Below, piece after piece: positions 1 through 64,000 of a stretch of 64,000 bases of DNA. Under the pieces are notes generated by a model, which was not told the DNA's origin, did no database searches, and worked only from the letters and a program-made list of their open reading frames with translations. Location: the NCBI GenBank assembly GCA_025602905.1, contig JAHLKI010000042.1, positions 110,846-174,845 on the forward strand, given 5' to 3'. The position numbers and the translations under genes were made by a program. The stretch comes from Phlyctochytrium arcticum (Eukaryota; Chytridiomycota; Chytridiomycetes; Chytridiales; Chytridiaceae). The first letter of the stretch is position 1, and every line of letters starts with the position of its first letter.

Positions 1-889
1 CCCCTCGGCAAGAAAAGCAAGTAAGTGCTGTTGCTGTTTCTGATGCCCAAGTTGTTTGCCTTGGAATGGGGTGGACCTTGCCTTGCGCAAGCAACCAAAG
101 TTTGCGAACAAAAACATCCCAAATAGGGTTAAAGTTGTGGTGTGAGTTACTAGTCGTGTGTGTTTTGACGACGACAACCTCGGCCTGGCACATGTCTGAG
201 CCACTGTTCCTTTTTCCCATCTCTCCGAGTCCGTCGCACATAAAAGTCTGAGAGCATCTCTCTCTCCCTTTGCCAGTCTCATGGGCCCATCACCTTCACC
301 CTTCTCATCACGCGTGCACCACAAGATGAATGAATATCTCGGAGGGTAACGGGCGGGAGCGAAAGAGTCCTTTTTTCGCATCTGCCCAAGAGTCCCTTTC
401 ATGATTGATACTCAAAGTTTACTCGGAGGATCGATTCGGATACAGCTGTAGCACTCGTCTGACCTCTCGTGTCTATATAGATGGATGCGCTGCATGAAAG
501 CATCTGCCCAAGAGATAAAGCCAACCCCCCGCCCCGCAAGATAACGCCACATGAAACCCCTGCGAGAGCAATCTTTGAATGAAATCTCTGTAGGCGGCAA
601 AGGAAAGACACTCGGGCAATCTGGGCGGACCCCAGTGCTGTGACTGGGCCGCCAGAGATAAGCCGCTTACGTTATACCCGGCCAACGGGCAGACGCGGGT
701 GTGCCAATTTCACGCGTTAGACAATCTTTTATCAGAGTGCGGTTTCGTTCGCTGGACTTGCATTGATGCATGGGCCGGGGGGGGATATAAATACAGAGGG
801 CTTCTGTCCCTCCCTCCCCCACCAACATCCAGCAACACCCCACCAGCAACACTCCAAAACACCACAACACCCAGAAAGAAGAAGAAAGG
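1..889. other. Intergenic region upstream of the ammonium transporter
   Basis: No convincing coding region is seen here; the open frames are short, overlapping and unlike proteins. The last 110 bases hold the promoter and leader of the transporter gene, with a TATA-like box at 786-793 and a C/A-rich leader running up to the start codon. Confidence 0.6.
786..793 (+). promoter_or_regulatory. TATA-like box for the ammonium transporter gene
   Basis: TATAAATA lies 97 bases upstream of the transporter ATG, after a run of G and before a pyrimidine-rich then CA-rich leader typical of fungal transcription start regions. This is a sequence match only. Confidence 0.5.
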
Positions 890-2431
890 ATGTCGCTGGT
901 CACAGTCAAAGACATCAACGGCCAGGATGTCCAAATCATTGGAACTGCCATCCTCGACACGGCAACCAACAGCGACCCAAACCACCCCTTCACGGAAATC
1001 GGCTATGCATCAACCGGCTTCCTCATCCTCTGCGTCGCCCTCGTCTTCTTCATGGGCCCCGGTCTCGGCTTCTTTTACTCGGGCATGACCCGCTCAAAAA
1101 ACGCCCTCTCGCTCATCATGGTCATCATGCTCTCCGTCGCAGTCATCTCCATCCAATGGATGCTCTTTGGCTTTTCCTTGGCCTTTTCCGAATCCGGTGG
1201 TTCCTTCATGGGCAACTTTAAGCATGCTGGACTCACAAACATTGGCGCCGCTGCCCTCCCCATGACGGCCGCCATGGTCCCCGGTGCCCTCTTTGTCTTG
1301 TACCAAATGCAATTTGCCACCATCACCGCCGCCATCATCTTTGGTTCCGTCGCCGAACGTATCCGCTTGGTCCCCGCCATGATTTTCATTCTCGTCTGGT
1401 CTACCCTCGTCTACGACCCCGCCGTCTACTGGACCTGGTCGGCCCGCGGCTGGATCAAATCCATGTCTTGCCTCGACACCATCACCTCGGATGCCCCTTG
1501 TGGAATCGGTGGTCTCGACTTTGCCGGCGGTGGCCCCGTTCACATTGCCTCTGGATTTGCCGGTCTCGCCTACTGCCTCATTCTCGGAAAACGCCGCAAG
1601 GCTCACGCATCAGAAGAATTCAAGGCCCACAACATGACCAACGTCTTTCTCGGAACCGGTATCCTCTGGTTTGGCTGGTTTGGATTCAACGGTGGCTCGG
1701 CCATTGGAGCTACCCCCCGGGCCGCCATGGCTTCCCTCGTCACCACCATTGCCGCATCTTCAGGAGCTCTCGCCTGGGTCGCCTGGGACTTTTTCAAGCA
1801 CCGCAAACTCTCGGGTCTCGGCTTTTGCTCGGGCGTCGTCGCTGGACTCGTTGGCATCACCCCCGCCGCCGGTTACGTTGCTCCCTGGGCTGCCGTCATT
1901 ATCGGCGCCGTCACCGCCGTCGCCTGCAACATGGCTGTCCAACTCAAGATGCGCCTCGGCTTTGACGACTCTCTCGATGCTTGGGGCGTCCACGGCGTCG
2001 GCGGTCTCGTCGGCGACTTGCTCACCGGTGTCTTTGCCCAGAAATGGATTGCGGGTCTCGACGGCGGTGCCATTGACGGCGGCTGGATCGACGGCAACTT
2101 TAAACAAGTCGGCTACCAACTCGCTGGATCCGTCACCATTGCCGCCTACTCTTTCACCCTCTCATGCCTCATCCTCATCATCATCAACAAAATCCCCGGC
2201 CTCCACCTCCGCCCCTCAGAAACAGACGAACTCCTCGGCAACGACCTGGGCGAAATGGGCGAAGTCGCCTATGAAATCGTCGCCTCCTTCCCCACATCCC
2301 ACTCCACTCTCCAAATCCACGAAAAAGTGACTCTCCCATCAAAAGAATCCCAAGTCGATATCAACGAACCCCCAAAACCCCGCCGGGACGCTTCCATGCC
2401 TACCGTTTACTCCTCTACCACCCCCGAGTAG
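890..2431 (+). CDS. Ammonium transporter (Amt/Mep/Rh family)
   Basis: A 513-aa plasma-membrane channel that moves ammonium into the cell, probably a nitrogen-scavenging Mep2-like permease. The family signature DFAGGGPVHIASGFAG is present near residues 211-226. Both pore histidines are there: His218 in GPVHIAS and His368 in WGVHGVGG. About eleven hydrophobic segments span residues 45-440, followed by a polar cytoplasmic tail ending near PRRDASMP, as in fungal Mep proteins. The gene has one exon and no frame breaks. The start follows a purine-rich context (GAAAGGATG), and no upstream in-frame ATG would extend the family homology. It is C-rich at third positions, unlike the mobile DNA that follows, so it appears to be a resident housekeeping gene. 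Length fits the family. Confidence 0.97.
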   Translation: MSLVTVKDINGQDVQIIGTAILDTATNSDPNHPFTEIGYASTGFLILCVALVFFMGPGLGFFYSGMTRSKNALSLIMVIMLSVAVISIQWMLFGFSLAFSESGGSFMGNFKHAGLTNIGAAALPMTAAMVPGALFVLYQMQFATITAAIIFGSVAERIRLVPAMIFILVWSTLVYDPAVYWTWSARGWIKSMSCLDTITSDAPCGIGGLDFAGGGPVHIASGFAGLAYCLILGKRRKAHASEEFKAHNMTNVFLGTGILWFGWFGFNGGSAIGATPRAAMASLVTTIAASSGALAWVAWDFFKHRKLSGLGFCSGVVAGLVGITPAAGYVAPWAAVIIGAVTAVACNMAVQLKMRLGFDDSLDAWGVHGVGGLVGDLLTGVFAQKWIAGLDGGAIDGGWIDGNFKQVGYQLAGSVTIAAYSFTLSCLILIIINKIPGLHLRPSETDELLGNDLGEMGEVAYEIVASFPTSHSTLQIHEKVTLPSKESQVDINEPPKPRRDASMPTVYSSTTPE

Positions 2432-2578
2432 TCTCTCCATCTCTCTTATATACCACCCACACTTTTCTCTTTTTACATACGTTTTTGTACACAATCCTGT
2501 AGATTTTTTTGTTTCGTTTTTGCTCTAAACTACAAGTTTTTTTTTAATCACACACTTTGGTCTTACTCTTTGAGCTCT

Positions 2579-2605
2579 TCACACACACACACACACACAC
2601 ACACA
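2579..2605. repeat. (CA)n microsatellite
   Basis: An uninterrupted run of about 13 CA dinucleotides in the 3' flank of the ammonium transporter gene. Confidence 0.9.
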
Positions 2606-2797
2606 TACAACAACACACACTTTAATACAAAACCAATACTCGCATTACTTTCTGCCTCACGTTTCGAGCCCTCCTTATTGCCAATATCATAAACAAATGT
2701 GTGGGGAAAAACCACTGCTTTCAGATCAATGTACGGGGTATATTCATTTGTAGAATGACTGTGGGACGCATCAGCTGCAACTAAACCGAAACTGTGC

Positions 2798-3429
2798 TTG
2801 ACAAAATCTGAAAGAAGCTTGCACCTGCAACGACAACTGGAAATGAGCGACCGCGTCTCGTCTTTCCAAGAAGTTGCAACCGAAGCTGACCGTCTGGATG
2901 TTATCGATTCAAGACATCGAAACAACAACAAGCAAGAGCGCTACGCAACCCCTTTGATTCATACTTTTACCCAGCCCACCGCTATCGACGACGGAGGCAT
3001 CCGCCCCATGGACTTGAATACTATTACCGGAACCCAAGCCCCTCGCCTTTCCAAACTAACCGACCAAGAGCGTGAAATCTTGCGAAAGAAAGGCGCTTGC
3101 TTCAGATGTCGACAAACCGGCCACATGTCCGGCCAATGCCCTCTGAGAAATCTACGTCAGGGAAACGCGGAATCGACATAGATGCACGTAGTCTCCCCGA
3201 CCCTATGGACGATCTCCAAGACTCACCCGCGACAACACTGGTATCACTCCCCGTTTTAACAACTTTGACTACTCGGACCCAGGACGACACACCCGATATT
3301 ATACCCACACGTAACCTCCCGTCTCCACTTCCCGTTCAACCCACGACAAATCAACCCGAAATTATACCTTATACACTGGACAAATTCAGTAGCGCGAAGC
3401 TCCAGGAGCCCAGTCTCGCGAGTTCGTGA
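2798..3429 (+). pseudogene. Retroelement gag remnant with CCHC zinc knuckle
   Basis: A 127-aa open frame ends with a zinc knuckle, CFRCRQTGHMSGQC (C-x2-C-x4-H-x4-C), preceded by a charged helical stretch, as in the C-terminal part of Ty3/gypsy Gag. A second frame (3097-3429) continues in another phase with a Pro/Thr-rich linker, which suggests a frame break at the Gag/Pol boundary or decay. No protease, reverse transcriptase or LTR is visible nearby. The open frame crosses the outer edge of the left inverted-repeat arm at 3406, so the duplication break falls inside this remnant. It is judged a dead fragment; the exact retroelement family is not certain. Confidence 0.6.
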
Positions 3430-3607
3430 CTGGATTCGTTTTCACTCATCTAGACGATAGACGTTGCGCATGCAGAAAGCGTCAACCAGTATGCTTCAAA
3501 GTCTGAAGGGCGGACTGTGGGAGATCAAGAGAAACGGCGTTCTTTCATCGAGGTGAGTACTGAAAGCCCGCTTTACATGAAGGACGTTCATTGGGGTCTC
3601 TATATGT

Positions 3608-3945
3608 TTTGGTCCCTGCTTGAGAAGTTTTTGACTTCGAAGGAGTAAACCGGGCAGGACGACGGCCTTGGCCGCCGAGCCTGTTCGTGGCAAGGTTCGC
3701 TGAAATAGGGAACACTTGTCCGCCGAGCGCAGTGCTGAGCTTATCGCCGCTGTCGCTGTATCTCGGTCATATAGACACCTTCGCCCTCGTATTGGTCCCT
3801 GCCGATCTCGTCGGCAAACCGGGCAGGACGACAGCTGTGACTGCCGAGCCTGTTCGTGGCAAGATTCGCTGAAACAGGGAATACTCGTCCGCCGAGCGCA
3901 GTGCTGAGCTTAGTGCCATTGTCGCTGTATCTCGGTTATACGATG
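3608..3945. repeat. Two-copy tandem repeat, unit about 169 bp
   Basis: The segment beginning CCGGGCAGGACGAC recurs at 3650 and 3819. The two units diverge by scattered substitutions but share the blocks GCCGAGCCTGTTCGTGGCA and CCGAGCGCAGTGCTGAGC. It is GC-rich, lies immediately upstream of the SKP1-like gene and is mirrored in the right arm, so it may be a promoter-proximal array. No real protein is apparent. Confidence 0.8.
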
Positions 3946-3955
3946 GCAAATTGGG

Positions 3956-4750
3956 ATGCCATGTCTGCAGGAGATTTTCCGTTTGGCTGATTTAATGCAG
4001 TGGCAGACAAGCAGGTCGTTAACCTTTTCGTTTTCTCTTCTTCTTTTTTCATGCCGAAATGCATTCCTCTTTCGATCATGCCGCTGTTATACGTACTACA
4101 TGTTTGGAGGTACCATTCTTTCCATCAATGGAACAAACCGCGTATCGGGCATGAAGGCAGGGCCAGGAGAGTTCTATACGGTGGACCTCAACACATTCAC
4201 CAATCCCCAAATAGCTCTGGGTCTCCTCTGTCACACGAAATTCTGGCTGTTCCTCCAACCCGAACGCAGGAGAGCATATGGCGAGGTGTTGACGGTCGAG
4301 AAAGCTGTTGCCATACGGTCAACACTGCTTCGAAACTTACTGGAAGACATCGGTGATATGGAGGACGAGCAGCATTCAATTCCGCTAACTAATGTGAACG
4401 CTTCGGTGCTGCGAAAAGTCATCACATATTGCGACCAATACAAAGGAGCCCCACTAGATTCATCATCAGCCGAGCCCGATTCCAGTCCCGGCAAGTTTTC
4501 TGACCTCCCAGATTGGGATCGCGAGTTTGTCTCTATTCCTCAAGAAGAGATCTTTGCGCTGATATTAGCAGCCAGCTATCTTGATATCAAAGATCTGTTA
4601 GACTTGGGCTGTTTCAAAGTAGCGAGTATGATAGAAGGGAAAAGTGTCGAACAGATACGAACCATGTTCAACATTCAGAACGTTTTCACCCCGGAGGAAG
4701 AAGAAACCATAAGAAAGGAGAATGAATGGGTGACAGATACAACTTTGTAG
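3956..4750 (+). CDS. SKP1-like ubiquitin-ligase adaptor, left-arm copy
   Basis: The last ~155 residues match the SKP1 family: a BTB/POZ-like N-terminal part (GEVLTVEKAVAIRS, then IPLTNVNASVLRKVITYC), then the dimerisation and F-box-binding helices (DWDREFVSIPQEEIFALILA, ASYLDIKDLLDLGC), and the C-terminal FNIQNVFTPEEEETIRKENE. SKP1 links cullin-1 to F-box substrate receptors in SCF ligases. About 105 residues precede the SKP1 core and include a hydrophobic stretch (residues ~20-35), which is not normal for SKP1. The true start may therefore be further in, with an intron ending at AACGCAG just before the core at ~4270. The copy at 58953-59747 is the same length with one amino-acid difference (Asn/Asp). 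No frame breaks are seen. Whether it is a host gene copy or a virus-derived relative cannot be settled here. Confidence 0.85.
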   Translation: MPCLQEIFRLADLMQWQTSRSLTFSFSLLLFSCRNAFLFRSCRCYTYYMFGGTILSINGTNRVSGMKAGPGEFYTVDLNTFTNPQIALGLLCHTKFWLFLQPERRRAYGEVLTVEKAVAIRSTLLRNLLEDIGDMEDEQHSIPLTNVNASVLRKVITYCDQYKGAPLDSSSAEPDSSPGKFSDLPDWDREFVSIPQEEIFALILAASYLDIKDLLDLGCFKVASMIEGKSVEQIRTMFNIQNVFTPEEEETIRKENEWVTDTTL

Positions 4751-4992
4751 ACTTGCAAACATAGTAGGTCCTTGAGACAGTACAAACATAGATGTGTATC
4801 TCTATCTCCTTCTTTGGTTCCTTGAGAGTAATGCTGTTATCGATAACAAGTTGTCACTACTGAGGTACACAGTACAACTCTGTGGCATCAGGATTCCAAA
4901 TCGGAGCTGTTTGATTTTTTTTTGTATACTTGTATGTTAAGTAGAGTTAGAGTTTCACAAGGTAATAAATTCGCATTGATGGTACAATCTAG

Positions 4993-5447
4993 GTGCAAGA
5001 AAGGTCAGGAACGTGTTGGAAGCCAAGGCATGCAACTCAGGATATGAACGATACCACGGATCGTGCCGGAAACGTTGTGGTGCTGGTCGAGCCCGTTCGT
5101 TCAAGACCGGTTTCTGTCGCAACTTCCCTCAGTGTACTACTAAATCCGGACATCGTCGCAGTCGAGTTTCTTGGCGGTGTCGCAAGTTTACTCCGAAGCC
5201 CTCTCCCCCGAAAGGATCCATTGGAGGTACACGAAATCAAGATACAGGACGATGCCAAGGATTTAAGATTGTGAGCCACACGCCATCCGCTGTCGTAGGC
5301 CAACCCGGATATTCTTTGAGGCCGCGGAAACGCTCTAGCGGATCTCGCAGTCTCAGACGATCCAAGGCCCATTCCAAGTCGCGGTCTAGCGGTTCTCACA
5401 GTCGCAGACGGTCCAAGTCAGGGTCTTGTCGCCAATCCAAGCATTAG
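4993..5447 (+). CDS. Cys-rich, Arg/Ser-repeat protein, left-arm copy (partial)
   Basis: No clean ATG is present; the frame is open from about 5013 to the stop at 5447, and a CTAG acceptor at 4989-4992 suggests an upstream exon. The N-terminal half repeats a C-x2-G-x2-R-x(5-7)-C pattern (CNSGYERYHGSC, then CGAGRARSFKTGFC, then a partial TRNQDTGRC). This resembles the two-cysteine adaptor motif (2C_adapt) common in giant-virus proteins. The C-terminal ~50 residues are an RS-rich basic tail with SGSRSLRRSK-type repeats, suggesting nucleic-acid binding. It lies ~250 bp downstream of the SKP1-like gene on the same strand. The right-arm copy has single-base indels that break this frame. The family call is tentative. 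Confidence 0.5.
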
Positions 5448-5691
5448 ATGAGTTTATCGATAATAGCTTTCCTTAATTCGCAAGGAGGAACAGCTTGTTT
5501 AAACCTAATGCAATACATACAACTACAAATACAGATACAACTGCAACTATGATTGAAGCAATCAGTCACGAACCGTCTACTTTACAAGATACAACCTGTA
5601 ACCGACTCATCACTCGTCACGATGTCGAAGACATTCTGAATAAGCTGGGTCCCATCTGATCCTTCGCACTCCGCTAACTATCAGTAAACCA

Positions 5692-5848
5692 TTACATTGA
5701 CTCAATAGCTAGTAAACAGTGCTGGTTGATATTATTGTAATCTCGTTGCGACAATTTGTCCCTATATTCCGCCCGTATCATATCTTCAATTTTTGTTTTT
5801 ACCAACTCTTTAAATTGTTTCTCATGTTCTGAGATCCATTCGTGATCC
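5692..5848 (-). pseudogene. 3' end of an unidentified gene cut by a MULE
   Basis: On the minus strand a charged, helical C-terminus (EHEKQFKELAKTKIEDMIRA... ending AIESM, stop at 5692-5694) runs back to 5848, where the MULE begins. The frame can be continued on the other side of the MULE from 8604 upward (ending MHKDH), which is consistent with insertion into one open frame. The same C-terminus occurs in the right arm at 57701-57838, where it is truncated at the arm border. No family is recognised. Confidence 0.5.
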
Positions 5849-5927
5849 GGCCGTGACTAGGAATCGTACAGTCGGGCTAGAAATCGTACAGTCGCACAGC
5901 CACCTGAAATATCGACTGTCTCTGCGT
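5849..5927 (+). repeat. MULE 1 left TIR
   Basis: This is the exact reverse complement of 8517-8595 over 79 bp. It includes a direct repeat of ATCGTACAGTCG, possibly a transposase-binding pair. Confidence 0.95.
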
Positions 5928-6049
5928 CAGACTCGCGTGGAAATAATCGCAACGCGCGAACCGGCACACACAGATATATATATAAAAGAAACATCCTACG
6001 AAACGAAAATAAGAACACTACAGAACTACGAACACTACAATGATACTAG

Positions 6050-8326
6050 CTACTCGCTCATCGCCAAGTCCATGAGTATACTCACATCCTCGTTAATTGA
6101 ATCGTCTAGACCACCAGCGCTAAGGTCACTCATGCCATTAACATCAACAAAGTCGTCCACATTACCAGCAGCACCACTACCAGTAGGCGTCACAGCAGGT
6201 AAACCACAGGCAGCCCTAATGCGCGCAGCCTCCCTCACGCGAGCTACTTCGCATCGCTTTGCATTGTGGTCTATAGATCCACACGCGCTACATTTGGGCT
6301 TCGCCCTGGTAGCTGCCTTGGCCGTTGCGGCACGCTCCTGCTGCTCTCTAGCTACATGCGCCGACAACGTAGGATCCGCACGGGTTGAGGTGTCTGTTCG
6401 TTGGCGTTTGGAAGCGTGATGCTGGGCCATAGTGTCGGCACGCTTGTTCCGTACCGGGACCAAGACGGATCCGCTGATGATTCCAACCTGGGTGAGTTGT
6501 TGCAGGGCACGCTGCCGTTGGGATGCCGTTTGCAAGGTATCAAACCGCTTTCGTACAGCAGCCAGCTCAATTTCTAGTCGCTCATAGGGATCCATTGTCG
6601 CATCGAATGGACAGTATGGATCAATATTGGTATCGCTAGGATAATATCGCCAAGCCGGATGGATGGCTGACAGTGGGATCGTCAGGTTGTACTCGTAGCG
6701 AATTTGGTCGGCGCAAGGTAAACCCATTGTGACGGCGTACTGGTGATTGCACTGTTGCAGAGGACCCTCCGTGCGAGCTTGGATAATACTGTCATAGAGG
6801 TGGTCATTGAAAGTAACGCGCGAGACATGTTCCCGAATCTGATGGGTCTCATTCAAGATTTCGCGCATCTTCGTACTCAAACGGTCTTTTTCGACGTCGA
6901 ATGCGTTCTGGATGTCGGTGAGCTGCTTGTCAATAAAGGTATCCATAGCGGCAAATATGGTCATAAAGTCGCCGACCCCATTGTGAAGCCAGTCTTTAAG
7001 GCAGCGATGCGACCCTTCAACTCGGGATGTAGCCCTAATTCCCAGCGTTAGAACCTGACTTGTCCAAAACTTCACAAACCGCTTATGATGGACGAGCCAT
7101 GTATCCTCTAGATACATGCGTATCATTGGGAAATCGTCATCAAGTTCGTCCCAAAGTGCTTGAACAGCGGCCGCATAGTCCTCAAGGGTTGCAGCATAGA
7201 CGACTGAGTTCCAAAGTGTGATAATACTTTGCTTGCTTTCGTCCGTAACATCAGGGTATTTGCGCACGAGCTGGGCGCCGACGTTCTCCACAATATGAAA
7301 GATACAAAGCAGGACACTAATTCCTGATAAGAAAGTAAATAACCCAGCACAAATAAGCCTCGTTTAAGCTGAAAAGATACCTGGAAAGATCGACTCCAAG
7401 GCATTCATCAAAGCAGGGGCACAATCCACAAACGCAGTTTTGATTCCGCGGCTGCCTGCCAAAAGACCAGCTATATTGTTCAACGCCCAAGTGTAATCCT
7501 CCGCAGTTTCGCCTCGCAAAAACGCGTAACCTACGGTAAAAGACTTTCCAGTGCCGTCCACACCAAGGATGTTGAAAAGCGGCATCTGCCACTTGTTGGT
7601 TTTGTATGTACAATCTAAGATCAGTACGTCCGGGTATTGTTGCAATTTAGCGATGCTCTTTTCATGCGCAAAAAATAAGTGCGTTAGAGCACCATCATCG
7701 CTGGTTTGGTAGCTAACCGTATATTTGGACTCAGGTTGATTCAGCCCGTCCAACAAGCACTCTATGGCAGATCTGCCCTTTGCTGCTTCCATTTGCTCCA
7801 GGGTGCGAAAGTTGCGGATATCCTTGTCAATGACTGGTTGATTCGGAAAGGTCCTGCGGAATGACAGAACAAGCTCTTTCACCGTTGTTCTGGCATGCTG
7901 CCTCAGATAATCCTTGTGCTCATCATTGAATTGCCGATATGCGGCAAATGCAACGGTTGCGGAATTCCCGTGGTTGTGCTCATTGGAGGATTGGTGCAGG
8001 TACCACTTATTCTTGGGACCCTTTAACCCTCTCTTGTCCTGCGCGACATACTGCTGGAATTTGCACCCGCATCGCAGGCTTCCCCGGTTGCGCTTCTTCT
8101 GATCCTCTGAGTCTACGGTGGCTTCCTGCTTCTCGCGGACAGATCCCCAACGAGAGCAACGAAGATAGAACTTCTCGTTGTTGCTAGTTCTTGTGAGTGC
8201 AATTCCATTTGCTTTGGCTTTAGCCTTGGAATACTCGAGAAGCTCGTCAAGAGAATTGAAAGCAATCGCATTAGCTGCCGCACCAGTTTCTGCAGTCGCA
8301 GAATCTGTGGACGGTCCAGCGATCAT
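6050..8326 (-). CDS. MULE transposase (FAR1-type) with CCHC knuckle
   Basis: Two exons (8326-7381 and 7323-6050) are joined by a 57-bp intron at 7324-7380 with GT/AG ends, giving about 739 aa. The N-terminus has a FAR1/WRKY-GCM-like zinc domain (FYLRCSRWGS... CGCKFQ ... NEHNHG). The MULE catalytic core follows, with aspartates in LDCTYKTNKW and FVDCAPALM, then FHIVENV and the final ALWDELDDDFP / W..H..F region. The C-terminus has a zinc knuckle, CSACGSIDHNAKRC. The splice was chosen because it restores the usual ALESIFPG to LCIFHIVENV transition. No stops or frame shifts are seen. It cuts and pastes the surrounding element. Confidence 0.93.
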
Positions 8327-8516
8327 GGTGAGCTACAACAAACGGAAGGAAACCCATCCTGTTTAATGCGTCGCCATCGGCGGAAAGACGTAAACTGGGG
8401 TTCTTACTTTTAGTGATGCGTTTGGAAAGTGTGTATGTGCAGGTAGATCCTCACGAGGGCGCTGTGCGTCGAGAATCTAGAGATCTCGAGCTGGATCTGG
8501 AGCGGAGATTCAAGCA

Positions 8517-8595
8517 ACGCAGAGACAGTCGATATTTCAGGTGGCTGTGCGACTGTACGATTTCTAGCCCGACTGTACGATTCCTAGTCACGGCC
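8517..8595 (-). repeat. MULE 1 right TIR
   Basis: Perfect 79-bp inverted copy of 5849-5927, followed directly by the 9-bp target duplication at 8596-8604. Confidence 0.95.
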
Positions 8596-8960
8596 TTGTG
8601 ATCCTTATGCATTACGTAAACACATGTATTAGTAACTCCGCTAGGGAGGAGAGACCTGGGGGGTCTTCCTGTTTTTTCAATTGAGGTTGTGACGCGAGTG
8701 ACAGTGGCATAGTCATCAGAGACAGCTCTGTGACGGCTGAACTGGAAACCCCGCTGGTTCGCGTTGAGCCCGCCGCTCGGTTCTTCCCCCATAGGACCGA
8801 CGCGGCGGATCAGATCCAGGCTGCCAAACTCCGACAAAAAGTCGAAGTTCAAACTGACCGTGTTAAACTCAAACCTTACCCATTCGCACATTCCCACACA
8901 TACACATACACACATACTACTACCAAATAAATTGACGTCGTCTCCACACCACCCACCCAT
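8596..8960 (-). pseudogene. Upstream part of the open frame split by MULE 1
   Basis: A minus-strand frame (start near 8960) runs into the MULE TIR and is in phase with the fragment at 5692-5848. Its N-terminal residues include a CVCVCV stretch encoded by a CA-rich repeat, so the true start is doubtful. No domain is recognised. The only support is continuity across the target-site duplication. Confidence 0.3.
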
Positions 8961-9048
8961 AGTCCGTGTCCATTCGTAGGCTTTGCCTCAGCTGCTTCTT
9001 TGCAAGGTTTGAACGCATTTTACCAGACCGCCTTCAGAAGCTAAACTT

Positions 9049-9063
9049 CTCTCTCTCTCTCTC
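9049..9063. repeat. (CT)n tract before the Crypton gene
   Basis: CTCTCTCTCTCTCTC lies 9 bases before the recombinase start codon. Pyrimidine tracts of this kind are common at fungal transcription starts, so it may be part of the promoter or leader. Confidence 0.6.
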
Positions 9064-9071
9064 GTCAAAGA

Positions 9072-11190
9072 ATGTCGGAAGCCGATGACAACCGTATGGA
9101 TCTGGATCTAAACGAAACTGAAGACCAAGAGAATGCGGATCAGGCTGGCGGACCGGAAGGGGAAGGGAACGAGACTGACCCAGACGAGACCCCTTCTTTA
9201 CCCAGGCGACCTCCTCAACCACCGGCCGGGGCCTCTGAGGCAGAGCGGCGTGCTTGGGAGCAGCGCTATCTGTTGGATGCCCTTGAAGACCAGACAGTCG
9301 AAACTCAGCAGTATAGAAGAAAGGGCACAAAGAAGGTGTACGATAATAAACAAAAGGCATTCATCAAGTGGTGCACGAAAGTCATGAACTTTTCGGATGG
9401 CGAGACTGTCACGGTTGCAAAGATGACCGCATACCATCGAGATGTGCTCGTTCCGGCGGGGGAGAATCGCAAAGGCGGTATTCCTTATGCACATGAGACC
9501 ATCTCCAACCATATCAAGGCTATAACCGATCTCTATTGTCAACAGGTCAATACGGGCAAGAACAGGTAGGAACGAGTATATTGTTGCTTTCAGATCACTT
9601 CCTAATCTGGCATTTGACAACCATTTACCTAGCCATCCCCATCCTCGCAAGTCCTGTACCACGATGAGGAATCTTATTGCTAACACAAAGAAGAAGAGAA
9701 GGGCGACAAGACGAAAGAAATTGGTCGATCGCGCCATCAACTCTCTTATTGACACGTATGATGAGAATGATAAGATCAATCTTGCCCAGTACTTCTTGGT
9801 CAATGGCGCCCGTTATCCAGGCCTGGGATGGCGAAACAGAAGCGCGATGCTCTGGCAACACAGTACCGTCAGCAGGTCGGAGAATCTGTTGAATCTTCAG
9901 TTCCCCGACTTTTGGGTCCGCCGTCAACCAGATGAAGGACCGACAGACTGTTGGGTTCTGGGGACGACTTGCGACGAGTCAAAAATGAACCACGGGGAGC
10001 GGCACGAGTATAAGGCCGTGATGCGGCACAGGGACGTCAAACAATGTGCATTCTCAGGTGTCGGGTTCAATTTATTCTACTTGTGGGAAATTGAGAAAGC
10101 CGATCCGCCCGATACTACTGACAGAGGTGAATGGTACCACATGTATTACTACCGGGCCCGCACCATAAAGTACGACGAGCATGGCAAAGGCATTTATTGC
10201 GCGTATTTATACATAGCAAAAGCTCCTACGTATACCAACTAACATTCTTTTTCCAGAGAAACCGGTCAATCCTCAGAATTGGGCAGATGTCGTGAAGTAT
10301 GACCCGATCCGACTGTCATCTTGGCTTTTCATGACCACTCATTGTCTCTATCTATAGAGCCGGGATCACAGCATGTGATATTCCCTCATCCAAAATTACA
10401 CACTTGTTTCGGCACGCAAGCGCTAAAGAGGTGGAACGTCAAGGAGGAGATGCCGAGCAGTTGAGCAGGCTTGCTGGATGGGTGAGCGGCGCCAAAAATT
10501 CTTGCTATACCACCGACCTCCCCATGAACAGCATCCGAATCCTGGGTGGCTGGAAGAAAGGTTGCATGCGAAAATACTGAGATTGAAGTCTATTCATGAG
10601 ACTCACGCAGCTTGTAGAGGGTGGAAATTTCTGGCTGCCTCGTGCGGCCATCGATCCTCCAGCGGAGTTGATAGCCAAGATTTTCCCATTTGTCGAACCG
10701 CAGTTGGAAAAGATCCGTGCGAGAGTCCGTGCTGGCGGTGACCGAGAAATTGCATCTGTTCACTTTCTGGAAGCCCTGCAAGTATGTACCGTTATAATTC
10801 CTTCTTGTTTTCTCTTCCGTTGACGCGTCTTTTTTCCACCAGGTGATGAGACCTGTAATCTTACAGGATGCCGTTTTTCTACGCGAGATCTATGCTGGCA
10901 ATGCTATGTGGCGACATTGTATATTTCAATCCGCCTCATTTAACGACTTTGCAACCCGACTGAAGCAGGCCGCAGCCACCGCAGAAGACCCCCGCATCAC
11001 CACTTTACAGCAAGTAGTTCCAGAGCTGGTCAATGTTGTCGCCTCTGGCCACGCATCCATCAGAACCAACATTGCAGTTGCAAGCAACGAAACCAACAGT
11101 AAAGTCGATCAGCTCCAGGCATCTATCGATCGTTCCATCCAGCAGCAGAACCAAATGCTGGATGGACAACGTCGAATGGAAGAGAGCCAT
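9072..11190 (+). pseudogene. Crypton tyrosine recombinase, 5' portion (interrupted)
   Basis: Six exons (9072-9565, 9633-~10189, 10257-10296, 10358-10560, 10618-10781, 10843-11190) join in one frame. Together they encode an NDC10_II/Crypton-type tyrosine recombinase: an acidic N-terminus, a SAM-like core-binding region (residues ~90-165), then AMLWQHSTVSRSENLL with the first catalytic Arg, THLFRHASAKE with the His/Arg pair, and CYTTDLP with the likely Tyr. WLPRAAIDPP and a coiled coil (TNSKVDQLQASIDRS) follow. Introns are 54-67 bp. The second lacks a good GT donor and may be GC-AG, or hide a frame shift. The frame stops at Glu-Ser-His where the 32.5-kb element begins, and resumes at 43714. All exon lengths to this point sum to a multiple of three, supporting the model. 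Confidence 0.88.
11186..11190. repeat. Target-site duplication GCCAT, left copy
   Basis: GCCAT directly precedes the element end TGTGATAG. The same five bases follow the other end at 43709-43713. One copy is required to keep the Crypton frame when the element is removed. Confidence 0.88.
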
Positions 11191-11250
11191 TGTGATAGTG
11201 CACTTAAAATCCCATAGTATATACTATGGGATTTTAAGTGCACTATCACA
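11191..11250. repeat. Perfect 60-bp terminal palindrome, left end
   Basis: The two 30-base arms are exact reverse complements (TGTGATAGTGCACTTAAAAT onward to CATAGTAT, then back), so either strand could fold into a hairpin with almost no loop. The matching right-end palindrome has a different middle segment (CTTAAA here against TAACCAA) yet is equally perfect. Confidence 0.97.
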
Positions 11251-11548
11251 GGGGAGATTCCAACTATGGGCCAACTATGCGGCAACTATGTGCCACTTTA
11301 CACCGGACTTTACACCGTGTAATACGCTCATATACGGGACTTCCAGAAAATTCACAAATTTCTTCTGTCAAAATTTCACACCTTACAAGTCGGCGAAGAA
11401 TATTCTTCGCCCCATTTACAAGTCTTCACCGGTGTAATATGCTCATTACACCGTGTAATACGCTCATTTACGGGACTTTCAATTTGTTACAACGATTTAT
11501 TACAACGATTTATTACAACGATTTATTACAACGATTTATTACAAGCCT

Positions 11549-11890
11549 TTACTCCAATCTTGTCCTTTTTGGCAGTGATTCTTGGGCTTCCTCCAATTCC
11601 TCTACTGAAACATTTCTCATCCATACAACTGACGGCTTCATATGGGCGTCTCGTATATCCATTGGTAAAGACCGCACATCCACTCGGTTCATTTTTCGAA
11701 TGTTGAAGAATAATGTCTTCATTTTATTCCCATCCTTTATTGACACCTTGGTTATTTCGAAATTCTTCATCTCTTCCTTGATAAAATCCAGAGCCGCTGT
11801 ATGCTTCTTCACGATTCTATCCGCTGCTTTGAATTCCTCCGATATGTCCAAATTGATAAAGTCCAGTACTCGTTGTTCCAATCGCTCCAT
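11549..11890 (-). CDS. TIR-encoded 113-aa protein, left copy
   Basis: A small acidic/basic helical protein that starts MERLEQRVLDFINLD and ends SLPKRTRLE. It contains a likely helix-rich N-terminal half (AADRIVKKHTAALDFIKEEM) and a C-terminal part with SVVWMRNVSVEELEE. No family is recognised. It is encoded within the TIR and transcribed outward, towards the element tip. The copy at 43020-43361 encodes an identical protein, so selection, gene conversion or recency has kept both the same. Positions of start and stop agree in both copies. An upstream stretch (11900-12000) contains GATATCGATAT motifs. Confidence 0.7.
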   Translation of the reverse strand: MERLEQRVLDFINLDISEEFKAADRIVKKHTAALDFIKEEMKNFEITKVSIKDGNKMKTLFFNIRKMNRVDVRSLPMDIRDAHMKPSVVWMRNVSVEELEEAQESLPKRTRLE

Positions 11891-12348
11891 CTTTCTCGAG
11901 TGGTGATGATTCTGATTCGGATAATTCGGATAATGGAGCGGCCTCCCTACGGGACTTTCAATCCTTTATAACATTCTCTGTTATCGATATCCATTCTGAA
12001 TTCATTTCTGGATAAGACATATCGATATCGATGTCATCCCAAAAAAAAGGTGACACTTTTCGTGACACTTTTTTTTACTCCACGTCTCGAGTCAGAGACA
12101 CTTCCTATTATCTATTTCCCTCCACTTTACATGTAGGTGACAGTTGTGACAGTTTTTTCGAGGTAAAGTCCCTGGGGATATAGTTTTTAGACTAGTGAGA
12201 AGAAGAATATCCATTATTCTTTCTCTCACTCAAAATAAAATTTTATAAGAATCATAAACATACAAAAAAACTGTCACAACTGTCACCTTTTTTTTTACTC
12301 CATAGAAACACACCACTAATCTATTATAAACTTTCACTTTCCCTACAT

Positions 12349-12568
12349 AAGGGCCCCGGGCTGCGCTGCGGGGATTAGCTCTGGTATATGATGGTTAATG
12401 CAATGCTAACGGGGGAATGGAGTGTACGAGGAAGTTATCATATTAGCGAAAATAAACGAACAGACATGAGCGAACAAATTGTCCAGAAAAACGTCATAAC
12501 AAGTAATACAAACTTGAAGCAAGGAAAGTTATAAAACGATGCAGAATGGCACTGTCAAACTAAGGAGG
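12349..12568. other. Junction between left TIR and element body
   Basis: Homology with the right TIR stops at 12348. It is followed by a GC-rich palindromic stretch (GGGCCCCGGGCTGCGCTGCGGGG, positions 12350-12372) that resembles the hairpin found near Helitron termini. No CTRR end could be fixed next to it. Confidence 0.4.
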
Positions 12569-13528
12569 CTAATCATAATAATTGCGCAGGCGGTTGTGGG
12601 TTGAGAGAGGGGCGTCGTCGTCGTCGTCGTCTGATTCATGATCGAGCTGCACGACAGGCGACGGGTTATTGGAGCTCCTAGCCATGGAGAAACTGTCGTA
12701 AAGCTTTCGAGCCTTGGCAGGCGGGGTATCCGGGGTATCGTAAACGTCGGCAACAGCAGCAACTTTGGACTTGGGAGGCCGACCACGCCGTTTGCCGCTG
12801 GCAGTTAGGGTTGACTTCGGGGCTGGGGGTAAGGGGTGTATGACTGGTTGGGGCTCCGATTGAACCAAGAAGATGGTGCGCGATGGGGGGGTGGCAACTC
12901 CAGAGGACGACGAACTTGGCGAAGAGAGAGAGGTGGAAGAGGTTGCGGTTGCAACCGGCCCGGTAGGCTTCCGGCCCCAAATGTTCGCAGCTTTAGAGGA
13001 AACAGCGGTGGTTGAGGTTGAGGGCAGCTTTCCGGTGCCGCCGTTAGTATAAAAGTTGGTGAAGGCGATTTCCCCGAGAGAAATCAGCTCACCGACCACC
13101 TCGACAACGGTATTTTGGCGGAGAACATTGGCTCTTGGTCCCCAACCTCCGGGATGGGTAACTGTGACGGGCCTGAAGGACTCAACGTTGTTTCGATAGA
13201 CGCGGAATAACACCTTAGCGGACTCCTTCTGCGTGGAGTGTACGAGTCCGGTGCAACAAACTTGTGCAGGGAAAGGTTCAGCATCGTCGTGGAGGCGGTG
13301 GAGAGTACAGATTTGTAATTCGTCAGTTGTAGGATCGAGGACCGCGGCAACACAGAAGTAGCAGGCATCGAGGACAGGTTCTTCGATACGGTTTTGCTTA
13401 ACCCACACGGATGCGGGGAGATGGAGTATGTCGCCACCTACGATGGGGACCACGAGTTGGACATCGAACTTGTACTTGTCCAACGGAGTAAGCTCGACGA
13501 CTTTGACGATTGAAGTGATGATGAGCAT
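12569..13528 (-). CDS. Probable OB-fold/AT-hook protein beside the Helitron helicase
   Basis: A 319-aa single-exon protein. Residues ~1-170 are beta-rich (YKFDVQLVVPIVGGDILHLP, then ACYFCVAAVLDP, then VVEVVGELISLGEIAFTNFY) and could be an OB-fold single-strand-binding domain. This is followed by a Ser/Thr-rich linker, an AT-hook-like GKRRGRPPKS (residues ~245-255) and an acidic run of six Asp near the C-terminus. It is divergently oriented, ~0.9 kb upstream of the Rep-helicase gene. Helitrons often carry RPA-like OB-fold genes, which supports the reading, but the fold is inferred from pattern only. Confidence 0.5.
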   Translation of the reverse strand: MLIITSIVKVVELTPLDKYKFDVQLVVPIVGGDILHLPASVWVKQNRIEEPVLDACYFCVAAVLDPTTDELQICTLHRLHDDAEPFPAQVCCTGLVHSTQKESAKVLFRVYRNNVESFRPVTVTHPGGWGPRANVLRQNTVVEVVGELISLGEIAFTNFYTNGGTGKLPSTSTTAVSSKAANIWGRKPTGPVATATSSTSLSSPSSSSSGVATPPSRTIFLVQSEPQPVIHPLPPAPKSTLTASGKRRGRPPKSKVAAVADVYDTPDTPPAKARKLYDSFSMARSSNNPSPVVQLDHESDDDDDDAPLSTHNRLRNYYD

Positions 13529-14418
13529 TATGATGGCGTTGACGGTATGGAAGAGGGAGAAGGGAGTTTGGAATGGCGCTCTTTATGTAGTGAGAGAGGG
13601 AGAGGGGCGGAGATAGCAGAATCGGTTTGAACGACCTACAAAGCCCAATGGGTAAGAAGGGAAATGCAATGTTTGGCCAAGGTCGCTATGTCCAATCTAT
13701 TATTGGGGAGGACATGTGAGCACAAACATGAACAAACAGCACAGAACGGTCTGGAATGGAGCGGATCCTCATAAGATAGAGGCCATTACAGCCTTCGGCC
13801 AATGGTCCCATTGTAGGCAGGAGGGGAAATGCAAGTTTTGCAAAGGTTACATTGTCGACTGATCTTAATTGAAACGAAAGTGACTATTTACGGCAAGAGC
13901 CACGGATGCAAATTAAGGTTGTTTTTCGTCACAAATAATGAAGCAAACAAGTAACAAGCAGCAAAATATGGTAAGATAAACCTTAAAAAAATGGCAGGTA
14001 CGAGCTGGAACACCAGAGAACATGAATAAGATCGAATATATAAGAGGAATATAAATATGAATGCCCTTGTGGAGTACTGTAAGATTGGAAGAGGTACAGA
14101 AAGGCCCCATAATTGATACAATTGACATAAGTAGCTGTTATTGCAAGGACGATACAGTGAAGACAACGTAATAAACAATAAGTAAATCGGTTAAGCAGAA
14201 TGCCGCGGAAGCCCAAGGCACGCGCGCAAAGGAACAATCCAATGTGAGAGTAGTACATGTAAGCAAGATCCACATCATAGCAGCTAAATGAGTATGATGT
14301 TAGTTCGCGTCCTTCAGAAGAGGAATGTGCGCGGCATCGTCTGCATCGAAATCAGGCGCGACAAAGGCAACGTAAGAACCATGCACCCCAATTTTACACC
14401 CCCGATGAACTGGCGACA
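13529..14418. other. Intergenic region between OB-like gene and Helitron helicase
   Basis: No gene is supported. Two diverged copies of a short segment containing GGGAAATGCAA (about 13635-13715 and 13795-13870) lie between the divergent genes and could hold their promoters. Confidence 0.5.
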
Positions 14419-17400
14419 ATGGAGGATAACCCCATCCTCGGCCCAATAACATCAGAAACCTTGAAGAGGGTGTACAAAGACACAAAGGCGGCGATGTCGG
14501 ATGCCAATATGTATGAAGAAGTATGCGCAGTTTGCGGGGCACTGGCCACTCAGTCGCATATCACGAAGATATCACTGCAGTCACCACATGTTCCAATCAG
14601 TGCGATGCGTTCTCGACTACGCTGCCCGGAAGATGTCCCACAACGACTCGCAGATGAATATGATGTCAGCGATTTAGACACGCGGTTCACAGGAATTATG
14701 CTATCACGCAGCGGTTTCTCCTCCAATGGATCCGCAGGAACGTCCGATATGAAGATGCACTTCTGCCACCCGTGCCTGGAATCTTTACAGCGTCCAGCGG
14801 AAACACCACCACGCTTTGCCATTGCGAATGGGAACTTTGTGGGATCCCTGCCGGAGGAACTCTTCGAGCGAGCGACAATGGTTGATTTCAGCATGGCGGC
14901 CCCTGCGCAGTGCGCGCATTACATTGCAGTCGTTTACGGAGGAAGTTTTAATAGATTGAAAGGACACTCGTATGCAATGTTGGCCGATCCTGCACCCCCA
15001 GCACTTCTTCTTCCCAGAGATATGGCACCGACCGGAGACATATTCGTTACGACTGTTGGTGCGTTCACCAAGGAAGAGTCGATCCGTGTCGCAAAGGAGT
15101 ATCGCGGTGATCGGGAGACCATATACTCTCTCCTATCATTCTATAAAGAGCACAACAGAATATACGAGCACATCACGGTCGACAGCTCCTTACCGGATAA
15201 GGTCTTTGAGGAAGCCACCATCATCACCAATATTTCGAAAGACGACCCGGAGTACGCTGAGATATCAGCAACTCTACAAGCGTCTACCAGTACTCATCGC
15301 GTGCCTTCAACACCTGAAAGTGAAAACTACGTGAGCGCGGAAGTCCAAATGGAAAGCGAAACATCACTTATCATCCAAAGTCGAACGGACGAAAGCAATG
15401 GAACCCAAGTAAAACGAGTAATTCAGCTCCTTGTGGATCATCAGGACCCCAACCGTGTACTCATGAAAAGGTCAACAACGTTTGTATCAGACGACGACCC
15501 CGAATCCTGGTACTTGCGGATCCCGGAACTTCTGTCATACGGTCGAGGAGGACCAAGTGAAAGACGAAAGAATCCGATATCCCTCGAAGAATGGATAGCC
15601 TATGTACTCAGGCTTCCCAAGCAGCGATTTGCCAAGCATCCAGCATTCATATTGATGGCATTCAACATTGCGGCAAGGACGCGAGCTCGATCGTCAGTAT
15701 ATCTCCGATGTCGTTTGTCGCCCAAAACGGCCGAATTAGCAGCTACAGTTACGGTGGAGGAAATCCAACGCTACGCCGAACGGGAAGCAGCGAGGACGGA
15801 AGCTGCCAGGCGCTCCTTGCCGGTGGCAAATGTAGCACCCGTGGGCGCAGGAGTTTTGGCGTTGCAGAATGGTGTTCAGGCTGGCATGAGTTCGTACTGG
15901 GGTTCTAATGAAGAGCGAGTCGCCGCCATGAATCGTTTGAACGCGTACACGAATACGCTGGGTCTACCGAACATTTTCTTCACCGTCACACCTGACTCAA
16001 TGAATTCTTTTCGGGTTGTGCAGTATAGCCAGTACGAAGGTGCAGACAGGGCGGTGTCGGGAATCAATAAGCGCATTAAAGCAATGTCACGAGAGGAACG
16101 GAAGGCGGAGGTTGGCAAGAACCCAATGGCGGTCGCAAGGCACTTCGAACGCGTCATTGATGTCATTATTTCTGAATTCCTGGGATGGGATACTGCGAAG
16201 CAACAGCCGAAACGAGGCGGAGGGGCTTTAGGGGTGATAAAGGCGTTTTCGGGAGCAGTGGAGACGCAAGGGTCTGGAAATCTTCATGCCCATTTCTTAC
16301 TATGGGTATATAATCTTCCCTCAACGACGCAGCGATACATGGCACTAGCCAGCGGCCCAACAGCATCAATAAGCCTTCAGCAAATAGCGGATTATGCCGC
16401 ATCTGTGGTCAGCAGCACATCACCGATTCCACTACATCCTTTCTGTCCTTCATGCACGTCACCGCTCGAGTTCCAACCAATTCCACTACGAGCATATCGT
16501 CGGGCGCGTGCGAACTGGTCGGCACCGGTATCAGCAATATGTGTCGGGTGCGGGGAAAGTATGTCGGATAGCGATGTAGCAAGCAACTCTGCTGAATATT
16601 TTGCGACACGGAGCGGCATTTTGAGCGTGGATCTGTGGACACAGACGGATGTTGATTATGCAAACTGCACTTGGGATCCTGTTCCATTAGAGTCTATTAT
16701 TGAACCACGATGTGCAAAAGATGTACTCAACTTTGAGAAGAGTCTGTTCGCGTATCAAGAGCATTCGTGGAAACACGCTCGGAGTTGCTACAAAAAGAGT
16801 GTCCGCACCCCCAGTGGTACCTATTGTCGGTTCTTGAAACCAGAGAACCCAGTTGCCAGCACGCAAGTTTCAGCCATGACAGTCTCATTTCAACGCCAGA
16901 ATGGGTCGCTGTATTTGAACAACTACAATCCATTGTTTGCCGGCACGTTTCGTTTTAACCACGACATACGCCTGTTGCTGGGAGGGGAAGCGGCCGATAT
17001 CAAGCAGTATGTCCTTAAATACACGTATAAACCACAAGTTCAATTCGAAAAGATTCACACAATCTACTTATCTGCGCATCGCAAAAGTCAGCAACGGGAG
17101 AACAACTCCGTGGATGGTGAAGAGACTCCTGCATGGACCAAAGGGTTTCGTCGAATGAAACGGCAGGTCACGGAATTGACCGGCAAGATGGAAGTGACGT
17201 CCACGATGGCAGCGCTCTATCTTCTCCGGAAGTCGGCATTCTACGAGTCGCACGATGTTGAAAACCTGTACATAAAATCGATCATTAACGCAATGACACT
17301 TGAGGGAGAAGTAGATGTGGTCTTTGGGCGGGGAGCTGATGGCGCGGACGATGAAGATGCGGGCATCGGTGAAGAAGAAAGCATGGGAGATAACAGTATA

Positions 17401-20010
17401 GGCCCCGCGAAGAAATTGATAGCCGTCAACAAAGGGAGCGACTACTTGGGCCGACCTGCATCCAACGACTTTGAGAGTATGTGTCTATACTCCTTCACTG
17501 CCGAGTACATGAAACGTAAGACCAAGAACGTGGCAGGAACGCACGAGTTCATACAAGGGCACCCACAACGGAGATCGCACCGATTGGAGAAGCGCAAGAA
17601 GACGGTGTTTGTCAATGTAGTTACCAAGCGAATAGCTGATTTGACAAGGGATGATGTGACCGAGACCGAACGTGAGCGCACGTTCCAAATACTTCTGTTT
17701 CTCTTCAAACCGTATCGGACGCTAGCGTGTTTGAAGACTTCCAGCAGCTGGGAACAATCATTTTACGACTATACGGCACTTGACGACGGTTCCGCCAACT
17801 TTTTAGCGCTAGGACGATTCCTGCGCAACACGGAGGACCACTACCTCGGTAAAAGACGTGCAGCGGAGCAGGGGCGTCGCAACAGAGAGGCCGAATTGCG
17901 CGAAAACCATCCCGAACTTCCCGTGATATTGAGGACATCAGACGAAACGGAATGCATGGATGGGGATGACAGCGTCTCGGAGACATCGGACACGTCCAGT
18001 GAGGCGAGTTACGAAGATTTTTACCCAGAGGACGACGAGGAACCCATGACGGATTTGAGGGACGTGCCTTGCACTCAAGAAGCCATGGCGTTCGCTACAA
18101 CATTGGGATCGGTACCGACGTGGCAAACAGAGATCGGGCATGTCAGCAATCTTCACGAATTTGATGCAGCGGCCAACGAGGTGGAACATCCCGTCACTAC
18201 GGAGAACGCCATGCCTGACCGACGGGCACGAATTTATGCACTGTTTCCAACGATGGCGACTCAAATTGAACACTATGAATGCTGCTTGGGAGATTCGGAA
18301 TGGAGAGAGGCGCATGCAAACTCGCCCAACGCACAGGTGGACGAATTCCCAACCATTGCACAAGTATCGCAACATTTCGGATTGACCAAAGAGCAGCACC
18401 GTATCTTCGTTCTGTTTGCGGCAGGCTTGATATTCGCATTTGCAGCAGAAGATGATGTGTCTCTAAGCAAATCGAGAGGGACCAACGGCAGTTCATGTCG
18501 TGTGACAGCATCTATGTGGGGGCAGGCAGGTACCGGCAAAAGCTTTATTCTCAAAGCACTTCTTCACTTGGCAAGAAGCTGGGGGCGGCCTGATGCAGTG
18601 ATGACAACTGCACCGACAGGGATGGCAGGCGCAAACGCGGGGGGAGTACATCTACACAAAATGTTTAACTGGACTACCATATGTACACGTCGCACACGAG
18701 TCACTCCTACCGAAATACTCCGATTTGCACCTTTGAAATTACTGATTGTTGATGAGACAACACTTCTCAGTAAGCAGTATGTCGCGTTGCTAGAAGAAAC
18801 CCTGAAGATGGTGATGGATAAACCGCACTTGGAGATGGGTGGAGTGTCGATACTTATCTGTGGGGATTGGTACCAGTTATCAGCATGGTCAGGAACTAAA
18901 CTATACACCCGATTGAAGGCTTCGGATGCAGCCAGAATAGCAACGGGCCATCGGATATATCACGGAATTCGTAATGTCTTCTTTTTGACCCGGAACATGC
19001 GACAAGGCGCACAAACTCCGTATGCGAAACTGATGACCAACATGCGAACCGGTCACTTAAGCAAGGACGACATAGCACTGCTTAACGGACAAGTGTTGAC
19101 GCCAGGAGAACGACCAATTGTGAATGATACGGAGCTTTTTCGACCAATTCTTACAACAGCCAACTTCCATCGCGTTGCATTTAACAGGGGTTGCATAGAG
19201 AAATTCGCGCTCGGACGGCAGGAGGTCGTGTATCGATTCAGCGCTGTCGTAAAAGCAACGCGAAAAGGAAATGTGACGGCAGAAGAGAGGTGGAGTTTGC
19301 GAAAGTTGCCAGATACATCAACAGGTTCATTGGCCATGACGCTGGATCTGTGTGTTGGAGCTCCGGTGCAAATCACTAAGAACGTGGATCACAGAAGAAA
19401 ATTGCTGAATGGAGCGCTCGGTACGGTAGTAAAAATTCAGTTAAACGATGCGGGCACATTGACAGAGTCGACACTTGGTAACGGAACACGCCTTTTGATC
19501 TCCGACAAATTGCCGGACATAGTTTTCGTGGCGCTGAAAAATCACGAAAATGTTCAACTACAACCAGGTCTACCGCGCGGCGTAGTGGGGATCCGTCCGT
19601 TTCAAGCAACCAGTGCAGTGCAAGTGAAGCTACCCCACCGCAGTTTCAAGATTCGCATCACCCAGCTGCCTTTTGTGTTAGCGTTTTCTTTGACTGTCGA
19701 CAAAATCCAAGGACTTACCGTACCTGGCGTCGTATTAGCACCGCTACTGACACCACTTCGGAAAAGTCCGCAGCGCGCCTCTATGTACGTTGGTTGGTCA
19801 CGGGGAACGACACTGGAAGGACCCATGGCGACTCGAATATTACAGCCGCTGACTGCTGCCGACATAGAATACTTCAAACCAAGTCCCGAAATTGTCAAAG
19901 AGCTAGAGCGATTAAAACGACTAGCAGGTCAGACGGACGTTAGGATGGAACAGTTTGTACGCACTGCCAGCACAAAAGAGAGTTTCATCGAACTGTTCGG
20001 GGATGACTAG
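14419..20010 (+). CDS. Helitron Rep-helicase (RepHel)
   Basis: A single 1,863-aa frame with no stops, encoding the rolling-circle transposition protein of a Helitron. In order it has: a Cys/His region (CAVCGALATQSH ... FCHPCLESL) and DUF6570-like N-terminus; a Helitron_like_N Rep domain with TNTLGLPNIFFTVTPD, then the HUH motif GSGNLHAHFLLW (~residue 620) and the two-tyrosine motif QYVLKYTYK (Tyr ~864 and ~868); and a Pif1-like SF1 helicase with Walker A GQAGTGKSF (~1368), Walker B LLIVDETTLLS (~1442), GDWYQLSA, FFLTRNMRQ, VDKIQGLT and YVGWSRGT. All key residues are present, so the protein is potentially active. The start is the first ATG of the frame. The ends of the Helitron itself are not resolved. 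Confidence 0.96.
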   Translation: MEDNPILGPITSETLKRVYKDTKAAMSDANMYEEVCAVCGALATQSHITKISLQSPHVPISAMRSRLRCPEDVPQRLADEYDVSDLDTRFTGIMLSRSGFSSNGSAGTSDMKMHFCHPCLESLQRPAETPPRFAIANGNFVGSLPEELFERATMVDFSMAAPAQCAHYIAVVYGGSFNRLKGHSYAMLADPAPPALLLPRDMAPTGDIFVTTVGAFTKEESIRVAKEYRGDRETIYSLLSFYKEHNRIYEHITVDSSLPDKVFEEATIITNISKDDPEYAEISATLQASTSTHRVPSTPESENYVSAEVQMESETSLIIQSRTDESNGTQVKRVIQLLVDHQDPNRVLMKRSTTFVSDDDPESWYLRIPELLSYGRGGPSERRKNPISLEEWIAYVLRLPKQRFAKHPAFILMAFNIAARTRARSSVYLRCRLSPKTAELAATVTVEEIQRYAEREAARTEAARRSLPVANVAPVGAGVLALQNGVQAGMSSYWGSNEERVAAMNRLNAYTNTLGLPNIFFTVTPDSMNSFRVVQYSQYEGADRAVSGINKRIKAMSREERKAEVGKNPMAVARHFERVIDVIISEFLGWDTAKQQPKRGGGALGVIKAFSGAVETQGSGNLHAHFLLWVYNLPSTTQRYMALASGPTASISLQQIADYAASVVSSTSPIPLHPFCPSCTSPLEFQPIPLRAYRRARANWSAPVSAICVGCGESMSDSDVASNSAEYFATRSGILSVDLWTQTDVDYANCTWDPVPLESIIEPRCAKDVLNFEKSLFAYQEHSWKHARSCYKKSVRTPSGTYCRFLKPENPVASTQVSAMTVSFQRQNGSLYLNNYNPLFAGTFRFNHDIRLLLGGEAADIKQYVLKYTYKPQVQFEKIHTIYLSAHRKSQQRENNSVDGEETPAWTKGFRRMKRQVTELTGKMEVTSTMAALYLLRKSAFYESHDVENLYIKSIINAMTLEGEVDVVFGRGADGADDEDAGIGEEESMGDNSIGPAKKLIAVNKGSDYLGRPASNDFESMCLYSFTAEYMKRKTKNVAGTHEFIQGHPQRRSHRLEKRKKTVFVNVVTKRIADLTRDDVTETERERTFQILLFLFKPYRTLACLKTSSSWEQSFYDYTALDDGSANFLALGRFLRNTEDHYLGKRRAAEQGRRNREAELRENHPELPVILRTSDETECMDGDDSVSETSDTSSEASYEDFYPEDDEEPMTDLRDVPCTQEAMAFATTLGSVPTWQTEIGHVSNLHEFDAAANEVEHPVTTENAMPDRRARIYALFPTMATQIEHYECCLGDSEWREAHANSPNAQVDEFPTIAQVSQHFGLTKEQHRIFVLFAAGLIFAFAAEDDVSLSKSRGTNGSSCRVTASMWGQAGTGKSFILKALLHLARSWGRPDAVMTTAPTGMAGANAGGVHLHKMFNWTTICTRRTRVTPTEILRFAPLKLLIVDETTLLSKQYVALLEETLKMVMDKPHLEMGGVSILICGDWYQLSAWSGTKLYTRLKASDAARIATGHRIYHGIRNVFFLTRNMRQGAQTPYAKLMTNMRTGHLSKDDIALLNGQVLTPGERPIVNDTELFRPILTTANFHRVAFNRGCIEKFALGRQEVVYRFSAVVKATRKGNVTAEERWSLRKLPDTSTGSLAMTLDLCVGAPVQITKNVDHRRKLLNGALGTVVKIQLNDAGTLTESTLGNGTRLLISDKLPDIVFVALKNHENVQLQPGLPRGVVGIRPFQATSAVQVKLPHRSFKIRITQLPFVLAFSLTVDKIQGLTVPGVVLAPLLTPLRKSPQRASMYVGWSRGTTLEGPMATRILQPLTAADIEYFKPSPEIVKELERLKRLAGQTDVRMEQFVRTASTKESFIELFGDD

Positions 20011-20130
20011 TAGAACTCATGTAATATAGAAGTAGTTTCAATCAGATTTTTATTCTTGGAAGGTACAAGTAGCACTGTGGGTCACTCTATGGTAAAGTAC
20101 CTAAAAAAGTTGTATTGGTCAGACCTTCGC

Positions 20131-20243
20131 GCAAGTGGATATTGAAGGACGCGATGGAATACTTACAGGATAACAGACAAGTTGTATTATCGCCCAAGTG
20201 GATATTAAAGGACGCGATGGAATCCTTACAGGATAACAGACAA
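20131..20243. repeat. Two-copy direct repeat after the Helitron helicase
   Basis: A ~50-bp segment containing CAAGTGGATATT and GGACGCGATGGAAT occurs at 20131-20180 and again at 20193-20243 with a few substitutions. It lies 120 bp past the helicase stop and may be part of the element terminus or a local duplication. Confidence 0.7.
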
Positions 20244-20685
20244 CGACCAGCGGGAAAGGAAAGTGAGGTATGATATCAAGGATCGCTCACAACGCACCAA
20301 CATTGAACGGGACCGGCACCGTGAAGATTCATCGCAAAAGGCACGAGCAAAAACGGTGGCAGTGAGGTGGACCGTGCTTACGTAAGCAAAATTTGAGGAA
20401 CTCTGCTCCGGACTCAGCTGAGAAAATCCCACGCGCGTTTGAAAATTATTTGAGCACACTATGATGCTGACCACCCAAGGAAAATCATATGGGATGCAAG
20501 AGAAAAAAATGACCGATTTTCCGAATGTCTTAAAAAATTTCAGCTCGTAGGAAAAAGCGTGGGATCTGGAGAAAATGCAATTTGATCTACGAAAAAACAA
20601 AAGAAATACCCCCATTCTCCATGGAAACAAGGGTCTGGGGTGACTGGGCCAGGGGCGTTTCAAAGGCGACACTTGGTGGTGCCCC

Positions 20686-20755
20686 AGACCCCTCTAAGAC
20701 TCTGGTATATACCAGAGAACAGACCCCTCTAAGACTCTGGTATATACCAGAGAAC
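20686..20755. repeat. Tandem 35-bp repeats, each with an 18-bp palindrome
   Basis: Two identical 35-bp units (20686-20720, 20721-20755) each contain CTCTGGTATATACCAGAG, a perfect palindrome. The central GTATATAC is also the centre of the terminal palindromes of the giant element. It sits ~100 bp before an orphan gene. Confidence 0.95.
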
Positions 20756-20859
20756 ATAATGTCGCGGACATTTTTAAAGTTTGTGTTATTTGCTAGACTT
20801 ATCAGGATACAAAAGAACAACAAGACGACCAGAATCATTGCTTTAACCCCCCATTCAGA

Positions 20860-21717
20860 ATGTACCGCGCGGCTTTACAAACTCCAAATCTCATCGAGAA
20901 TGTGTACAAGAACTTGAAGAAAATAGACGATTCTGTTTGGGTAATTGGTGAAAGGGCTAAACCAATGAGTGAGATTATCGAAAAATGGGCTCCAATTCAT
21001 GAAGCCGGACAGTACATATTCGAACATTTGTATTCTATCCGCGACATTCAAAAATCTTTGACCAACTTATGAAGATTTCCTTGGAGTTTGACGAAGAAGA
21101 AGAGGATGAGGCAAGACATCTCTACAATGATACTATATGATATTGTGGCAAACATTGACTCGGTCTCACCGGACATGTTTAAAAAACCGCCTACACCTAC
21201 ACCAGCACCAACACCAGCACCACTCCCTTCAACCCAGCCAGTACTTCAACAAATGCCTGTGCCCGACCCCATACAAGAGATTGAGAATCCACACCCTTCG
21301 CCAAGTAAACATGAACTGAAGAAAAGGGAACGTTTTCAAAAGGAAAGAGAGAGTCTGGTAGACACCATGCGAAATGTTGTCAAATCTTTTAAAATGGATG
21401 AACATTACGAGAGCCAGGAGAATTTCAAACGCTTTTTCTTTCTCAATCTGTCAACACATACAAAATCACGAGGCACCAATAAGAAGATCACCAAAGAATC
21501 GGTTTGGAGACTATACGAAACAGTGATGGAAACGGACGGATTTGTACAAGTTCATCAGTATTTCTGCAAAGAATGTGACAATTTCTGGAAAAGAGGATGC
21601 TGCGATAAGTACAAAAAGTCAACTCGTGGGAATCGACTGTGGATTGTCAAGAATGCATGTTTTCCAGACAAGTTTCATGAGCATTGTCGCGAAGGCGCAA
21701 AATGGGGAAAATGTTGA
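20860..21717 (+). pseudogene. Orphan protein with C-terminal Cys/His cluster, broken frame
   Basis: A first frame (20860-21072) encodes a helical N-terminus, MYRAALQTPNLIENVYKNL. Coding character then moves through an acidic stretch (FDEEEEDEARHLY) in another frame into a third, 21088-21717. That one carries a proline/threonine linker (PPTPTPAPTPAP) and a C-terminal cluster YFCKECDNFWKRGCC ... ACFPDKFHEHC that looks metal-binding. At least two frame changes are needed to read it as one protein, so it is either decayed or split by small introns. No family is recognised. It may be an original gene of the giant element. Confidence 0.5.
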
Positions 21718-21801
21718 AAGGTAGTTTCAAGGCTTGAGAACGGGGGTCAAATCGTTAATCTTGATAATCTCGATAATCTAGGATTATCAGGAACATTAGG
21801 A

Positions 21802-22299
21802 TTATCGAGATAACCCCCCACCCCCTATAAATCGTGCTTTTGCTTCTGCCGAGATATTTTCATCACCCCGCTCCATTTCGTTTGGAGAAAACCCTGTTGC
21901 TGTTGACTTTACCGAATTGATATTGTCAATAACTGTCTGAAGATTATTAACCCATTTTTTATCATTATTTGACCCCATGATTTGGTCTAACTGACGTTTA
22001 ATATCGCCTCCTCTTCTCTCAACGTACGCATTACTTTGCGGTCTGGCTACTTGTGAATAACCGAGTTCCCTTTTGAAGATTTGTTGAAAATGCGCGCCTT
22101 GATCCGTTTGCACTATTGAGATTTTCTTTCCTTCTCGTCGAGCCTTGTCAAGGCACTTCTTTAATGCTTCGGTCACTTCTTCTTCACTTTTGCCTCTAAG
22201 TGGAGCAGCATATCCTTTTAGCGGCATGGATGAAATGTAGAATGCTGTGTGGATTGTATAAATCAAATGTATTGTGATCTTTCCTATGTAAATGATCAA
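21802..22299 (-). pseudogene. Truncated rve-type integrase core (copy 1)
   Basis: The frame contains YAAPLRGKSEEEVTEAL, then QTDQGAHF with the second catalytic Asp, then PQSNAYVERRGGDIKRQL with the catalytic Glu, and a GFSPNEM tail, as in retrovirus-like integrases of Maverick, Ginger and gypsy elements. The region that should hold the first catalytic Asp is replaced by unrelated sequence (the first ~30 codons), so the core is inactive. Unusually, the chromodomain normally found after the core lies upstream of it on the same strand (22296-22535). The same reversed order is seen in copy 2. Confidence 0.8.
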
Positions 22300-22535
22300 C
22301 TATTCGGTTCAAACTCGTAAATTGCTTCCCTATTGTCTCCAAAATCTCGAAGCGGAACCCACGAATTGTCTTGTGGGTTGTTATACCCGACCCACTTTAC
22401 AAGGAATTCGACCCCTTCCTCTCCATCTACCATGCGAGTTCGCTTGTCAATGATGTAGTCTACCTCTTCCTGAGTTGGTGGAGGATTGATGGGCTGAGCG
22501 GGTAATGGAGTCATTTGTGCTGGAACAAGCCGCAA
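22296..22535 (-). pseudogene. Chromodomain fragment of an integrase (copy 1)
   Basis: A 79-aa frame holding a chromodomain: VDYIIDKRTRMVDGEEG, then VEFLVKWVGYNNPQDNSW and a final acidic helix (GDNREAIYEFEPNS). The aromatic residues of the methyl-lysine cage are in place (Tyr in DYIID, Trp in VKW, and Trp/Tyr later). Such domains sit at the C-terminus of chromoviral, Ginger and Maverick integrases and direct insertion. Three nearly identical copies exist in the giant element (here, 30373, 41511). The start used is only the first Met. Confidence 0.85.
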
Positions 22536-22773
22536 AGTGTATGCTGGAAAAAGTCCTTAGAGGGCGTTTTCCTTGAGAATCTATATGAATGCACTGTACT
22601 GGTTCTAGTGCTGCCTCTAGTACTGCCCTCTGTACAGAACCGCCGCCCACGCGGCGCGCGCTACTTTTTGATATCTGTGCCACTGACATAAGCCACCTGC
22701 AGTTGTTGACTGACCGACCATTCCAGTAGCCGAAATACGGCGAAATACCGCGAGCATGATTCAGGAAACAACC
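22536..22773. promoter_or_regulatory. Divergent region between chromodomain fragment and Crinkler 1
   Basis: A ~240-bp stretch shared, with small changes, by all three chromodomain copies. It includes TCTAGTACTGCC repeats and GTGCCACTGACATAAGCCACC. In copies 1 and 2 it leads straight into a Crinkler header, so it probably supplies the Crinkler promoter, although no TATA box was identified. Confidence 0.45.
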
Positions 22774-24690
22774 ATGGCGACAATCTGGTATCAACTAACT
22801 ACTGCCAACGGCAAGAAAGCACTTGGAACCGCCACCTCCATTTCTCTCTCAGAAACCTCGAATGTGGACAATCTGCGAAAGGAAGTATGGAACGAGTGGA
22901 AAACGTCCAAACATATACAGCCTGGGGTGGTGGCCGGAGAACTCCTCGTCTACGCCAACGTAGAAGCACTAGAGAAAGACAAAGACGAACCCGAACCCAA
23001 GCACTTTATTGACCCACGCGGCAAAGTAGATACGCTGAAGGACACTGAGGAGAACCCGCTGCTGATCGTGGTGCCGGAGCGAGTTCAGCCGACAACGAGT
23101 GGTAAGGGAGGGCGACAGAATGTGCAATTACGTTAGCCATTCTAACGAACCCCATCAGTCACAACGGATGCTGAAATCGATTATTTTAAGATATACAATG
23201 ACAACAATGGCATCGATCCGAATGCTTTTCACCTGCCTCGTACGAAAGTGGTTTTAAAACTCCGGAATTTGATCACGCAATACCGCACCATCGTCATATC
23301 TTCGCCGCCCGGCTCGGGTAAAACTTCACTTTATGACTTGCTGTCGCGAGAAGGAGGGAACTGGATTTACATTGGATTTCTCCAAGCCGACTTTGCCCAG
23401 TTTTGTGAGGATTTAAAGTTTGGAAGGATCACGGACAAAAAGGGCGATCCTGTAACCCTTGCCAGCAAGTGCATTTTTTTCCTTGATGACTGCCAACAAA
23501 CATACCACAAACCTGATGCCTGGGCAGAACTTGTCAAGGACGTGATGACAAGAACAACAGGCCCGAAATTTGTAATATCCGCAACTCATCTGTTAGAGAG
23601 TGAGCATCCAAGTCCCACTGCGCTTCGCTCGTTTGAGCGGTTGCAGTGGGAGGACCTACAACTTCCGCGCGACGAGGCGCTTCAGTTGCTCAGAGCACCC
23701 GCCTCTTTTGGCATCCCGGAAGATAGACGATCTGCTTTGCTCGAGGAAATCATTATTCGGGAGTGTAACGGGTTGATTGCTGCACTCCGCATTTCGATCA
23801 ATGCCATATCAAACCTTTACTCGAAGGAAATAGGCCTGCCGCTGGAATCGCAATTGCTGCAATTCTATTTTTCTGAAACTCTAGTGAAGAAGATGGAACG
23901 GTGTTTTGGCCAAAAACGGTCGCTTCCGATGAGTAGTAACTTGAGGGTGTTTTTAGAAAGTTGTTTCCTTCGATCATCAGCGAGCCTACAGCCAAAGTCC
24001 CTTGATGCGGCGGCACGGGACTACGTCAACTTGCTGATCAAATGTGGAGTGCTGGCTCATACTGAAATAGACACTGAAACTTCAAGTGTCGAGACTGTGG
24101 TTGCAATTGCCTTTTCGTCTCCCTTGGCCAAACGGTATTACAGTATGATGCTATTCTCAAAGAGAGGACCACCGGATGTAATGCCAACTTCTCTTGAAGA
24201 GTTGATGAGGAAGGCCATATCCGGTTTATCAGGTTCGCTGCTCTATCAATCAACACGCGATGACTTGGACTTCCCAAAGGAAGCCACGTTTCAACATCTT
24301 CTGATGAACTCCCTTGCCGCATCTACACCACCATCGTGCGCGATATGTCCCGAGTTGTCGACCGTATTTCCTGCGCATGGCGAGGAGCCAAGTGAGCGAA
24401 TTGCGGGTGCAATCGATTTTTATTTGAATGGGGACTTGCGCTGGGGAGTCGAACTTTTGAGGAAAGGGGATAAAATTGGCGGCCATATGGATCGATTTTC
24501 TCCTTCAGGACCGTACCATGCGCTTCGTGTGAACGGATATGTTGTTGTTGACTTTCGGCAGGGTTCATTCTCGAAAAAGATTAAGCGATACAAACATCGA
24601 CTTTCGGTCATCTTTTCTCCCGGAGATTTCTCGTCGTGCCTGTTTGTATATGGCAATGAAGACCCATTAATTTTGAAATTGTCGAGTTAG
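22774..24690 (+). CDS. Crinkler (CRN) effector 1, NTPase plus PD-(D/E)XK-like nuclease, intact
   Basis: Two exons (22774-23101, 23159-24690) with a 57-bp phase-1 intron give about 619 aa. The N-terminal header (~109 residues, ending LLIVVPERVQPTTS) is a ubiquitin-like Crinkler domain used for trafficking. The intron falls right after it. The effector part has a P-loop NTPase: Walker A SSPPGSGKTS (~157-166) and Walker B IFFLDD (~214-219). The C-terminus has the pattern GAIDFYLNGDLRWGVELLRKG ... VVDFRQG, matching the restriction-endonuclease-like domain that accompanies Crinkler NTPases. In oomycetes and chytrids such proteins act in the nucleus, often harming DNA. The ATG at 22774 is preferred over 22756 because it aligns with the other headers. 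There are no frame breaks, so this is the only apparently functional Crinkler of the three. Confidence 0.9.
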
Positions 24691-26298
24691 GAGTTGGGTT
24701 TGCATTTCTAGTCGGAGTTGGAAACATGGCTTGCGCCTCATTTCTTTTTGAATTTAGCGGAGTTTAGTCGAGTACAGACCATTGTACATATTCTTTCAAT
24801 ATACAACTACATACAGTTTTCCCACGTTTTCAGCCATTTCAACGTTTTATCGATATAAATCAGGCGTAAACACACCAAAAACGAGTGTATTTCACACTTT
24901 CCATTTTGTTACATTTAGAATGACCGTTTTTCACTTGGCATGATTTCAATATTGAAAATTTCTGAAAACCTTTTCCGCCATGGAGAGCGTCTCTACATAA
25001 CACTCGGAAATGAACTGAGTTCTTCATTCTTGACTGTATAAAACCCTCCATACCATGTAGTGAGTTGCTGTAAAAGTTGGAAAGGGTGTAAAAAGTGTGT
25101 CACTTGATGGGACTTGATGGCAATTCATGCTTCACATTGGTTGGAAGACACCGATAGACTCCATCGGACCCAGCGGACTCGACGATTATATAAAGTGGCG
25201 GTGCAATGATGTAGATGGAGGAGTGTGATAACCTACGAGAGCCTCTGTAGCCTTTGGAGGGTATGGAGAGTAGTGTAGAAGGAGTTGAGAAGAGTGTACA
25301 TATGTAACAAACCACAACAAAAAGTGAAAAACCTGCGGATCTAATCCCACTCAACTTGTTCATGTCGCAACAGTCCCGGGTTAGGACCATTGTACATATT
25401 CTTTCAATATACAACTACAAACAGTCAGTTACGGAGTTTATTGGAGGACCGTAGATTCGGCGACTAGATCGGAGAAACTGAAAATAGTCGTTCCTACGTT
25501 GGAATCTTGAGAGGAGTGGGCCAGAGAAGACCGAGTATTGTGTATGCATCATTGACCTTTTCCAAGCCAATCGAAGATTTCGTATTCGAGGAATCCGCGG
25601 TAGAACAGTTTGAACGACTTTACCACAGCGGTCTACTCTCGCTACTCTCTTGAATATCAGTGTTCCCTCTGGTTACCCTCCGGAGGCTATGGAGACAAAT
25701 TGTTGAAAGAAGCAGAAAGTGGAAAGTATGTAGCAAGTGAGGTCGAAAAGTGAAGAAACTGCGGGTGTACTTTTGACCAAAGATTCATGTAGTGCATCAC
25801 TTGTAACGTTGTCGTACTCGATTAGTCAGTAGCAAATGAAGATTGTTTGTAAATTTGGTTGATGAAAATGTAACAAGTGAGGCGCGTGTGTGGGAAAATT
25901 GCGGGTAGCATTCACCAGTGAAGCGTAAAGTTGCAAAAGTGCCGTTTTAAGTCGCTAAAGTCATTCCAATTGACGGTTTTCGAATGTTTTTCACCATTTT
26001 GATGGTTTATCGACATGAACAGGGTGAAAACGGGTGTTTTTCACACATTCCCATTTTGGCAAAATTAGAATAACCCGTTTTTTCTTGAGTTGTCTCGATG
26101 AAATCAAAAACATTTGAAATTGGAAAAAACGGAAATCATGGAGTACGGCTCTCCATCGCTCTCTGTTTTCACACATCGCTGAAGAGGTCTCTCCAATTGA
26201 CGCGCAGTCATGCCACTCTATCGGACTCCAAGATTACATAAAGTGGCGCAGGCATGACATCAGATTCGAGGGAGGAAAGTGAATGTGGTCAAATGCGG
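24691..26298. other. Non-coding repeats downstream of Crinkler 1
   Basis: No gene is seen. A 42-bp direct repeat around CCATTGTACATATTCTTTC (24775-24816 and 25383-25425) brackets ~570 bp. A diverged ~320-bp segment occurs at 24825-25230 and 25965-26285 (shared landmarks CATAAAGTGGCG/TATAAAGTGGCG). The stretch 25440-25720 is an inverted copy of 32690-32945 downstream of Crinkler 3, so both Crinkler genes were duplicated with their 3' flanks. Confidence 0.6.
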
Positions 26299-26766
26299 TT
26301 ACAGTTTCCGCCAACCTATACTACTCCTCTCCCCTTCATGCTTGATGATCATGTTATGAAGAATGACGCCTGCTTTGATGACTAAGGCCATGGTTTCCGT
26401 GTCCCAAAATTGGGAAGGCTGCCGGAGGATATTCCATCGTATTTGCAAAACGCCAAAGGCCCGTTCAATATCTTTCCGGGCCGCTTCTTGATGCTTCGCA
26501 AATAGTTTCAGGTCTTCATCAACGGGTCGGGTGACGGTGGAAATCAAGGTAGGCCAAGGGGGGTAAATTCCGTCTACCAAGTAATACGCTACATAGTGTT
26601 AATCAAGTCCCAATGGGATGATGGAGACATTCCACTTACGAGTGGTGAAGAGAGTGTCCTCCACATAAAACTGCACATCATGCACACGATCGTGAAGGAA
26701 CTCGTGGAAAAGGTGGGAATTCTCCAACACCGTGATGTCGTAGTTGATCCCGGGCATTCCAAAGGA
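26299..26766 (-). pseudogene. Plant_tran-type Harbinger transposase fragment
   Basis: Reads FGMPGINYDITVLENSHLF, a short gap at ~26590 that may be a 50-bp intron, then VDGIYPPWPTLISTV and AARKDIERAFGVLQIRWNIL ... VILHNMI, the C-terminal half of the PF04827-type Harbinger transposases. The N-terminal half and first catalytic Asp are missing. At its 5' side it joins, in frame, a piece of the integrase core (…STGFS), which is a chimera made by rearrangement and not a functional protein. Confidence 0.75.
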
Positions 26767-26872
26767 GAATCCGGTTGACAAAGATTTCACGGAATTGATG
26801 TTATCGACAACGGTTTGCAAATAATTCACCCATTTTTTGTCTCCATTTGACTCCATGATTTGGTACCTCAAC
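26767..26872 (-). pseudogene. Integrase core fragment, copy 2 (part b)
   Basis: Encodes YQIMESNGDKKWVNYLQTVV then NINSVKSLSTGFS, a diverged copy of residues in the integrase at 21802-22299. Its upstream continuation (PQSNAFVERRGGDIKRQ) is at ~30262-30311, 3.4 kb away. A Harbinger element sits between the two, so this copy was split by that insertion. Confidence 0.8.
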
Positions 26873-27252
26873 TTGCGTGCTCAAGTTGAGGCACTCGAAC
26901 CAGCTCCGAGCCCTAGCTATTTCCCCATAAGGGTATATTGTTGGTAGTACAGGCGATGTCATCCGCAAATCTGGCTGCGATGTCATGGCTGTCAACTTGA
27001 ACAACCTTGAAGGCTGAGTTTGGCTGTCATGCAGGATCATGCAGGATGTCCATGGCATGAAATGATGAAATGCTGAGATCCAAGAGATCCAAGAAGCATG
27101 AGCACGAGCGAAATGATGAAAGAATGAAATGGTGGTGACCAAAAAATCATATAAAAAGCGCTTGGCACATCCATGCACACAAATCTACTCTACCCTCAAC
27201 TACAAACTATCGATACACACATCTACACAACCACCTCAAATATCAACCCAAC

Positions 27253-28569
27253 ATGTCCTCTAACGGAAATCCTTCGTCTTCCCGCGCTACTAGTTCTCGC
27301 AACAGAAACCCATCTGCGCGAAGTCAAGAGGCCGCGGCATCAACCTCGTACTTCAAATGGACCATAGTGCCCCAGCAGCATCTTCTGAACTGGTTGGGTG
27401 AAGATGACAACTACAACCGGTTCCGCAACGCCGGCAAAGTCGATGCTAGTGGTCGGTCGCGCAGCTCAGGCAAGACGAAAATTGCTGTAGCTGGGGAAGC
27501 TGCCGAGTTTTTGGGAACCAAAGGATTCCAGGTCGATGCCAAGCAAGTGCAATCCAAGGTCACCCAGCTTGAAGACAAGTACCGGGCGGCCACCAAGGAG
27601 CTGGACCAAACGGGGAATGGCCTATTAACGACCGAAGCGAAGATGGGGGTAGAGTCCATTCGTGACAAAGTCCTCAAGATCTGTCCTTGCTTCGAAGATC
27701 TTGACCCAATCTTCATGGACCGCGCGGTGCACAAGCCTTTGTTGACCACCGACTCATCCCAGGGATTTCATGGTCTTATCAGCACGTTAGGCAGAAGGCC
27801 ATCTCGGCGGACCGACGACGCAAATGACCCCGAGTCGCGCGACTCAGAGGGCCCCTCAACCGGCGCCGCCATGCCCGCTCCTCGTCGCCGCACCGGGATG
27901 GCCATCCAGTCCATCATGAACGACGACGAGGGGACGCGCAGCCCATCCACGCGTCGCGACTCAGCGTCCCTATCCCCGCAGCGTGGTCCGCAGCGAAGGA
28001 GCGCGTCCCCACAGCGACGTCCAAGCAACCGAAGCGCGTCCCCATCCACGCCCACGCCCACCAGAAGGTCGTCCCCACCAGCAGGCAGGAACGCGGAGGT
28101 GGCTCCAACTGCAGCAACGGGGGGCACCGCTGGGTCGCGACCCAGCCGAAGAAACCCACGCCCGGTATCCCCTCCAATTCGACAGGGCATTGCAGACTTG
28201 GTCAACCGCGCTTGTGACGAGCGCAATGAAGCCATCGAAAAAAGAGAGGATCGCCGCAACCAATTAGCCGAGGAGCGGCTGAAGTTGTCTCGAGAGCGGT
28301 CGGACCGGGAGCGAGAGCGTGCGGATCGGGAGCAGCGCCTGGAGGAGCGGACGACGACCCTTGCCGAAGCCGAATTGGCCTTGAAGCAGAGGATGGAGGA
28401 GCGGCTTGCGGCGAGAGAGGATAGGGAAGCGGCCGCCGCAGAAAATCTGAGGAAGGAAGAGCTCGCGATTCGAAAGCTCGAGGCGGAAGCAGCCAAGGCC
28501 AACGCGGAAGCAGCCAAGGTTCAAGCGGAGCTCAAGCTGATGGAAATGCGTGCTCGGGGCTTTAACTGA
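27253..28569 (+). CDS. Harbinger Myb/SANT-like DNA-binding partner protein
   Basis: A 438-aa single-exon protein. Residues ~30-140 form a Myb/SANT-like three-helix domain (FKWTIVPQQHLLNWLGEDDN ... QVQSKVTQLEDKYRAATKEL). This is followed by an Arg/Ser/Pro-rich linker (SASPQRRPSNRSASPSTP) and a long charged coiled coil rich in Glu/Arg/Ala (residues ~330-435). PIF/Harbinger elements use such a protein to bring the transposase into the nucleus and onto its ends. It is transcribed towards the transposase gene, 134 bp away, in convergent orientation. No frame breaks are seen. Confidence 0.88.
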   Translation: MSSNGNPSSSRATSSRNRNPSARSQEAAASTSYFKWTIVPQQHLLNWLGEDDNYNRFRNAGKVDASGRSRSSGKTKIAVAGEAAEFLGTKGFQVDAKQVQSKVTQLEDKYRAATKELDQTGNGLLTTEAKMGVESIRDKVLKICPCFEDLDPIFMDRAVHKPLLTTDSSQGFHGLISTLGRRPSRRTDDANDPESRDSEGPSTGAAMPAPRRRTGMAIQSIMNDDEGTRSPSTRRDSASLSPQRGPQRRSASPQRRPSNRSASPSTPTPTRRSSPPAGRNAEVAPTAATGGTAGSRPSRRNPRPVSPPIRQGIADLVNRACDERNEAIEKREDRRNQLAEERLKLSRERSDRERERADREQRLEERTTTLAEAELALKQRMEERLAAREDREAAAAENLRKEELAIRKLEAEAAKANAEAAKVQAELKLMEMRARGFN

Positions 28570-28703
28570 AGGTATGTTGTATCACTGCTGCATTCAAAGA
28601 CAAGCTCTAATATAAGGGAGTTAATTAGTGGAGAGTGCTTCATCTGATTATTCAATAACATAACACATATCTTCATATTGACTATAAATCTCCAAATATA
28701 TAT

Positions 28704-29993
28704 CTATCGTTGTCGTCTGGCCAATTCCCACATCGCTACATCCTGCTTCACGAGCTCGCGCTTATTCCAGCCATCGCTCTCGTCGTCGTCCACCCCGCCA
28801 TCCCCTACCTGATCTGCGTCTTCTTGGGCAGCGAATTCGTCGTTGTCGTAGGTCTCATCTACCTGCAACAGAATGTTGTGAAGGACACAGCACGCGGAAA
28901 TCCAACCTTCCGCGAGGGCACAGCTGTCTGCATCCCAGAGCATGACACGGAGCTCTTTCAAGCTCTGGAACTTCCCTTTCAGCAGGCCAATACAATTCTC
29001 GTTGACGACCCGCAGCTTCGCAACCGCGTAATTGAAGGCCTTGTTTTCTGCTAGGTTGGCAGCAGGCTTTTTGTAGGATGCGATGACGGTGGGGGTGCAC
29101 TGGTAAGCCGAATCACCGACAATGTACTCCTCCCCCGAGAAGTGCCGGGCTTGGTTGGTGTACAATTCCGAGCTCTTAAACACTCGGCTGTCGTGATATG
29201 ATCCAGGACATCCGGTAAAGATGCTGGTAATTGTCTTCTGATTATCACATACGCCCATCAGGGAAAGTGAATACCTCGACTTTCGAGTATAATAAGCCTC
29301 GCCGTCCCGGATGGGTTTCTCGTAAAGCGGAATAAGGGTTCCGTCTACGAACCCAATGCAGTCAGGAAATCCTGACTTCCGTCTAATCGAGGCTTTGCAA
29401 CGGGCTTTTTCTTCGGGAGTGGGCCACCGCAACCACTGGGGTGCAAGCCCCAGAAGCGCGGTGATTACTCTTCTGGTGTAATTCCAGATGGACCCTTCCG
29501 AGACCCCCCACATCCTGGACAGCCTCGCGATACGAGCGCCGTTTCCGCTTTGAGCAAAGCGCGACAAGGCCACCATCAGTTGGAGCTCCACGGGCGCCTG
29601 CTTCGTCGGGCCGTCTGCATAGAATACAGGATTGGTCCTAAGCATGTCGGCCAACACATGAAACGTCTCACGCGAACATCGGATTTCGTTTTGGAACCGG
29701 CCGGCATCCAGCTGGTCCAGTAGCGGTAGGAACGATTGCTTTGGAACTCGCGGCCGCTCATACAAGTACCGGGCATTTTGAAGGGCGCCGAGCACAGCGG
29801 GGATGACGTCCATTGGTTGGCAGTTGTCATCATCCAACCCCAGACTATCCTCGCCACTGGAGTTGCCATCTTCGTCGCTCGAAAGCGAGTCGTCGCTTTC
29901 TGGCTCGATCGTAAGTGCTTCGGCTAAGACATTGGCGAGAGCGAGATCTTCGATTTGTTCTATCGTCTGCTGTCGCTTGCTTTTGCGGGGCAT
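28704..29993 (-). CDS. PIF/Harbinger transposase (DDE_Tnp_4)
   Basis: About 429 aa from the Met of MPRKSKRQQT; an in-frame Met 32 codons upstream (30089) is less likely. An acidic N-terminus (SLSSDEDGNSSGED) precedes an HTH region (GARIARLSRMWGVSEGSIWN). The nuclease core follows with the catalytic Asp in GFVDGTLIPL, then GCPGSYHDSRVF, the second Asp in VGDSAYQ, and the Glu in VVNENCIGLLKGKF. It cuts and pastes the element together with the Myb-like partner. The frame is complete, so the element may still be active. Confidence 0.95.
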   Translation of the reverse strand: MPRKSKRQQTIEQIEDLALANVLAEALTIEPESDDSLSSDEDGNSSGEDSLGLDDDNCQPMDVIPAVLGALQNARYLYERPRVPKQSFLPLLDQLDAGRFQNEIRCSRETFHVLADMLRTNPVFYADGPTKQAPVELQLMVALSRFAQSGNGARIARLSRMWGVSEGSIWNYTRRVITALLGLAPQWLRWPTPEEKARCKASIRRKSGFPDCIGFVDGTLIPLYEKPIRDGEAYYTRKSRYSLSLMGVCDNQKTITSIFTGCPGSYHDSRVFKSSELYTNQARHFSGEEYIVGDSAYQCTPTVIASYKKPAANLAENKAFNYAVAKLRVVNENCIGLLKGKFQSLKELRVMLWDADSCALAEGWISACCVLHNILLQVDETYDNDEFAAQEDADQVGDGGVDDDESDGWNKRELVKQDVAMWELARRQR

Positions 29994-30261
29994 TTTGGTG
30001 TTGTTTGAGAGGAAAGTGTGTGGATTTTGAGATGGAGATGGATGAGAGATGATGTCGCGAAATGGGTGTAAAACGCGCGACAGGCTCAACTTGAGGTCCT
30101 TTTTTCAAGTTGTGCTGCGCAGCTCAAGTCTGGCGATTTTACTAGTAAACTAAAGCTACACCAAATGGAGGGGCCTGTGACACCTGGATTCAAACCGGTG
30201 TAACGTTCAAGACTTGAGGCTCAACTTGAGCCTCAATTCTGATTTTGAAACCCCCTATTGT

Positions 30262-30311
30262 CTTTTTATATCACCTCCACGGCGCTCGACAAAGGCATTT
30301 GATTGTGGTCT
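30262..30311 (-). pseudogene. Integrase core fragment, copy 2 (part a)
   Basis: PQSNAFVERRGGDIKRQ, with the catalytic Glu, is directly comparable to the same block in copy 1. A stop follows where the Harbinger begins, and the frame resumes at 26872. Confidence 0.8.
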
Positions 30312-30372
30312 TGCCGCGATGTTGTGTGGATTGTATAAATCAAATGTATTGTGATCTTTCCTATGTAAATGA

Positions 30373-30855
30373 TCAACTATTCGGTTCAAACTCGTAAATT
30401 GCTTCCCTATTGTCTCCAAAATCTCGAAGCGGAACCCACGAATTGTCTTGTGGGTTGTTATACCCGACCCACTTTACAAGGAATTCGACCCCTTCCTCTC
30501 CATCTACCATGTGAGTTCGCTTGTCAATGATGTAGTCTACCTCGTAATATCCTTCCTGAGTTGTTGGAGGATTGACGGGCTGAGCGGGTAATGGAGTCGT
30601 TTGTGTTGGAACAAGCCGGCAAAGTGTATGCTGGAAAAAGTCCCTGGAGGGCGTTTTCCTTGAGAATCTATATGAATGCACTGTACTGGTTCTAGTGCTG
30701 CCTCTAGTACTGCCCTCTGTACAGAACCGCCGCCCACGCGCTACTTTTTGATATCTGTGCCACTGACATAAGCCACCTGCGGGGCGCCTGCAGTTGTTGA
30801 GCGAAATACCGCAAGCAACATTCAGGAAACAACCATGACGACAATTTGGTTTCAA
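30373..30855 (-). pseudogene. Chromodomain fragment of an integrase (copy 2)
   Basis: A near-identical copy of 22296-22535, with EGYYEVDYIIDKRTHMVDG and VEFLVKWVGYNNPQDNSWVP. The longer open frame upstream (to 30855) overlaps the Crinkler 2 start on the other strand and reads through the divergent region, so only the last ~95 residues are credible. An inverted third copy is at 41511-41819. Confidence 0.8.
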
Positions 30856-32315
30856 CTAACTACTGCCAACGGCAAGAGAGTACCTGGAACAGTTGAGTTT
30901 GTTGAACTGGCGCAAAATTCGACTGTGGGCTGCGAAAGGAAGTAAAGAAGGAGTTGGGGAACCGCCTGCGGGACTATGACCCTGCCGACCTCCTCGTCTA
31001 TGCCAGCGCAGAAGCACTAGAGAAAGACAAAGACGAACCCGAACCCAAGCACTTTATTGACCCACGCGGCAAAGTAGATACGCTGAAGGACACTGAGGAG
31101 AACCCGCTGCTGATTGTGGTGCCGGAGCGAGTCCAGCCGACTACAAGTGGTAAGGGAGCGATTCGTGTGGAGTATGTATTGTTCAGAACCTTGCTAATGA
31201 CGGTCATGGCTTCTTATTTCGTCTTCCAGATGAAAGTCAATCGGAGACTCTTCAGGAACTAGGGAGAAAACTCACACGAATTGAGCAATTACAGCAAGAG
31301 GCATTAAAGAAGCGCAGTTAGTTGTTTCGTTATCAAGAGTCTCTAAATTGGCATGCTCACTTGTCACTTGTTACGGTAGAAAAAGACACAGTGCCCGCTT
31401 CGCAGATCAACGACCGCGAAATTAATAGCGTTTTAAACTCGCTGGGTTTTGCGGAAATTCAGGTAAGTAGGCTATATGTAATCATATGCTTCCCCTTTTA
31501 GTGGCTGATACGTTGAGCAGGGTGACGACACAGATTTCGAAGATTATCCTCGAAAATTCGCTAAACCTTATATCTGGGGCCCGGAAGTTGAGTGGCCGCA
31601 AACCTCTGCATGGTTTTCTGATGCGTTAGACATTAAATCCTTGCCAAATGTGAAAGTCAAGAATGCCCAAAATATGACAGAACAACGGGTTTTCGAGGGG
31701 GCGGAAGTCAATGCCATATCTGGGAAGCCGGACCTCGTCATTACAATCAAGAATAATCCAATTTGTTTCATCGAGTTGAAGAAAGAACCAGAAGAGGGGC
31801 TGAATCAAGTAAAAGCAGAGGCGTTGCTGTTTTTGGATAGTGCCCGCTATCTTCTCGATCGAATCGCCGTACTGACGGACTTGAAAGACTTTTGGCAAAT
31901 CCTCTTTTTTATGTCTTTGGAAGGAAAAGAAGGTCTGTATATAGGCAAAGTTAGCCGAGACGTGGCTCTGGGGGTGATACATAGGTGGATAGTACGTGGC
32001 GGACATCAGTACAAAGGAATAATGGGAAGAGAATTGCGGGGCTTTGCGAAGTTCGCAGACCTACCAACCCTCCCAGGACCATTGGAAATGCACAAGACAA
32101 TAACACTTCCAGTTCCGGCGGAAATTCTTCAACTTCATGAGTTACGAGGTTTAGCCGACGATGAAGCAGAGGATTGCTTGCTTAGAAATCGGCAACGACT
32201 TCTTCTGTATGCTAACTACTCCGCACCTAGTGCAGAACCCATGTACCGTGAGATGGCAGCAAAGTTGGCTACAGAAACGCACAAGCGCGATAATTATATT
32301 TCGTACATTTCTTAA
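30835..32315 (+). pseudogene. Crinkler (CRN) 2 with a different PD-(D/E)XK nuclease, broken
   Basis: The header exon (30835-31149) starts like Crinkler 1 and ends in the same block (LLIVVPERVQPTTS), but has a one-base frame change near 30930. Introns follow at 31150-31229 (phase 1, same position as in Crinkler 1) and 31463-31520. After a short coiled linker there is an in-frame TAG at 31319-31321; beyond it the frame stays open to 32315. The effector domain differs from the other two: SGKPDLVITI ... CFIELKKE followed by LNQVKAEALLFLD, a typical PD-(D/E)XK nuclease core. It looks like a recently lost effector gene. The frame change could be a sequencing error; the stop is a substitution. Confidence 0.85.
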
Positions 32316-32983
32316 CTCTAATGTGTCATTCATAAATCCAGTCCTGGTCGTTCAATATGGATATGTAAGCGTACTTTGGCACCAGACAAATGGAGACGGG
32401 CTGTGTGAATGTTTTCGATGTGCACAAGTCAACCTTAAATGAGCGGTGGATTGATATAACACTGGATTTTCCGGGGAATTCCAACACACATCATTTTATA
32501 ACCCTCCGCAGCCTTTCGAGAGTGATGGAGTGCCTACAGCGACGGTGGGAAGAGAAAGAGAAGATGAAGGAACATTGTTCTCTGCATACTATCCGAAGAG
32601 GCTACGTTACAAACAATACACAACATATTTTCAACAAAATCACACCCCGTCGCTTGCTACATATATTCACGTCCTTCTCGAACCGGTCGACTTTTCCTTC
32701 CACACTCTCCAAAGCCTCCGGAGGGAAACCAGAGTGAACACCTATGTTCAAGAGAGTAGCGAGACTAGACCGCTGTGGTGAAGTCGTTCAGACTGTTCAA
32801 CTGCGGATTCGTCGAATACGAAAATCTTCAATTGGCTTGGGAACGGTCATTGGTGCATACACAATACTCGGTCTTCTCTTGCCCACTCTTATCTAAGGTT
32901 CCAACGGTAGCAACGACTATTTTCAGTTTCTCCTTCCGGAATTGATACTGATGAACTGGACCGAAGAACGGTCAGACCCGACA
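32316..32983. other. Non-coding interval between Crinklers 2 and 3
   Basis: No supported gene. The part 32690-32945 is the inverted copy of 25440-25720, the shared 3' flank of the two NTPase-type Crinkler genes. Confidence 0.6.
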
Positions 32984-34846
32984 TCACGACAAATTCAGAA
33001 TCAATGGTGCATCATGGCCAAATACAAACTGGCACGACGAGAAATCTCCGGGAGCAAAGAATACCGAAAGTCGATGTTCGTAACGGTCAACTCTTGCCGA
33101 GAATGAACCCTGCCGAAAGTCAACAACAACATAATCGTTCACACGAAGCGGATGGTACGGTCCTGAAGGAGAAAATCGGTCCATATGCTTGCCGCTTTTA
33201 TCCCCTTTCCTCAAAAGTTCGACTCCCCAGCGCAACTGCCCATTCAAATAAAAATCGATTGCGCCCGCAATTCGCTCACTTGGCTCCTCGCCACGCTCAG
33301 GAAATACGGTCGACAACTCGGGACATATTGCGCACGATGGTGGTGTAGATGCGGCAAGGGATTGCATGAAAAGATGTTGAAACGTGGCCTCCTTTAGAAA
33401 ATCAACGCCACCAGGTGAAGATGAACGAAGGATTGCGCTTGACATGTCAGAAATAGCCTGCTTCATCAACACTTTCAAATTAGCCGGGGCGCTGGGAGAC
33501 CTTTTTGGGAAAAGCCACCGGCAATAGTATCGTTTTGCTAATGGAGAAGAGAAAGCAAACTTAATACTTCCAACTTCGACAAGCAGTCCAACCTTCATCA
33601 AGAGGGACAGGTGATCTGTAGTCTTATCGTCTTCAAATGTCGGTTTCTCTAAATCGTCCGGGCAGATTAAACACTGCTGCAGAAACGTTCTCAAGCCTGA
33701 ATCCACTGGAGCCGACTGTTTACTGCCGAAACATCGATTCACCTCAGGAAGAAAATCTTGTGAAAAATAGTACTGCACTATATTCGTTTCCGGCGGCGGC
33801 AGCGCATTCTTCACGAATCGCTGTTTTATAGCATCAATAGAAAGGCGGACTGCAGCAATCAGTCCGTTGCTTTCGTTGATAATGATGTTCTCAATCAGTT
33901 GAGTTCCGTAGCCATTGGGAAGACCAAAAGGTGGCGGTGCTCTTAGCATGTCAAGAGCCTCCTGCGAGGAAATTCGGAAATCTTCCCGCTTCAGCCGTCT
34001 AAGTGATGCCAACTCAACAGGACTTTCTTGCTGGCCCTCCAGCAGATGTGTTGCAGACGCGGAAATTTAACGATAACATCCTTAACTAGAGATGCCCACG
34101 CTTTAATGTTGTTGTACGTTGCTTGAGCATCATCCAGCCATATAAGGTAGTGGCTGGTAGCGTCCAATAGATACTCATGGCGTCCATCGAAAAGTTTGCC
34201 TCCCCCCAGAGCAGAAACAAACGTTTCGAAGTTGAAACCCGATGCTAGACACGAAACGCGAACGCAGTTCTCCCTTTCTCGCGAAAGCAATTGAAAAAGG
34301 GAAGTCTTTCACGAGCCGGCCGGCGATGCTACGACCACAACCTGATTGTCGTTGAGTAGTTGATTAAGTTCAGTCAACAATGGAATACGATGAAGGTAAA
34401 AGCCGTTCAAGTTGACGCCATCGAGTGTGACGGTCCGGTCGATGGTTGCTGTATTGCGTCGTACTGAAGGACAGAAGTGTATGCGTTAGAATGCTATTGT
34501 CTGTAATTGCAATCCTTCCCTTACCACTCGTTGTCGGCTGAACTCGCTCCGGCACCACAATCAGCAGCGGGTTCTCCTCAGTGTCCTTCAGCGTATCTAC
34601 TTTGCCGCGTGGGTCAATAAAGTGCTTGGGTTCGGGTTCGTCTTTGTCGGCCTTGAGTGCTTCTACGTTGGCGTAGACGAGGAGTTCTCCAGCGGCTACT
34701 CCGTGCATACGCTGGGAGTCCTTCCAGTTCTGCCAAATGGCGTCCCGGAAGTGAAAGACCTTCTTGTTCTTTTCGAGAGAAACAGCGTCAACTGTTGAGA
34801 CGGGATTTCCTTTCGCATCAACCAACTGATAGTAGAAGTCTTCCAT
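32984..34846 (-). pseudogene. Crinkler (CRN) 3, NTPase plus nuclease, broken
   Basis: Exons 34846-34525 (header; MEDFYYQ start, or 18 bases upstream) and 34463-32984, with a phase-1 intron at 34464-34524 again placed just after the header. The second exon is homologous along its length to Crinkler 1: Walker B region LIWLDDAQ, a middle region, then the nuclease pattern GAIDFYLNGQLRWGVELLRKG. Two defects are visible. A TGA at 34309-34311 replaces a P-loop glycine codon inside Walker A, and one base is missing in the AAATTT run near 34061-34068. The product would end before the lysine of Walker A. The first half of the header differs from the other Crinklers while its second half is almost identical in DNA, showing a mosaic origin. 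Confidence 0.88.
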
Positions 34847-34864
34847 GGTGATGCTGGATGTCAC

Positions 34865-35533
34865 CGGCGATGTCTCCCAGGACGGACCTCCCAGATATGG
34901 TTAAATGAAGTATAGTCTTTACCCGAAGTTTTTTTTTCTTTCAAGTTTGTATATGAGATTTCTCCCGACTGGCCCGGGATTGCAGTAACGATTTTTAACA
35001 AGTATTTGAAGATGATTTTGTATATGAAGTTCATATGGAAATGATATACAATTTTGTCTTTATCATGTAACATCTGATGTCTTGACCCCCACCTTTTCCA
35101 CAAAGATGTCTCTAACTTTTTTCGCACATCGCCTCGGCGGCTGAAACGTTGAATAGTTGCTGAATATACATATATAAGTCATCTGCCAAGCGGGTTGCTT
35201 CAACACGAAGGTGTTTACGAAGTTCTGGGGCAGGTAAGATCCCCAATAGATAGTATTGATGGGGCAAAGAATGAAATTGTGTTGATACATGATGGTGAAA
35301 CAGAAGAAGAGGGCTGAAAAGTGCTGAAATAAAGGGGACAGATTAAAGTATTTATAAAAGAGTGACAGATTGTGAATGTGAAAGGATGTAAGGGTAGAGA
35401 GAAAGAGATAATGCTTGAAGAATGACCGACCAAATGTGAGGTGGTTGAAGCAGAGGAGTGATGACTTTGAGATCTGGAAGTATCTTTTGTTCAGGAAATG
35501 TGGGAAAGGTAGTTTACAAAGGTAATTCTCACC
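34865..35533. other. Intergenic region
   Basis: Nothing recognisable; AT-rich, with short unlikely frames. It holds the upstream region of Crinkler 3 and the 3' flank of the next gene. Confidence 0.5.
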
Positions 35534-38429
35534 TCATTCTTCGTCATCGCCATCATCGTCTTCCAACTCGACTTCTCCAGATGTGCAAGCCAAATTGGTG
35601 ACCCAACTTTTCCAATGCTTTACGCAAATCTCTTGCATGAGATGCTCACACGGATCTTGCTGGAAAGAATCGCAATGACAGGCGGGAATGATTTTAGAAA
35701 CTGGAGAGTCGACGGTTAGCCACTCTATCTTATCCGGCTTGACTTTTGAAGCGCTCGCGTTTGGCTTCGGCGTAATGTCGCCCAGCGGCTGGCGGTCTTC
35801 AAGGTTCGGGGCATTGGGAGTATTGTCGGCGACTGGTTGGCGGGGTTGGCGGTCTTCGGGCTGCTTGACAAAATCATAGGCACGGTATTCCTCCAGCTTC
35901 GTGATGGAACCAAGGTTTAAATCCGCACTCCAAAAAGGCAAAGGCAGAATTCTCTCTGAGATAAATGCCAAGACCCCAGGAGCCGGTTTTACGAAAGAAA
36001 AAGTTCCATTCTCTTTCCTCCGCTTAGGAGGACTAGCCTCCATGGCGTCGGTGAGACTGTGATCACTCATCAGCTGGTAACCCGGCACGAGCTTTTGCGA
36101 GGCCGAGTGTTGCTTCTCCTTACTGCCTTGAATTGAAAAGCTCCCGTCGACCGCCATGACTCGCTCGAATATTTTGGTGACATACGTGGCCATGGTGGCG
36201 AGCTGTTCATTGTAATAGGTTGCGCGTCCACTTGCTGCGGTACCCCGCGATGCATCGCTGGCAGGAAAGGAGCCCATGAGATGCGAGTGGGCGATGCGCC
36301 TTTCCTTCTCCAGCTTGTTCTGCTTCGCTGCTTCCGCTAAAAACGCGGATGCCCCAATGTCGGATACAGCGGTAATGAACATCGTGTTTACAACAGCGGA
36401 GTTTTCCGAATCATACGGTCTCAAGGCGGCACGAATAACGGAGTGGAAGACTTCCAGATCTTCCGAGCTTGCCCAGGGGAGGAAGCTGCGGAGGGCTCTC
36501 AAAACCTCCTCCTTTTTCATACCCTTGAAGTAATGAAGGTTGCCGAGAATGTATAGGATGATGTTGACATAATTCTTTTTCCCGTATCTGATAAAGAATG
36601 GGAGGAGACGCTTGCAAACATCACGGTATTTTCCCATATCACCAGATGCCATAACATTGCCGGCGTCAAGTGCCATAGGTAGGTCCTCGTCGAAACCGCG
36701 CAGCAATGCCTCTACAAAAGTTCGCTGCACATCTGTCATTTGGTCTTTGCGTGCTTCATACAGTGCCTTCATCTCTTGACGACATTCATTCCAAGCCAAA
36801 AAAATCATCGAGAGAAGCATCACCCGCCTTTCCGGCCTCATTTTAACCACCGAGACAGTGAAATTTGGGAAAGCGGAACCCCAAATGGGCATAAAGAGCC
36901 CAAAGTTCCAAAGAATCAAAGCTATAGACGCTCGGTTAATAATTTGTCAGACCATAAGTCAGTTACCACAAACCTTGCTGTGCATTGAGGGCGATATGCA
37001 TGCCGTCCGGCCACGCGAGCAACGCTGTCCGGAGACTCCGCCCTGGCTGCCCCCAAATGACCTTGAGGACATTGACCCACACGTAGTAGTCCCCTACTAC
37101 CCACGTGCATCCGTTTGGGTATTCTCTGACAAAATCCATCATGAGTTGGACCAGAGTTTGGACATCCTGCCAGGTCTTCATCTTATTGGGGACGGCAGCG
37201 AAAATTTTGAAATCTTTCAATTGCGCCGCTTTTGTTGAAAGGTCGAATTGATAAAGTGTTCGAAATTTTCGGTCATCCAAAGACTCCAAAAAGTGGTCAA
37301 CATAGTTGAGTGATGATGAGTATTGAGTGGATGAGGGCAACGAAGCCAGAACAAAGTCTTCAGCATCAGTTTTGGTGGGATCCGACATGACACTGAAGTC
37401 GATGTAAGGCTGTTCTGGTCTTGGGAGTGGGGCAAGGGTTTCACCAAAGTTTTCAGAGACATTCGGTGGAGCCTTCTGATAGAATTTGACAGCCAGGTTA
37501 GCCTGGGTGTATGCTTCTGAGAACTTGGAAGTGTTCGCTGATCCCGGGCTTCCTCGAACGCGAACGCGATTAAAATCGTCAAGTTTGAGAATGATCACTT
37601 CCGCACCGCTAGCGACTCTAGCCTCCAAGTCGACCTTGCTCTGATCCACGGTAACTATCATCTTTTTCCGCCAGTGCCTTGGTGCAAATGACAGGTTCAG
37701 TGCAGACAACAGCTCCTTGTCTGTGTCAGTGAGAGATTCGCAGGTGGTGAGAACGTGCTGTTTGACATAATTAATTGAGGATGTATGGTCTAGCAAGCTA
37801 GCAGCCTGCATTGCGATCGCCACCATGATCACGCGCCTTCGTCTACCCAAATCTGTTTTCCATGAAGAGGCCTCAAACCCGAGAAAAGTCGCCATCTTGG
37901 TTGCCAGTTGGTCACAGTTCGAGTCGAGATGATCGATAAACTCCTCCAGACTGGCTGCAAACGGCATTGGAGAGGTGAAAGGGTTTTCGCGTAATAACTT
38001 TGTGGATTCTTTGATGTTGATGGGTTTGGGTTTGGGGGTGGGGGTGGGAGTTGGGAGTGTTGCGACAATGGTAATGGGAGGAGTATCAGTTTGTGTACCG
38101 GCATCAGTGTGGTGGCTCACAGCAGGCTCGTCCTCCACCAATGTCCTTCTTCCGAATCTTTCAGGATGCTGCTCAGCAAAGCTCTTGAAGCATCTGTTAC
38201 AGAAGACTGCTTGAAGAATCCAATTCTCCTTGCTATCATAATGCAGCTTCGATCCATGCGATTGTAAAAAGGCAATATCCGAAAGATCACGAACGTAGAA
38301 GTTCCCAGATTCTTTGCACCGACACTTCATACATCCAGCAGCATATAGCACTACCCGCTGTGATTTCCTCTTCACCCTCTTCAGTTCACAGACTCGCGGA
38401 CTATCGAGAATCGCGTCGGTGTCGCTCAT
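35534..38429 (-). CDS. DUF6589-like large fungal protein, function unknown
   Basis: Two exons (38429-36974 and 36921-35534) with a 52-bp phase-1 intron (36922-36973) yield about 947 aa. The N-terminus has a Cys-rich, probably zinc-binding region (GCMKCRCKESGNFYVRDL ... VFCNRCFKSF). A TPTPTPKPKP linker follows, then a helical region. The central part contains VIILKLDDFNRVRVRG and CTWVVGDYYVWVNVLKVIWG, then WPDGMHIALNAQQ running across the intron. Acidic residues spaced like this recall the DUF6589 family of transposon-associated fungal proteins and could form an RNase-H-like active site; that is a guess. The C-terminus has CHCDSFQQDPCEHLMQEICV, possibly another zinc site. Undamaged, and without homology to the secondary transposons, so a candidate core gene of the giant element. 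Confidence 0.6.
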
Positions 38430-38848
38430 CTTGACTTGCAGCCTGAGGCTTTCGCATACACCGTATGGGCTTGACCTTCGATTCCGAGTTAGAATATAGG
38501 CCCAAAAACAATCTGTGTGAATGCCAATACTTATCTCCAGCTGGCCTCTTGCTCAGGAGCAGCAAAAAAAGAAGGGAAATAATAGCCAATCATGTTCGTT
38601 TGGCACGATGTAACCATTACAAAATGGCGCCAAAGAAGCTTGTACCACAAATGAATCTGATACTCATACTTCTTGTTCAGCGAAATGTCGCGCCGGTAGG
38701 CCATCTTTTGGAGCTTTCCAGTAGCAGCATGCTGGTCAAAGATTCTGGAGAGTGCTTTTGACGCTGGCGGAGATCGCGTATTACCTCAGCAGCGCAGCGC
38801 AATTATTTCCTTTTTAGTACAGGGTTGATTTAACTAAAGCTGGGAGGT
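38430..38848. other. Intergenic region before MULE 2
   Basis: Upstream region of the DUF6589-like gene. No other gene is supported. Confidence 0.5.
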
Positions 38849-38856
38849 CCGCCCTG

Positions 38857-41343
38857 GGGAGCGTCTCGGGCGAGGTAATATCCGGTTCCAATCGCTCAGA
38901 CAACCAAGCCACCTCCGGACCGACAGCTCGGTAACAACGTCCAGACCAAGGAATTCGAAATACAAGTTCACAACATATATTGCCAACCAAAAAGTTTAAA
39001 CTATCTATTCGCTCTTCTATCTTCTATTTCTAGTGCCATTTCCAAACTTGGGTTGTAGTCTGACTAGTATAGCCTTCTAATTGAGCTAAGAATCGTTCCA
39101 TCATCGCTTCAAAAATGGGGTTTGCTTCAAGGTGGTCCTCGAGCTTGAAATGGAAGCTTTGAAGTTGCTCCACAGCTGCCTTTACGCGGGTTTTGCGGTG
39201 GTTCTTCTTGACCTGCGCCGGAGTCACCACAATTTCCCTGACAGGCGCCGTTCCTCGGCCCCAATAAAGCTCAAATCCCGATTCTTCAAAATCTCCAATA
39301 AACCTTTCCCACGCGGCGTCGGTGAAAATGGTCTCCTCCGCGCACATGTCTTGGTGAAAGAGATGGACACACGGGAGCATATACTGGCGGGCAAACATGC
39401 AATTGCAGTCGAGGTTGTCGATTTGGGGCACTGGCTTACCCTTTTCGATGCGAACGGCGACCATCATAATCTGATCGACCACAAGACGTTGTAATGGATG
39501 CGGTAACTTTGCTAGAGCAGGATACTGGGCAGTGTGAGTCAAGCGCTTACGGCGGAACGTGTAATCTTGCTGTGCCGCGTTTTTAGCGTAGCGCTCGTTG
39601 ACATTCACAATAGTTTTGACCGCCCCACAAAGTGTAGCAGTTGGCTTGCCAACATCCTTTAATTGCTTGTGGTAGGACTCGAGAGCGTTGGTCGAGGTTA
39701 TCTGCAGGAGCACTGGCGAATGCTGCCTTGCACCCATCGACCAACATTCAAGATGATCCGTGTTGGTCCAGTTTCTTTTAAGATATGTCGCCATATGTGC
39801 AGGAGCTCCGGCGATTGCTTCGTCGACCAATTGACGGCAACCGAGGCGGGTCCTCTTATTAAGAGCATGCATCATCTTGGCGTATGTCGCACGGTGACTG
39901 GTCAAATGCTTCATAAACGTACGCATGACGTGAACCTGGAATAGTGAGCGTCAGTCTCTCTCCTCGTTAGCCTCTTTCCTGAATGCCACATTAAACAAGG
40001 AAAAAGCATGCCAAACCTTGCAATAATAAATACGGGGTGTTTCTTCACCAGCTGCCATGCCTGGAAAAGCCTTCCGGATGCCAAGGTTCTCAATATGAGA
40101 TTGGTCAATCATCACATTGTTTGGAATCCACTTCTTTCCAGTTTCAGCGAGAACAAGATTTCGCAAGGCATTAAGCCCAGAGTACACACCCTCGCCGTTT
40201 TCACGCTGAGCAAAAAATTGTCCGGCTGGAACCCAAGACCCTGTTTTATTCCGCACCATGCACGTAAATAGCCTCCAGTCCCAGCGGTTCGTCTTGTGGG
40301 TGGAATCCATCAACACAAGATAAATACATTCCTGCAGTACCTTCAATTCTTCTTTTCTGCCAAATGCTAATCCTTCAGTGGCACCAATTTCGTCAGTAGG
40401 GGCAACAAGAAAGCGCTGGGTGACATATCCAGCCTTTTGTAGTTCTTGTTCTGCCTCAACTACATCTGGATCCTGAATTTGCGATTCGGGGTTTGTTTTG
40501 AATTCAGGGTCTCTTCTTTTGGCATTCCAGACAGTTTTAGCTGTCAAAAGATCGACACCCAGTGTCGCGAAATATTGTGGGTCAAATTCCTTGGCAACCA
40601 TTACAGGTAAGACGCCTGCGATTTCCTTGGACTGGTAGGGCTTGAAAGCCTCGCTATTGATGATCTCCTGTGCAGCAGCGCATATTTTGCGTCGATCGAC
40701 GTCTTCCAATGTATGGTGTAAGTGCTTTGTTCCATACTGCGGCTGAAGGTCGACCGAAACCATGGCGGTCTGAGTATCCTCCACAACGCGCAATCCAACG
40801 GGACAATCTATAGGAATGTGAGTCGAAGTTACTCGTCTCTTGATTGAGCCAGTATCATCTTCACGGGGTCCCGAAGAATGAGGCTGTCGCTTCGCTGCCA
40901 TTCGACAGGTGTATATTGTCGTGACTTTAACGGACCTTCTCGTGCCGGCTGATGCTTTCTTGTTGAGTCTAGTCCACATGTTATCCGCCACTTGCCACTG
41001 CTCATCAAACTCTTTCTTGGTCAGTGTAAACTTTGCAGCGGGTTGGTAAAGTCGTTCTCGGACTTCTTTGAGGAGTAAACTGGACTGGGTCATTTTCTTG
41101 AAACAATTGGTTAAATAACAGACCAAAGGCATGTGTTGCTGTAACGTTACCTATGCACAGGACTATTGGCGAATTGTACAATTGCGATGTATCGTGAGAT
41201 CTTAAGAGGCAATGTGTGTCGGAGTCGCTTCGCGCACTTTGAAATTCGCGCACTTTGAAATTTTCGTTTGTTTAGATCTGACCGAGAGGTCGGCTTGTCT
41301 CCCGGCGATTGGAACCGGATATTACCTCGCCCGAGACGCTCCC
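38857..41343 (-). mobile_element. MULE DNA transposon 2, complete
   Basis: 2,487 bp with TIRs beginning GGGAGCGTCTCGGGCGAGG and matching through GTAATATCCGGTTCCAATCGC. Flanked by the direct repeat CCGCCCTG (38849-38856 and 41344-41351); the G/C run allows the duplication to be read as 8-10 bp. It contains one transposase gene and is inserted inside the giant element. Confidence 0.9.
39030..41132 (-). CDS. MULE transposase with SWIM zinc finger
   Basis: Exons 41132-40017 and 39935-39030, joined by an 81-bp intron (39936-40016), give about 673 aa. The intron was placed so that the conserved Cys-Lys-x-His-Val motif is restored (YYCK then VHVMRTF). Catalytic aspartates are in LVLMDSTHKTNRW and NVMIDQSHIENL. 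A SWIM-type zinc finger, CNCMFARQYMLPCVH, lies near the C-terminus. It is a different lineage from MULE 1, lacking the FAR1-like domain and zinc knuckle. An alternative start, MTQSSLL, is 13 codons downstream. No frame breaks. Confidence 0.93.
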
Positions 41344-41510
41344 CCGCCCTGGGCGATGTCTGCCTGCTTTTGGTTTCAACAATTGTCTGCAGGTGGCTTA
41401 TGTCAGTGGCACAGATATCAAAAAGTAGCGCGTGGGCGGCGTGAAAACATCGGTTCTGTACAGAGGGCAGTACTAGAGGCAGTACTAGAGGCAGCACTAG
41501 AACCAGTACA

Positions 41511-41819
41511 GTGCATTCATATAGATTCTCAAGGAAAACGCCCTCCAGGGACTTTTTCCAGCATACACTTTGCCGGCTTGTTCCAACACAAACGACTCCA
41601 TTACCCGCTCAGCCCGTCAATCCTCCAACAACTCAGGAAGGATATTACGAGGTAGACTACATCATTGACAAGCGAACTCACATGGTAGATGGAGAGGAAG
41701 GGGTCGAATTCCTTGTAAAGTGGGTCGGGTATAACAACCCACAAGACAATTCGTGGGTTCCGCTTCGAGATTTTGGAGACAATAGGGAAGCAATTTACGA
41801 GTTTGAACCGAATAGTTGA
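41511..41819 (+). pseudogene. Chromodomain fragment of an integrase (copy 3, inverted)
   Basis: The region 41395-41855 is an inverted copy of 30325-30790. It encodes VDYIIDKRTHMVDGEEG and VEFLVKWVGYNNPQ. Upstream, in the same strand, AYVSGTDIKK resembles the segment before the chromodomain in intact integrases. There is no Crinkler next to this copy; MULE 2 ends only ~50 bp before it. Confidence 0.8.
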
Positions 41820-42075
41820 TCATTTACATAGGAAAGATCACAATACATTTTCTCGTAATAGGATGCATCGGAAAGGAGAAAAAATCGTAAAGTTTCGCCA
41901 TAGGATGCATCGGAAACGAGAAAACATCGGAAAAAATCATCGGTTTAGCAAAAGTCGTTTAAAAGGAGATTAGAGTAAGAAAAAGGTGTTTTAGACACAA
42001 AAAGGCAAAAATGAGAGATTTAACATATGAAAAGTGCCAAACTGCGATGTAAAAGCCGCGAAAATCAATTGTTTC

Positions 42076-42152
42076 AAAAGTGGGTAACGGAACGTTTATA
42101 CGGGGGAACCCTTTAAGAGTACGGCGTTATAAACGTTCCGTTACCCACTTTT
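42076..42152. repeat. Long hairpin with 25-bp perfect arms
   Basis: AAAAGTGGGTAACGGAACGT and five more bases at 42076-42100 pair exactly with 42128-42152, around a 27-base spacer. It lies in the non-coding interval between chromodomain copy 3 and the right TIR. Confidence 0.9.
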
Positions 42153-43019
42153 TGTCGTTCCAGTAAAATGGAGGGAGTCAGATATGTTCCAGGGTAGTTT
42201 GCTCGAAGAATGGAGAGAAAGCAGAAACGGTATTTAGACATATTACAATTGCTAGTTGTTTATAGAGTTTTGTTATCATTCTTTTAACAATTCGCGCCCC
42301 TAGGTCGTTATCGTCTACTATTATAGCAAACCGCATTAACTTAATATATTGCAACAAAAGAAACGGTATTTCGCAAGAAACAAATTTTACAAAGAACTCC
42401 GAGCGGTGGTGCCGGAGAAACGAACAAATTCGGCTCGATACTTTGTAGGTATATTATTGAAGAAGTGATTGAATCGGGGATTGATGAAGAGGGGTGACAG
42501 TTTTGTGGAAAAGGTGACAGTTTTTGTGACAGTTTTTTTTTGTACCTGACACACTCGATACATGTAGGGAAAGTGAAAGTTTATAATAGATTAGTGGTGT
42601 GTTTCTATGGAGTAAAAAAAAAGGTGACAGTTGTGACAGTTTTTTTGTATGTTTATGATTCTTATAAAATTTTATTTTGAGTGAGAGAAAGAATAATGGA
42701 TATTCTTCTTCTCACTAGTCTAAAAACTATATCCCCAGGGACTTTACCTCGAAAAAACTGTCACAACTGTCACCTACATGTAAAGTGGAGGGAAATAGAT
42801 AATAGGAAGTGTCTCTGACTCGAGACGTGGAGTAAAAAAAAGTGTCACGAAAAGTGTCACCTTTTTTTTGGGATGACATCGATATCGATATGTCTTATCC
42901 AGAAATGAATTCAGAATGGATATCGATAACAGAGAATGTTATAAAGGATTGAAAGTCCCGTAGGGAGGCCGCTCCATTATCCGAATTATCCGAATCAGAA
43001 TCATCACCACTCGAGAAAG

Positions 43020-43361
43020 ATGGAGCGATTGGAACAACGAGTACTGGACTTTATCAATTTGGACATATCGGAGGAATTCAAAGCAGCGGATAGAATCGTG
43101 AAGAAGCATACAGCGGCTCTGGATTTTATCAAGGAAGAGATGAAGAATTTCGAAATAACCAAGGTGTCAATAAAGGATGGGAATAAAATGAAGACATTAT
43201 TCTTCAACATTCGAAAAATGAACCGAGTGGATGTGCGGTCTTTACCAATGGATATACGAGACGCCCATATGAAGCCGTCAGTTGTATGGATGAGAAATGT
43301 TTCAGTAGAGGAATTGGAGGAAGCCCAAGAATCACTGCCAAAAAGGACAAGATTGGAGTAA
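43020..43361 (+). CDS. TIR-encoded 113-aa protein, right copy
   Basis: Protein identical to that of 11549-11890, transcribed outward to the right end. Short, charged and helix-rich, without a recognised domain. A gene inside terminal repeats is unusual for cut-and-paste transposons, and better known from large linear DNA viruses and plasmids. It may encode an end-binding factor, but nothing in the sequence proves this. Confidence 0.7.
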   Translation: MERLEQRVLDFINLDISEEFKAADRIVKKHTAALDFIKEEMKNFEITKVSIKDGNKMKTLFFNIRKMNRVDVRSLPMDIRDAHMKPSVVWMRNVSVEELEEAQESLPKRTRLE

Positions 43362-43646
43362 AGGCTTTTAATAAATCGTTGTAATAAATCGTTGTAATAA
43401 ATCGTTGTAACAAATTGAAAGTCCCGTAAATGAGCGTATTACACGGTGTAATGAGCGTATTACACCGGTGAAGACTTGTAAATGGGGCGAAGAATATTCT
43501 TCGCCGACTTGTAAGGTGTGAAATTTTGACAGAAGAAATTTGTGAATTTTCTGGAAGTCCCGTACACAGCGTATTACACGGTGTAAAGCCCGGTGTAAAG
43601 TCCGGTGTAATGTGGCCCATAGTTGGCCCATAGTTGGAATCTCCCC

Positions 43647-43708
43647 TGTGATAGTGCATAACCAAATCCCATAGTATATACTATGGGATTTGGTTATGCA
43701 CTATCACA
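43647..43708. repeat. Perfect 62-bp terminal palindrome, right end
   Basis: Arms of 31 bases (TGTGATAGTGCATAACCAAA onward) are exact reverse complements. The outer 12 and inner 12 bases equal those of the left palindrome; the middle segment differs. Confidence 0.97.
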
Positions 43709-43713
43709 GCCAT
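43709..43713. repeat. Target-site duplication GCCAT, right copy
   Basis: Matches 11186-11190 and directly follows the element end CTATCACA. Confidence 0.88.
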
Positions 43714-44455
43714 AATGCCCTCATTCGCGATCTCATGCAGATGCAGATCAGTCAGGTCTGGTTATGCCTGTTGTTGTTTCACTTGAAATCACAAGTTTGA
43801 CTAGTTTACCCTAGGCAAGAATGGAAACCACCACTGCCGAAAGTTCTCGCGTTACTTCATTTGTTGGATCCTTCATGGCAGCGGCACGCACACCAGAGGG
43901 ACAACGTGTCATTTCTCATTTGACTGGTCCGGTAGCAGGTATACTATATCAGCATTTGCCCTCTCCATTCGACATGGCGCTGCAGAGTCACAGATTTGCC
44001 GAAACTAATTCAATGAAATAGGCGCATCCAACTCCCATGCCACAGCTGCCCACAATAGTGCACCCTCAACAACAGCATCAGCATCAGCATCAGCGGCGTC
44101 AGCAAATCGTCCCATCCCCCCGTATGTGATGGACCGCAGCCTCCGAACAGTGAAAGACGCGTGGCTTGAGTATGCAGAAGGGTTTGAGAGGTCGAATGGT
44201 GGTAGGTCCATCCGTTACATGGACACGACTTATGGATCCGTGTGGAGAAGCTCGCAGCGTCAATGGTATTCGCGCAGGAATCAGTTGTGGAAGGCCATCA
44301 AGGCTAGGGCTACCATCAGCAACTTAACCGAGCTCGAGATTGCAGTAATGATGGACCATGAAAGAGCGTTCGATGGAACAGAACGGCGAAAGCCTGCTAT
44401 TTCCCTGGCTCACTATCAAGACATTACTCTGAAAGGAGCAGCTTCTGCGGAATGA
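43714..44455 (+). pseudogene. Crypton recombinase, 3' portion with GCR1_C domain
   Basis: Continuation of the gene at 9072-11190. Exons 43714-43755, 43815-43938 and 44022-44455 (introns of 59 and 83 bp) stay in frame with the 5' part. The C-terminal ~100 residues form a GCR1_C DNA-binding domain: VKDAWLEYAEGFERSNGG, then RYMDTTYGSVWRSSQRQWYS and RRNQLWKAI. This domain is typical of fungal Crypton recombinases. A low-complexity Ala/Ser run comes before it. The stop is at 44453-44455. With the 32.5-kb insertion in place the gene cannot make a normal protein. Confidence 0.9.
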
Positions 44456-45315
44456 TGGTGTGTTGCCCTTGACTATATTGCATTAGTGTGGGACCTAATC
44501 TGCAACTCTTTTAGTCGTAGCTTGTCTCATCAGCATCTTGCCCTGCCTTTGTCCATCTTTGAACTTCTCGTGCGGTTTCCCATTTTTCAGTTGTTAGTTT
44601 TTGTTTGATTAGCTTTTCCTAGCTCAGCTTTTAGGCAGTTCATCTCTAGTCTTTTCTCTCTTTCTCTGTTCTCGTTCTCATTCCCTTCCCCATCAGTTTA
44701 CCTTTTCATCTATCAGTTTTGTTTCTCTTTTGTTTCTCTTTTCTTTGTTGTTTCTTTTCCCCTTGTTTCTTTTGTTCTACTTTTTTTTCAATTGTGTCAG
44801 AGTGTTGTTTCAGTCATTCAGTTCCCGGAGTCGATGAGTGTATAATGCGTATGTGTGCGGAATGTCAAGATGTTCTTCTGGCCATGGTCTGAATTCTGAT
44901 CTGGAAATGTTGAACGCGATTTCGGAGTTGAGGCCGATCCGCGAGTCTGGATATAGCAGCGCTCAACCCTGCAAAAACCTCAGTGACAAGACTCAACCCA
45001 GAAAAACCCGAGGTTTTTTCAGAGTTGAGCCCACCGCTCTAGTTGAAATCGAGGTTTTTTCGGTGCTGAGCGCGTGGCGCGGTGTCACTGGGAGTGACAG
45101 CGCAGTCTGTCACTCGCCAAAAATCTGTCACAAGACCTGGTGGAGTGTTGAAGAACTTACTCGATAACTGAATAGACAACGAGATCGAGAACCAAAGCAT
45201 ACGCACACATAAGTTGGCTGTCAAACAGTGATCTCCATAAACAACATTACAACAGGGATATGTTTCTATGGTGGGATCCTTGTTTTTTGTTTTTTTTGGG
45301 GGGGGAAAAAAAAAC
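44456..45315. other. Non-coding, T-rich region with GAGGTTTTTTC repeats
   Basis: No gene is supported. 44500-44800 is a long pyrimidine-rich stretch. Between 44960 and 45070 CTCAAC...AAAAAC and GAGGTTTTTTC...GTTGAG motifs alternate in inverted orientation, like the end of a small non-autonomous element. Confidence 0.45.
45256..45287 (-). repeat. 32-bp motif shared downstream of two tRNA genes (copy 1)
   Basis: Read on the minus strand, AACAAGGATCCCACCATAGA lies just past the poly-T terminator of tRNA-Arg. It matches 57668-57699, behind tRNA-Ile, at 31 of 32 positions. Confidence 0.85.
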
Positions 45316-45387
45316 GATCCTACCAGGGGTCGAACCTGGAATCTCCTGATTCGTAGTCAGGCACCTTATCCATTTGGCCATAGGACC
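45316..45387 (-). tRNA. tRNA-Arg(ACG)
   Basis: A 72-nt cloverleaf: acceptor arms GGTCCTA/TAGGATC, anticodon stem CCTGA/TCAGG around CTACGAA (anticodon ACG), and T-loop GGTTCGACCCC. No intron. A run of nine A on the + strand (T on the tRNA strand) follows as RNA polymerase III terminator. Confidence 0.95.
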
Positions 45388-46588
45388 TCGATATGTTGGA
45401 AACACACATAGGACTTGTTCTCTCGTTCCCAGATTGAGCTCCACCGACATCAGATCCCCGAACTGTTTGGCGTCTCGTTCGTTGAACAAATCAGTTTAGT
45501 CCCTCTATCTTTCTTTCCGCTACCCATATTCCATGTGTATGCCTTTGCACAGCTTTGGACGCTGCAACACATGTTCTTTTCTTTATGTACTATACATTTG
45601 TATGGGTGATTTTGGGGGAGTTTATAAGTGCAGACATCCCCCCGCCCCCTCTTCTTAATACATGCGTTTTTCTCAGTACCTTCTTGCCCAAGTCTTCTCC
45701 TACTAAGTAAGACTGGCAAAATCCAACACGATATTTTCGACTTTACCGTAAAGGGTATATTGCTTATGGCACACCTCATCGCATTTTGTCTCCTGGCAGG
45801 CTCAGGTCGTTTGAGGTGACCGAATCCTGGACCTGGTCTACACCGCCATCTCCTCGCAAAGAGTTGGAAGGCCCAAAGTAGATGTCGAAAATCTGTTTTG
45901 GGGTGATTTATATTCTGAAATGATACGAAGTGGGGTCGTCCGTATATTTTTGCAAACCTTCGAGCAGACCTCCGCCGACGTATCGGGCGCTGTGGAATCC
46001 CGCTGGATCAAGCGGATCTTGAATGTGTGTCTTGCAGATCTAAAAAGTGCAGTCCGATAAATTTGCCCCAACGGGGCGTTGCGGCATGCCACCACCTATA
46101 ACTTTGACAAACCCCAACCAGACCCCCGACGAGTCTATTTTGAGTGTTTCTTTTCCTGTACTGGGATAGCTGTTGCCTGGATGTGGGTTAAGGAGTTGTC
46201 TTGCCTGGCAGGCAGTGGGAGCCAAACAGGCCATTCGGTTGTCGAAACCACAATGGTGATCTACAACGAAACCGTGACAACTCCCATTTTGTGAGATGTT
46301 CTGTTTTCATTTAGAATGAATGTTCATCTTGCTTGCGGTACGAGATGCCACTTGCGAGTGGGGGCCGTGGGGAAAATCAATCAGTGACCTATGTTGGTGG
46401 GTATGAATGCTAACAAAGAAAATCCCCCTTTCGGCCCCTCAAATCCCGGAAATCCCTCTTTTCCTCTGTCTTTTCCTGCATCTATTTTGGGCGACGGAGG
46501 AGTTTAATCCTCATTTATATAGTTCTCCGAATTATGCAGGATGTGACTTTCCCTGTCTTGACTGCCAGGTCAGCCAATTTGACGCAAG
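45388..46588. other. Intergenic region
   Basis: Only short overlapping frames without protein character. It contains the upstream region of the protease-like gene. Confidence 0.5.
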
Positions 46589-47396
46589 ATGAGCCTTCCA
46601 TTACCCGAACCGACCGACGAAGACCAGCGTTGGGCGCGATCGGTCACCTGCTCCATCTCGACCGTACGTGAGAACGGTGAACCCGTTGGCGGTCTCGGGT
46701 ATCACCTTGGCTGCGGTTGGACACTGTCGGCCTCACATCTGCTGCACTCGCAAGGGCATATTGAAAACGCAGAGTTCACGTTCCTGAAGACCCAGGACAA
46801 GACCCAGGACGATCCAACCCCGAATGAGATTACTCCGGACGAGCTGCTGGTGTTTCCTTGGCATGAAGGGCGACATGCGTACGGTCACAAGATTCCCACG
46901 GTTTGGGAAGGTGCAGAAGAGCCTTGTCCAGATCTAGTTTTGATCCAAGTCGGTAATCCAGTGCCGCCTTACGCCGGTGCAAAGAGCCTTAACGCTAGGT
47001 CATGGGCATCGGCTGACGAGGTCATCACAACCCTCAATTCAGTTGCTGAACGCTACTTACTCAACTTCATGGGAGATTTGTCGGACATATAAGGTTGCGT
47101 ACCTGCCGGTGCTGCGCACCATTGCCGCTCAGCGGGCTCAGCCCGGACCAAAAGACCTCAAATGGAAACCTTTTAAAATTTTCTGGGATTCTGTGAGCGG
47201 ATCAACGCACAGGGTCGCCCGCGTCGATGTTGGATTGCAATCAGGATACAGTGGTGCACCCGCATTTTTCAAAAACCTAAACCGCTTGGAATTGCTGGGC
47301 ACCATATATCAATCCTACGACGACGCAACGTACGTTTGTGTCAAACCGGATACTCTACAGTCGGACAAGATCTGGCCACGGAAATCAACCAGCTGA
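46589..47396 (+). CDS. Trypsin-like serine protease-fold protein
   Basis: Exons 46589-47020 and from 47094 (73-bp phase-0 intron) encode a chymotrypsin-fold peptidase domain. The first barrel has GGLGYHLGCGWTLSASHLL, with the presumed catalytic His50. The Asp is in PDLVLIQVG (Asp115). The nucleophile Ser197 sits in VGLQSGYSGAPAFF, the G-x-S-G-x-P form usual for HtrA-like and Trypsin_2 proteins. No signal peptide is evident, so it is likely cytosolic. The end of the gene is uncertain: the frame stops at 47394, but coding character continues in other frames to 48352, either through more introns or because of single-base errors. Confidence 0.75.
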
Positions 47397-48352
47397 ACGG
47401 TATTACCAAAAACCCAACTCAGCTTTGTTCGCAAGTATCGACGACAGAGTAAAAGATGCGGAGGGAAAAATTGCGGATCTGCTCAAGAATTACAACGCAC
47501 ATTGTCTCGCTGGGCCAGATGCGTTGAAACCGTTCCTCCCACTAAGGAAGAGCTGGCCCTCCATCAGGCTCGCGTTTGCTTCAACAACGTGCTGCAGGCC
47601 GCAGCCTGGTGTCGGTACTACGAACTACTACCAAAGGCGTTCAATCCGTCGTGTGTCTTCTGGTATACATCCGTTCCCTACGAAGACTCGCTCGAGTTTT
47701 GTCTGCCATTCACGCTTCTGTCAAAAGCAGTGCTAATTGATAAGTATGGACAGCCACTACCTTGCTTGAAGGAGAAGGCAGACACGCACCAATTTTGCTT
47801 CATGCACGTACATACCAAAATCACCCAAGAAGAGGTTCAAAATCGAGGCAAGAAATTGGTTATCAAGGAGTCTGACCTGGCCGAGACAAACTTCCGCTTT
47901 GCGCGTAAAAAAATTTCGTCAGGCCCAAGCTCAACTACTAATTACGAGAAGATTCAGAAGCGGGGCGTGCAACAGGCGCGGCAGGAAGCGACTCCACCAA
48001 AGCTCAAAAAGAAAAAGAACCAACCTATTTCGTCAAAGGACTGGGCAGAAATACGGAAATCCGAAGACAAGAATGTTCAAATTGCCTGGATACCGCGCTC
48101 GCCGCGTTAAACAATCCCGAGTTTCGAACGGACATGTTGTTCCGCACGCGATGGAATTCACTGTGCGAAGCAGCTGGAGCCTCGGGAAATCTTAAAGACG
48201 CATTCGATGAGCTCAAGGACTCCTGGTTTCGGGGAACAACCACAGAGGATGAACGAAATGAGCTGATAGGGAAAGAGAAAGTGCTGAAGGTGGATGCAGC
48301 TCAGGCGGCGGACCAGTCGACCAGTACTGACAACCCAGAGTCCAAGTCTTGA
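47397..48352 (+). pseudogene. C-terminal coding region after the protease domain, frames broken
   Basis: Protein-like sequence moves between frames. It starts with a helical segment (DDRVKDAEGKIADLLKNYN). Next come CVETVPPTKEELALHQARVC and CVFWYTSVPYEDSLEFCLPF, a Lys-rich segment (PPKLKKKKNQPIS), and a final piece (ALAALNNPEF ... AFDELKDSWFRG) ending at 48350. At least two frame changes, at ~47500 and ~48080, are needed. It is probably the C-terminal part of the gene above. No family is recognised. Confidence 0.4.
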
Positions 48353-49610
48353 TTTGAGAGCCAGTTTGTTCGTGAGGTCACCACTACGTACATCAGTAGA
48401 GGGTAAAGCGTATGTACGTATGCGACGCCCCAAAACTCTCCACACTGACAAGGGACGTCCGTACCCAGTATTGAATTTGAAGACACTTGGTGAAAGGCGC
48501 GCTTGACAAGTCTTATTTGTCATGGTATTGAGCTATATGAAGGGGTTGCAATGTCGCTCATAGTGGTCCGTTCGTTGGTAATATACATGTTTGATGGTCA
48601 ATGTACATCACTGGGGTGTCCAGTGTGCGGTGTGGGTTATGTGGGATGTACAAAACTCATGAGGTCCGGTACACTTTTATAGTGAATCTACATATCCCAT
48701 GGGTGCGAACGGTATGCATACATATACAAACTATCCCACGCGGTCGGTCAAGTATTGTATTGTGTGATTGAGCATATCATATTATTCCCGGTATGGTTTT
48801 TGTGGATGGTTGGCGTGGGAAAAATCGTCAATTCAAGCGCAGCCCATGCGCTAGCCATGTTTGGTGGCGAGCTGGGTGAGAATGCTAAATGCGTGCAATC
48901 GACTATCGGGGTCTGACCTCATGGGCACTTCTGTATTCATAATTAATAGTGATAGCCCCTCCTCACTCTCGACACATCTTTATCGATTTCTACATCCAGG
49001 CATACGTTGCATCTGTTATAGTGCGCAGTAACCCTTGGATGTTTTTGTCCTGCCACTTTCTTTCTGATCATATCGTCCCATATTTGAAAGAAATGAGCAA
49101 AAACTCCTGTCATGCTCTTATGTTGAGCGATGAAGTAGGCTTTCTCATTGCATATACCAAAAACTTTACATATGCATGCTTGAGACATTGGAACTCAATT
49201 GCTTTTCCACAAGTCTACCCCAACTGACATACCCTTTTGTTAAACTGCCAACCATAAACCGTACCTGTTTTCCGACTGGTTCATCCTTTCGCGTCGTTTT
49301 CCACTTTGCTGAATTGCAATAAAGGTAGGAAATCAAGAAATCCTGCCGGGCCGTATTTTTTCATCAGTGATCGTCTACCGGTGTCACTCAAAATGAGAAC
49401 ATCAAGGGGGCCTCCAGCGAGCAGTATCAAATATAGTGCTAATGCGGTTCAACACATAACTCCATGAAGAACCGTTCAGGTCGTTTTACAGTGAAATTCC
49501 TCGCTTCACTTGACATAACATAACCCCCATAACCCCGCATACCCTCAGACATCGGATATGGTCAACTATTATATGTTAATATTGGTGCAAGGCAATCCGA
49601 AATCCATCAA
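48353..49610. other. Intergenic region
   Basis: Nothing recognisable apart from short frames; AT-rich before the tRNA. Confidence 0.5.
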
Positions 49611-49682
49611 GGTTCTATGGTGTAGCGGTTAGCACTCAGCACTTTGAATGCTGCGACCCGAGTTCGAATCTCGGTAGGACCT
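49611..49682 (+). tRNA. tRNA-Gln(TTG)
   Basis: A 72-nt cloverleaf with acceptor GGTTCTA/TAGGACC, anticodon loop CTTTGAA (anticodon TTG) and T-loop AGTTCGAATCT. No intron. TTTTTT follows as terminator. Confidence 0.95.
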
Positions 49683-49746
49683 CATTTTTTGATTTTTTTT
49701 TCCTCATACCTATTCCTACACTCTCTATGAGCCTTGCTGATTTGGG

Positions 49747-51699
49747 ATGCCATCCATTTGTTTCTACTTCTTACAGCAGCGGCATACTCGAGTATGCGAA
49801 ATTGGCGGGAAGGATAGAGTTTTTCGAGGTCTGCCGCAACCCACTTTTATTGAGATTTACGGTGAGTTTACCTTCCACGCGCAGCAAAATAGAATTTGGC
49901 GCGAAAACGTTCCATCGGCAGTCGGCCGTGGCCTGGAAGGAAGGGTGCAAGGCGTTAACATCGAAGATTGGTCAACAACAAAGGAGGTGGAACAGGTATG
50001 TGAGCAACATCCAAGTCTGCATATACAAGTTCCATTCGCTGTCAATCCGATCTTGCAAAACTGACGATTCGCCATTCTCGAACTAGGATCTTGCTTTTGA
50101 CGCGTTCGACAGTTCGCGTGTTCTACGAGCAAATCGGGGCGTCAAAAAGACCTTTCGACCCAAGGACGTTTCCTCGAGTATGGCTCATCACATCAAGAGG
50201 ACAGCAGGGCTCTTGGCAGCAGCTATGAAGGCATCCTCAAAAATCAAAATGGATCGCAAGGGCAAGCGCAGAAAAGGCCATCTCTTCTTCTTTCGGATGC
50301 AAGTTGTTTTGCTATACGTGTGTCTATGCGTGATGTGTATCATGATGTTGAGCCCCTTTGCGGATGCTTCCCGGTTGGGACGATATAAATTGCGGGCTAG
50401 GCAGGTTGGGCAGGTACTGCATTCTATGTTTTGTCGTTTTGTATTTGTGAAAAGATTTGCTGACTTTCGGCATGTGGTTATTATAGGCTATTGCAGCGGC
50501 GGAACCGGTTGTGACGAGGGTCAGTGAGCAGCAGCAGCCATTACCCACCGTTATTGGCACCTCTGCGCCATCCAGCGCACTATTCACACCTACATTGTCT
50601 CCTTCCCAGCAGGTGCCGGCACCTTCAGCAACAAGTAATAACAACAGTCCAGTTCCGACAATCTCCAATGTCGTTTCGAACCGAGTCCCGGTTCCTACAA
50701 ACGAGCCAACAACACCGCCTACTTCTCCATCTGTAAGTTATGAGATCGTACATAGTCTTGCAAACATCAAATTGACTGACTGCGCATCTTGAGACACCGG
50801 CGGCGAGTCCCGAACCCCTCATTAGTAGTGTAAACACGCCATTACCATCTGTCGTCGTTACTCCTACCGAGCCTGTTCCAACCAACACTCCCATCGCCCA
50901 AGTACCATCTGTCACTCTCCCGGTGACAACGCCTGCGGTCGTTGTACCATCACCCAGTATTTCCATATCTGGGACCCCAACTGCCATCGGCGTTGCTCCT
51001 ACCCCATCTCAACAAATCTCTTCTCCCTCTGCGGCCATACAAACTCCCCAACCATCATCCATAGCAGCGGGCGCAGGCGCAACAACACCACTAAAAACAC
51101 TTCTTGCCCCCCAAACGCGCACTCAGACCGACATTGTACCTACTTCCACCTCCAATCCCGAACCGGTGATCCAACCCATCTCATCCCAATCCCTGACCAC
51201 CCGCGCCATAACCGCTCTATCCTTATGCGCCTCCTGCGTCTTTATCGCCGCCGTGTCCATCTACGTCTTTCGCAAATGGAAACTCAAACCCTCGGGCCAA
51301 TTTCGGCGACGGATGTCGGGTAGCGGACTCCTTCATCCATCCAACAACACCAAAGAATGGCTGGCCCTTTCTTCCAATTCCAAATCGGGTACATTGACAT
51401 CTATCGAAACCAGTACGAGTTCAGTCGGTGGTCGCTCAGATTCATTGTCGCATCCCACTATGGGATCTACATTACCGTACCGGTCCCATCAACATCCCAT
51501 GCCAGTCTTGCTGCATCATCAGAATTCTGCATCCCCTTTCCAACAACAACATCAGCGATTCCCGACGATTGACCCTTGCCCGCCATCATTTCCGGCAGCC
51601 TATTCGTACGGCACCCCACCTCGGTCTCCATCGCCGCCTTTGCCACCCTTACCACTGCAAGTTGCTGACATTGGCGGTGGATCCCCTTACCCTCACTAG
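49747..51699 (+). CDS. Mucin-like Ser/Thr/Pro-rich membrane protein
   Basis: Four exons: ~49747-49995, 50087-50413, 50487-50732 and 50794-51699, with introns of 91, 73 and 61 bp that keep the frame. After a cytosolic-looking N-terminal region there is a hydrophobic segment (VVLLYVCLCVMCIMMLSP), then a ~220-residue Pro/Ser/Thr/Val-rich stretch likely to be O-glycosylated. A clear transmembrane helix (ALSLCASCVFIAAVSIYVF) follows, then a basic stop-transfer and a ~135-residue tail with His/Gln- and Pro-rich parts. This layout matches fungal cell-surface sensors or adhesins of the Wsc/Mid2 kind, but no specific domain is recognised. The start is uncertain; ATGs at 50180 or 50251 would give a simpler type I protein. 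Confidence 0.7.
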
Positions 51700-52003
51700 T
51701 CTCTTTACATGTTTGCTTTGTTTTACTCTATCTTGCAGCTACACAGGCTATAGTTACCTGTAGCTTGTTCTTTTGTGTGCCTCTGTTTTTGATGTATATA
51801 GTACTTATCCGTGTTTCTTAGTTCTGATATCTTGTACTTTCGTTCTGTAAATATGTCGTCTATCCGAGCCGTTCTTTGTATCATCTCAAACCCCCTCTCA
51901 TTCAAATTTTCGTAACCAAAAGCAAAACCATACCATTCCATAACGAGACTATCCGAGCGCGCACAAGTACAGCGACTCGAAAAAGGCAAAAAGAATGTTG
52001 TAG

Positions 52004-52085
52004 CGACGCGAGCAGGATTTGAACCTGCGCGGGCAGAGCCCAATAGATTTCTAGTCTATCGCCTTAACCACTCGGCCATCGCGTC
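52004..52085 (-). tRNA. tRNA-Ser(AGA)
   Basis: An 82-nt class II tRNA: acceptor GACGCGA/TCGCGTC, anticodon loop CTAGAAA (anticodon AGA), a long variable arm (GGGCTCTGCCC) and T-loop GGTTCAAATCC. No intron. Confidence 0.95.
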
Positions 52086-53708
52086 TTGATGTTTTCTGTT
52101 GCGGGGTAGACAATATAAACAAACGAGTAGTTGTTGATGTGTGATCTACATTCAGTTCATCGAGAAGGCATGGATTGATGCAAGAAATCTATACACCTTG
52201 AACACCGTTCTGAATGCACACCAGTGAACACCAGTACTCGAGTACTCTCATGTCAGTCCTGTTCAATCAAAGTGCATCATCATCATCAACATATGATAAT
52301 CAAGTAGATCATCGCAGCATCCGAAGCAGATCTTGACAGGAAACCCCCCGCCGCTCCGATCTGTTTTGGCTGTGATCTGCGACCTTTGGGATCCGGTACA
52401 CGCGGAGCCCACCGGTGTTGTGCATGAGAACAATTAAATTAGCTGCAAAGCTTTGGCGGGCCAGGCGGGGTGGTTGTTTTTTGGTGGATGCCCACTGGGG
52501 GGGCATTTTGTGGAATGCATTTTCCTTTCTTTCACTCATGCGCGTAGTCTCCATACGATATCATTCTCGTTTACGCGAGTATCAGAATACCCAGACTATG
52601 CCCACAGGAATATGTATAGCTGCCCATATATAGACGAGTATAAAGACGGCCCCCGCGACTGTCACTGTCAGGTCAGTGCCCAGAATGAATTCTCTGCGCC
52701 CTGCCCAACTGTCAAAATGGCCGCAGCGGCGGGACCCCAGCGGTGCCACAAGCCGAGCACACGGACCGCCGCTGATCCCTGACGTCACAACCCAGCGTCC
52801 GAATGCGGCTAAATGAACACCTCCAGCAGAGCCCAAAAAAGTTGCATTTTTCCCGTCGTGATTTTCTGGCATTTCGCTTCCTGTTTTTCGTTCACCGCCA
52901 TTAGCAACATTAACCGTAAGTATCCCCGCTAGAATGTCCAGAAATACCTGTGTATTAACCCACAATATCAACAGGGACCCCTATCCAGATCCGCAAAATC
53001 CACTATAAACAAAACGCAGAGCCGCGGCTCACGGACATATATCCCAAGAACCAGCAGCGCACCAAGCAAATGGCCACCGCCATCAAACGGGCTGACGATA
53101 CATATAGAAGTGGAGCTTTTTCCATCAGCCTTATTTAAAACAGAAAGCAACTTTTGTCAAGTTTGCCGAGAAAAATTCCACTGTCCAACGCTCCAGAAAC
53201 CAGCGAGATCGGATAACCCTTTCGTTTACCTACCGGCTCGTGAGCACTGAGGGTCTGTGGGGATTGGGATTGCAGGGTCGGAACGAATTCCACTGCAAAG
53301 GACTGCTGGCATCAATAGAAACGGGCTTGGAAACAGAGACAACGTTCATCGAGGGAGAAAAAATACTCCGCCCCGAAACTCCCATAATCCGGTTGGGATT
53401 TCACCCAGATATTCTCCGTACCAAACCAAAACTGTGTGGGTCTTTGCGAAGTACGCAAAACCCAACAGAAGCTAACGTCTTTTTTGGGGCGCCGTTGGTA
53501 GACTTGCTTTGCCCTACAAGGTTAACATTGTCGTACTGTCAGCTCGAAAGTGGGCTTTACCACAGGACCAGGGAACCTCCAATCTCCTCAGCCAGACCTT
53601 GAGAACAAACAATCGTACCTGGGCGTCATTAGATTAACCCCGTCAACCGGACGAGCGGTTGCGAGGATTATAGAAAATCCTGGAGCAAGAAACAAAGGGG
53701 GATCTGTC
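52086..53708. other. Intergenic region before the Gln-rich gene
   Basis: No gene is supported. Open frames at 53240-53602 and the in-frame extension upstream of 53709 lack protein character; this is probably promoter and leader of the Gln-rich gene. Confidence 0.5.
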
Positions 53709-56700
53709 ATGACTGCCGAGTGGACATCACATACGCCGCCGTCGTCGTCGCTCGGGCAACCGTATCTGCAGCAACAGCAGCAACAGCAGCAGCAACAACA
53801 ATCACAACATCAGCCATACCATACGCAGTATGCATATCAACCGAATGACTACCAGAAACTGCAACAGTCATTCTCGGACCACCACCCAGCACTGCAGGCA
53901 CATCCTTCATTTGCCATACCAGGTCATGACAACTTTTTATCAATGGCTAGCTATGCCACGCTCGAATCTCCCACCGCCACTCCTCCACCCGCTGCCGGCA
54001 CGGATCTCAAAGATTTACTAAAACAGCCGGGACCGTTTCAACCAAAGTCTCTGCCTCGCCCAACGCCACCGCAAACACTACCTTTGCAGCAGTCAAATTC
54101 AAGCATGTCGGCAGCAGTGTCAGCGATTACACCTCTGTCTCCCTCAGCCGCAGGATCTCCCACCTCGTCAGCATCGTCCGCGGGAATGCCAGTCATGGCA
54201 GGACACATCTCCCCAGCAACTACCATCACGGCGACTCCACCGTTGCCGAGCACATCTGCTTCAACAACTCCTACTCCGGCGCAAGCTCCTTCAGGTCCAG
54301 TCCGTCAAGTTTCCGCTGCTCGACGAGATCGCCATGGGGCAGAGCTGGCCAGTTTTCAAAAAGAGCGATTCCCCCAATCATCTCGCGACAACCGATACCC
54401 TGCATTCTTGGAACAATTGCTGCAAATGTTTGAAAAGGCAAAGGATAAAGTGGGTGATGGGCAAGACGTGCAGTTTTCGCGGGATGCGCTTCGAGATGCC
54501 CGCTCGCGAGTCGCTGCTTCTAGCAGTAGCAGGGTATGTTTTCCCATACATTTATAGACAAAAGTCATACCGATCTGACGCGTAATTGAACCTTTAGGGA
54601 TGGCGGATATGGCTCAAGGAACCTCTTTTCAATCGATTCAGAGACGTCAAACAAGCGTGCACCCCACCCGATACAACTCACGCCGAATTTGTCGAGCTGT
54701 TGTTGGATCTATACTATCTAGTACATGAAGATGAAGAAAAGTGGCAACAGGTCCGCGAATCCCTGCTTCAACCGCGGTCAGGCAATAGTCTGGGGCGAGG
54801 CCTCAATGACCATGGGTCACAATTTGGATTTGATCCGTCGGCCGGTGCCTCAGCCATCACGGCTAATGCCATTGCCTTGCAAAACTCTGCAGCCGCTGTG
54901 GCTGCCGTACGATCCATGATGAGTGCTCAGCAGTTGCAAGGTCTCGGCCAGGCTACAGCTGCGCTCCTCGATCCCGGCGGGTCCATGCAGCAACAGTCGA
55001 GCTATTATATTGGAACGAATGGGCAACTACAAGACATGTCTACGTCATCCCAGGCGACGGCATCCTTGCTAAACCTTCCCGTGTTGAATGGCGGCTGGCC
55101 GTCATCCGTCACGACCGCGGGTACTGCCAGTCACATACTGGCCACGGCGTCCGACTTTGGTCATCTGTCTGGTACAAATAGTAGCATGAGCACTGCCCCG
55201 CAAGCGGCCCTGTCGGGTCAAACCCTCGAAGCTGCGGCTGCCGCAGGGATGGCTGCAGGAGCTACTCCAACTGCTTTACCCGGCCGGCCAGTTCGTCGCT
55301 CCCTGTCCTCACCTGGAGTCAATCGCACCCGGACGATGCTCCGCACCCAACCTCTCCCCGTCCATTCTGACTACCCTCCAGTCAGTATGAACCTGAACCG
55401 GTCCAAAACGTTAGGTGCTGGTCACCGCCGACGGAGAGACGATGGCAGCCCGGGAAGTACTGCACCTGGCTTGCAACGACGAGCGTCCCTGCGAGGATCT
55501 GGTGCAGCGGGTGATGACGGATCACTAGGTCGTCCATCCAATTTTTTTGCGGCACCGGCGCACGGGAAGTACTACCAGTAATAGTTCGGCGGCGACCAAT
55601 ACAGCGGCATCGTTGTACCAACAACAACAGCAGCAAAAATCGTCGGAATCACCGGCAGTACAAGCCGTATCTGCTAGTCCTGGCATGAAAACATGGCATC
55701 CTGAATCCGAGTCCATGATGCAGGGAATGGAAACTTTTTCATTGGGTGGCGATTCCGCGATGGCGGCCTATACCATTCTGCAAGATCAGCAGAGTCAACA
55801 ACAGGTCACTCAGCAACAACAACAGCAACAAGTCTTTGACCCGTACCAACAGCAGCAGCAGCAGCAGCAGGCGTTATTGGCGCAACATCAGCAATACCAA
55901 CAGCAGCAAAATACCCAAAACATGCAGGCTCATGCCATGGGTGTCGCTGCTTCTTCAGTTGGACAATCGATGTTTGCGCCGTCTTCTGTGATGCAGAATG
56001 CTAGCATGCTGGGACAACCCGATACCCGCCAGCAGCAACAACAGCAATTCTTTCCAACTCAGCAGCAGCAACAGCAACAACAGCAGTTGGCCGTACAACA
56101 GTATGTCCAGCAACGGATGTTGGAGCAGCAGCAACAACAGCAACGAATGGCCAATCTCGTTCAACAACAGCAACAGTTTGCTCAAACGCCGTTTGGACAA
56201 AGCATGAATCATGGGGGAACGGTCGGTGCTGCATCCGATCTCCCCAAGCCATACTATGGCGACTACCGAGTTGGCGTTGGGGTCCTTTTCGGATACGGCC
56301 AGCACAGCCGCCCCCTCCACTCGTCCGTCCGTTCAATTAGGAGGAACTACCCTCCACGGCGAGTCCATCGTCGAAGAAGAAGCCTACCAGTCCACCCACA
56401 ATCTTCTCGACACCATGATCCTCGACGACAAAATGACTCTCGGGTTGACCGCCTCTCCCACCATGCTTGAATTGACAGCCAGTGAAACATCGCTGAATGA
56501 AGGCTTGAATGCGGCCGCTGTGGCTGCAGGCAACCATTTGGGATCGTCTTGTACTTCGAACTCCATGTTTTTGGCTCCCCCCGCACAGACCATCCAGTCC
56601 ACGAGTCTGGATAACATTATTAGAGGGATCCTGGACTCGGATGCGGGGGCTACTGCTGCTGCTGGGGACCAATCGGCACCTGCTCCATTGATGGTGCCAA

Positions 56701-57416
56701 ATTTAGTTCAGGAGAGCATACCGATGGATTCGCCTATGGCGGGTGTGTATGCCTCGGCCGCTGCGTTATTGCAACCCGATGTGCCCCAACACCACCCATC
56801 CAATCAAAATCAAAATCAGCAGCAGCAATTACACGGTCTCCTCCCCTCCCAACCCCCCGCACCCCCCTCCTCGATCCTTCACCATCATCATCACCGCCAA
56901 CAATCTCTTTCCGCCACCCCACCCACCGGCACTCCCTCCCCCCCAACTCCTAAGCCTGACTTGAATAACCACCACCAACAGAACAGTACCTCTCCCACGG
57001 GTGCCTTCACGTACGCGTCCATCCCCCAACCGACCGCCTACGCCCACCACCAGCAATACCACCACCACCATCAGAAACAACCCCAGTACTCCTCAAGCGT
57101 GATTAACCCCACCCCCGCCCCACTCCCTCCCACGGGATCTTACCCTACCCCCTTCTCCCAATCAGGTGTCTTCAGGCAACCCACCCCCCTCGAACAACAA
57201 CAACAACAGTACTCGACTAGTACACCACCCACACCACCACCACCCGCCCAACAAGCTGCAACAAGTACTGCGTCGCCGTCGGCGGGTAGAGTCAAACATA
57301 ATCCGCTTACAAAGATTATGGGCCGCTTTGGGTTATCAAGTCGGGTTGAAAACACTTTCACTTTTTTTTTTCGTTATGGACTCTTTCTTTTCTTTTCTGT
57401 TCTTTTTTTTTATTAG
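53709..57416 (+). CDS. Gln-rich low-complexity protein, possible transcription cofactor, with two frame changes
   Basis: Starts MTAEWTSHTPPSS. Exon 1 (53709-54533) and exon 2 (from 54598) are joined by a 64-bp intron. A folded domain spans the splice (PAFLEQLLQMFEKAKDKVGD, then WRIWLKEPLFNRFRDVKQAC and EFVELLLDLYYLVHEDEEKW). The rest is poly-Gln, Ala-, Ser- and His/Pro-rich, as in co-activator subunits. No specific family is recognised. The frame shifts at the T7 run 55542-55548 and again near 56240-56280, after which a third frame continues to 57414-57416. One base fewer in the T run would join the first two. This may be assembly error rather than gene decay, because coding character is strong in all three parts. 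Confidence 0.6.
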
Positions 57417-57565
57417 TTATAATAATTACTCTTTTCTGGCATGCTTTCTCGTTTGCTATGGACGTTCTTGCGCTTGGTGGGTACGTTACATGAAGTTAAT
57501 CGCCTATATCGTTGATGAACTAACATCCTAGGTATATCAGTTCTCGTTAGGAGCGAAACCTCACT

Positions 57566-57639
57566 GCTCGATTAGCTCAGTTGGTTAGAGCGTGGTGCTA
57601 ATAACGCCAAGGTCACAGGTTCGACCCCTGTATCGAGCA
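57566..57639 (+). tRNA. tRNA-Ile(AAT)
   Basis: A 74-nt cloverleaf: acceptor GCTCGAT/ATCGAGC, anticodon loop CTAATAA (anticodon AAT) and T-loop GGTTCGACCCC. No intron. A T-rich terminator follows. Confidence 0.95.
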
Positions 57640-57667
57640 TTCTTTTCTTTTTTTTTTACCAAAAAAG

Positions 57668-57699
57668 AAAAACAAGGATCCCACCATAGAAACACATCC
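57668..57699 (+). repeat. 32-bp motif shared downstream of two tRNA genes (copy 2)
   Basis: AACAAGGATCCCACCATAGA, following the tRNA-Ile terminator and ending one base before the inner edge of the right inverted-repeat arm. It matches the motif behind tRNA-Arg at 45256-45287. Confidence 0.85.
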
Positions 57700-57700
57700 C

Positions 57701-57838
57701 GAACATGAGAAACAATTTAAAGAGTTGGCAAAAACAAAAATTGAAGATATGATACGGGCGGAATATAGGGACAAATTGTCGCAACGAGATTACAATAATA
57801 TCAACCAGCACTGTTTACTAGCTATTGAGTCAATGTAA
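57701..57838 (+). pseudogene. Truncated C-terminus of an unidentified protein (right-arm copy)
   Basis: Same EHEKQFKELAKTKIEDMIRA...AIESM tail as 5692-5848, on the other strand. Its 5' part is missing at the arm border. Confidence 0.55.
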
Positions 57839-58081
57839 TGGTTTACTGATAGTTAGCGGAGTGCGAAGGATCAGATGGGACCCAGCTTATTCAGAATGTC
57901 TTCGACATCGTGACGAGTGATGAGTCGGTTACAGGTTGTATCTTGTAAGTAGACGGTTCGTGACTGATTGCTTCAATCATAGTTGCAGTTGTATCTGTAT
58001 TTGTAGTTGTATGTATTGCATTAGGTTTAAACAAGCTGTTCCTCCTTGCGAATTAAGGAAAGCTATTATCGATAAACTCAT

Positions 58082-58545
58082 CTAATGCTTGGATTGGCGA
58101 CAAGACCCTGACTTGGACCGTCTGCGACTGTGAGAACCGCTAGACCGCGACTTGGAATGGGCCTTGGATTCGTCTGAGACTGCGAGATCCGCTAGAGCGT
58201 TTCCGCGGCCTCAAAGAATATCCGGGTTGGCCTACGACAGCGGATGGCGTGTGGCTCACAATCTTAAATCCTTGGCATCGTCCTGTATCTTGATTTCGTG
58301 TACCTCCAATGGATCCTTTCGGGGGAGAGGGCTTCGGAGTAAACTTGCGACACCGCCAAGAAACTCGACTGCGACGATGTCCGGATTTAGTAGTACACTG
58401 AGGGAAGTTGCGACAGAAACCGGTCTTGAACGAACGGGCTCGACCAGCACCACAACGTTTCCCGGCACGATCCGTGGTATCGTTCATATCCTGAGTTGCA
58501 TGCCTTGGCTTCCAACACGTTCCTGACCTTTCTTGCACCTAGATT
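58082..58545 (-). pseudogene. Cys-rich, Arg/Ser-repeat protein, right-arm copy
   Basis: Near-identical to 4993-5447, with the same GYERYHGSC-type and CGAGRARSFKTGFC motifs. Single extra bases near 58459 and 58172 change the frame relative to the left copy, removing most of the RS-rich tail from the open frame. One of the two arms must carry mutations or errors here. Confidence 0.5.
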
Positions 58546-58654
58546 GTACCATCAATGCGAATTTATTACCTTGTGAAACTCTAACTCTACTTAACATACA
58601 AGTATACAAAAAAAAATCAAACAGCTCCGATTTGGAATCCTGATGCCACAGAGT

Positions 58655-58915
58655 TGTACTGTGTACCTCAGTAGTGACAACTTGTTATCGATAACAGCAT
58701 TACTCTCAAGGAACCAAAGAAGGAGATAGAGATCTATGTTTTGTTCTGTGTACGTCAGTAGCGACAACTTGTTATCGATAACAACGTTTCTCTCAAGGAA
58801 CCAAAAGAGGGAGATAGTCTATGTTCTGTACTGTGTACCTCAGTAGTGACAACTTGTTATCGATAACAGCATTACTCTCAAGGAACCAAAGAAGGAGATA
58901 GAGATACACATCTAT
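58655..58915. repeat. Three-copy ~85-bp repeat with GTTATCGATAAC palindromes
   Basis: CAGTAGTGACAACTTGTTATCG...CTCTCAAGGAACCAAA is repeated three times with slight changes; the left arm has one copy (~4795-4870). Each unit contains GTTATCGATAAC, a 12-bp palindrome. It lies just downstream of the SKP1-like gene. Confidence 0.92.
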
Positions 58916-58952
58916 GTTTGTACTGTCTCAAGGACCTACTATGTTTGCAAGT

Positions 58953-59747
58953 CTACAAAGTTGTATCTGTCACCCATTCATTCTCCTTTCTTATGGTTTC
59001 TTCTTCCTCCGGGGTGAAAACGTTCTGAATGTTGAACATGGTTCGTATCTGTTCGACACTTTTCCCTTCTATCATACTCGCTACTTTGAAACAGCCCAAG
59101 TCTAACAGATCTTTGATATCAAGATAGCTGGCTGCTAATATCAGCGCAAAGATCTCTTCTTGAGGAATAGAGACAAACTCGCGATCCCAATCTGGGAGGT
59201 CAGAAAACTTGCCGGGACTGGAATCGGGCTCGGCTGATGATGAATCTAGTGGGGCTCCTTTGTATTGGTCGCAATATGTGATGACTTTTCGCAGCACCGA
59301 AGCGTCCACATTAGTTAGCGGAATTGAATGCTGCTCGTCCTCCATATCACCGATGTCTTCCAGTAAGTTTCGAAGCAGTGTTGACCGTATGGCAACAGCT
59401 TTCTCGACCGTCAACACCTCGCCATATGCTCTCCTGCGTTCGGGTTGGAGGAACAGCCAGAATTTCGTGTGACAGAGGAGACCCAGAGCTATTTGGGGAT
59501 TGGTGAATGTGTTGAGGTCCACCGTATAGAACTCTCCTGGCCCTGCCTTCATGCCCGATACGCGGTTTGTTCCATTGATGGAAAGAATGGTACCTCCAAA
59601 CATGTAGTACGTATAACAGCGGCATGATCGAAAGAGGAATGCATTTCGGCATGAAAAAAGAAGAAGAGAAAACGAAAAGGTTAACGACCTGCTTGTCTGC
59701 CACTGCATTAAATCAGCCAAACGGAAAATCTCCTGCAGACATGGCAT
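58953..59747 (-). CDS. SKP1-like ubiquitin-ligase adaptor, right-arm copy
   Basis: 264 aa, identical in length to 3956-4750 and differing at one residue (Asp for Asn in IPLTNVDAS, which lies in a conserved SKP1 block where Asn is usual). SKP1 core motifs are all kept: YLDIKDLLDLGC and FNIQNVFTPEEEE. The N-terminal ~105 residues are again non-SKP1, with a hydrophobic segment. Both copies are undamaged, so both may be expressed. The 3' flank differs from the left copy by the expanded ~85-bp repeat. Confidence 0.85.
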   Translation of the reverse strand: MPCLQEIFRLADLMQWQTSRSLTFSFSLLLFSCRNAFLFRSCRCYTYYMFGGTILSINGTNRVSGMKAGPGEFYTVDLNTFTNPQIALGLLCHTKFWLFLQPERRRAYGEVLTVEKAVAIRSTLLRNLLEDIGDMEDEQHSIPLTNVDASVLRKVITYCDQYKGAPLDSSSAEPDSSPGKFSDLPDWDREFVSIPQEEIFALILAASYLDIKDLLDLGCFKVASMIEGKSVEQIRTMFNIQNVFTPEEEETIRKENEWVTDTTL

Positions 59748-59757
59748 CCCAATTTGC

Positions 59758-60095
59758 CATCGTATAACCGAGATACAGCGACAATGGCACTAAGCTCAGC
59801 ACTGCGCTCGGCGGACGAGTATTCCCTGTTTCAGCGAATCTTGCCACGAACAGGCTCGGCAGTCACAGCTGTCGTCCTGCCCGGTTTGCCGACGAGATCG
59901 GCAGGGACCAATACGAGGGCGAAGGTGTCTATATGACCGAGATACAGCGACAGCGGCGATAAGCTCAGCACTGCGCTCGGCGGACAAGTGTTCCCTATTT
60001 CAGCGAACCTTGCAACGAACAGGCTCGGCGGCCAAGGCCGTCGTCCTGCCCGGTTTACTCCTTCGAAGTCAAAAACTTCTCAAGCAGGGACCAAA
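59758..60095. repeat. Two-copy 169-bp tandem repeat, right arm
   Basis: Mirror of 3608-3945, upstream of the right-arm SKP1-like gene. Confidence 0.8.
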
Positions 60096-60296
60096 ACATA
60101 TAGAGACCCCAATGAACGTCCTTCATGTAAAGCGGGCTTTCAGTACTCACCTCGATGAAAGAACGCCGTTTCTCTTGATCTCCCACAGTCCGCCCTTCAG
60201 ACTTTGAAGCATACTGGTTGACGCTTTCTGCATGCGCAACGTCTATCGTCTAGATGAGTGAAACGAATCCAGTCACGAACTCGCGAGACTGGGCTC

Positions 60297-60939
60297 GATG
60301 GAACACCCACAAAAGGGCAAATTAAATTTGAATGGTCGCGGCCCGCGTGGACGCGTCTCTGGACGCGTCTGAGGACGCGTGCGTTTTCCGCAAGATCTAA
60401 ACCCAGGATCTAACCTCCATCAGTCTCCACCAACCCCATGCTTCATTTCCAAAGGTTCCAGTCCTGAAGGATTATGTCAAAGAAAAAAAAAACCTTCGCA
60501 GATTTCGAAGAGAGCAGATCTAATGCGCGCAGGAGTTGAAGAAACTGGCGGAAGGCGAAGGCGATATGTCCAAGACATCCAAGGAAATTCTCGGAAGACG
60601 CCGTCGGCAGCTTGTGAAAGCGATGGGAGTAGTGAGTAGAGCAGTGGCATTCTTTCGATGAAGAACGTGTTGATAGCTCCAGAAAACATACTAATTCTCT
60701 CTTTATTGACTAGGATTCAACAGCTTTCGATGCCGAAGTGAACAGACAAACAAAACAGCAGGGTCGATTGAAAAAGCATATCGAACCAGAAGTAAAACCA
60801 AAAGATCGACCGAACGAGGCATTATGAGGGCATTGAAAACCACGCAGCAAGTCGTTGCGGAAACGCAACAACACACTTTGGAAAGTGTGAACGAGTTGGA
60901 TCAGCGGAATTCGGATGATTTTCGATTCAGGTAACCAGC
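60297..60939. other. Region right of the duplication, decayed coding traces
   Basis: Starts with three ACGCGT boxes (60351-60380, TGGACGCGTC/GAGGACGCGT), which resemble MCB cell-cycle elements. Basic, helical protein-like pieces (SKTSKEILGRRRRQLVKAM; ALKTTQQVVAETQQHTLESV) occur in different frames. No gene model is possible without several frame changes. Confidence 0.35.
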
Positions 60940-61317
60940 TTGCAGCAAGGGGCCACCACTCCTTCCCCATACAGTTTGAATCAAGGAAAGCTGGAGAATT
61001 ACGATACTTTGGCGACAAGTGCAGCAAGCACCACTCCTTCTTCGAACAGCTCGAGTCAAGGAGAGCGGGATACCCTCACCGGGAAGCTGGATCAGTATCC
61101 CCAGTATAAGTTGCGGATCAAGTCGTTACCGCGGGATCCAGATGAAGACAACGCCCAGATGGGCCGTCGACTCTTTCAATTTGCACAATGGAATATTATC
61201 CATTCGAGCGTGGCAAACATCTTGACCGGTTATGATTCCCGTTGGAGCCGATTGGCGAAGCCGAAGATCTCTATGATGGATGTGGATGCTATTTTGGCAA
61301 ACTTCCAATGTGGGTGA
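60940..61317 (+). pseudogene. Open frame of unknown function
   Basis: About 125 residues without a good ATG start (the frame opens with TTG). It has a Ser/Thr-rich part followed by a better-ordered segment (RRLFQFAQWNIIHSSVANIL). It appears to continue the coding traces at 60800-60930 through a one-base frame change. No family is recognised. Confidence 0.35.
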
Positions 61318-61407
61318 GTTTCGGCTTGCACTGTCGGCAATCTTAAGGCAAGGTCAGATTGTTGGCGGCGCAAGCTGGCTGCGCAGCCTGTTTGGCGGGC
61401 GGGTGGT

Positions 61408-62148
61408 TTGAGAGCGACAATACAACGTCGCTTCCTTCAGAGCTGGTTTTGTGCGCCATCTTTGCTCTGGACACTGACAAGTCACTTCATTGCCCCACCC
61501 CGGTCGAAGCACAACCAAGTACTTATGCAGCCGCCTGTTAGTAGATGCGTTGCACTACCTTGCCCTGCTCTCAAGGTGAGGTTCGAGTACGCCCATCACG
61601 TTTCGGGGCCTGCCACCAAGGGCAGAGCCATTTCGGACATCTCAGTGACAGCCACATCTCGGGTCTACTCGCGACAAGCTGGAGTTCTGGTTGTTGAATT
61701 CCAGAGGGAGGTTCTGGCAGAACACAAGGATCTGGTCGTGTGTGCAGCGGAAGCCGCCTGGGAAAGCAAAATCTCTTTGAGATACGTGCAGGATGTGGAG
61801 GACGCCAAGTTCATATCGCCCTGGTATCGAGGACAACGATACAGTTCGCCTTGCTGCAGCCAAAGGGCGCAGGGGGGCCTATTGCATTGGGTCCTCGATC
61901 TGAATGGGCCCGTTTTCGACATCTCGGCGTGGCTCAACGCCGAGCAGCGGTTACTGGCGGTTCTGAAAATGTTCACCTTTTTGAACAATACAGTCATTCC
62001 AGACGGTCTCCGCATCCAGGACGCATTTGACAACACGCGGACAAGGGGTTTTGTGAGGGATTTGCCCAAATTCCCCAGGGAGGCGCCGGTTTCGCGAGAC
62101 ACCACCAATGCATACACTCCGGTAGCAAAACGAGTTCGGTATCATTGA
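61408..62148 (+). CDS. Hypothetical protein (C-terminal portion)
   Basis: A 246-aa frame; the first ~60 residues look untranslated or intronic. From ~61580 it reads as a compact mixed alpha/beta domain (VRFEYAHHVSGPATKGRA, GVLVVEFQREVLAEH, VLDLNGPVFDISAWLNAEQR) and ends PVAKRVRYH with a basic, nuclear-signal-like tail. No family is recognised. It may form one gene with the frame at 60940-61317, separated by an intron at about 61312-61570. Confidence 0.4.
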   Translation: MRATIQRRFLQSWFCAPSLLWTLTSHFIAPPRSKHNQVLMQPPVSRCVALPCPALKVRFEYAHHVSGPATKGRAISDISVTATSRVYSRQAGVLVVEFQREVLAEHKDLVVCAAEAAWESKISLRYVQDVEDAKFISPWYRGQRYSSPCCSQRAQGGLLHWVLDLNGPVFDISAWLNAEQRLLAVLKMFTFLNNTVIPDGLRIQDAFDNTRTRGFVRDLPKFPREAPVSRDTTNAYTPVAKRVRYH

Positions 62149-62855
62149 GACCACATAGAGTATGCAAAGCCTAACCGCACAATCACGGTCATTTGTTTGG
62201 CTGGTGAAATTGATGGTTGGAGAACGTCAACATTTCAGTAAATAGAAACTTTCGTTGTATTGCCAAATATACACAAAAATAATTGTACTCATTACAAATG
62301 TAAAAAATGCTTCATCTTCATTTCTTGATAGAGCAAGCCTTGAGCCTACGTGACATCGTGTACTCCTTCCTAAGATCCAACCCAATCCTAGAATGTAATC
62401 AGAGTGAGGCTTGGTCGAAGTAAGCTATTCTCATCTAGTTTATCGATAACACAACATCCACGTGAATACATCTTTTCCCTTGTGAGAGCCCACCATTCAA
62501 GTTTTGTTGCTACCACCAAGTCTTGAAAGGGACAAAGAGCATCACTAAAAAATTTCTTATTGGATGTATACAATGAGGCAAAACACTTTTATGCTATGAG
62601 GATGGGGGGAGGATTACTTTTTGTTTTTTCCGGGTGTATCGACCAAACTTTGGGTCTTTTAGAGTATTAAAGAAGACTGTATAAAGCGGGGAACAAATAT
62701 GTAAAATAAAGAAAAAAGACACCAGAATGGTTTGTTTTACCAGAAAGAAGAAGAAGCGTAGTAAATGTTGTCTGAATTTGTTGATTTTTTTTTTGGTTTG
62801 GTCTTGCATTAAAATAGTTTGCATCAGGGTGGGTGTGCGGGGAGTTGATGTGCTT
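62149..62855. other. Intergenic region
   Basis: AT-rich 3' flanks of two convergent genes; no coding region is supported. Confidence 0.5.
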
Positions 62856-64000
62856 TCAAGTAAAGACCCGACGAGGCGCCATTTTGTGGACACCCTTGAA
62901 CAAGGCCGACAATTCCTCTTCCTCGAGGTAATGAACCGGAAACCGCACCGCATGTCCTCTAACCCGTCGTCGTAAAATCTCATGCGCCAGTGAATTCTCT
63001 TCACCCTGTTTCAACAGCACAGGCCCCGTTTCCGTCGTGGCCGCATCCAATTCCTGATCATCAATCAAATCCTGGAGTCGTAAAGCGATGGGAACCCCCT
63101 GTTCCTTGGCCATATCCGACATATTGCGTTCCATATCGTCTTCCAGGGCCCCGCGCGGGATTTCAGGAATTCTTTGTAGGTGCGCCAATTGGTGACGGTG
63201 TCGTCGGGGACAACGTGGAATACGTGGCGGAGGGTGCGGGTGTTGACGTCTAGGGTGGTTTGCCATTTATCCCAGCAGGCGTCTGAAACGGGGTCGAGAA
63301 TGGATGGGTCGGAGGTGTAAGAGGAGGCGGGGAGGTGGGTTGCGGTGGAATCAAAGACGTCGGTTAACGCTTCGGGAAAGGGGATTCCTAAATGTTCGTG
63401 AAAGAGGCGGAGACGAAGGGCGAGGGGGAACCGCGAGGCCGAAAAGGGTTGCCCGGCCATTTTGGTGGGCACGGCCGCTGTATCCGTCATGACAATGGCC
63501 AATTCCGAATCGCGAGAACCCATCAGTGACCGATCATTAATATTGGCGCTCCCAATCAGTGCGCATTTATCATCCACAATCATGACTTTGGCGTGGACGT
63601 AAATCTGTTCCGTGACCAGTCGTTCACCGAGGACATCCCATTGCGTAGGCCGATAAAGGCGACATATTTGCCAATTTCGCCCCGGGGGATCCCGCCCTTT
63701 TCGAGTTGGGTGTAAAATCCGCGGATACATTCCGTTTGAGCGCAGAGGACGTAGGCCAGTGCCGGGTCCGAGTCGGGTTTGCTAATATCGCCGTGGAAAG
63801 CGGGTAGAGTGGAATCACCACAAGGCTTTGAAGGGTTGGTGGGCCTTGTGGGCGCGCAGAATCGGTAAGCGAGCGCAGAGGCGATGGGGTTGTGGACTCG
63901 CACCCGAGAAATGGGCAGTTTTTGACCTCGGCCGCGACGGGAGGGGATGTGGTGGGAGTGGGATGAGTGGGGGTCGGTGCTGGCATTCCCGCCCTTTTCG
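62856..64000 (-). pseudogene. Phospholipase D (PLD1/Spo14-like), C-terminal part, frames broken, runs off the window
   Basis: The second HKD catalytic motif is clear: IYVHAKVMIVDDKCALIGSA followed by NINDRSLMGSRDSELA. Before it are pieces typical of the family (LVVIPLYP, GFYTQLEKGG, KYVAFIGLRN); after it are EFLKSRAG and a C-terminal segment (RGHAVRFPVHYLEEEELSAL). The enzyme hydrolyses phosphatidylcholine to phosphatidic acid at membranes. Reading it as one protein needs single-base frame changes near 63140, 63645 and 63790-63830, several in G/C runs. This suggests uncorrected sequence errors more than a dead gene, but neither can be proved here. The N-terminal domains lie beyond the right edge. 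Confidence 0.85.

Follow-up and report, generated by a model that had tools for sequence, protein, structure and literature searches.

A 32.5-kb insertion in a Phlyctochytrium arcticum Crypton gene is probably a capsid-less Polinton-like virus derivative carrying Crinkler-type genes

The window, by which we mean the whole 64,000-nucleotide stretch of DNA from the soil fungus Phlyctochytrium arcticum analysed here, contains a 32.5-kb insertion with terminal inverted repeats (TIRs) at positions 11191-43708, which splits a Crypton gene. The features of the insertion and of its target site are as follows.

9072-11190, plus strand: 5′ part of the Crypton gene (target), NDC10_II; full-length copies elsewhere in the genome
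11186-11190: target duplication GCCAT, left
11191-11250: perfect terminal palindrome, 60 bp
11191-12348, plus strand: left TIR, interrupted by the nested Helitron
11549-11890, minus strand: TIR-encoded 113-aa ORF, left copy
12349-20719, plus strand: nested Helitron; copies at 99.4-99.6% within sister elements C3 and C4b
14281-20010, plus strand: Helitron Rep/PIF1 helicase ORF, 1909 codons
21073-21714, plus strand: p310-type gene, the backbone marker; a 214-codon ORF here, 310 in C5
21805-22299, minus strand: truncated rve integrase, about residues 103-251 of 453
22714-23133, plus strand: Crinkler-type header ORF 1
23146-24690, plus strand: P-loop NTPase-like ORF, Crinkler-type C-terminus 1; weak Pfam match
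27139-30104: Myb-like ORF (plus strand) and DDE_Tnp_4 transposase ORF (minus strand, 28704-30104), probably a nested element
30319-30890: second copy of segment 22242-22829
30906-31259, plus strand: Crinkler-type header fragment 2
31509-32315, plus strand: HSDR_N-like nuclease ORF, Crinkler-type C-terminus 2; below the curated cut-off
32984-34066, minus strand: NTPase/nuclease-like ORF, C-terminus 3; 60% identical to the 23146-24690 ORF
34373-34900, minus strand: Crinkler-type header ORF 3
35534-38552, minus strand: two ORFs, of which one matches DUF6589 weakly
39030-41150, minus strand: MULE-like transposase ORFs, probably nested; 27.4 bits, cut-off 27.6
42220-42363, minus strand: response-regulator-like virus gene, relic
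42376-42462, plus strand: D5 relic, last 29 residues
42562-43708, minus strand: right TIR; homology with the arms of sister elements extends to about 42377
43020-43361, plus strand: TIR-encoded 113-aa ORF, right copy
43647-43708: perfect terminal palindrome, 62 bp
43709-43713: target duplication GCCAT, right
43714-44455, plus strand: 3′ part of the Crypton gene, GCR1_C

The left Crypton half matched the Pfam family NDC10_II (E = 9e-9) and the right half GCR1_C (E = 1.2e-15). Searching the genome with each half as query, we found copies elsewhere in which both halves were present, overlapping by five bases. Five Crypton copies had an uninterrupted site with a single GCCAT. The exact junction of the joined flanks was matched in five of the seven copies tested (L042, L043, L044, L046 and L047); in L045 the joined flanks matched and the exact junction string was absent, and L048 was a partial copy. 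The reading frame was continuous across the junction in all three uninterrupted copies inspected. The first-pass annotation had proposed that a discrete TIR element, flanked on both sides by GCCAT and with both ends exact to the base, had cut one Crypton recombinase in two, and had suggested looking for an empty Crypton site and asking whether the halves belong to one protein; all of this was borne out. Its claim that the insertion is recent found looser support: the flanks are 98.2-99.4% alike to other Crypton copies, which bounds the age of the Crypton copy rather than that of the insertion, and in this family identity between the arms is no established clock.

The two TIRs are 97% alike over 1164 columns and 100% over 854 nt, and the element has TG...CA ends beside its 5-bp duplication, a combination that fits the rve integrase class. 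The TIRs of about 1.15 kb reported earlier are present, but this length should be taken as a minimum: the nested Helitron starts at the inner end of the left TIR, after 12348, and the right arm is homologous to those of sister elements down to about 42377. In a comparison of the TIR-encoded ORF, 11 of 17 copies were taken (four matching over <95 residues and two with a stop were left out); its ratio was 0.2 to 0.3 only against the two most divergent copies and is uninformative among close ones. The element is enlarged by a nested Helitron and probably by nested elements with the DDE_4 and MULE genes, the Helitron encoding Rep and PIF1 helicase in a single ORF. We looked for convincing ends of a nested DDE_4 element and found none.

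None of the three window headers matched a Pfam family at E ≤ 5, the Crinkler family PF20147 included. Genome copies that pass the PF20147 cut-off are 69% (C45) and 54% (C58) identical to the window header, and it is through these homologues that the window genes appear to resemble Crinklers, a group of secreted toxins. The earlier identification of the window genes as Crinkler genes is therefore supported indirectly. The C-terminal parts gave matches to nSTAND3 (E = 0.0057) and HSDR_N (E = 1.1e-4), neither of which reached the curated cut-off, and the third C-terminal ORF gave no Pfam match. A structure model of the header (mean pLDDT 47.9) was too poor for use.

Sister elements with related TIRs encode a capsid, an A32-type ATPase, a D5 primase-helicase and an rve integrase, and are endogenous Polinton-like (chytrid MELD) viruses; the double-jelly-roll fold of the capsid is predicted, solely from a structure model. 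PDB sequence searches with the capsid and with its neighbour protein returned nothing of use; that 549-aa neighbour was our first guess for the capsid and was dropped. Scans of IMG/VR gave no match to the capsid, the NTPase part of the Crinkler-type gene or p310, and one distant locus, at 26%, to D5. Long TIRs with a 5- to 6-bp duplication, a criterion for Polinton-like/MELD elements, were found in the window element and three sisters. The target duplications of other elements are CAGAA, CTGAC and CATAG; the first pass had named different 5-bp duplications in other copies as support.

In the window, we found no match to the capsid or packaging ATPase present in the sisters, and neither a complete integrase nor a replication gene in the element, only an integrase fragment (the residues listed above plus scattered pieces) and the D5 relic. 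Because capsid and packaging ATPase are missing, we call the element a derivative rather than a complete Polinton-like/MELD member. Both D5 and the protein encoded in the TIRs are kept in the 9.1-kb element C5. A search with nine virus proteins gave no capsid gene in C5 or C1, and both retain a D5/P4-class primase-helicase. Window positions 32573-44699 match contig C1 at 99.4%; to the right of this stretch, three short segments, the outermost being 59703-60102, match it at 99.8-100%. The C1 counterpart of the right half bears a different left end; recombination or misassembly thus touches this locus. A larger element bounded by the outer inverted repeat 3406-5829/57701-60296 was considered and dropped, as near-full copies occur only here and on C1.

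The window and other stripped elements have a common backbone, comprising the p310 gene and a similarly truncated integrase. The idea that all p310 loci carry this truncation was not borne out by integrase comparison. We merged 28 p310 matches by hand into at least 17 loci, the one on C37 being a 27-residue match. In 7 of these 17, a Crinkler-type gene starts 1000-1077 bp downstream of p310, with headers 54-76% identical to the window header, against 93-100% for p310; nine have no header at that spacing, and a tenth has it on the opposite strand.

We think it likely that the insertion is a capsid-less, integrase-truncated derivative of a Polinton-like/chytrid MELD virus that carries Crinkler-type genes and was integrated by the rve integrase of a co-resident element. 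The window element is best read as non-autonomous and satellite-like. An rve-type integrase supplied in trans by a co-resident virus element would account for both the TG...CA termini and the 5-bp duplication of the Crypton site. D5 and the TIR-encoded protein would have provided replication functions, kept in C5-like relatives and lost or half lost here, and the element may later have grown to 32.5 kb through its nested Helitron, DDE_4 and MULE elements and repeats of Crinkler segments. Tentatively, the most likely role of the Crinkler-type genes would be that of nuclease weapons when elements, viruses or cells come into conflict. Several observations count against this explanation. Matching duplications are missing in four of the eight two-ended elements (C4a, C5, C1 and C6), one full-length integrase (C2:207732) is not near a capsid, and neither an excised nor a packaged form was observed. 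The recurrence of the right half on C1 beside another left end, the p310 loci that have no header at the usual spacing and the indirect Crinkler identification also weigh against it. The backbone is inferred from relatives because the window copy lacks D5, and the DDE_4 and MULE-type ORFs inside the element are alternative candidate movers.

Those transposase ORFs would be the engine if the insertion were, as the first-pass annotation had it, a self-contained giant TIR transposon with effector cargo and a Starship-like role. We consider this very unlikely. Bar the right-half duplicate on C1, the DDE_4 and MULE genes are unmatched in the other TIR elements compared, whereas the rve integrase or a fragment of it is matched there and suits the ends and duplication; related TIRs bound virus elements with capsid, packaging ATPase, D5 and integrase, and nested transposons make up part of the 32.5 kb. 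It is also quite improbable that the element is a plain provirus in decay, with host Crinkler genes and transposons inserted in it by chance. The window copy does show clear decay and many nested insertions, and the virus-type sisters C3, C4a and C4b have no header cluster, but chance landing sits poorly with seven loci at which p310 and header keep their spacing, with headers far more divergent than p310, and with a shared integrase truncation. An artefact in which contig C42 joins two loci within repeats would explain why C1 has the right half and its flank next to a different left end; we consider it highly improbable, as a single insertion accounts for the two Crypton halves and the two GCCAT copies, and the five empty sites have a single GCCAT.

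Alternatively, the Crinkler genes could belong to the host and lie in a compartment rich in repeats, one favoured by virus elements too, which would make their clustering regional. Several headers do lie at contig ends (C16, C19 and C54), and clustering weakens once the window, C1 and C5 are set aside, to 7 of 58 headers with a TIR or D5 match no more than 15 kb away, against 2.1 expected; this comparison started from 64 headers. Headers nevertheless occur inside TIR-bounded elements (the window and C5). Moreover, among the at least 62 header loci listed (65 matches, three neighbouring ones dropped), 18 lie within 5 kb of a virus-group integrase against 1.3 expected, chromodomain-only matches being left out of an integrase list that is itself a lower bound, versus 1 of 62 near Cryptons against 0.3 expected, a control of little power. 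The binomial values assume independent loci, an assumption that copies of one element violate. On balance, regional clustering seems unlikely, and a virus derivative remains our preferred reading.

Phage satellites such as P4 and PICI offer one class for comparison. Like them, C5 and C1 combine the absence of a capsid among the proteins searched with a D5/P4-class primase-helicase and toxin-like genes, and share end types with possible helpers; they thus show pieces of a satellite profile, and a satellite proper would also be packaged by a helper virus or interfere with it. The differences are the eukaryotic host and the loss of D5 from the window copy. It is conceivable, though doubtful, that we have here a eukaryotic counterpart of phage satellites, a small capsid-less lineage that kept Polinton-like TIRs and D5, borrows integrase and perhaps capsids, and carries exchangeable Crinkler-type toxins in one slot. 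Starships are large, cargo-bearing mobile DNA of fungi with a tyrosine-recombinase captain. The window element is likewise large, cargo-bearing mobile DNA in a fungus but differs in its long TIRs and virus-type ends, and no captain was matched by Pfam among the 16 element ORFs scanned (10 + 6, small ORFs partly covered).

For the S. punctatus group of Polinton-like viruses, the account in PMC7805220 describes some integrated members with 5- to 7-bp duplications. That group and chytrid MELD viruses resemble our elements in their chytrid hosts and TIRs and, for the sisters, in capsid, ATPase, helicase-primase and integrase; the window element differs in lacking capsid and ATPase, in its partial integrase and in its Crinkler-type genes. 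Our literature searches found no description of a capsid-less, Crinkler-carrying Polinton-like derivative, and such satellite-like forms would be an addition to the Polinton-like virus group.

Crinkler genes are found in oomycetes, in chytrids and in mycorrhizal fungi; according to the account in PMC5289972, it is an open question whether this reflects horizontal transfer or old inheritance. A 32.5-kb virus derivative with such genes suggests one way in which they might travel; their fixed place in virus-derived elements, and their clustering near Polinton-like integrases and capsid genes, offer a concrete vehicle to test, and if the satellite reading is true, such elements could spread them among chytrids and other eukaryotes. 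The window genes differ from the Crinkler (CRN) effectors treated in PMC5289972 in riding on a virus-derived element and in having headers too divergent for the Pfam model. They resemble them, as far as that account describes them, in the order of header, then putative NTPase and nuclease-like parts, in interchangeable C-termini and in a header end motif like HVLVVVP.

We placed the window at bases 110846-174845 of contig C42 in a 31.5-Mb genome of 91 contigs. The TIRs of the window element (11191-12348 and 42562-43708) are 97% identical, and both are flanked by the GCCAT target duplication described in the first-pass annotation. When we searched the genome with each half of the interrupted Crypton gene, the two halves overlapped by five bases in other Crypton copies. 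The predicted uninterrupted site was recovered: the joined flanks matched through the exact junction in five of the seven copies tested, and the proposed continuity of the Crypton reading frame was borne out in all three uninterrupted copies inspected. This empty-site test is the best obtainable without reads. The window element integrated with a 5-bp duplication.

Related ends recur across the genome. With the window TIR as query there were at least 132 matches, and 40 of 78 candidates were scored. Eight two-ended elements were checked for target duplications. The first-pass expectation of further elements with differing 5-bp duplications proved correct, in that four of the eight, including the window element, had a duplication, each distinct:

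TIR elements with a target duplication
Window element, 32.5 kb, GCCAT
C4b element (one of two on contig C4), 50.5 kb, CAGAA
C32 element, 8.6 kb, CTGAC
C3 element, 39 kb, CATAG

No matching duplication was found at the other four (C4a, C5, C1, and C6). Element termini are TGTGATAGTGC or TGTCATAGTGC. Both ends of the window element are perfect palindromes, of 60 bp (11191-11250) and 62 bp (43647-43708), each with its own core; these terminal palindromes of two types look as if derived from hairpin-ended linear DNA. The two core types were found again at the ends of other elements. Both window TIRs encode a 113-aa ORF (11549-11890 and 43020-43361) that is stop-free in 15 of 17 copies, with a stop in both C4b copies. 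Compared with the two analyzed copies that diverge most, it has a dN/dS of 0.2-0.3. Contigs C16, C17, C22, C39, C43, and C67 terminate within ~4 kb of matches to the TIR, the D5 primase-helicase, or the backbone marker gene p310, so the assembly apparently breaks where such elements lie.

This single fungus carries a heavy load of Polinton-like viruses. Among the eight stop-free integrases spanning at least 400 residues, seven had a capsid match within 9 kb; none was found within that distance of the eighth (C2:207732). D5 dN/dS was 0.18-0.23 in all six pairs among C5, C1, C4a, and C3, the C1 and C3 pieces being partial. Capsid matches numbered at least 62 genome-wide, 26 of those listed being nearly full length and stop-free. 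In two virus-type elements, an ORF with a response-regulator receiver domain lies close to one terminus (L026:7041-7514 and L028:5452-5871).

Little of this gene set is left in the window element. Searched with nine virus proteins (E<=1e-3), the window yielded just two relics, one of D5 (29 residues) and one of a response regulator, and its integrase comprises residues about 103-251 of 453 plus a few scattered pieces. A Helitron occupies 12349-20719, with copies within the C3 and C4b elements at 99.4-99.6% identity. Two further gene sets are probably nested as well:

27139-30104, Myb and DDE_Tnp_4 genes
39030-41150, MULE-like genes

Part of the region is duplicated on contig C1. Window 32573-44699 matches C1:1539848-1551999 at 99.4%, and further pieces, out to 60102, match at 99.8-100%. 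The C1 counterpart is near-identical in the stretches compared; its left boundary falls inside the element, where it has a different left end and the flank ACGAC in place of GCCAT. C42 accommodates the two Crypton halves and the two copies of GCCAT and so appears to keep the original arrangement; C1 appears to result either from misassembly or from two elements having exchanged sequence. Inverted segments with a Skp1-family ORF (3406-5829 and 57701-60296, 99.6-99.8% identical) lie ~52 kb apart around the whole region; the search turned up just one more nearly complete copy, on C1.

The 9.1-kb C5 element has the order TIR, D5, p310, integrase fragment, Crinkler header (the N-terminal ORF of a Crinkler-type gene), nuclease-like ORF, TIR. 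Against the nine virus proteins its pieces matched D5 only, and those of C1 only D5 and the two relics. Integrase fragments beginning at residues 104-109 occur on C42, C1, C5, C6, C16, C24, C28, C43, and C79, most ending at residue 245-250 and that of C5 at 217. We located p310 at 17 loci, and at seven of them a header starts 1000-1077 bp downstream on the same strand:

Distance from p310 to header start
C42, 1000 bp
C1, 1004 bp
C5, 1068 bp
C28, 1006 bp
C16, 1077 bp
C6, 1058 bp
C79, 1055 bp

At these loci p310 is 93-100% identical to the window p310, partly over short stretches, and the six nonwindow headers are 54-76% identical to the window header. One C17 locus has a header 1.6 kb off on the opposite strand. 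No header was found at the 1000-1077 bp spacing in the other nine; in three of these (C43, C39, and one on C17), the contig ends no more than 0.6 kb from p310. The stripped elements may form a lineage with a Crinkler slot downstream of p310.

Sequence comparison relates the window element ends to those of elements with an intact-looking rve integrase (C4a). The integrase of the virus elements would act in trans on stripped elements, D5-bearing members may still replicate, and the palindromic ends may arise from hairpin-ended replication. Since it is without D5 and without a whole integrase, the window copy would be a passenger.

The Crinkler label for the window headers is probable. They contain LLIVVPE, which resembles the HVLVVVP motif reported (PMC5289972) as the close of the N terminus of Crinkler (CRN) effectors. 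None of three window headers matched the Pfam Crinkler model at E<=5. Genome-wide the model matched three places, two of which (C45 and C58) overlap window-header matches at 69% and 54% identity. Given the literature on the Crinkler family, these genes may serve conflict between genomes or cells. In Phytophthora parasitica, a contig with giant-virus insertions is reported to carry four CRN genes along with many fragments of Polintons; the text consulted does not term them cargo (PMC8204020). That paper and PMC3726527 both mention Crinklers and Polintons. A literature search covering few subscription papers found nothing evidently on satellite, capsid-less, or nonautonomous Polinton-like viruses.

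Headers cluster near virus genes. Within 2, 5, and 10 kb of virus integrases we counted 9, 18, and 24 of 62 headers (0.5, 1.3, and 2.4 expected); a Crypton control at the same distances, which has little power, gave 0, 1, and 1 (0.1, 0.3, and 0.6 expected). Thirteen of 64 headers lay within 15 kb of TIR or D5 matches versus 2.3 expected; once the elements in the window, on C1, and on C5 were set aside, the figures were 7 of 58 versus 2.1. Near capsid genes there were 8 of 62 both within 10 kb (1.8 expected) and within 15 kb (2.6 expected). The true significance is lower, because element copies are not independent. Capsid-bearing elements may also carry Crinkler genes. Header, capsid, and integrase matches lie within ~10 kb of one another at C25:400346-408010, C54:2196-9853, C5:1100341-1108663, and C7:985898-996206. 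At C30:322048-325854 and C58:59388-63136, a header and NTPase part directly adjoin more extended integrase pieces that run, with gaps, from about residue 46 to 453, perhaps an earlier state of the header/integrase layout.
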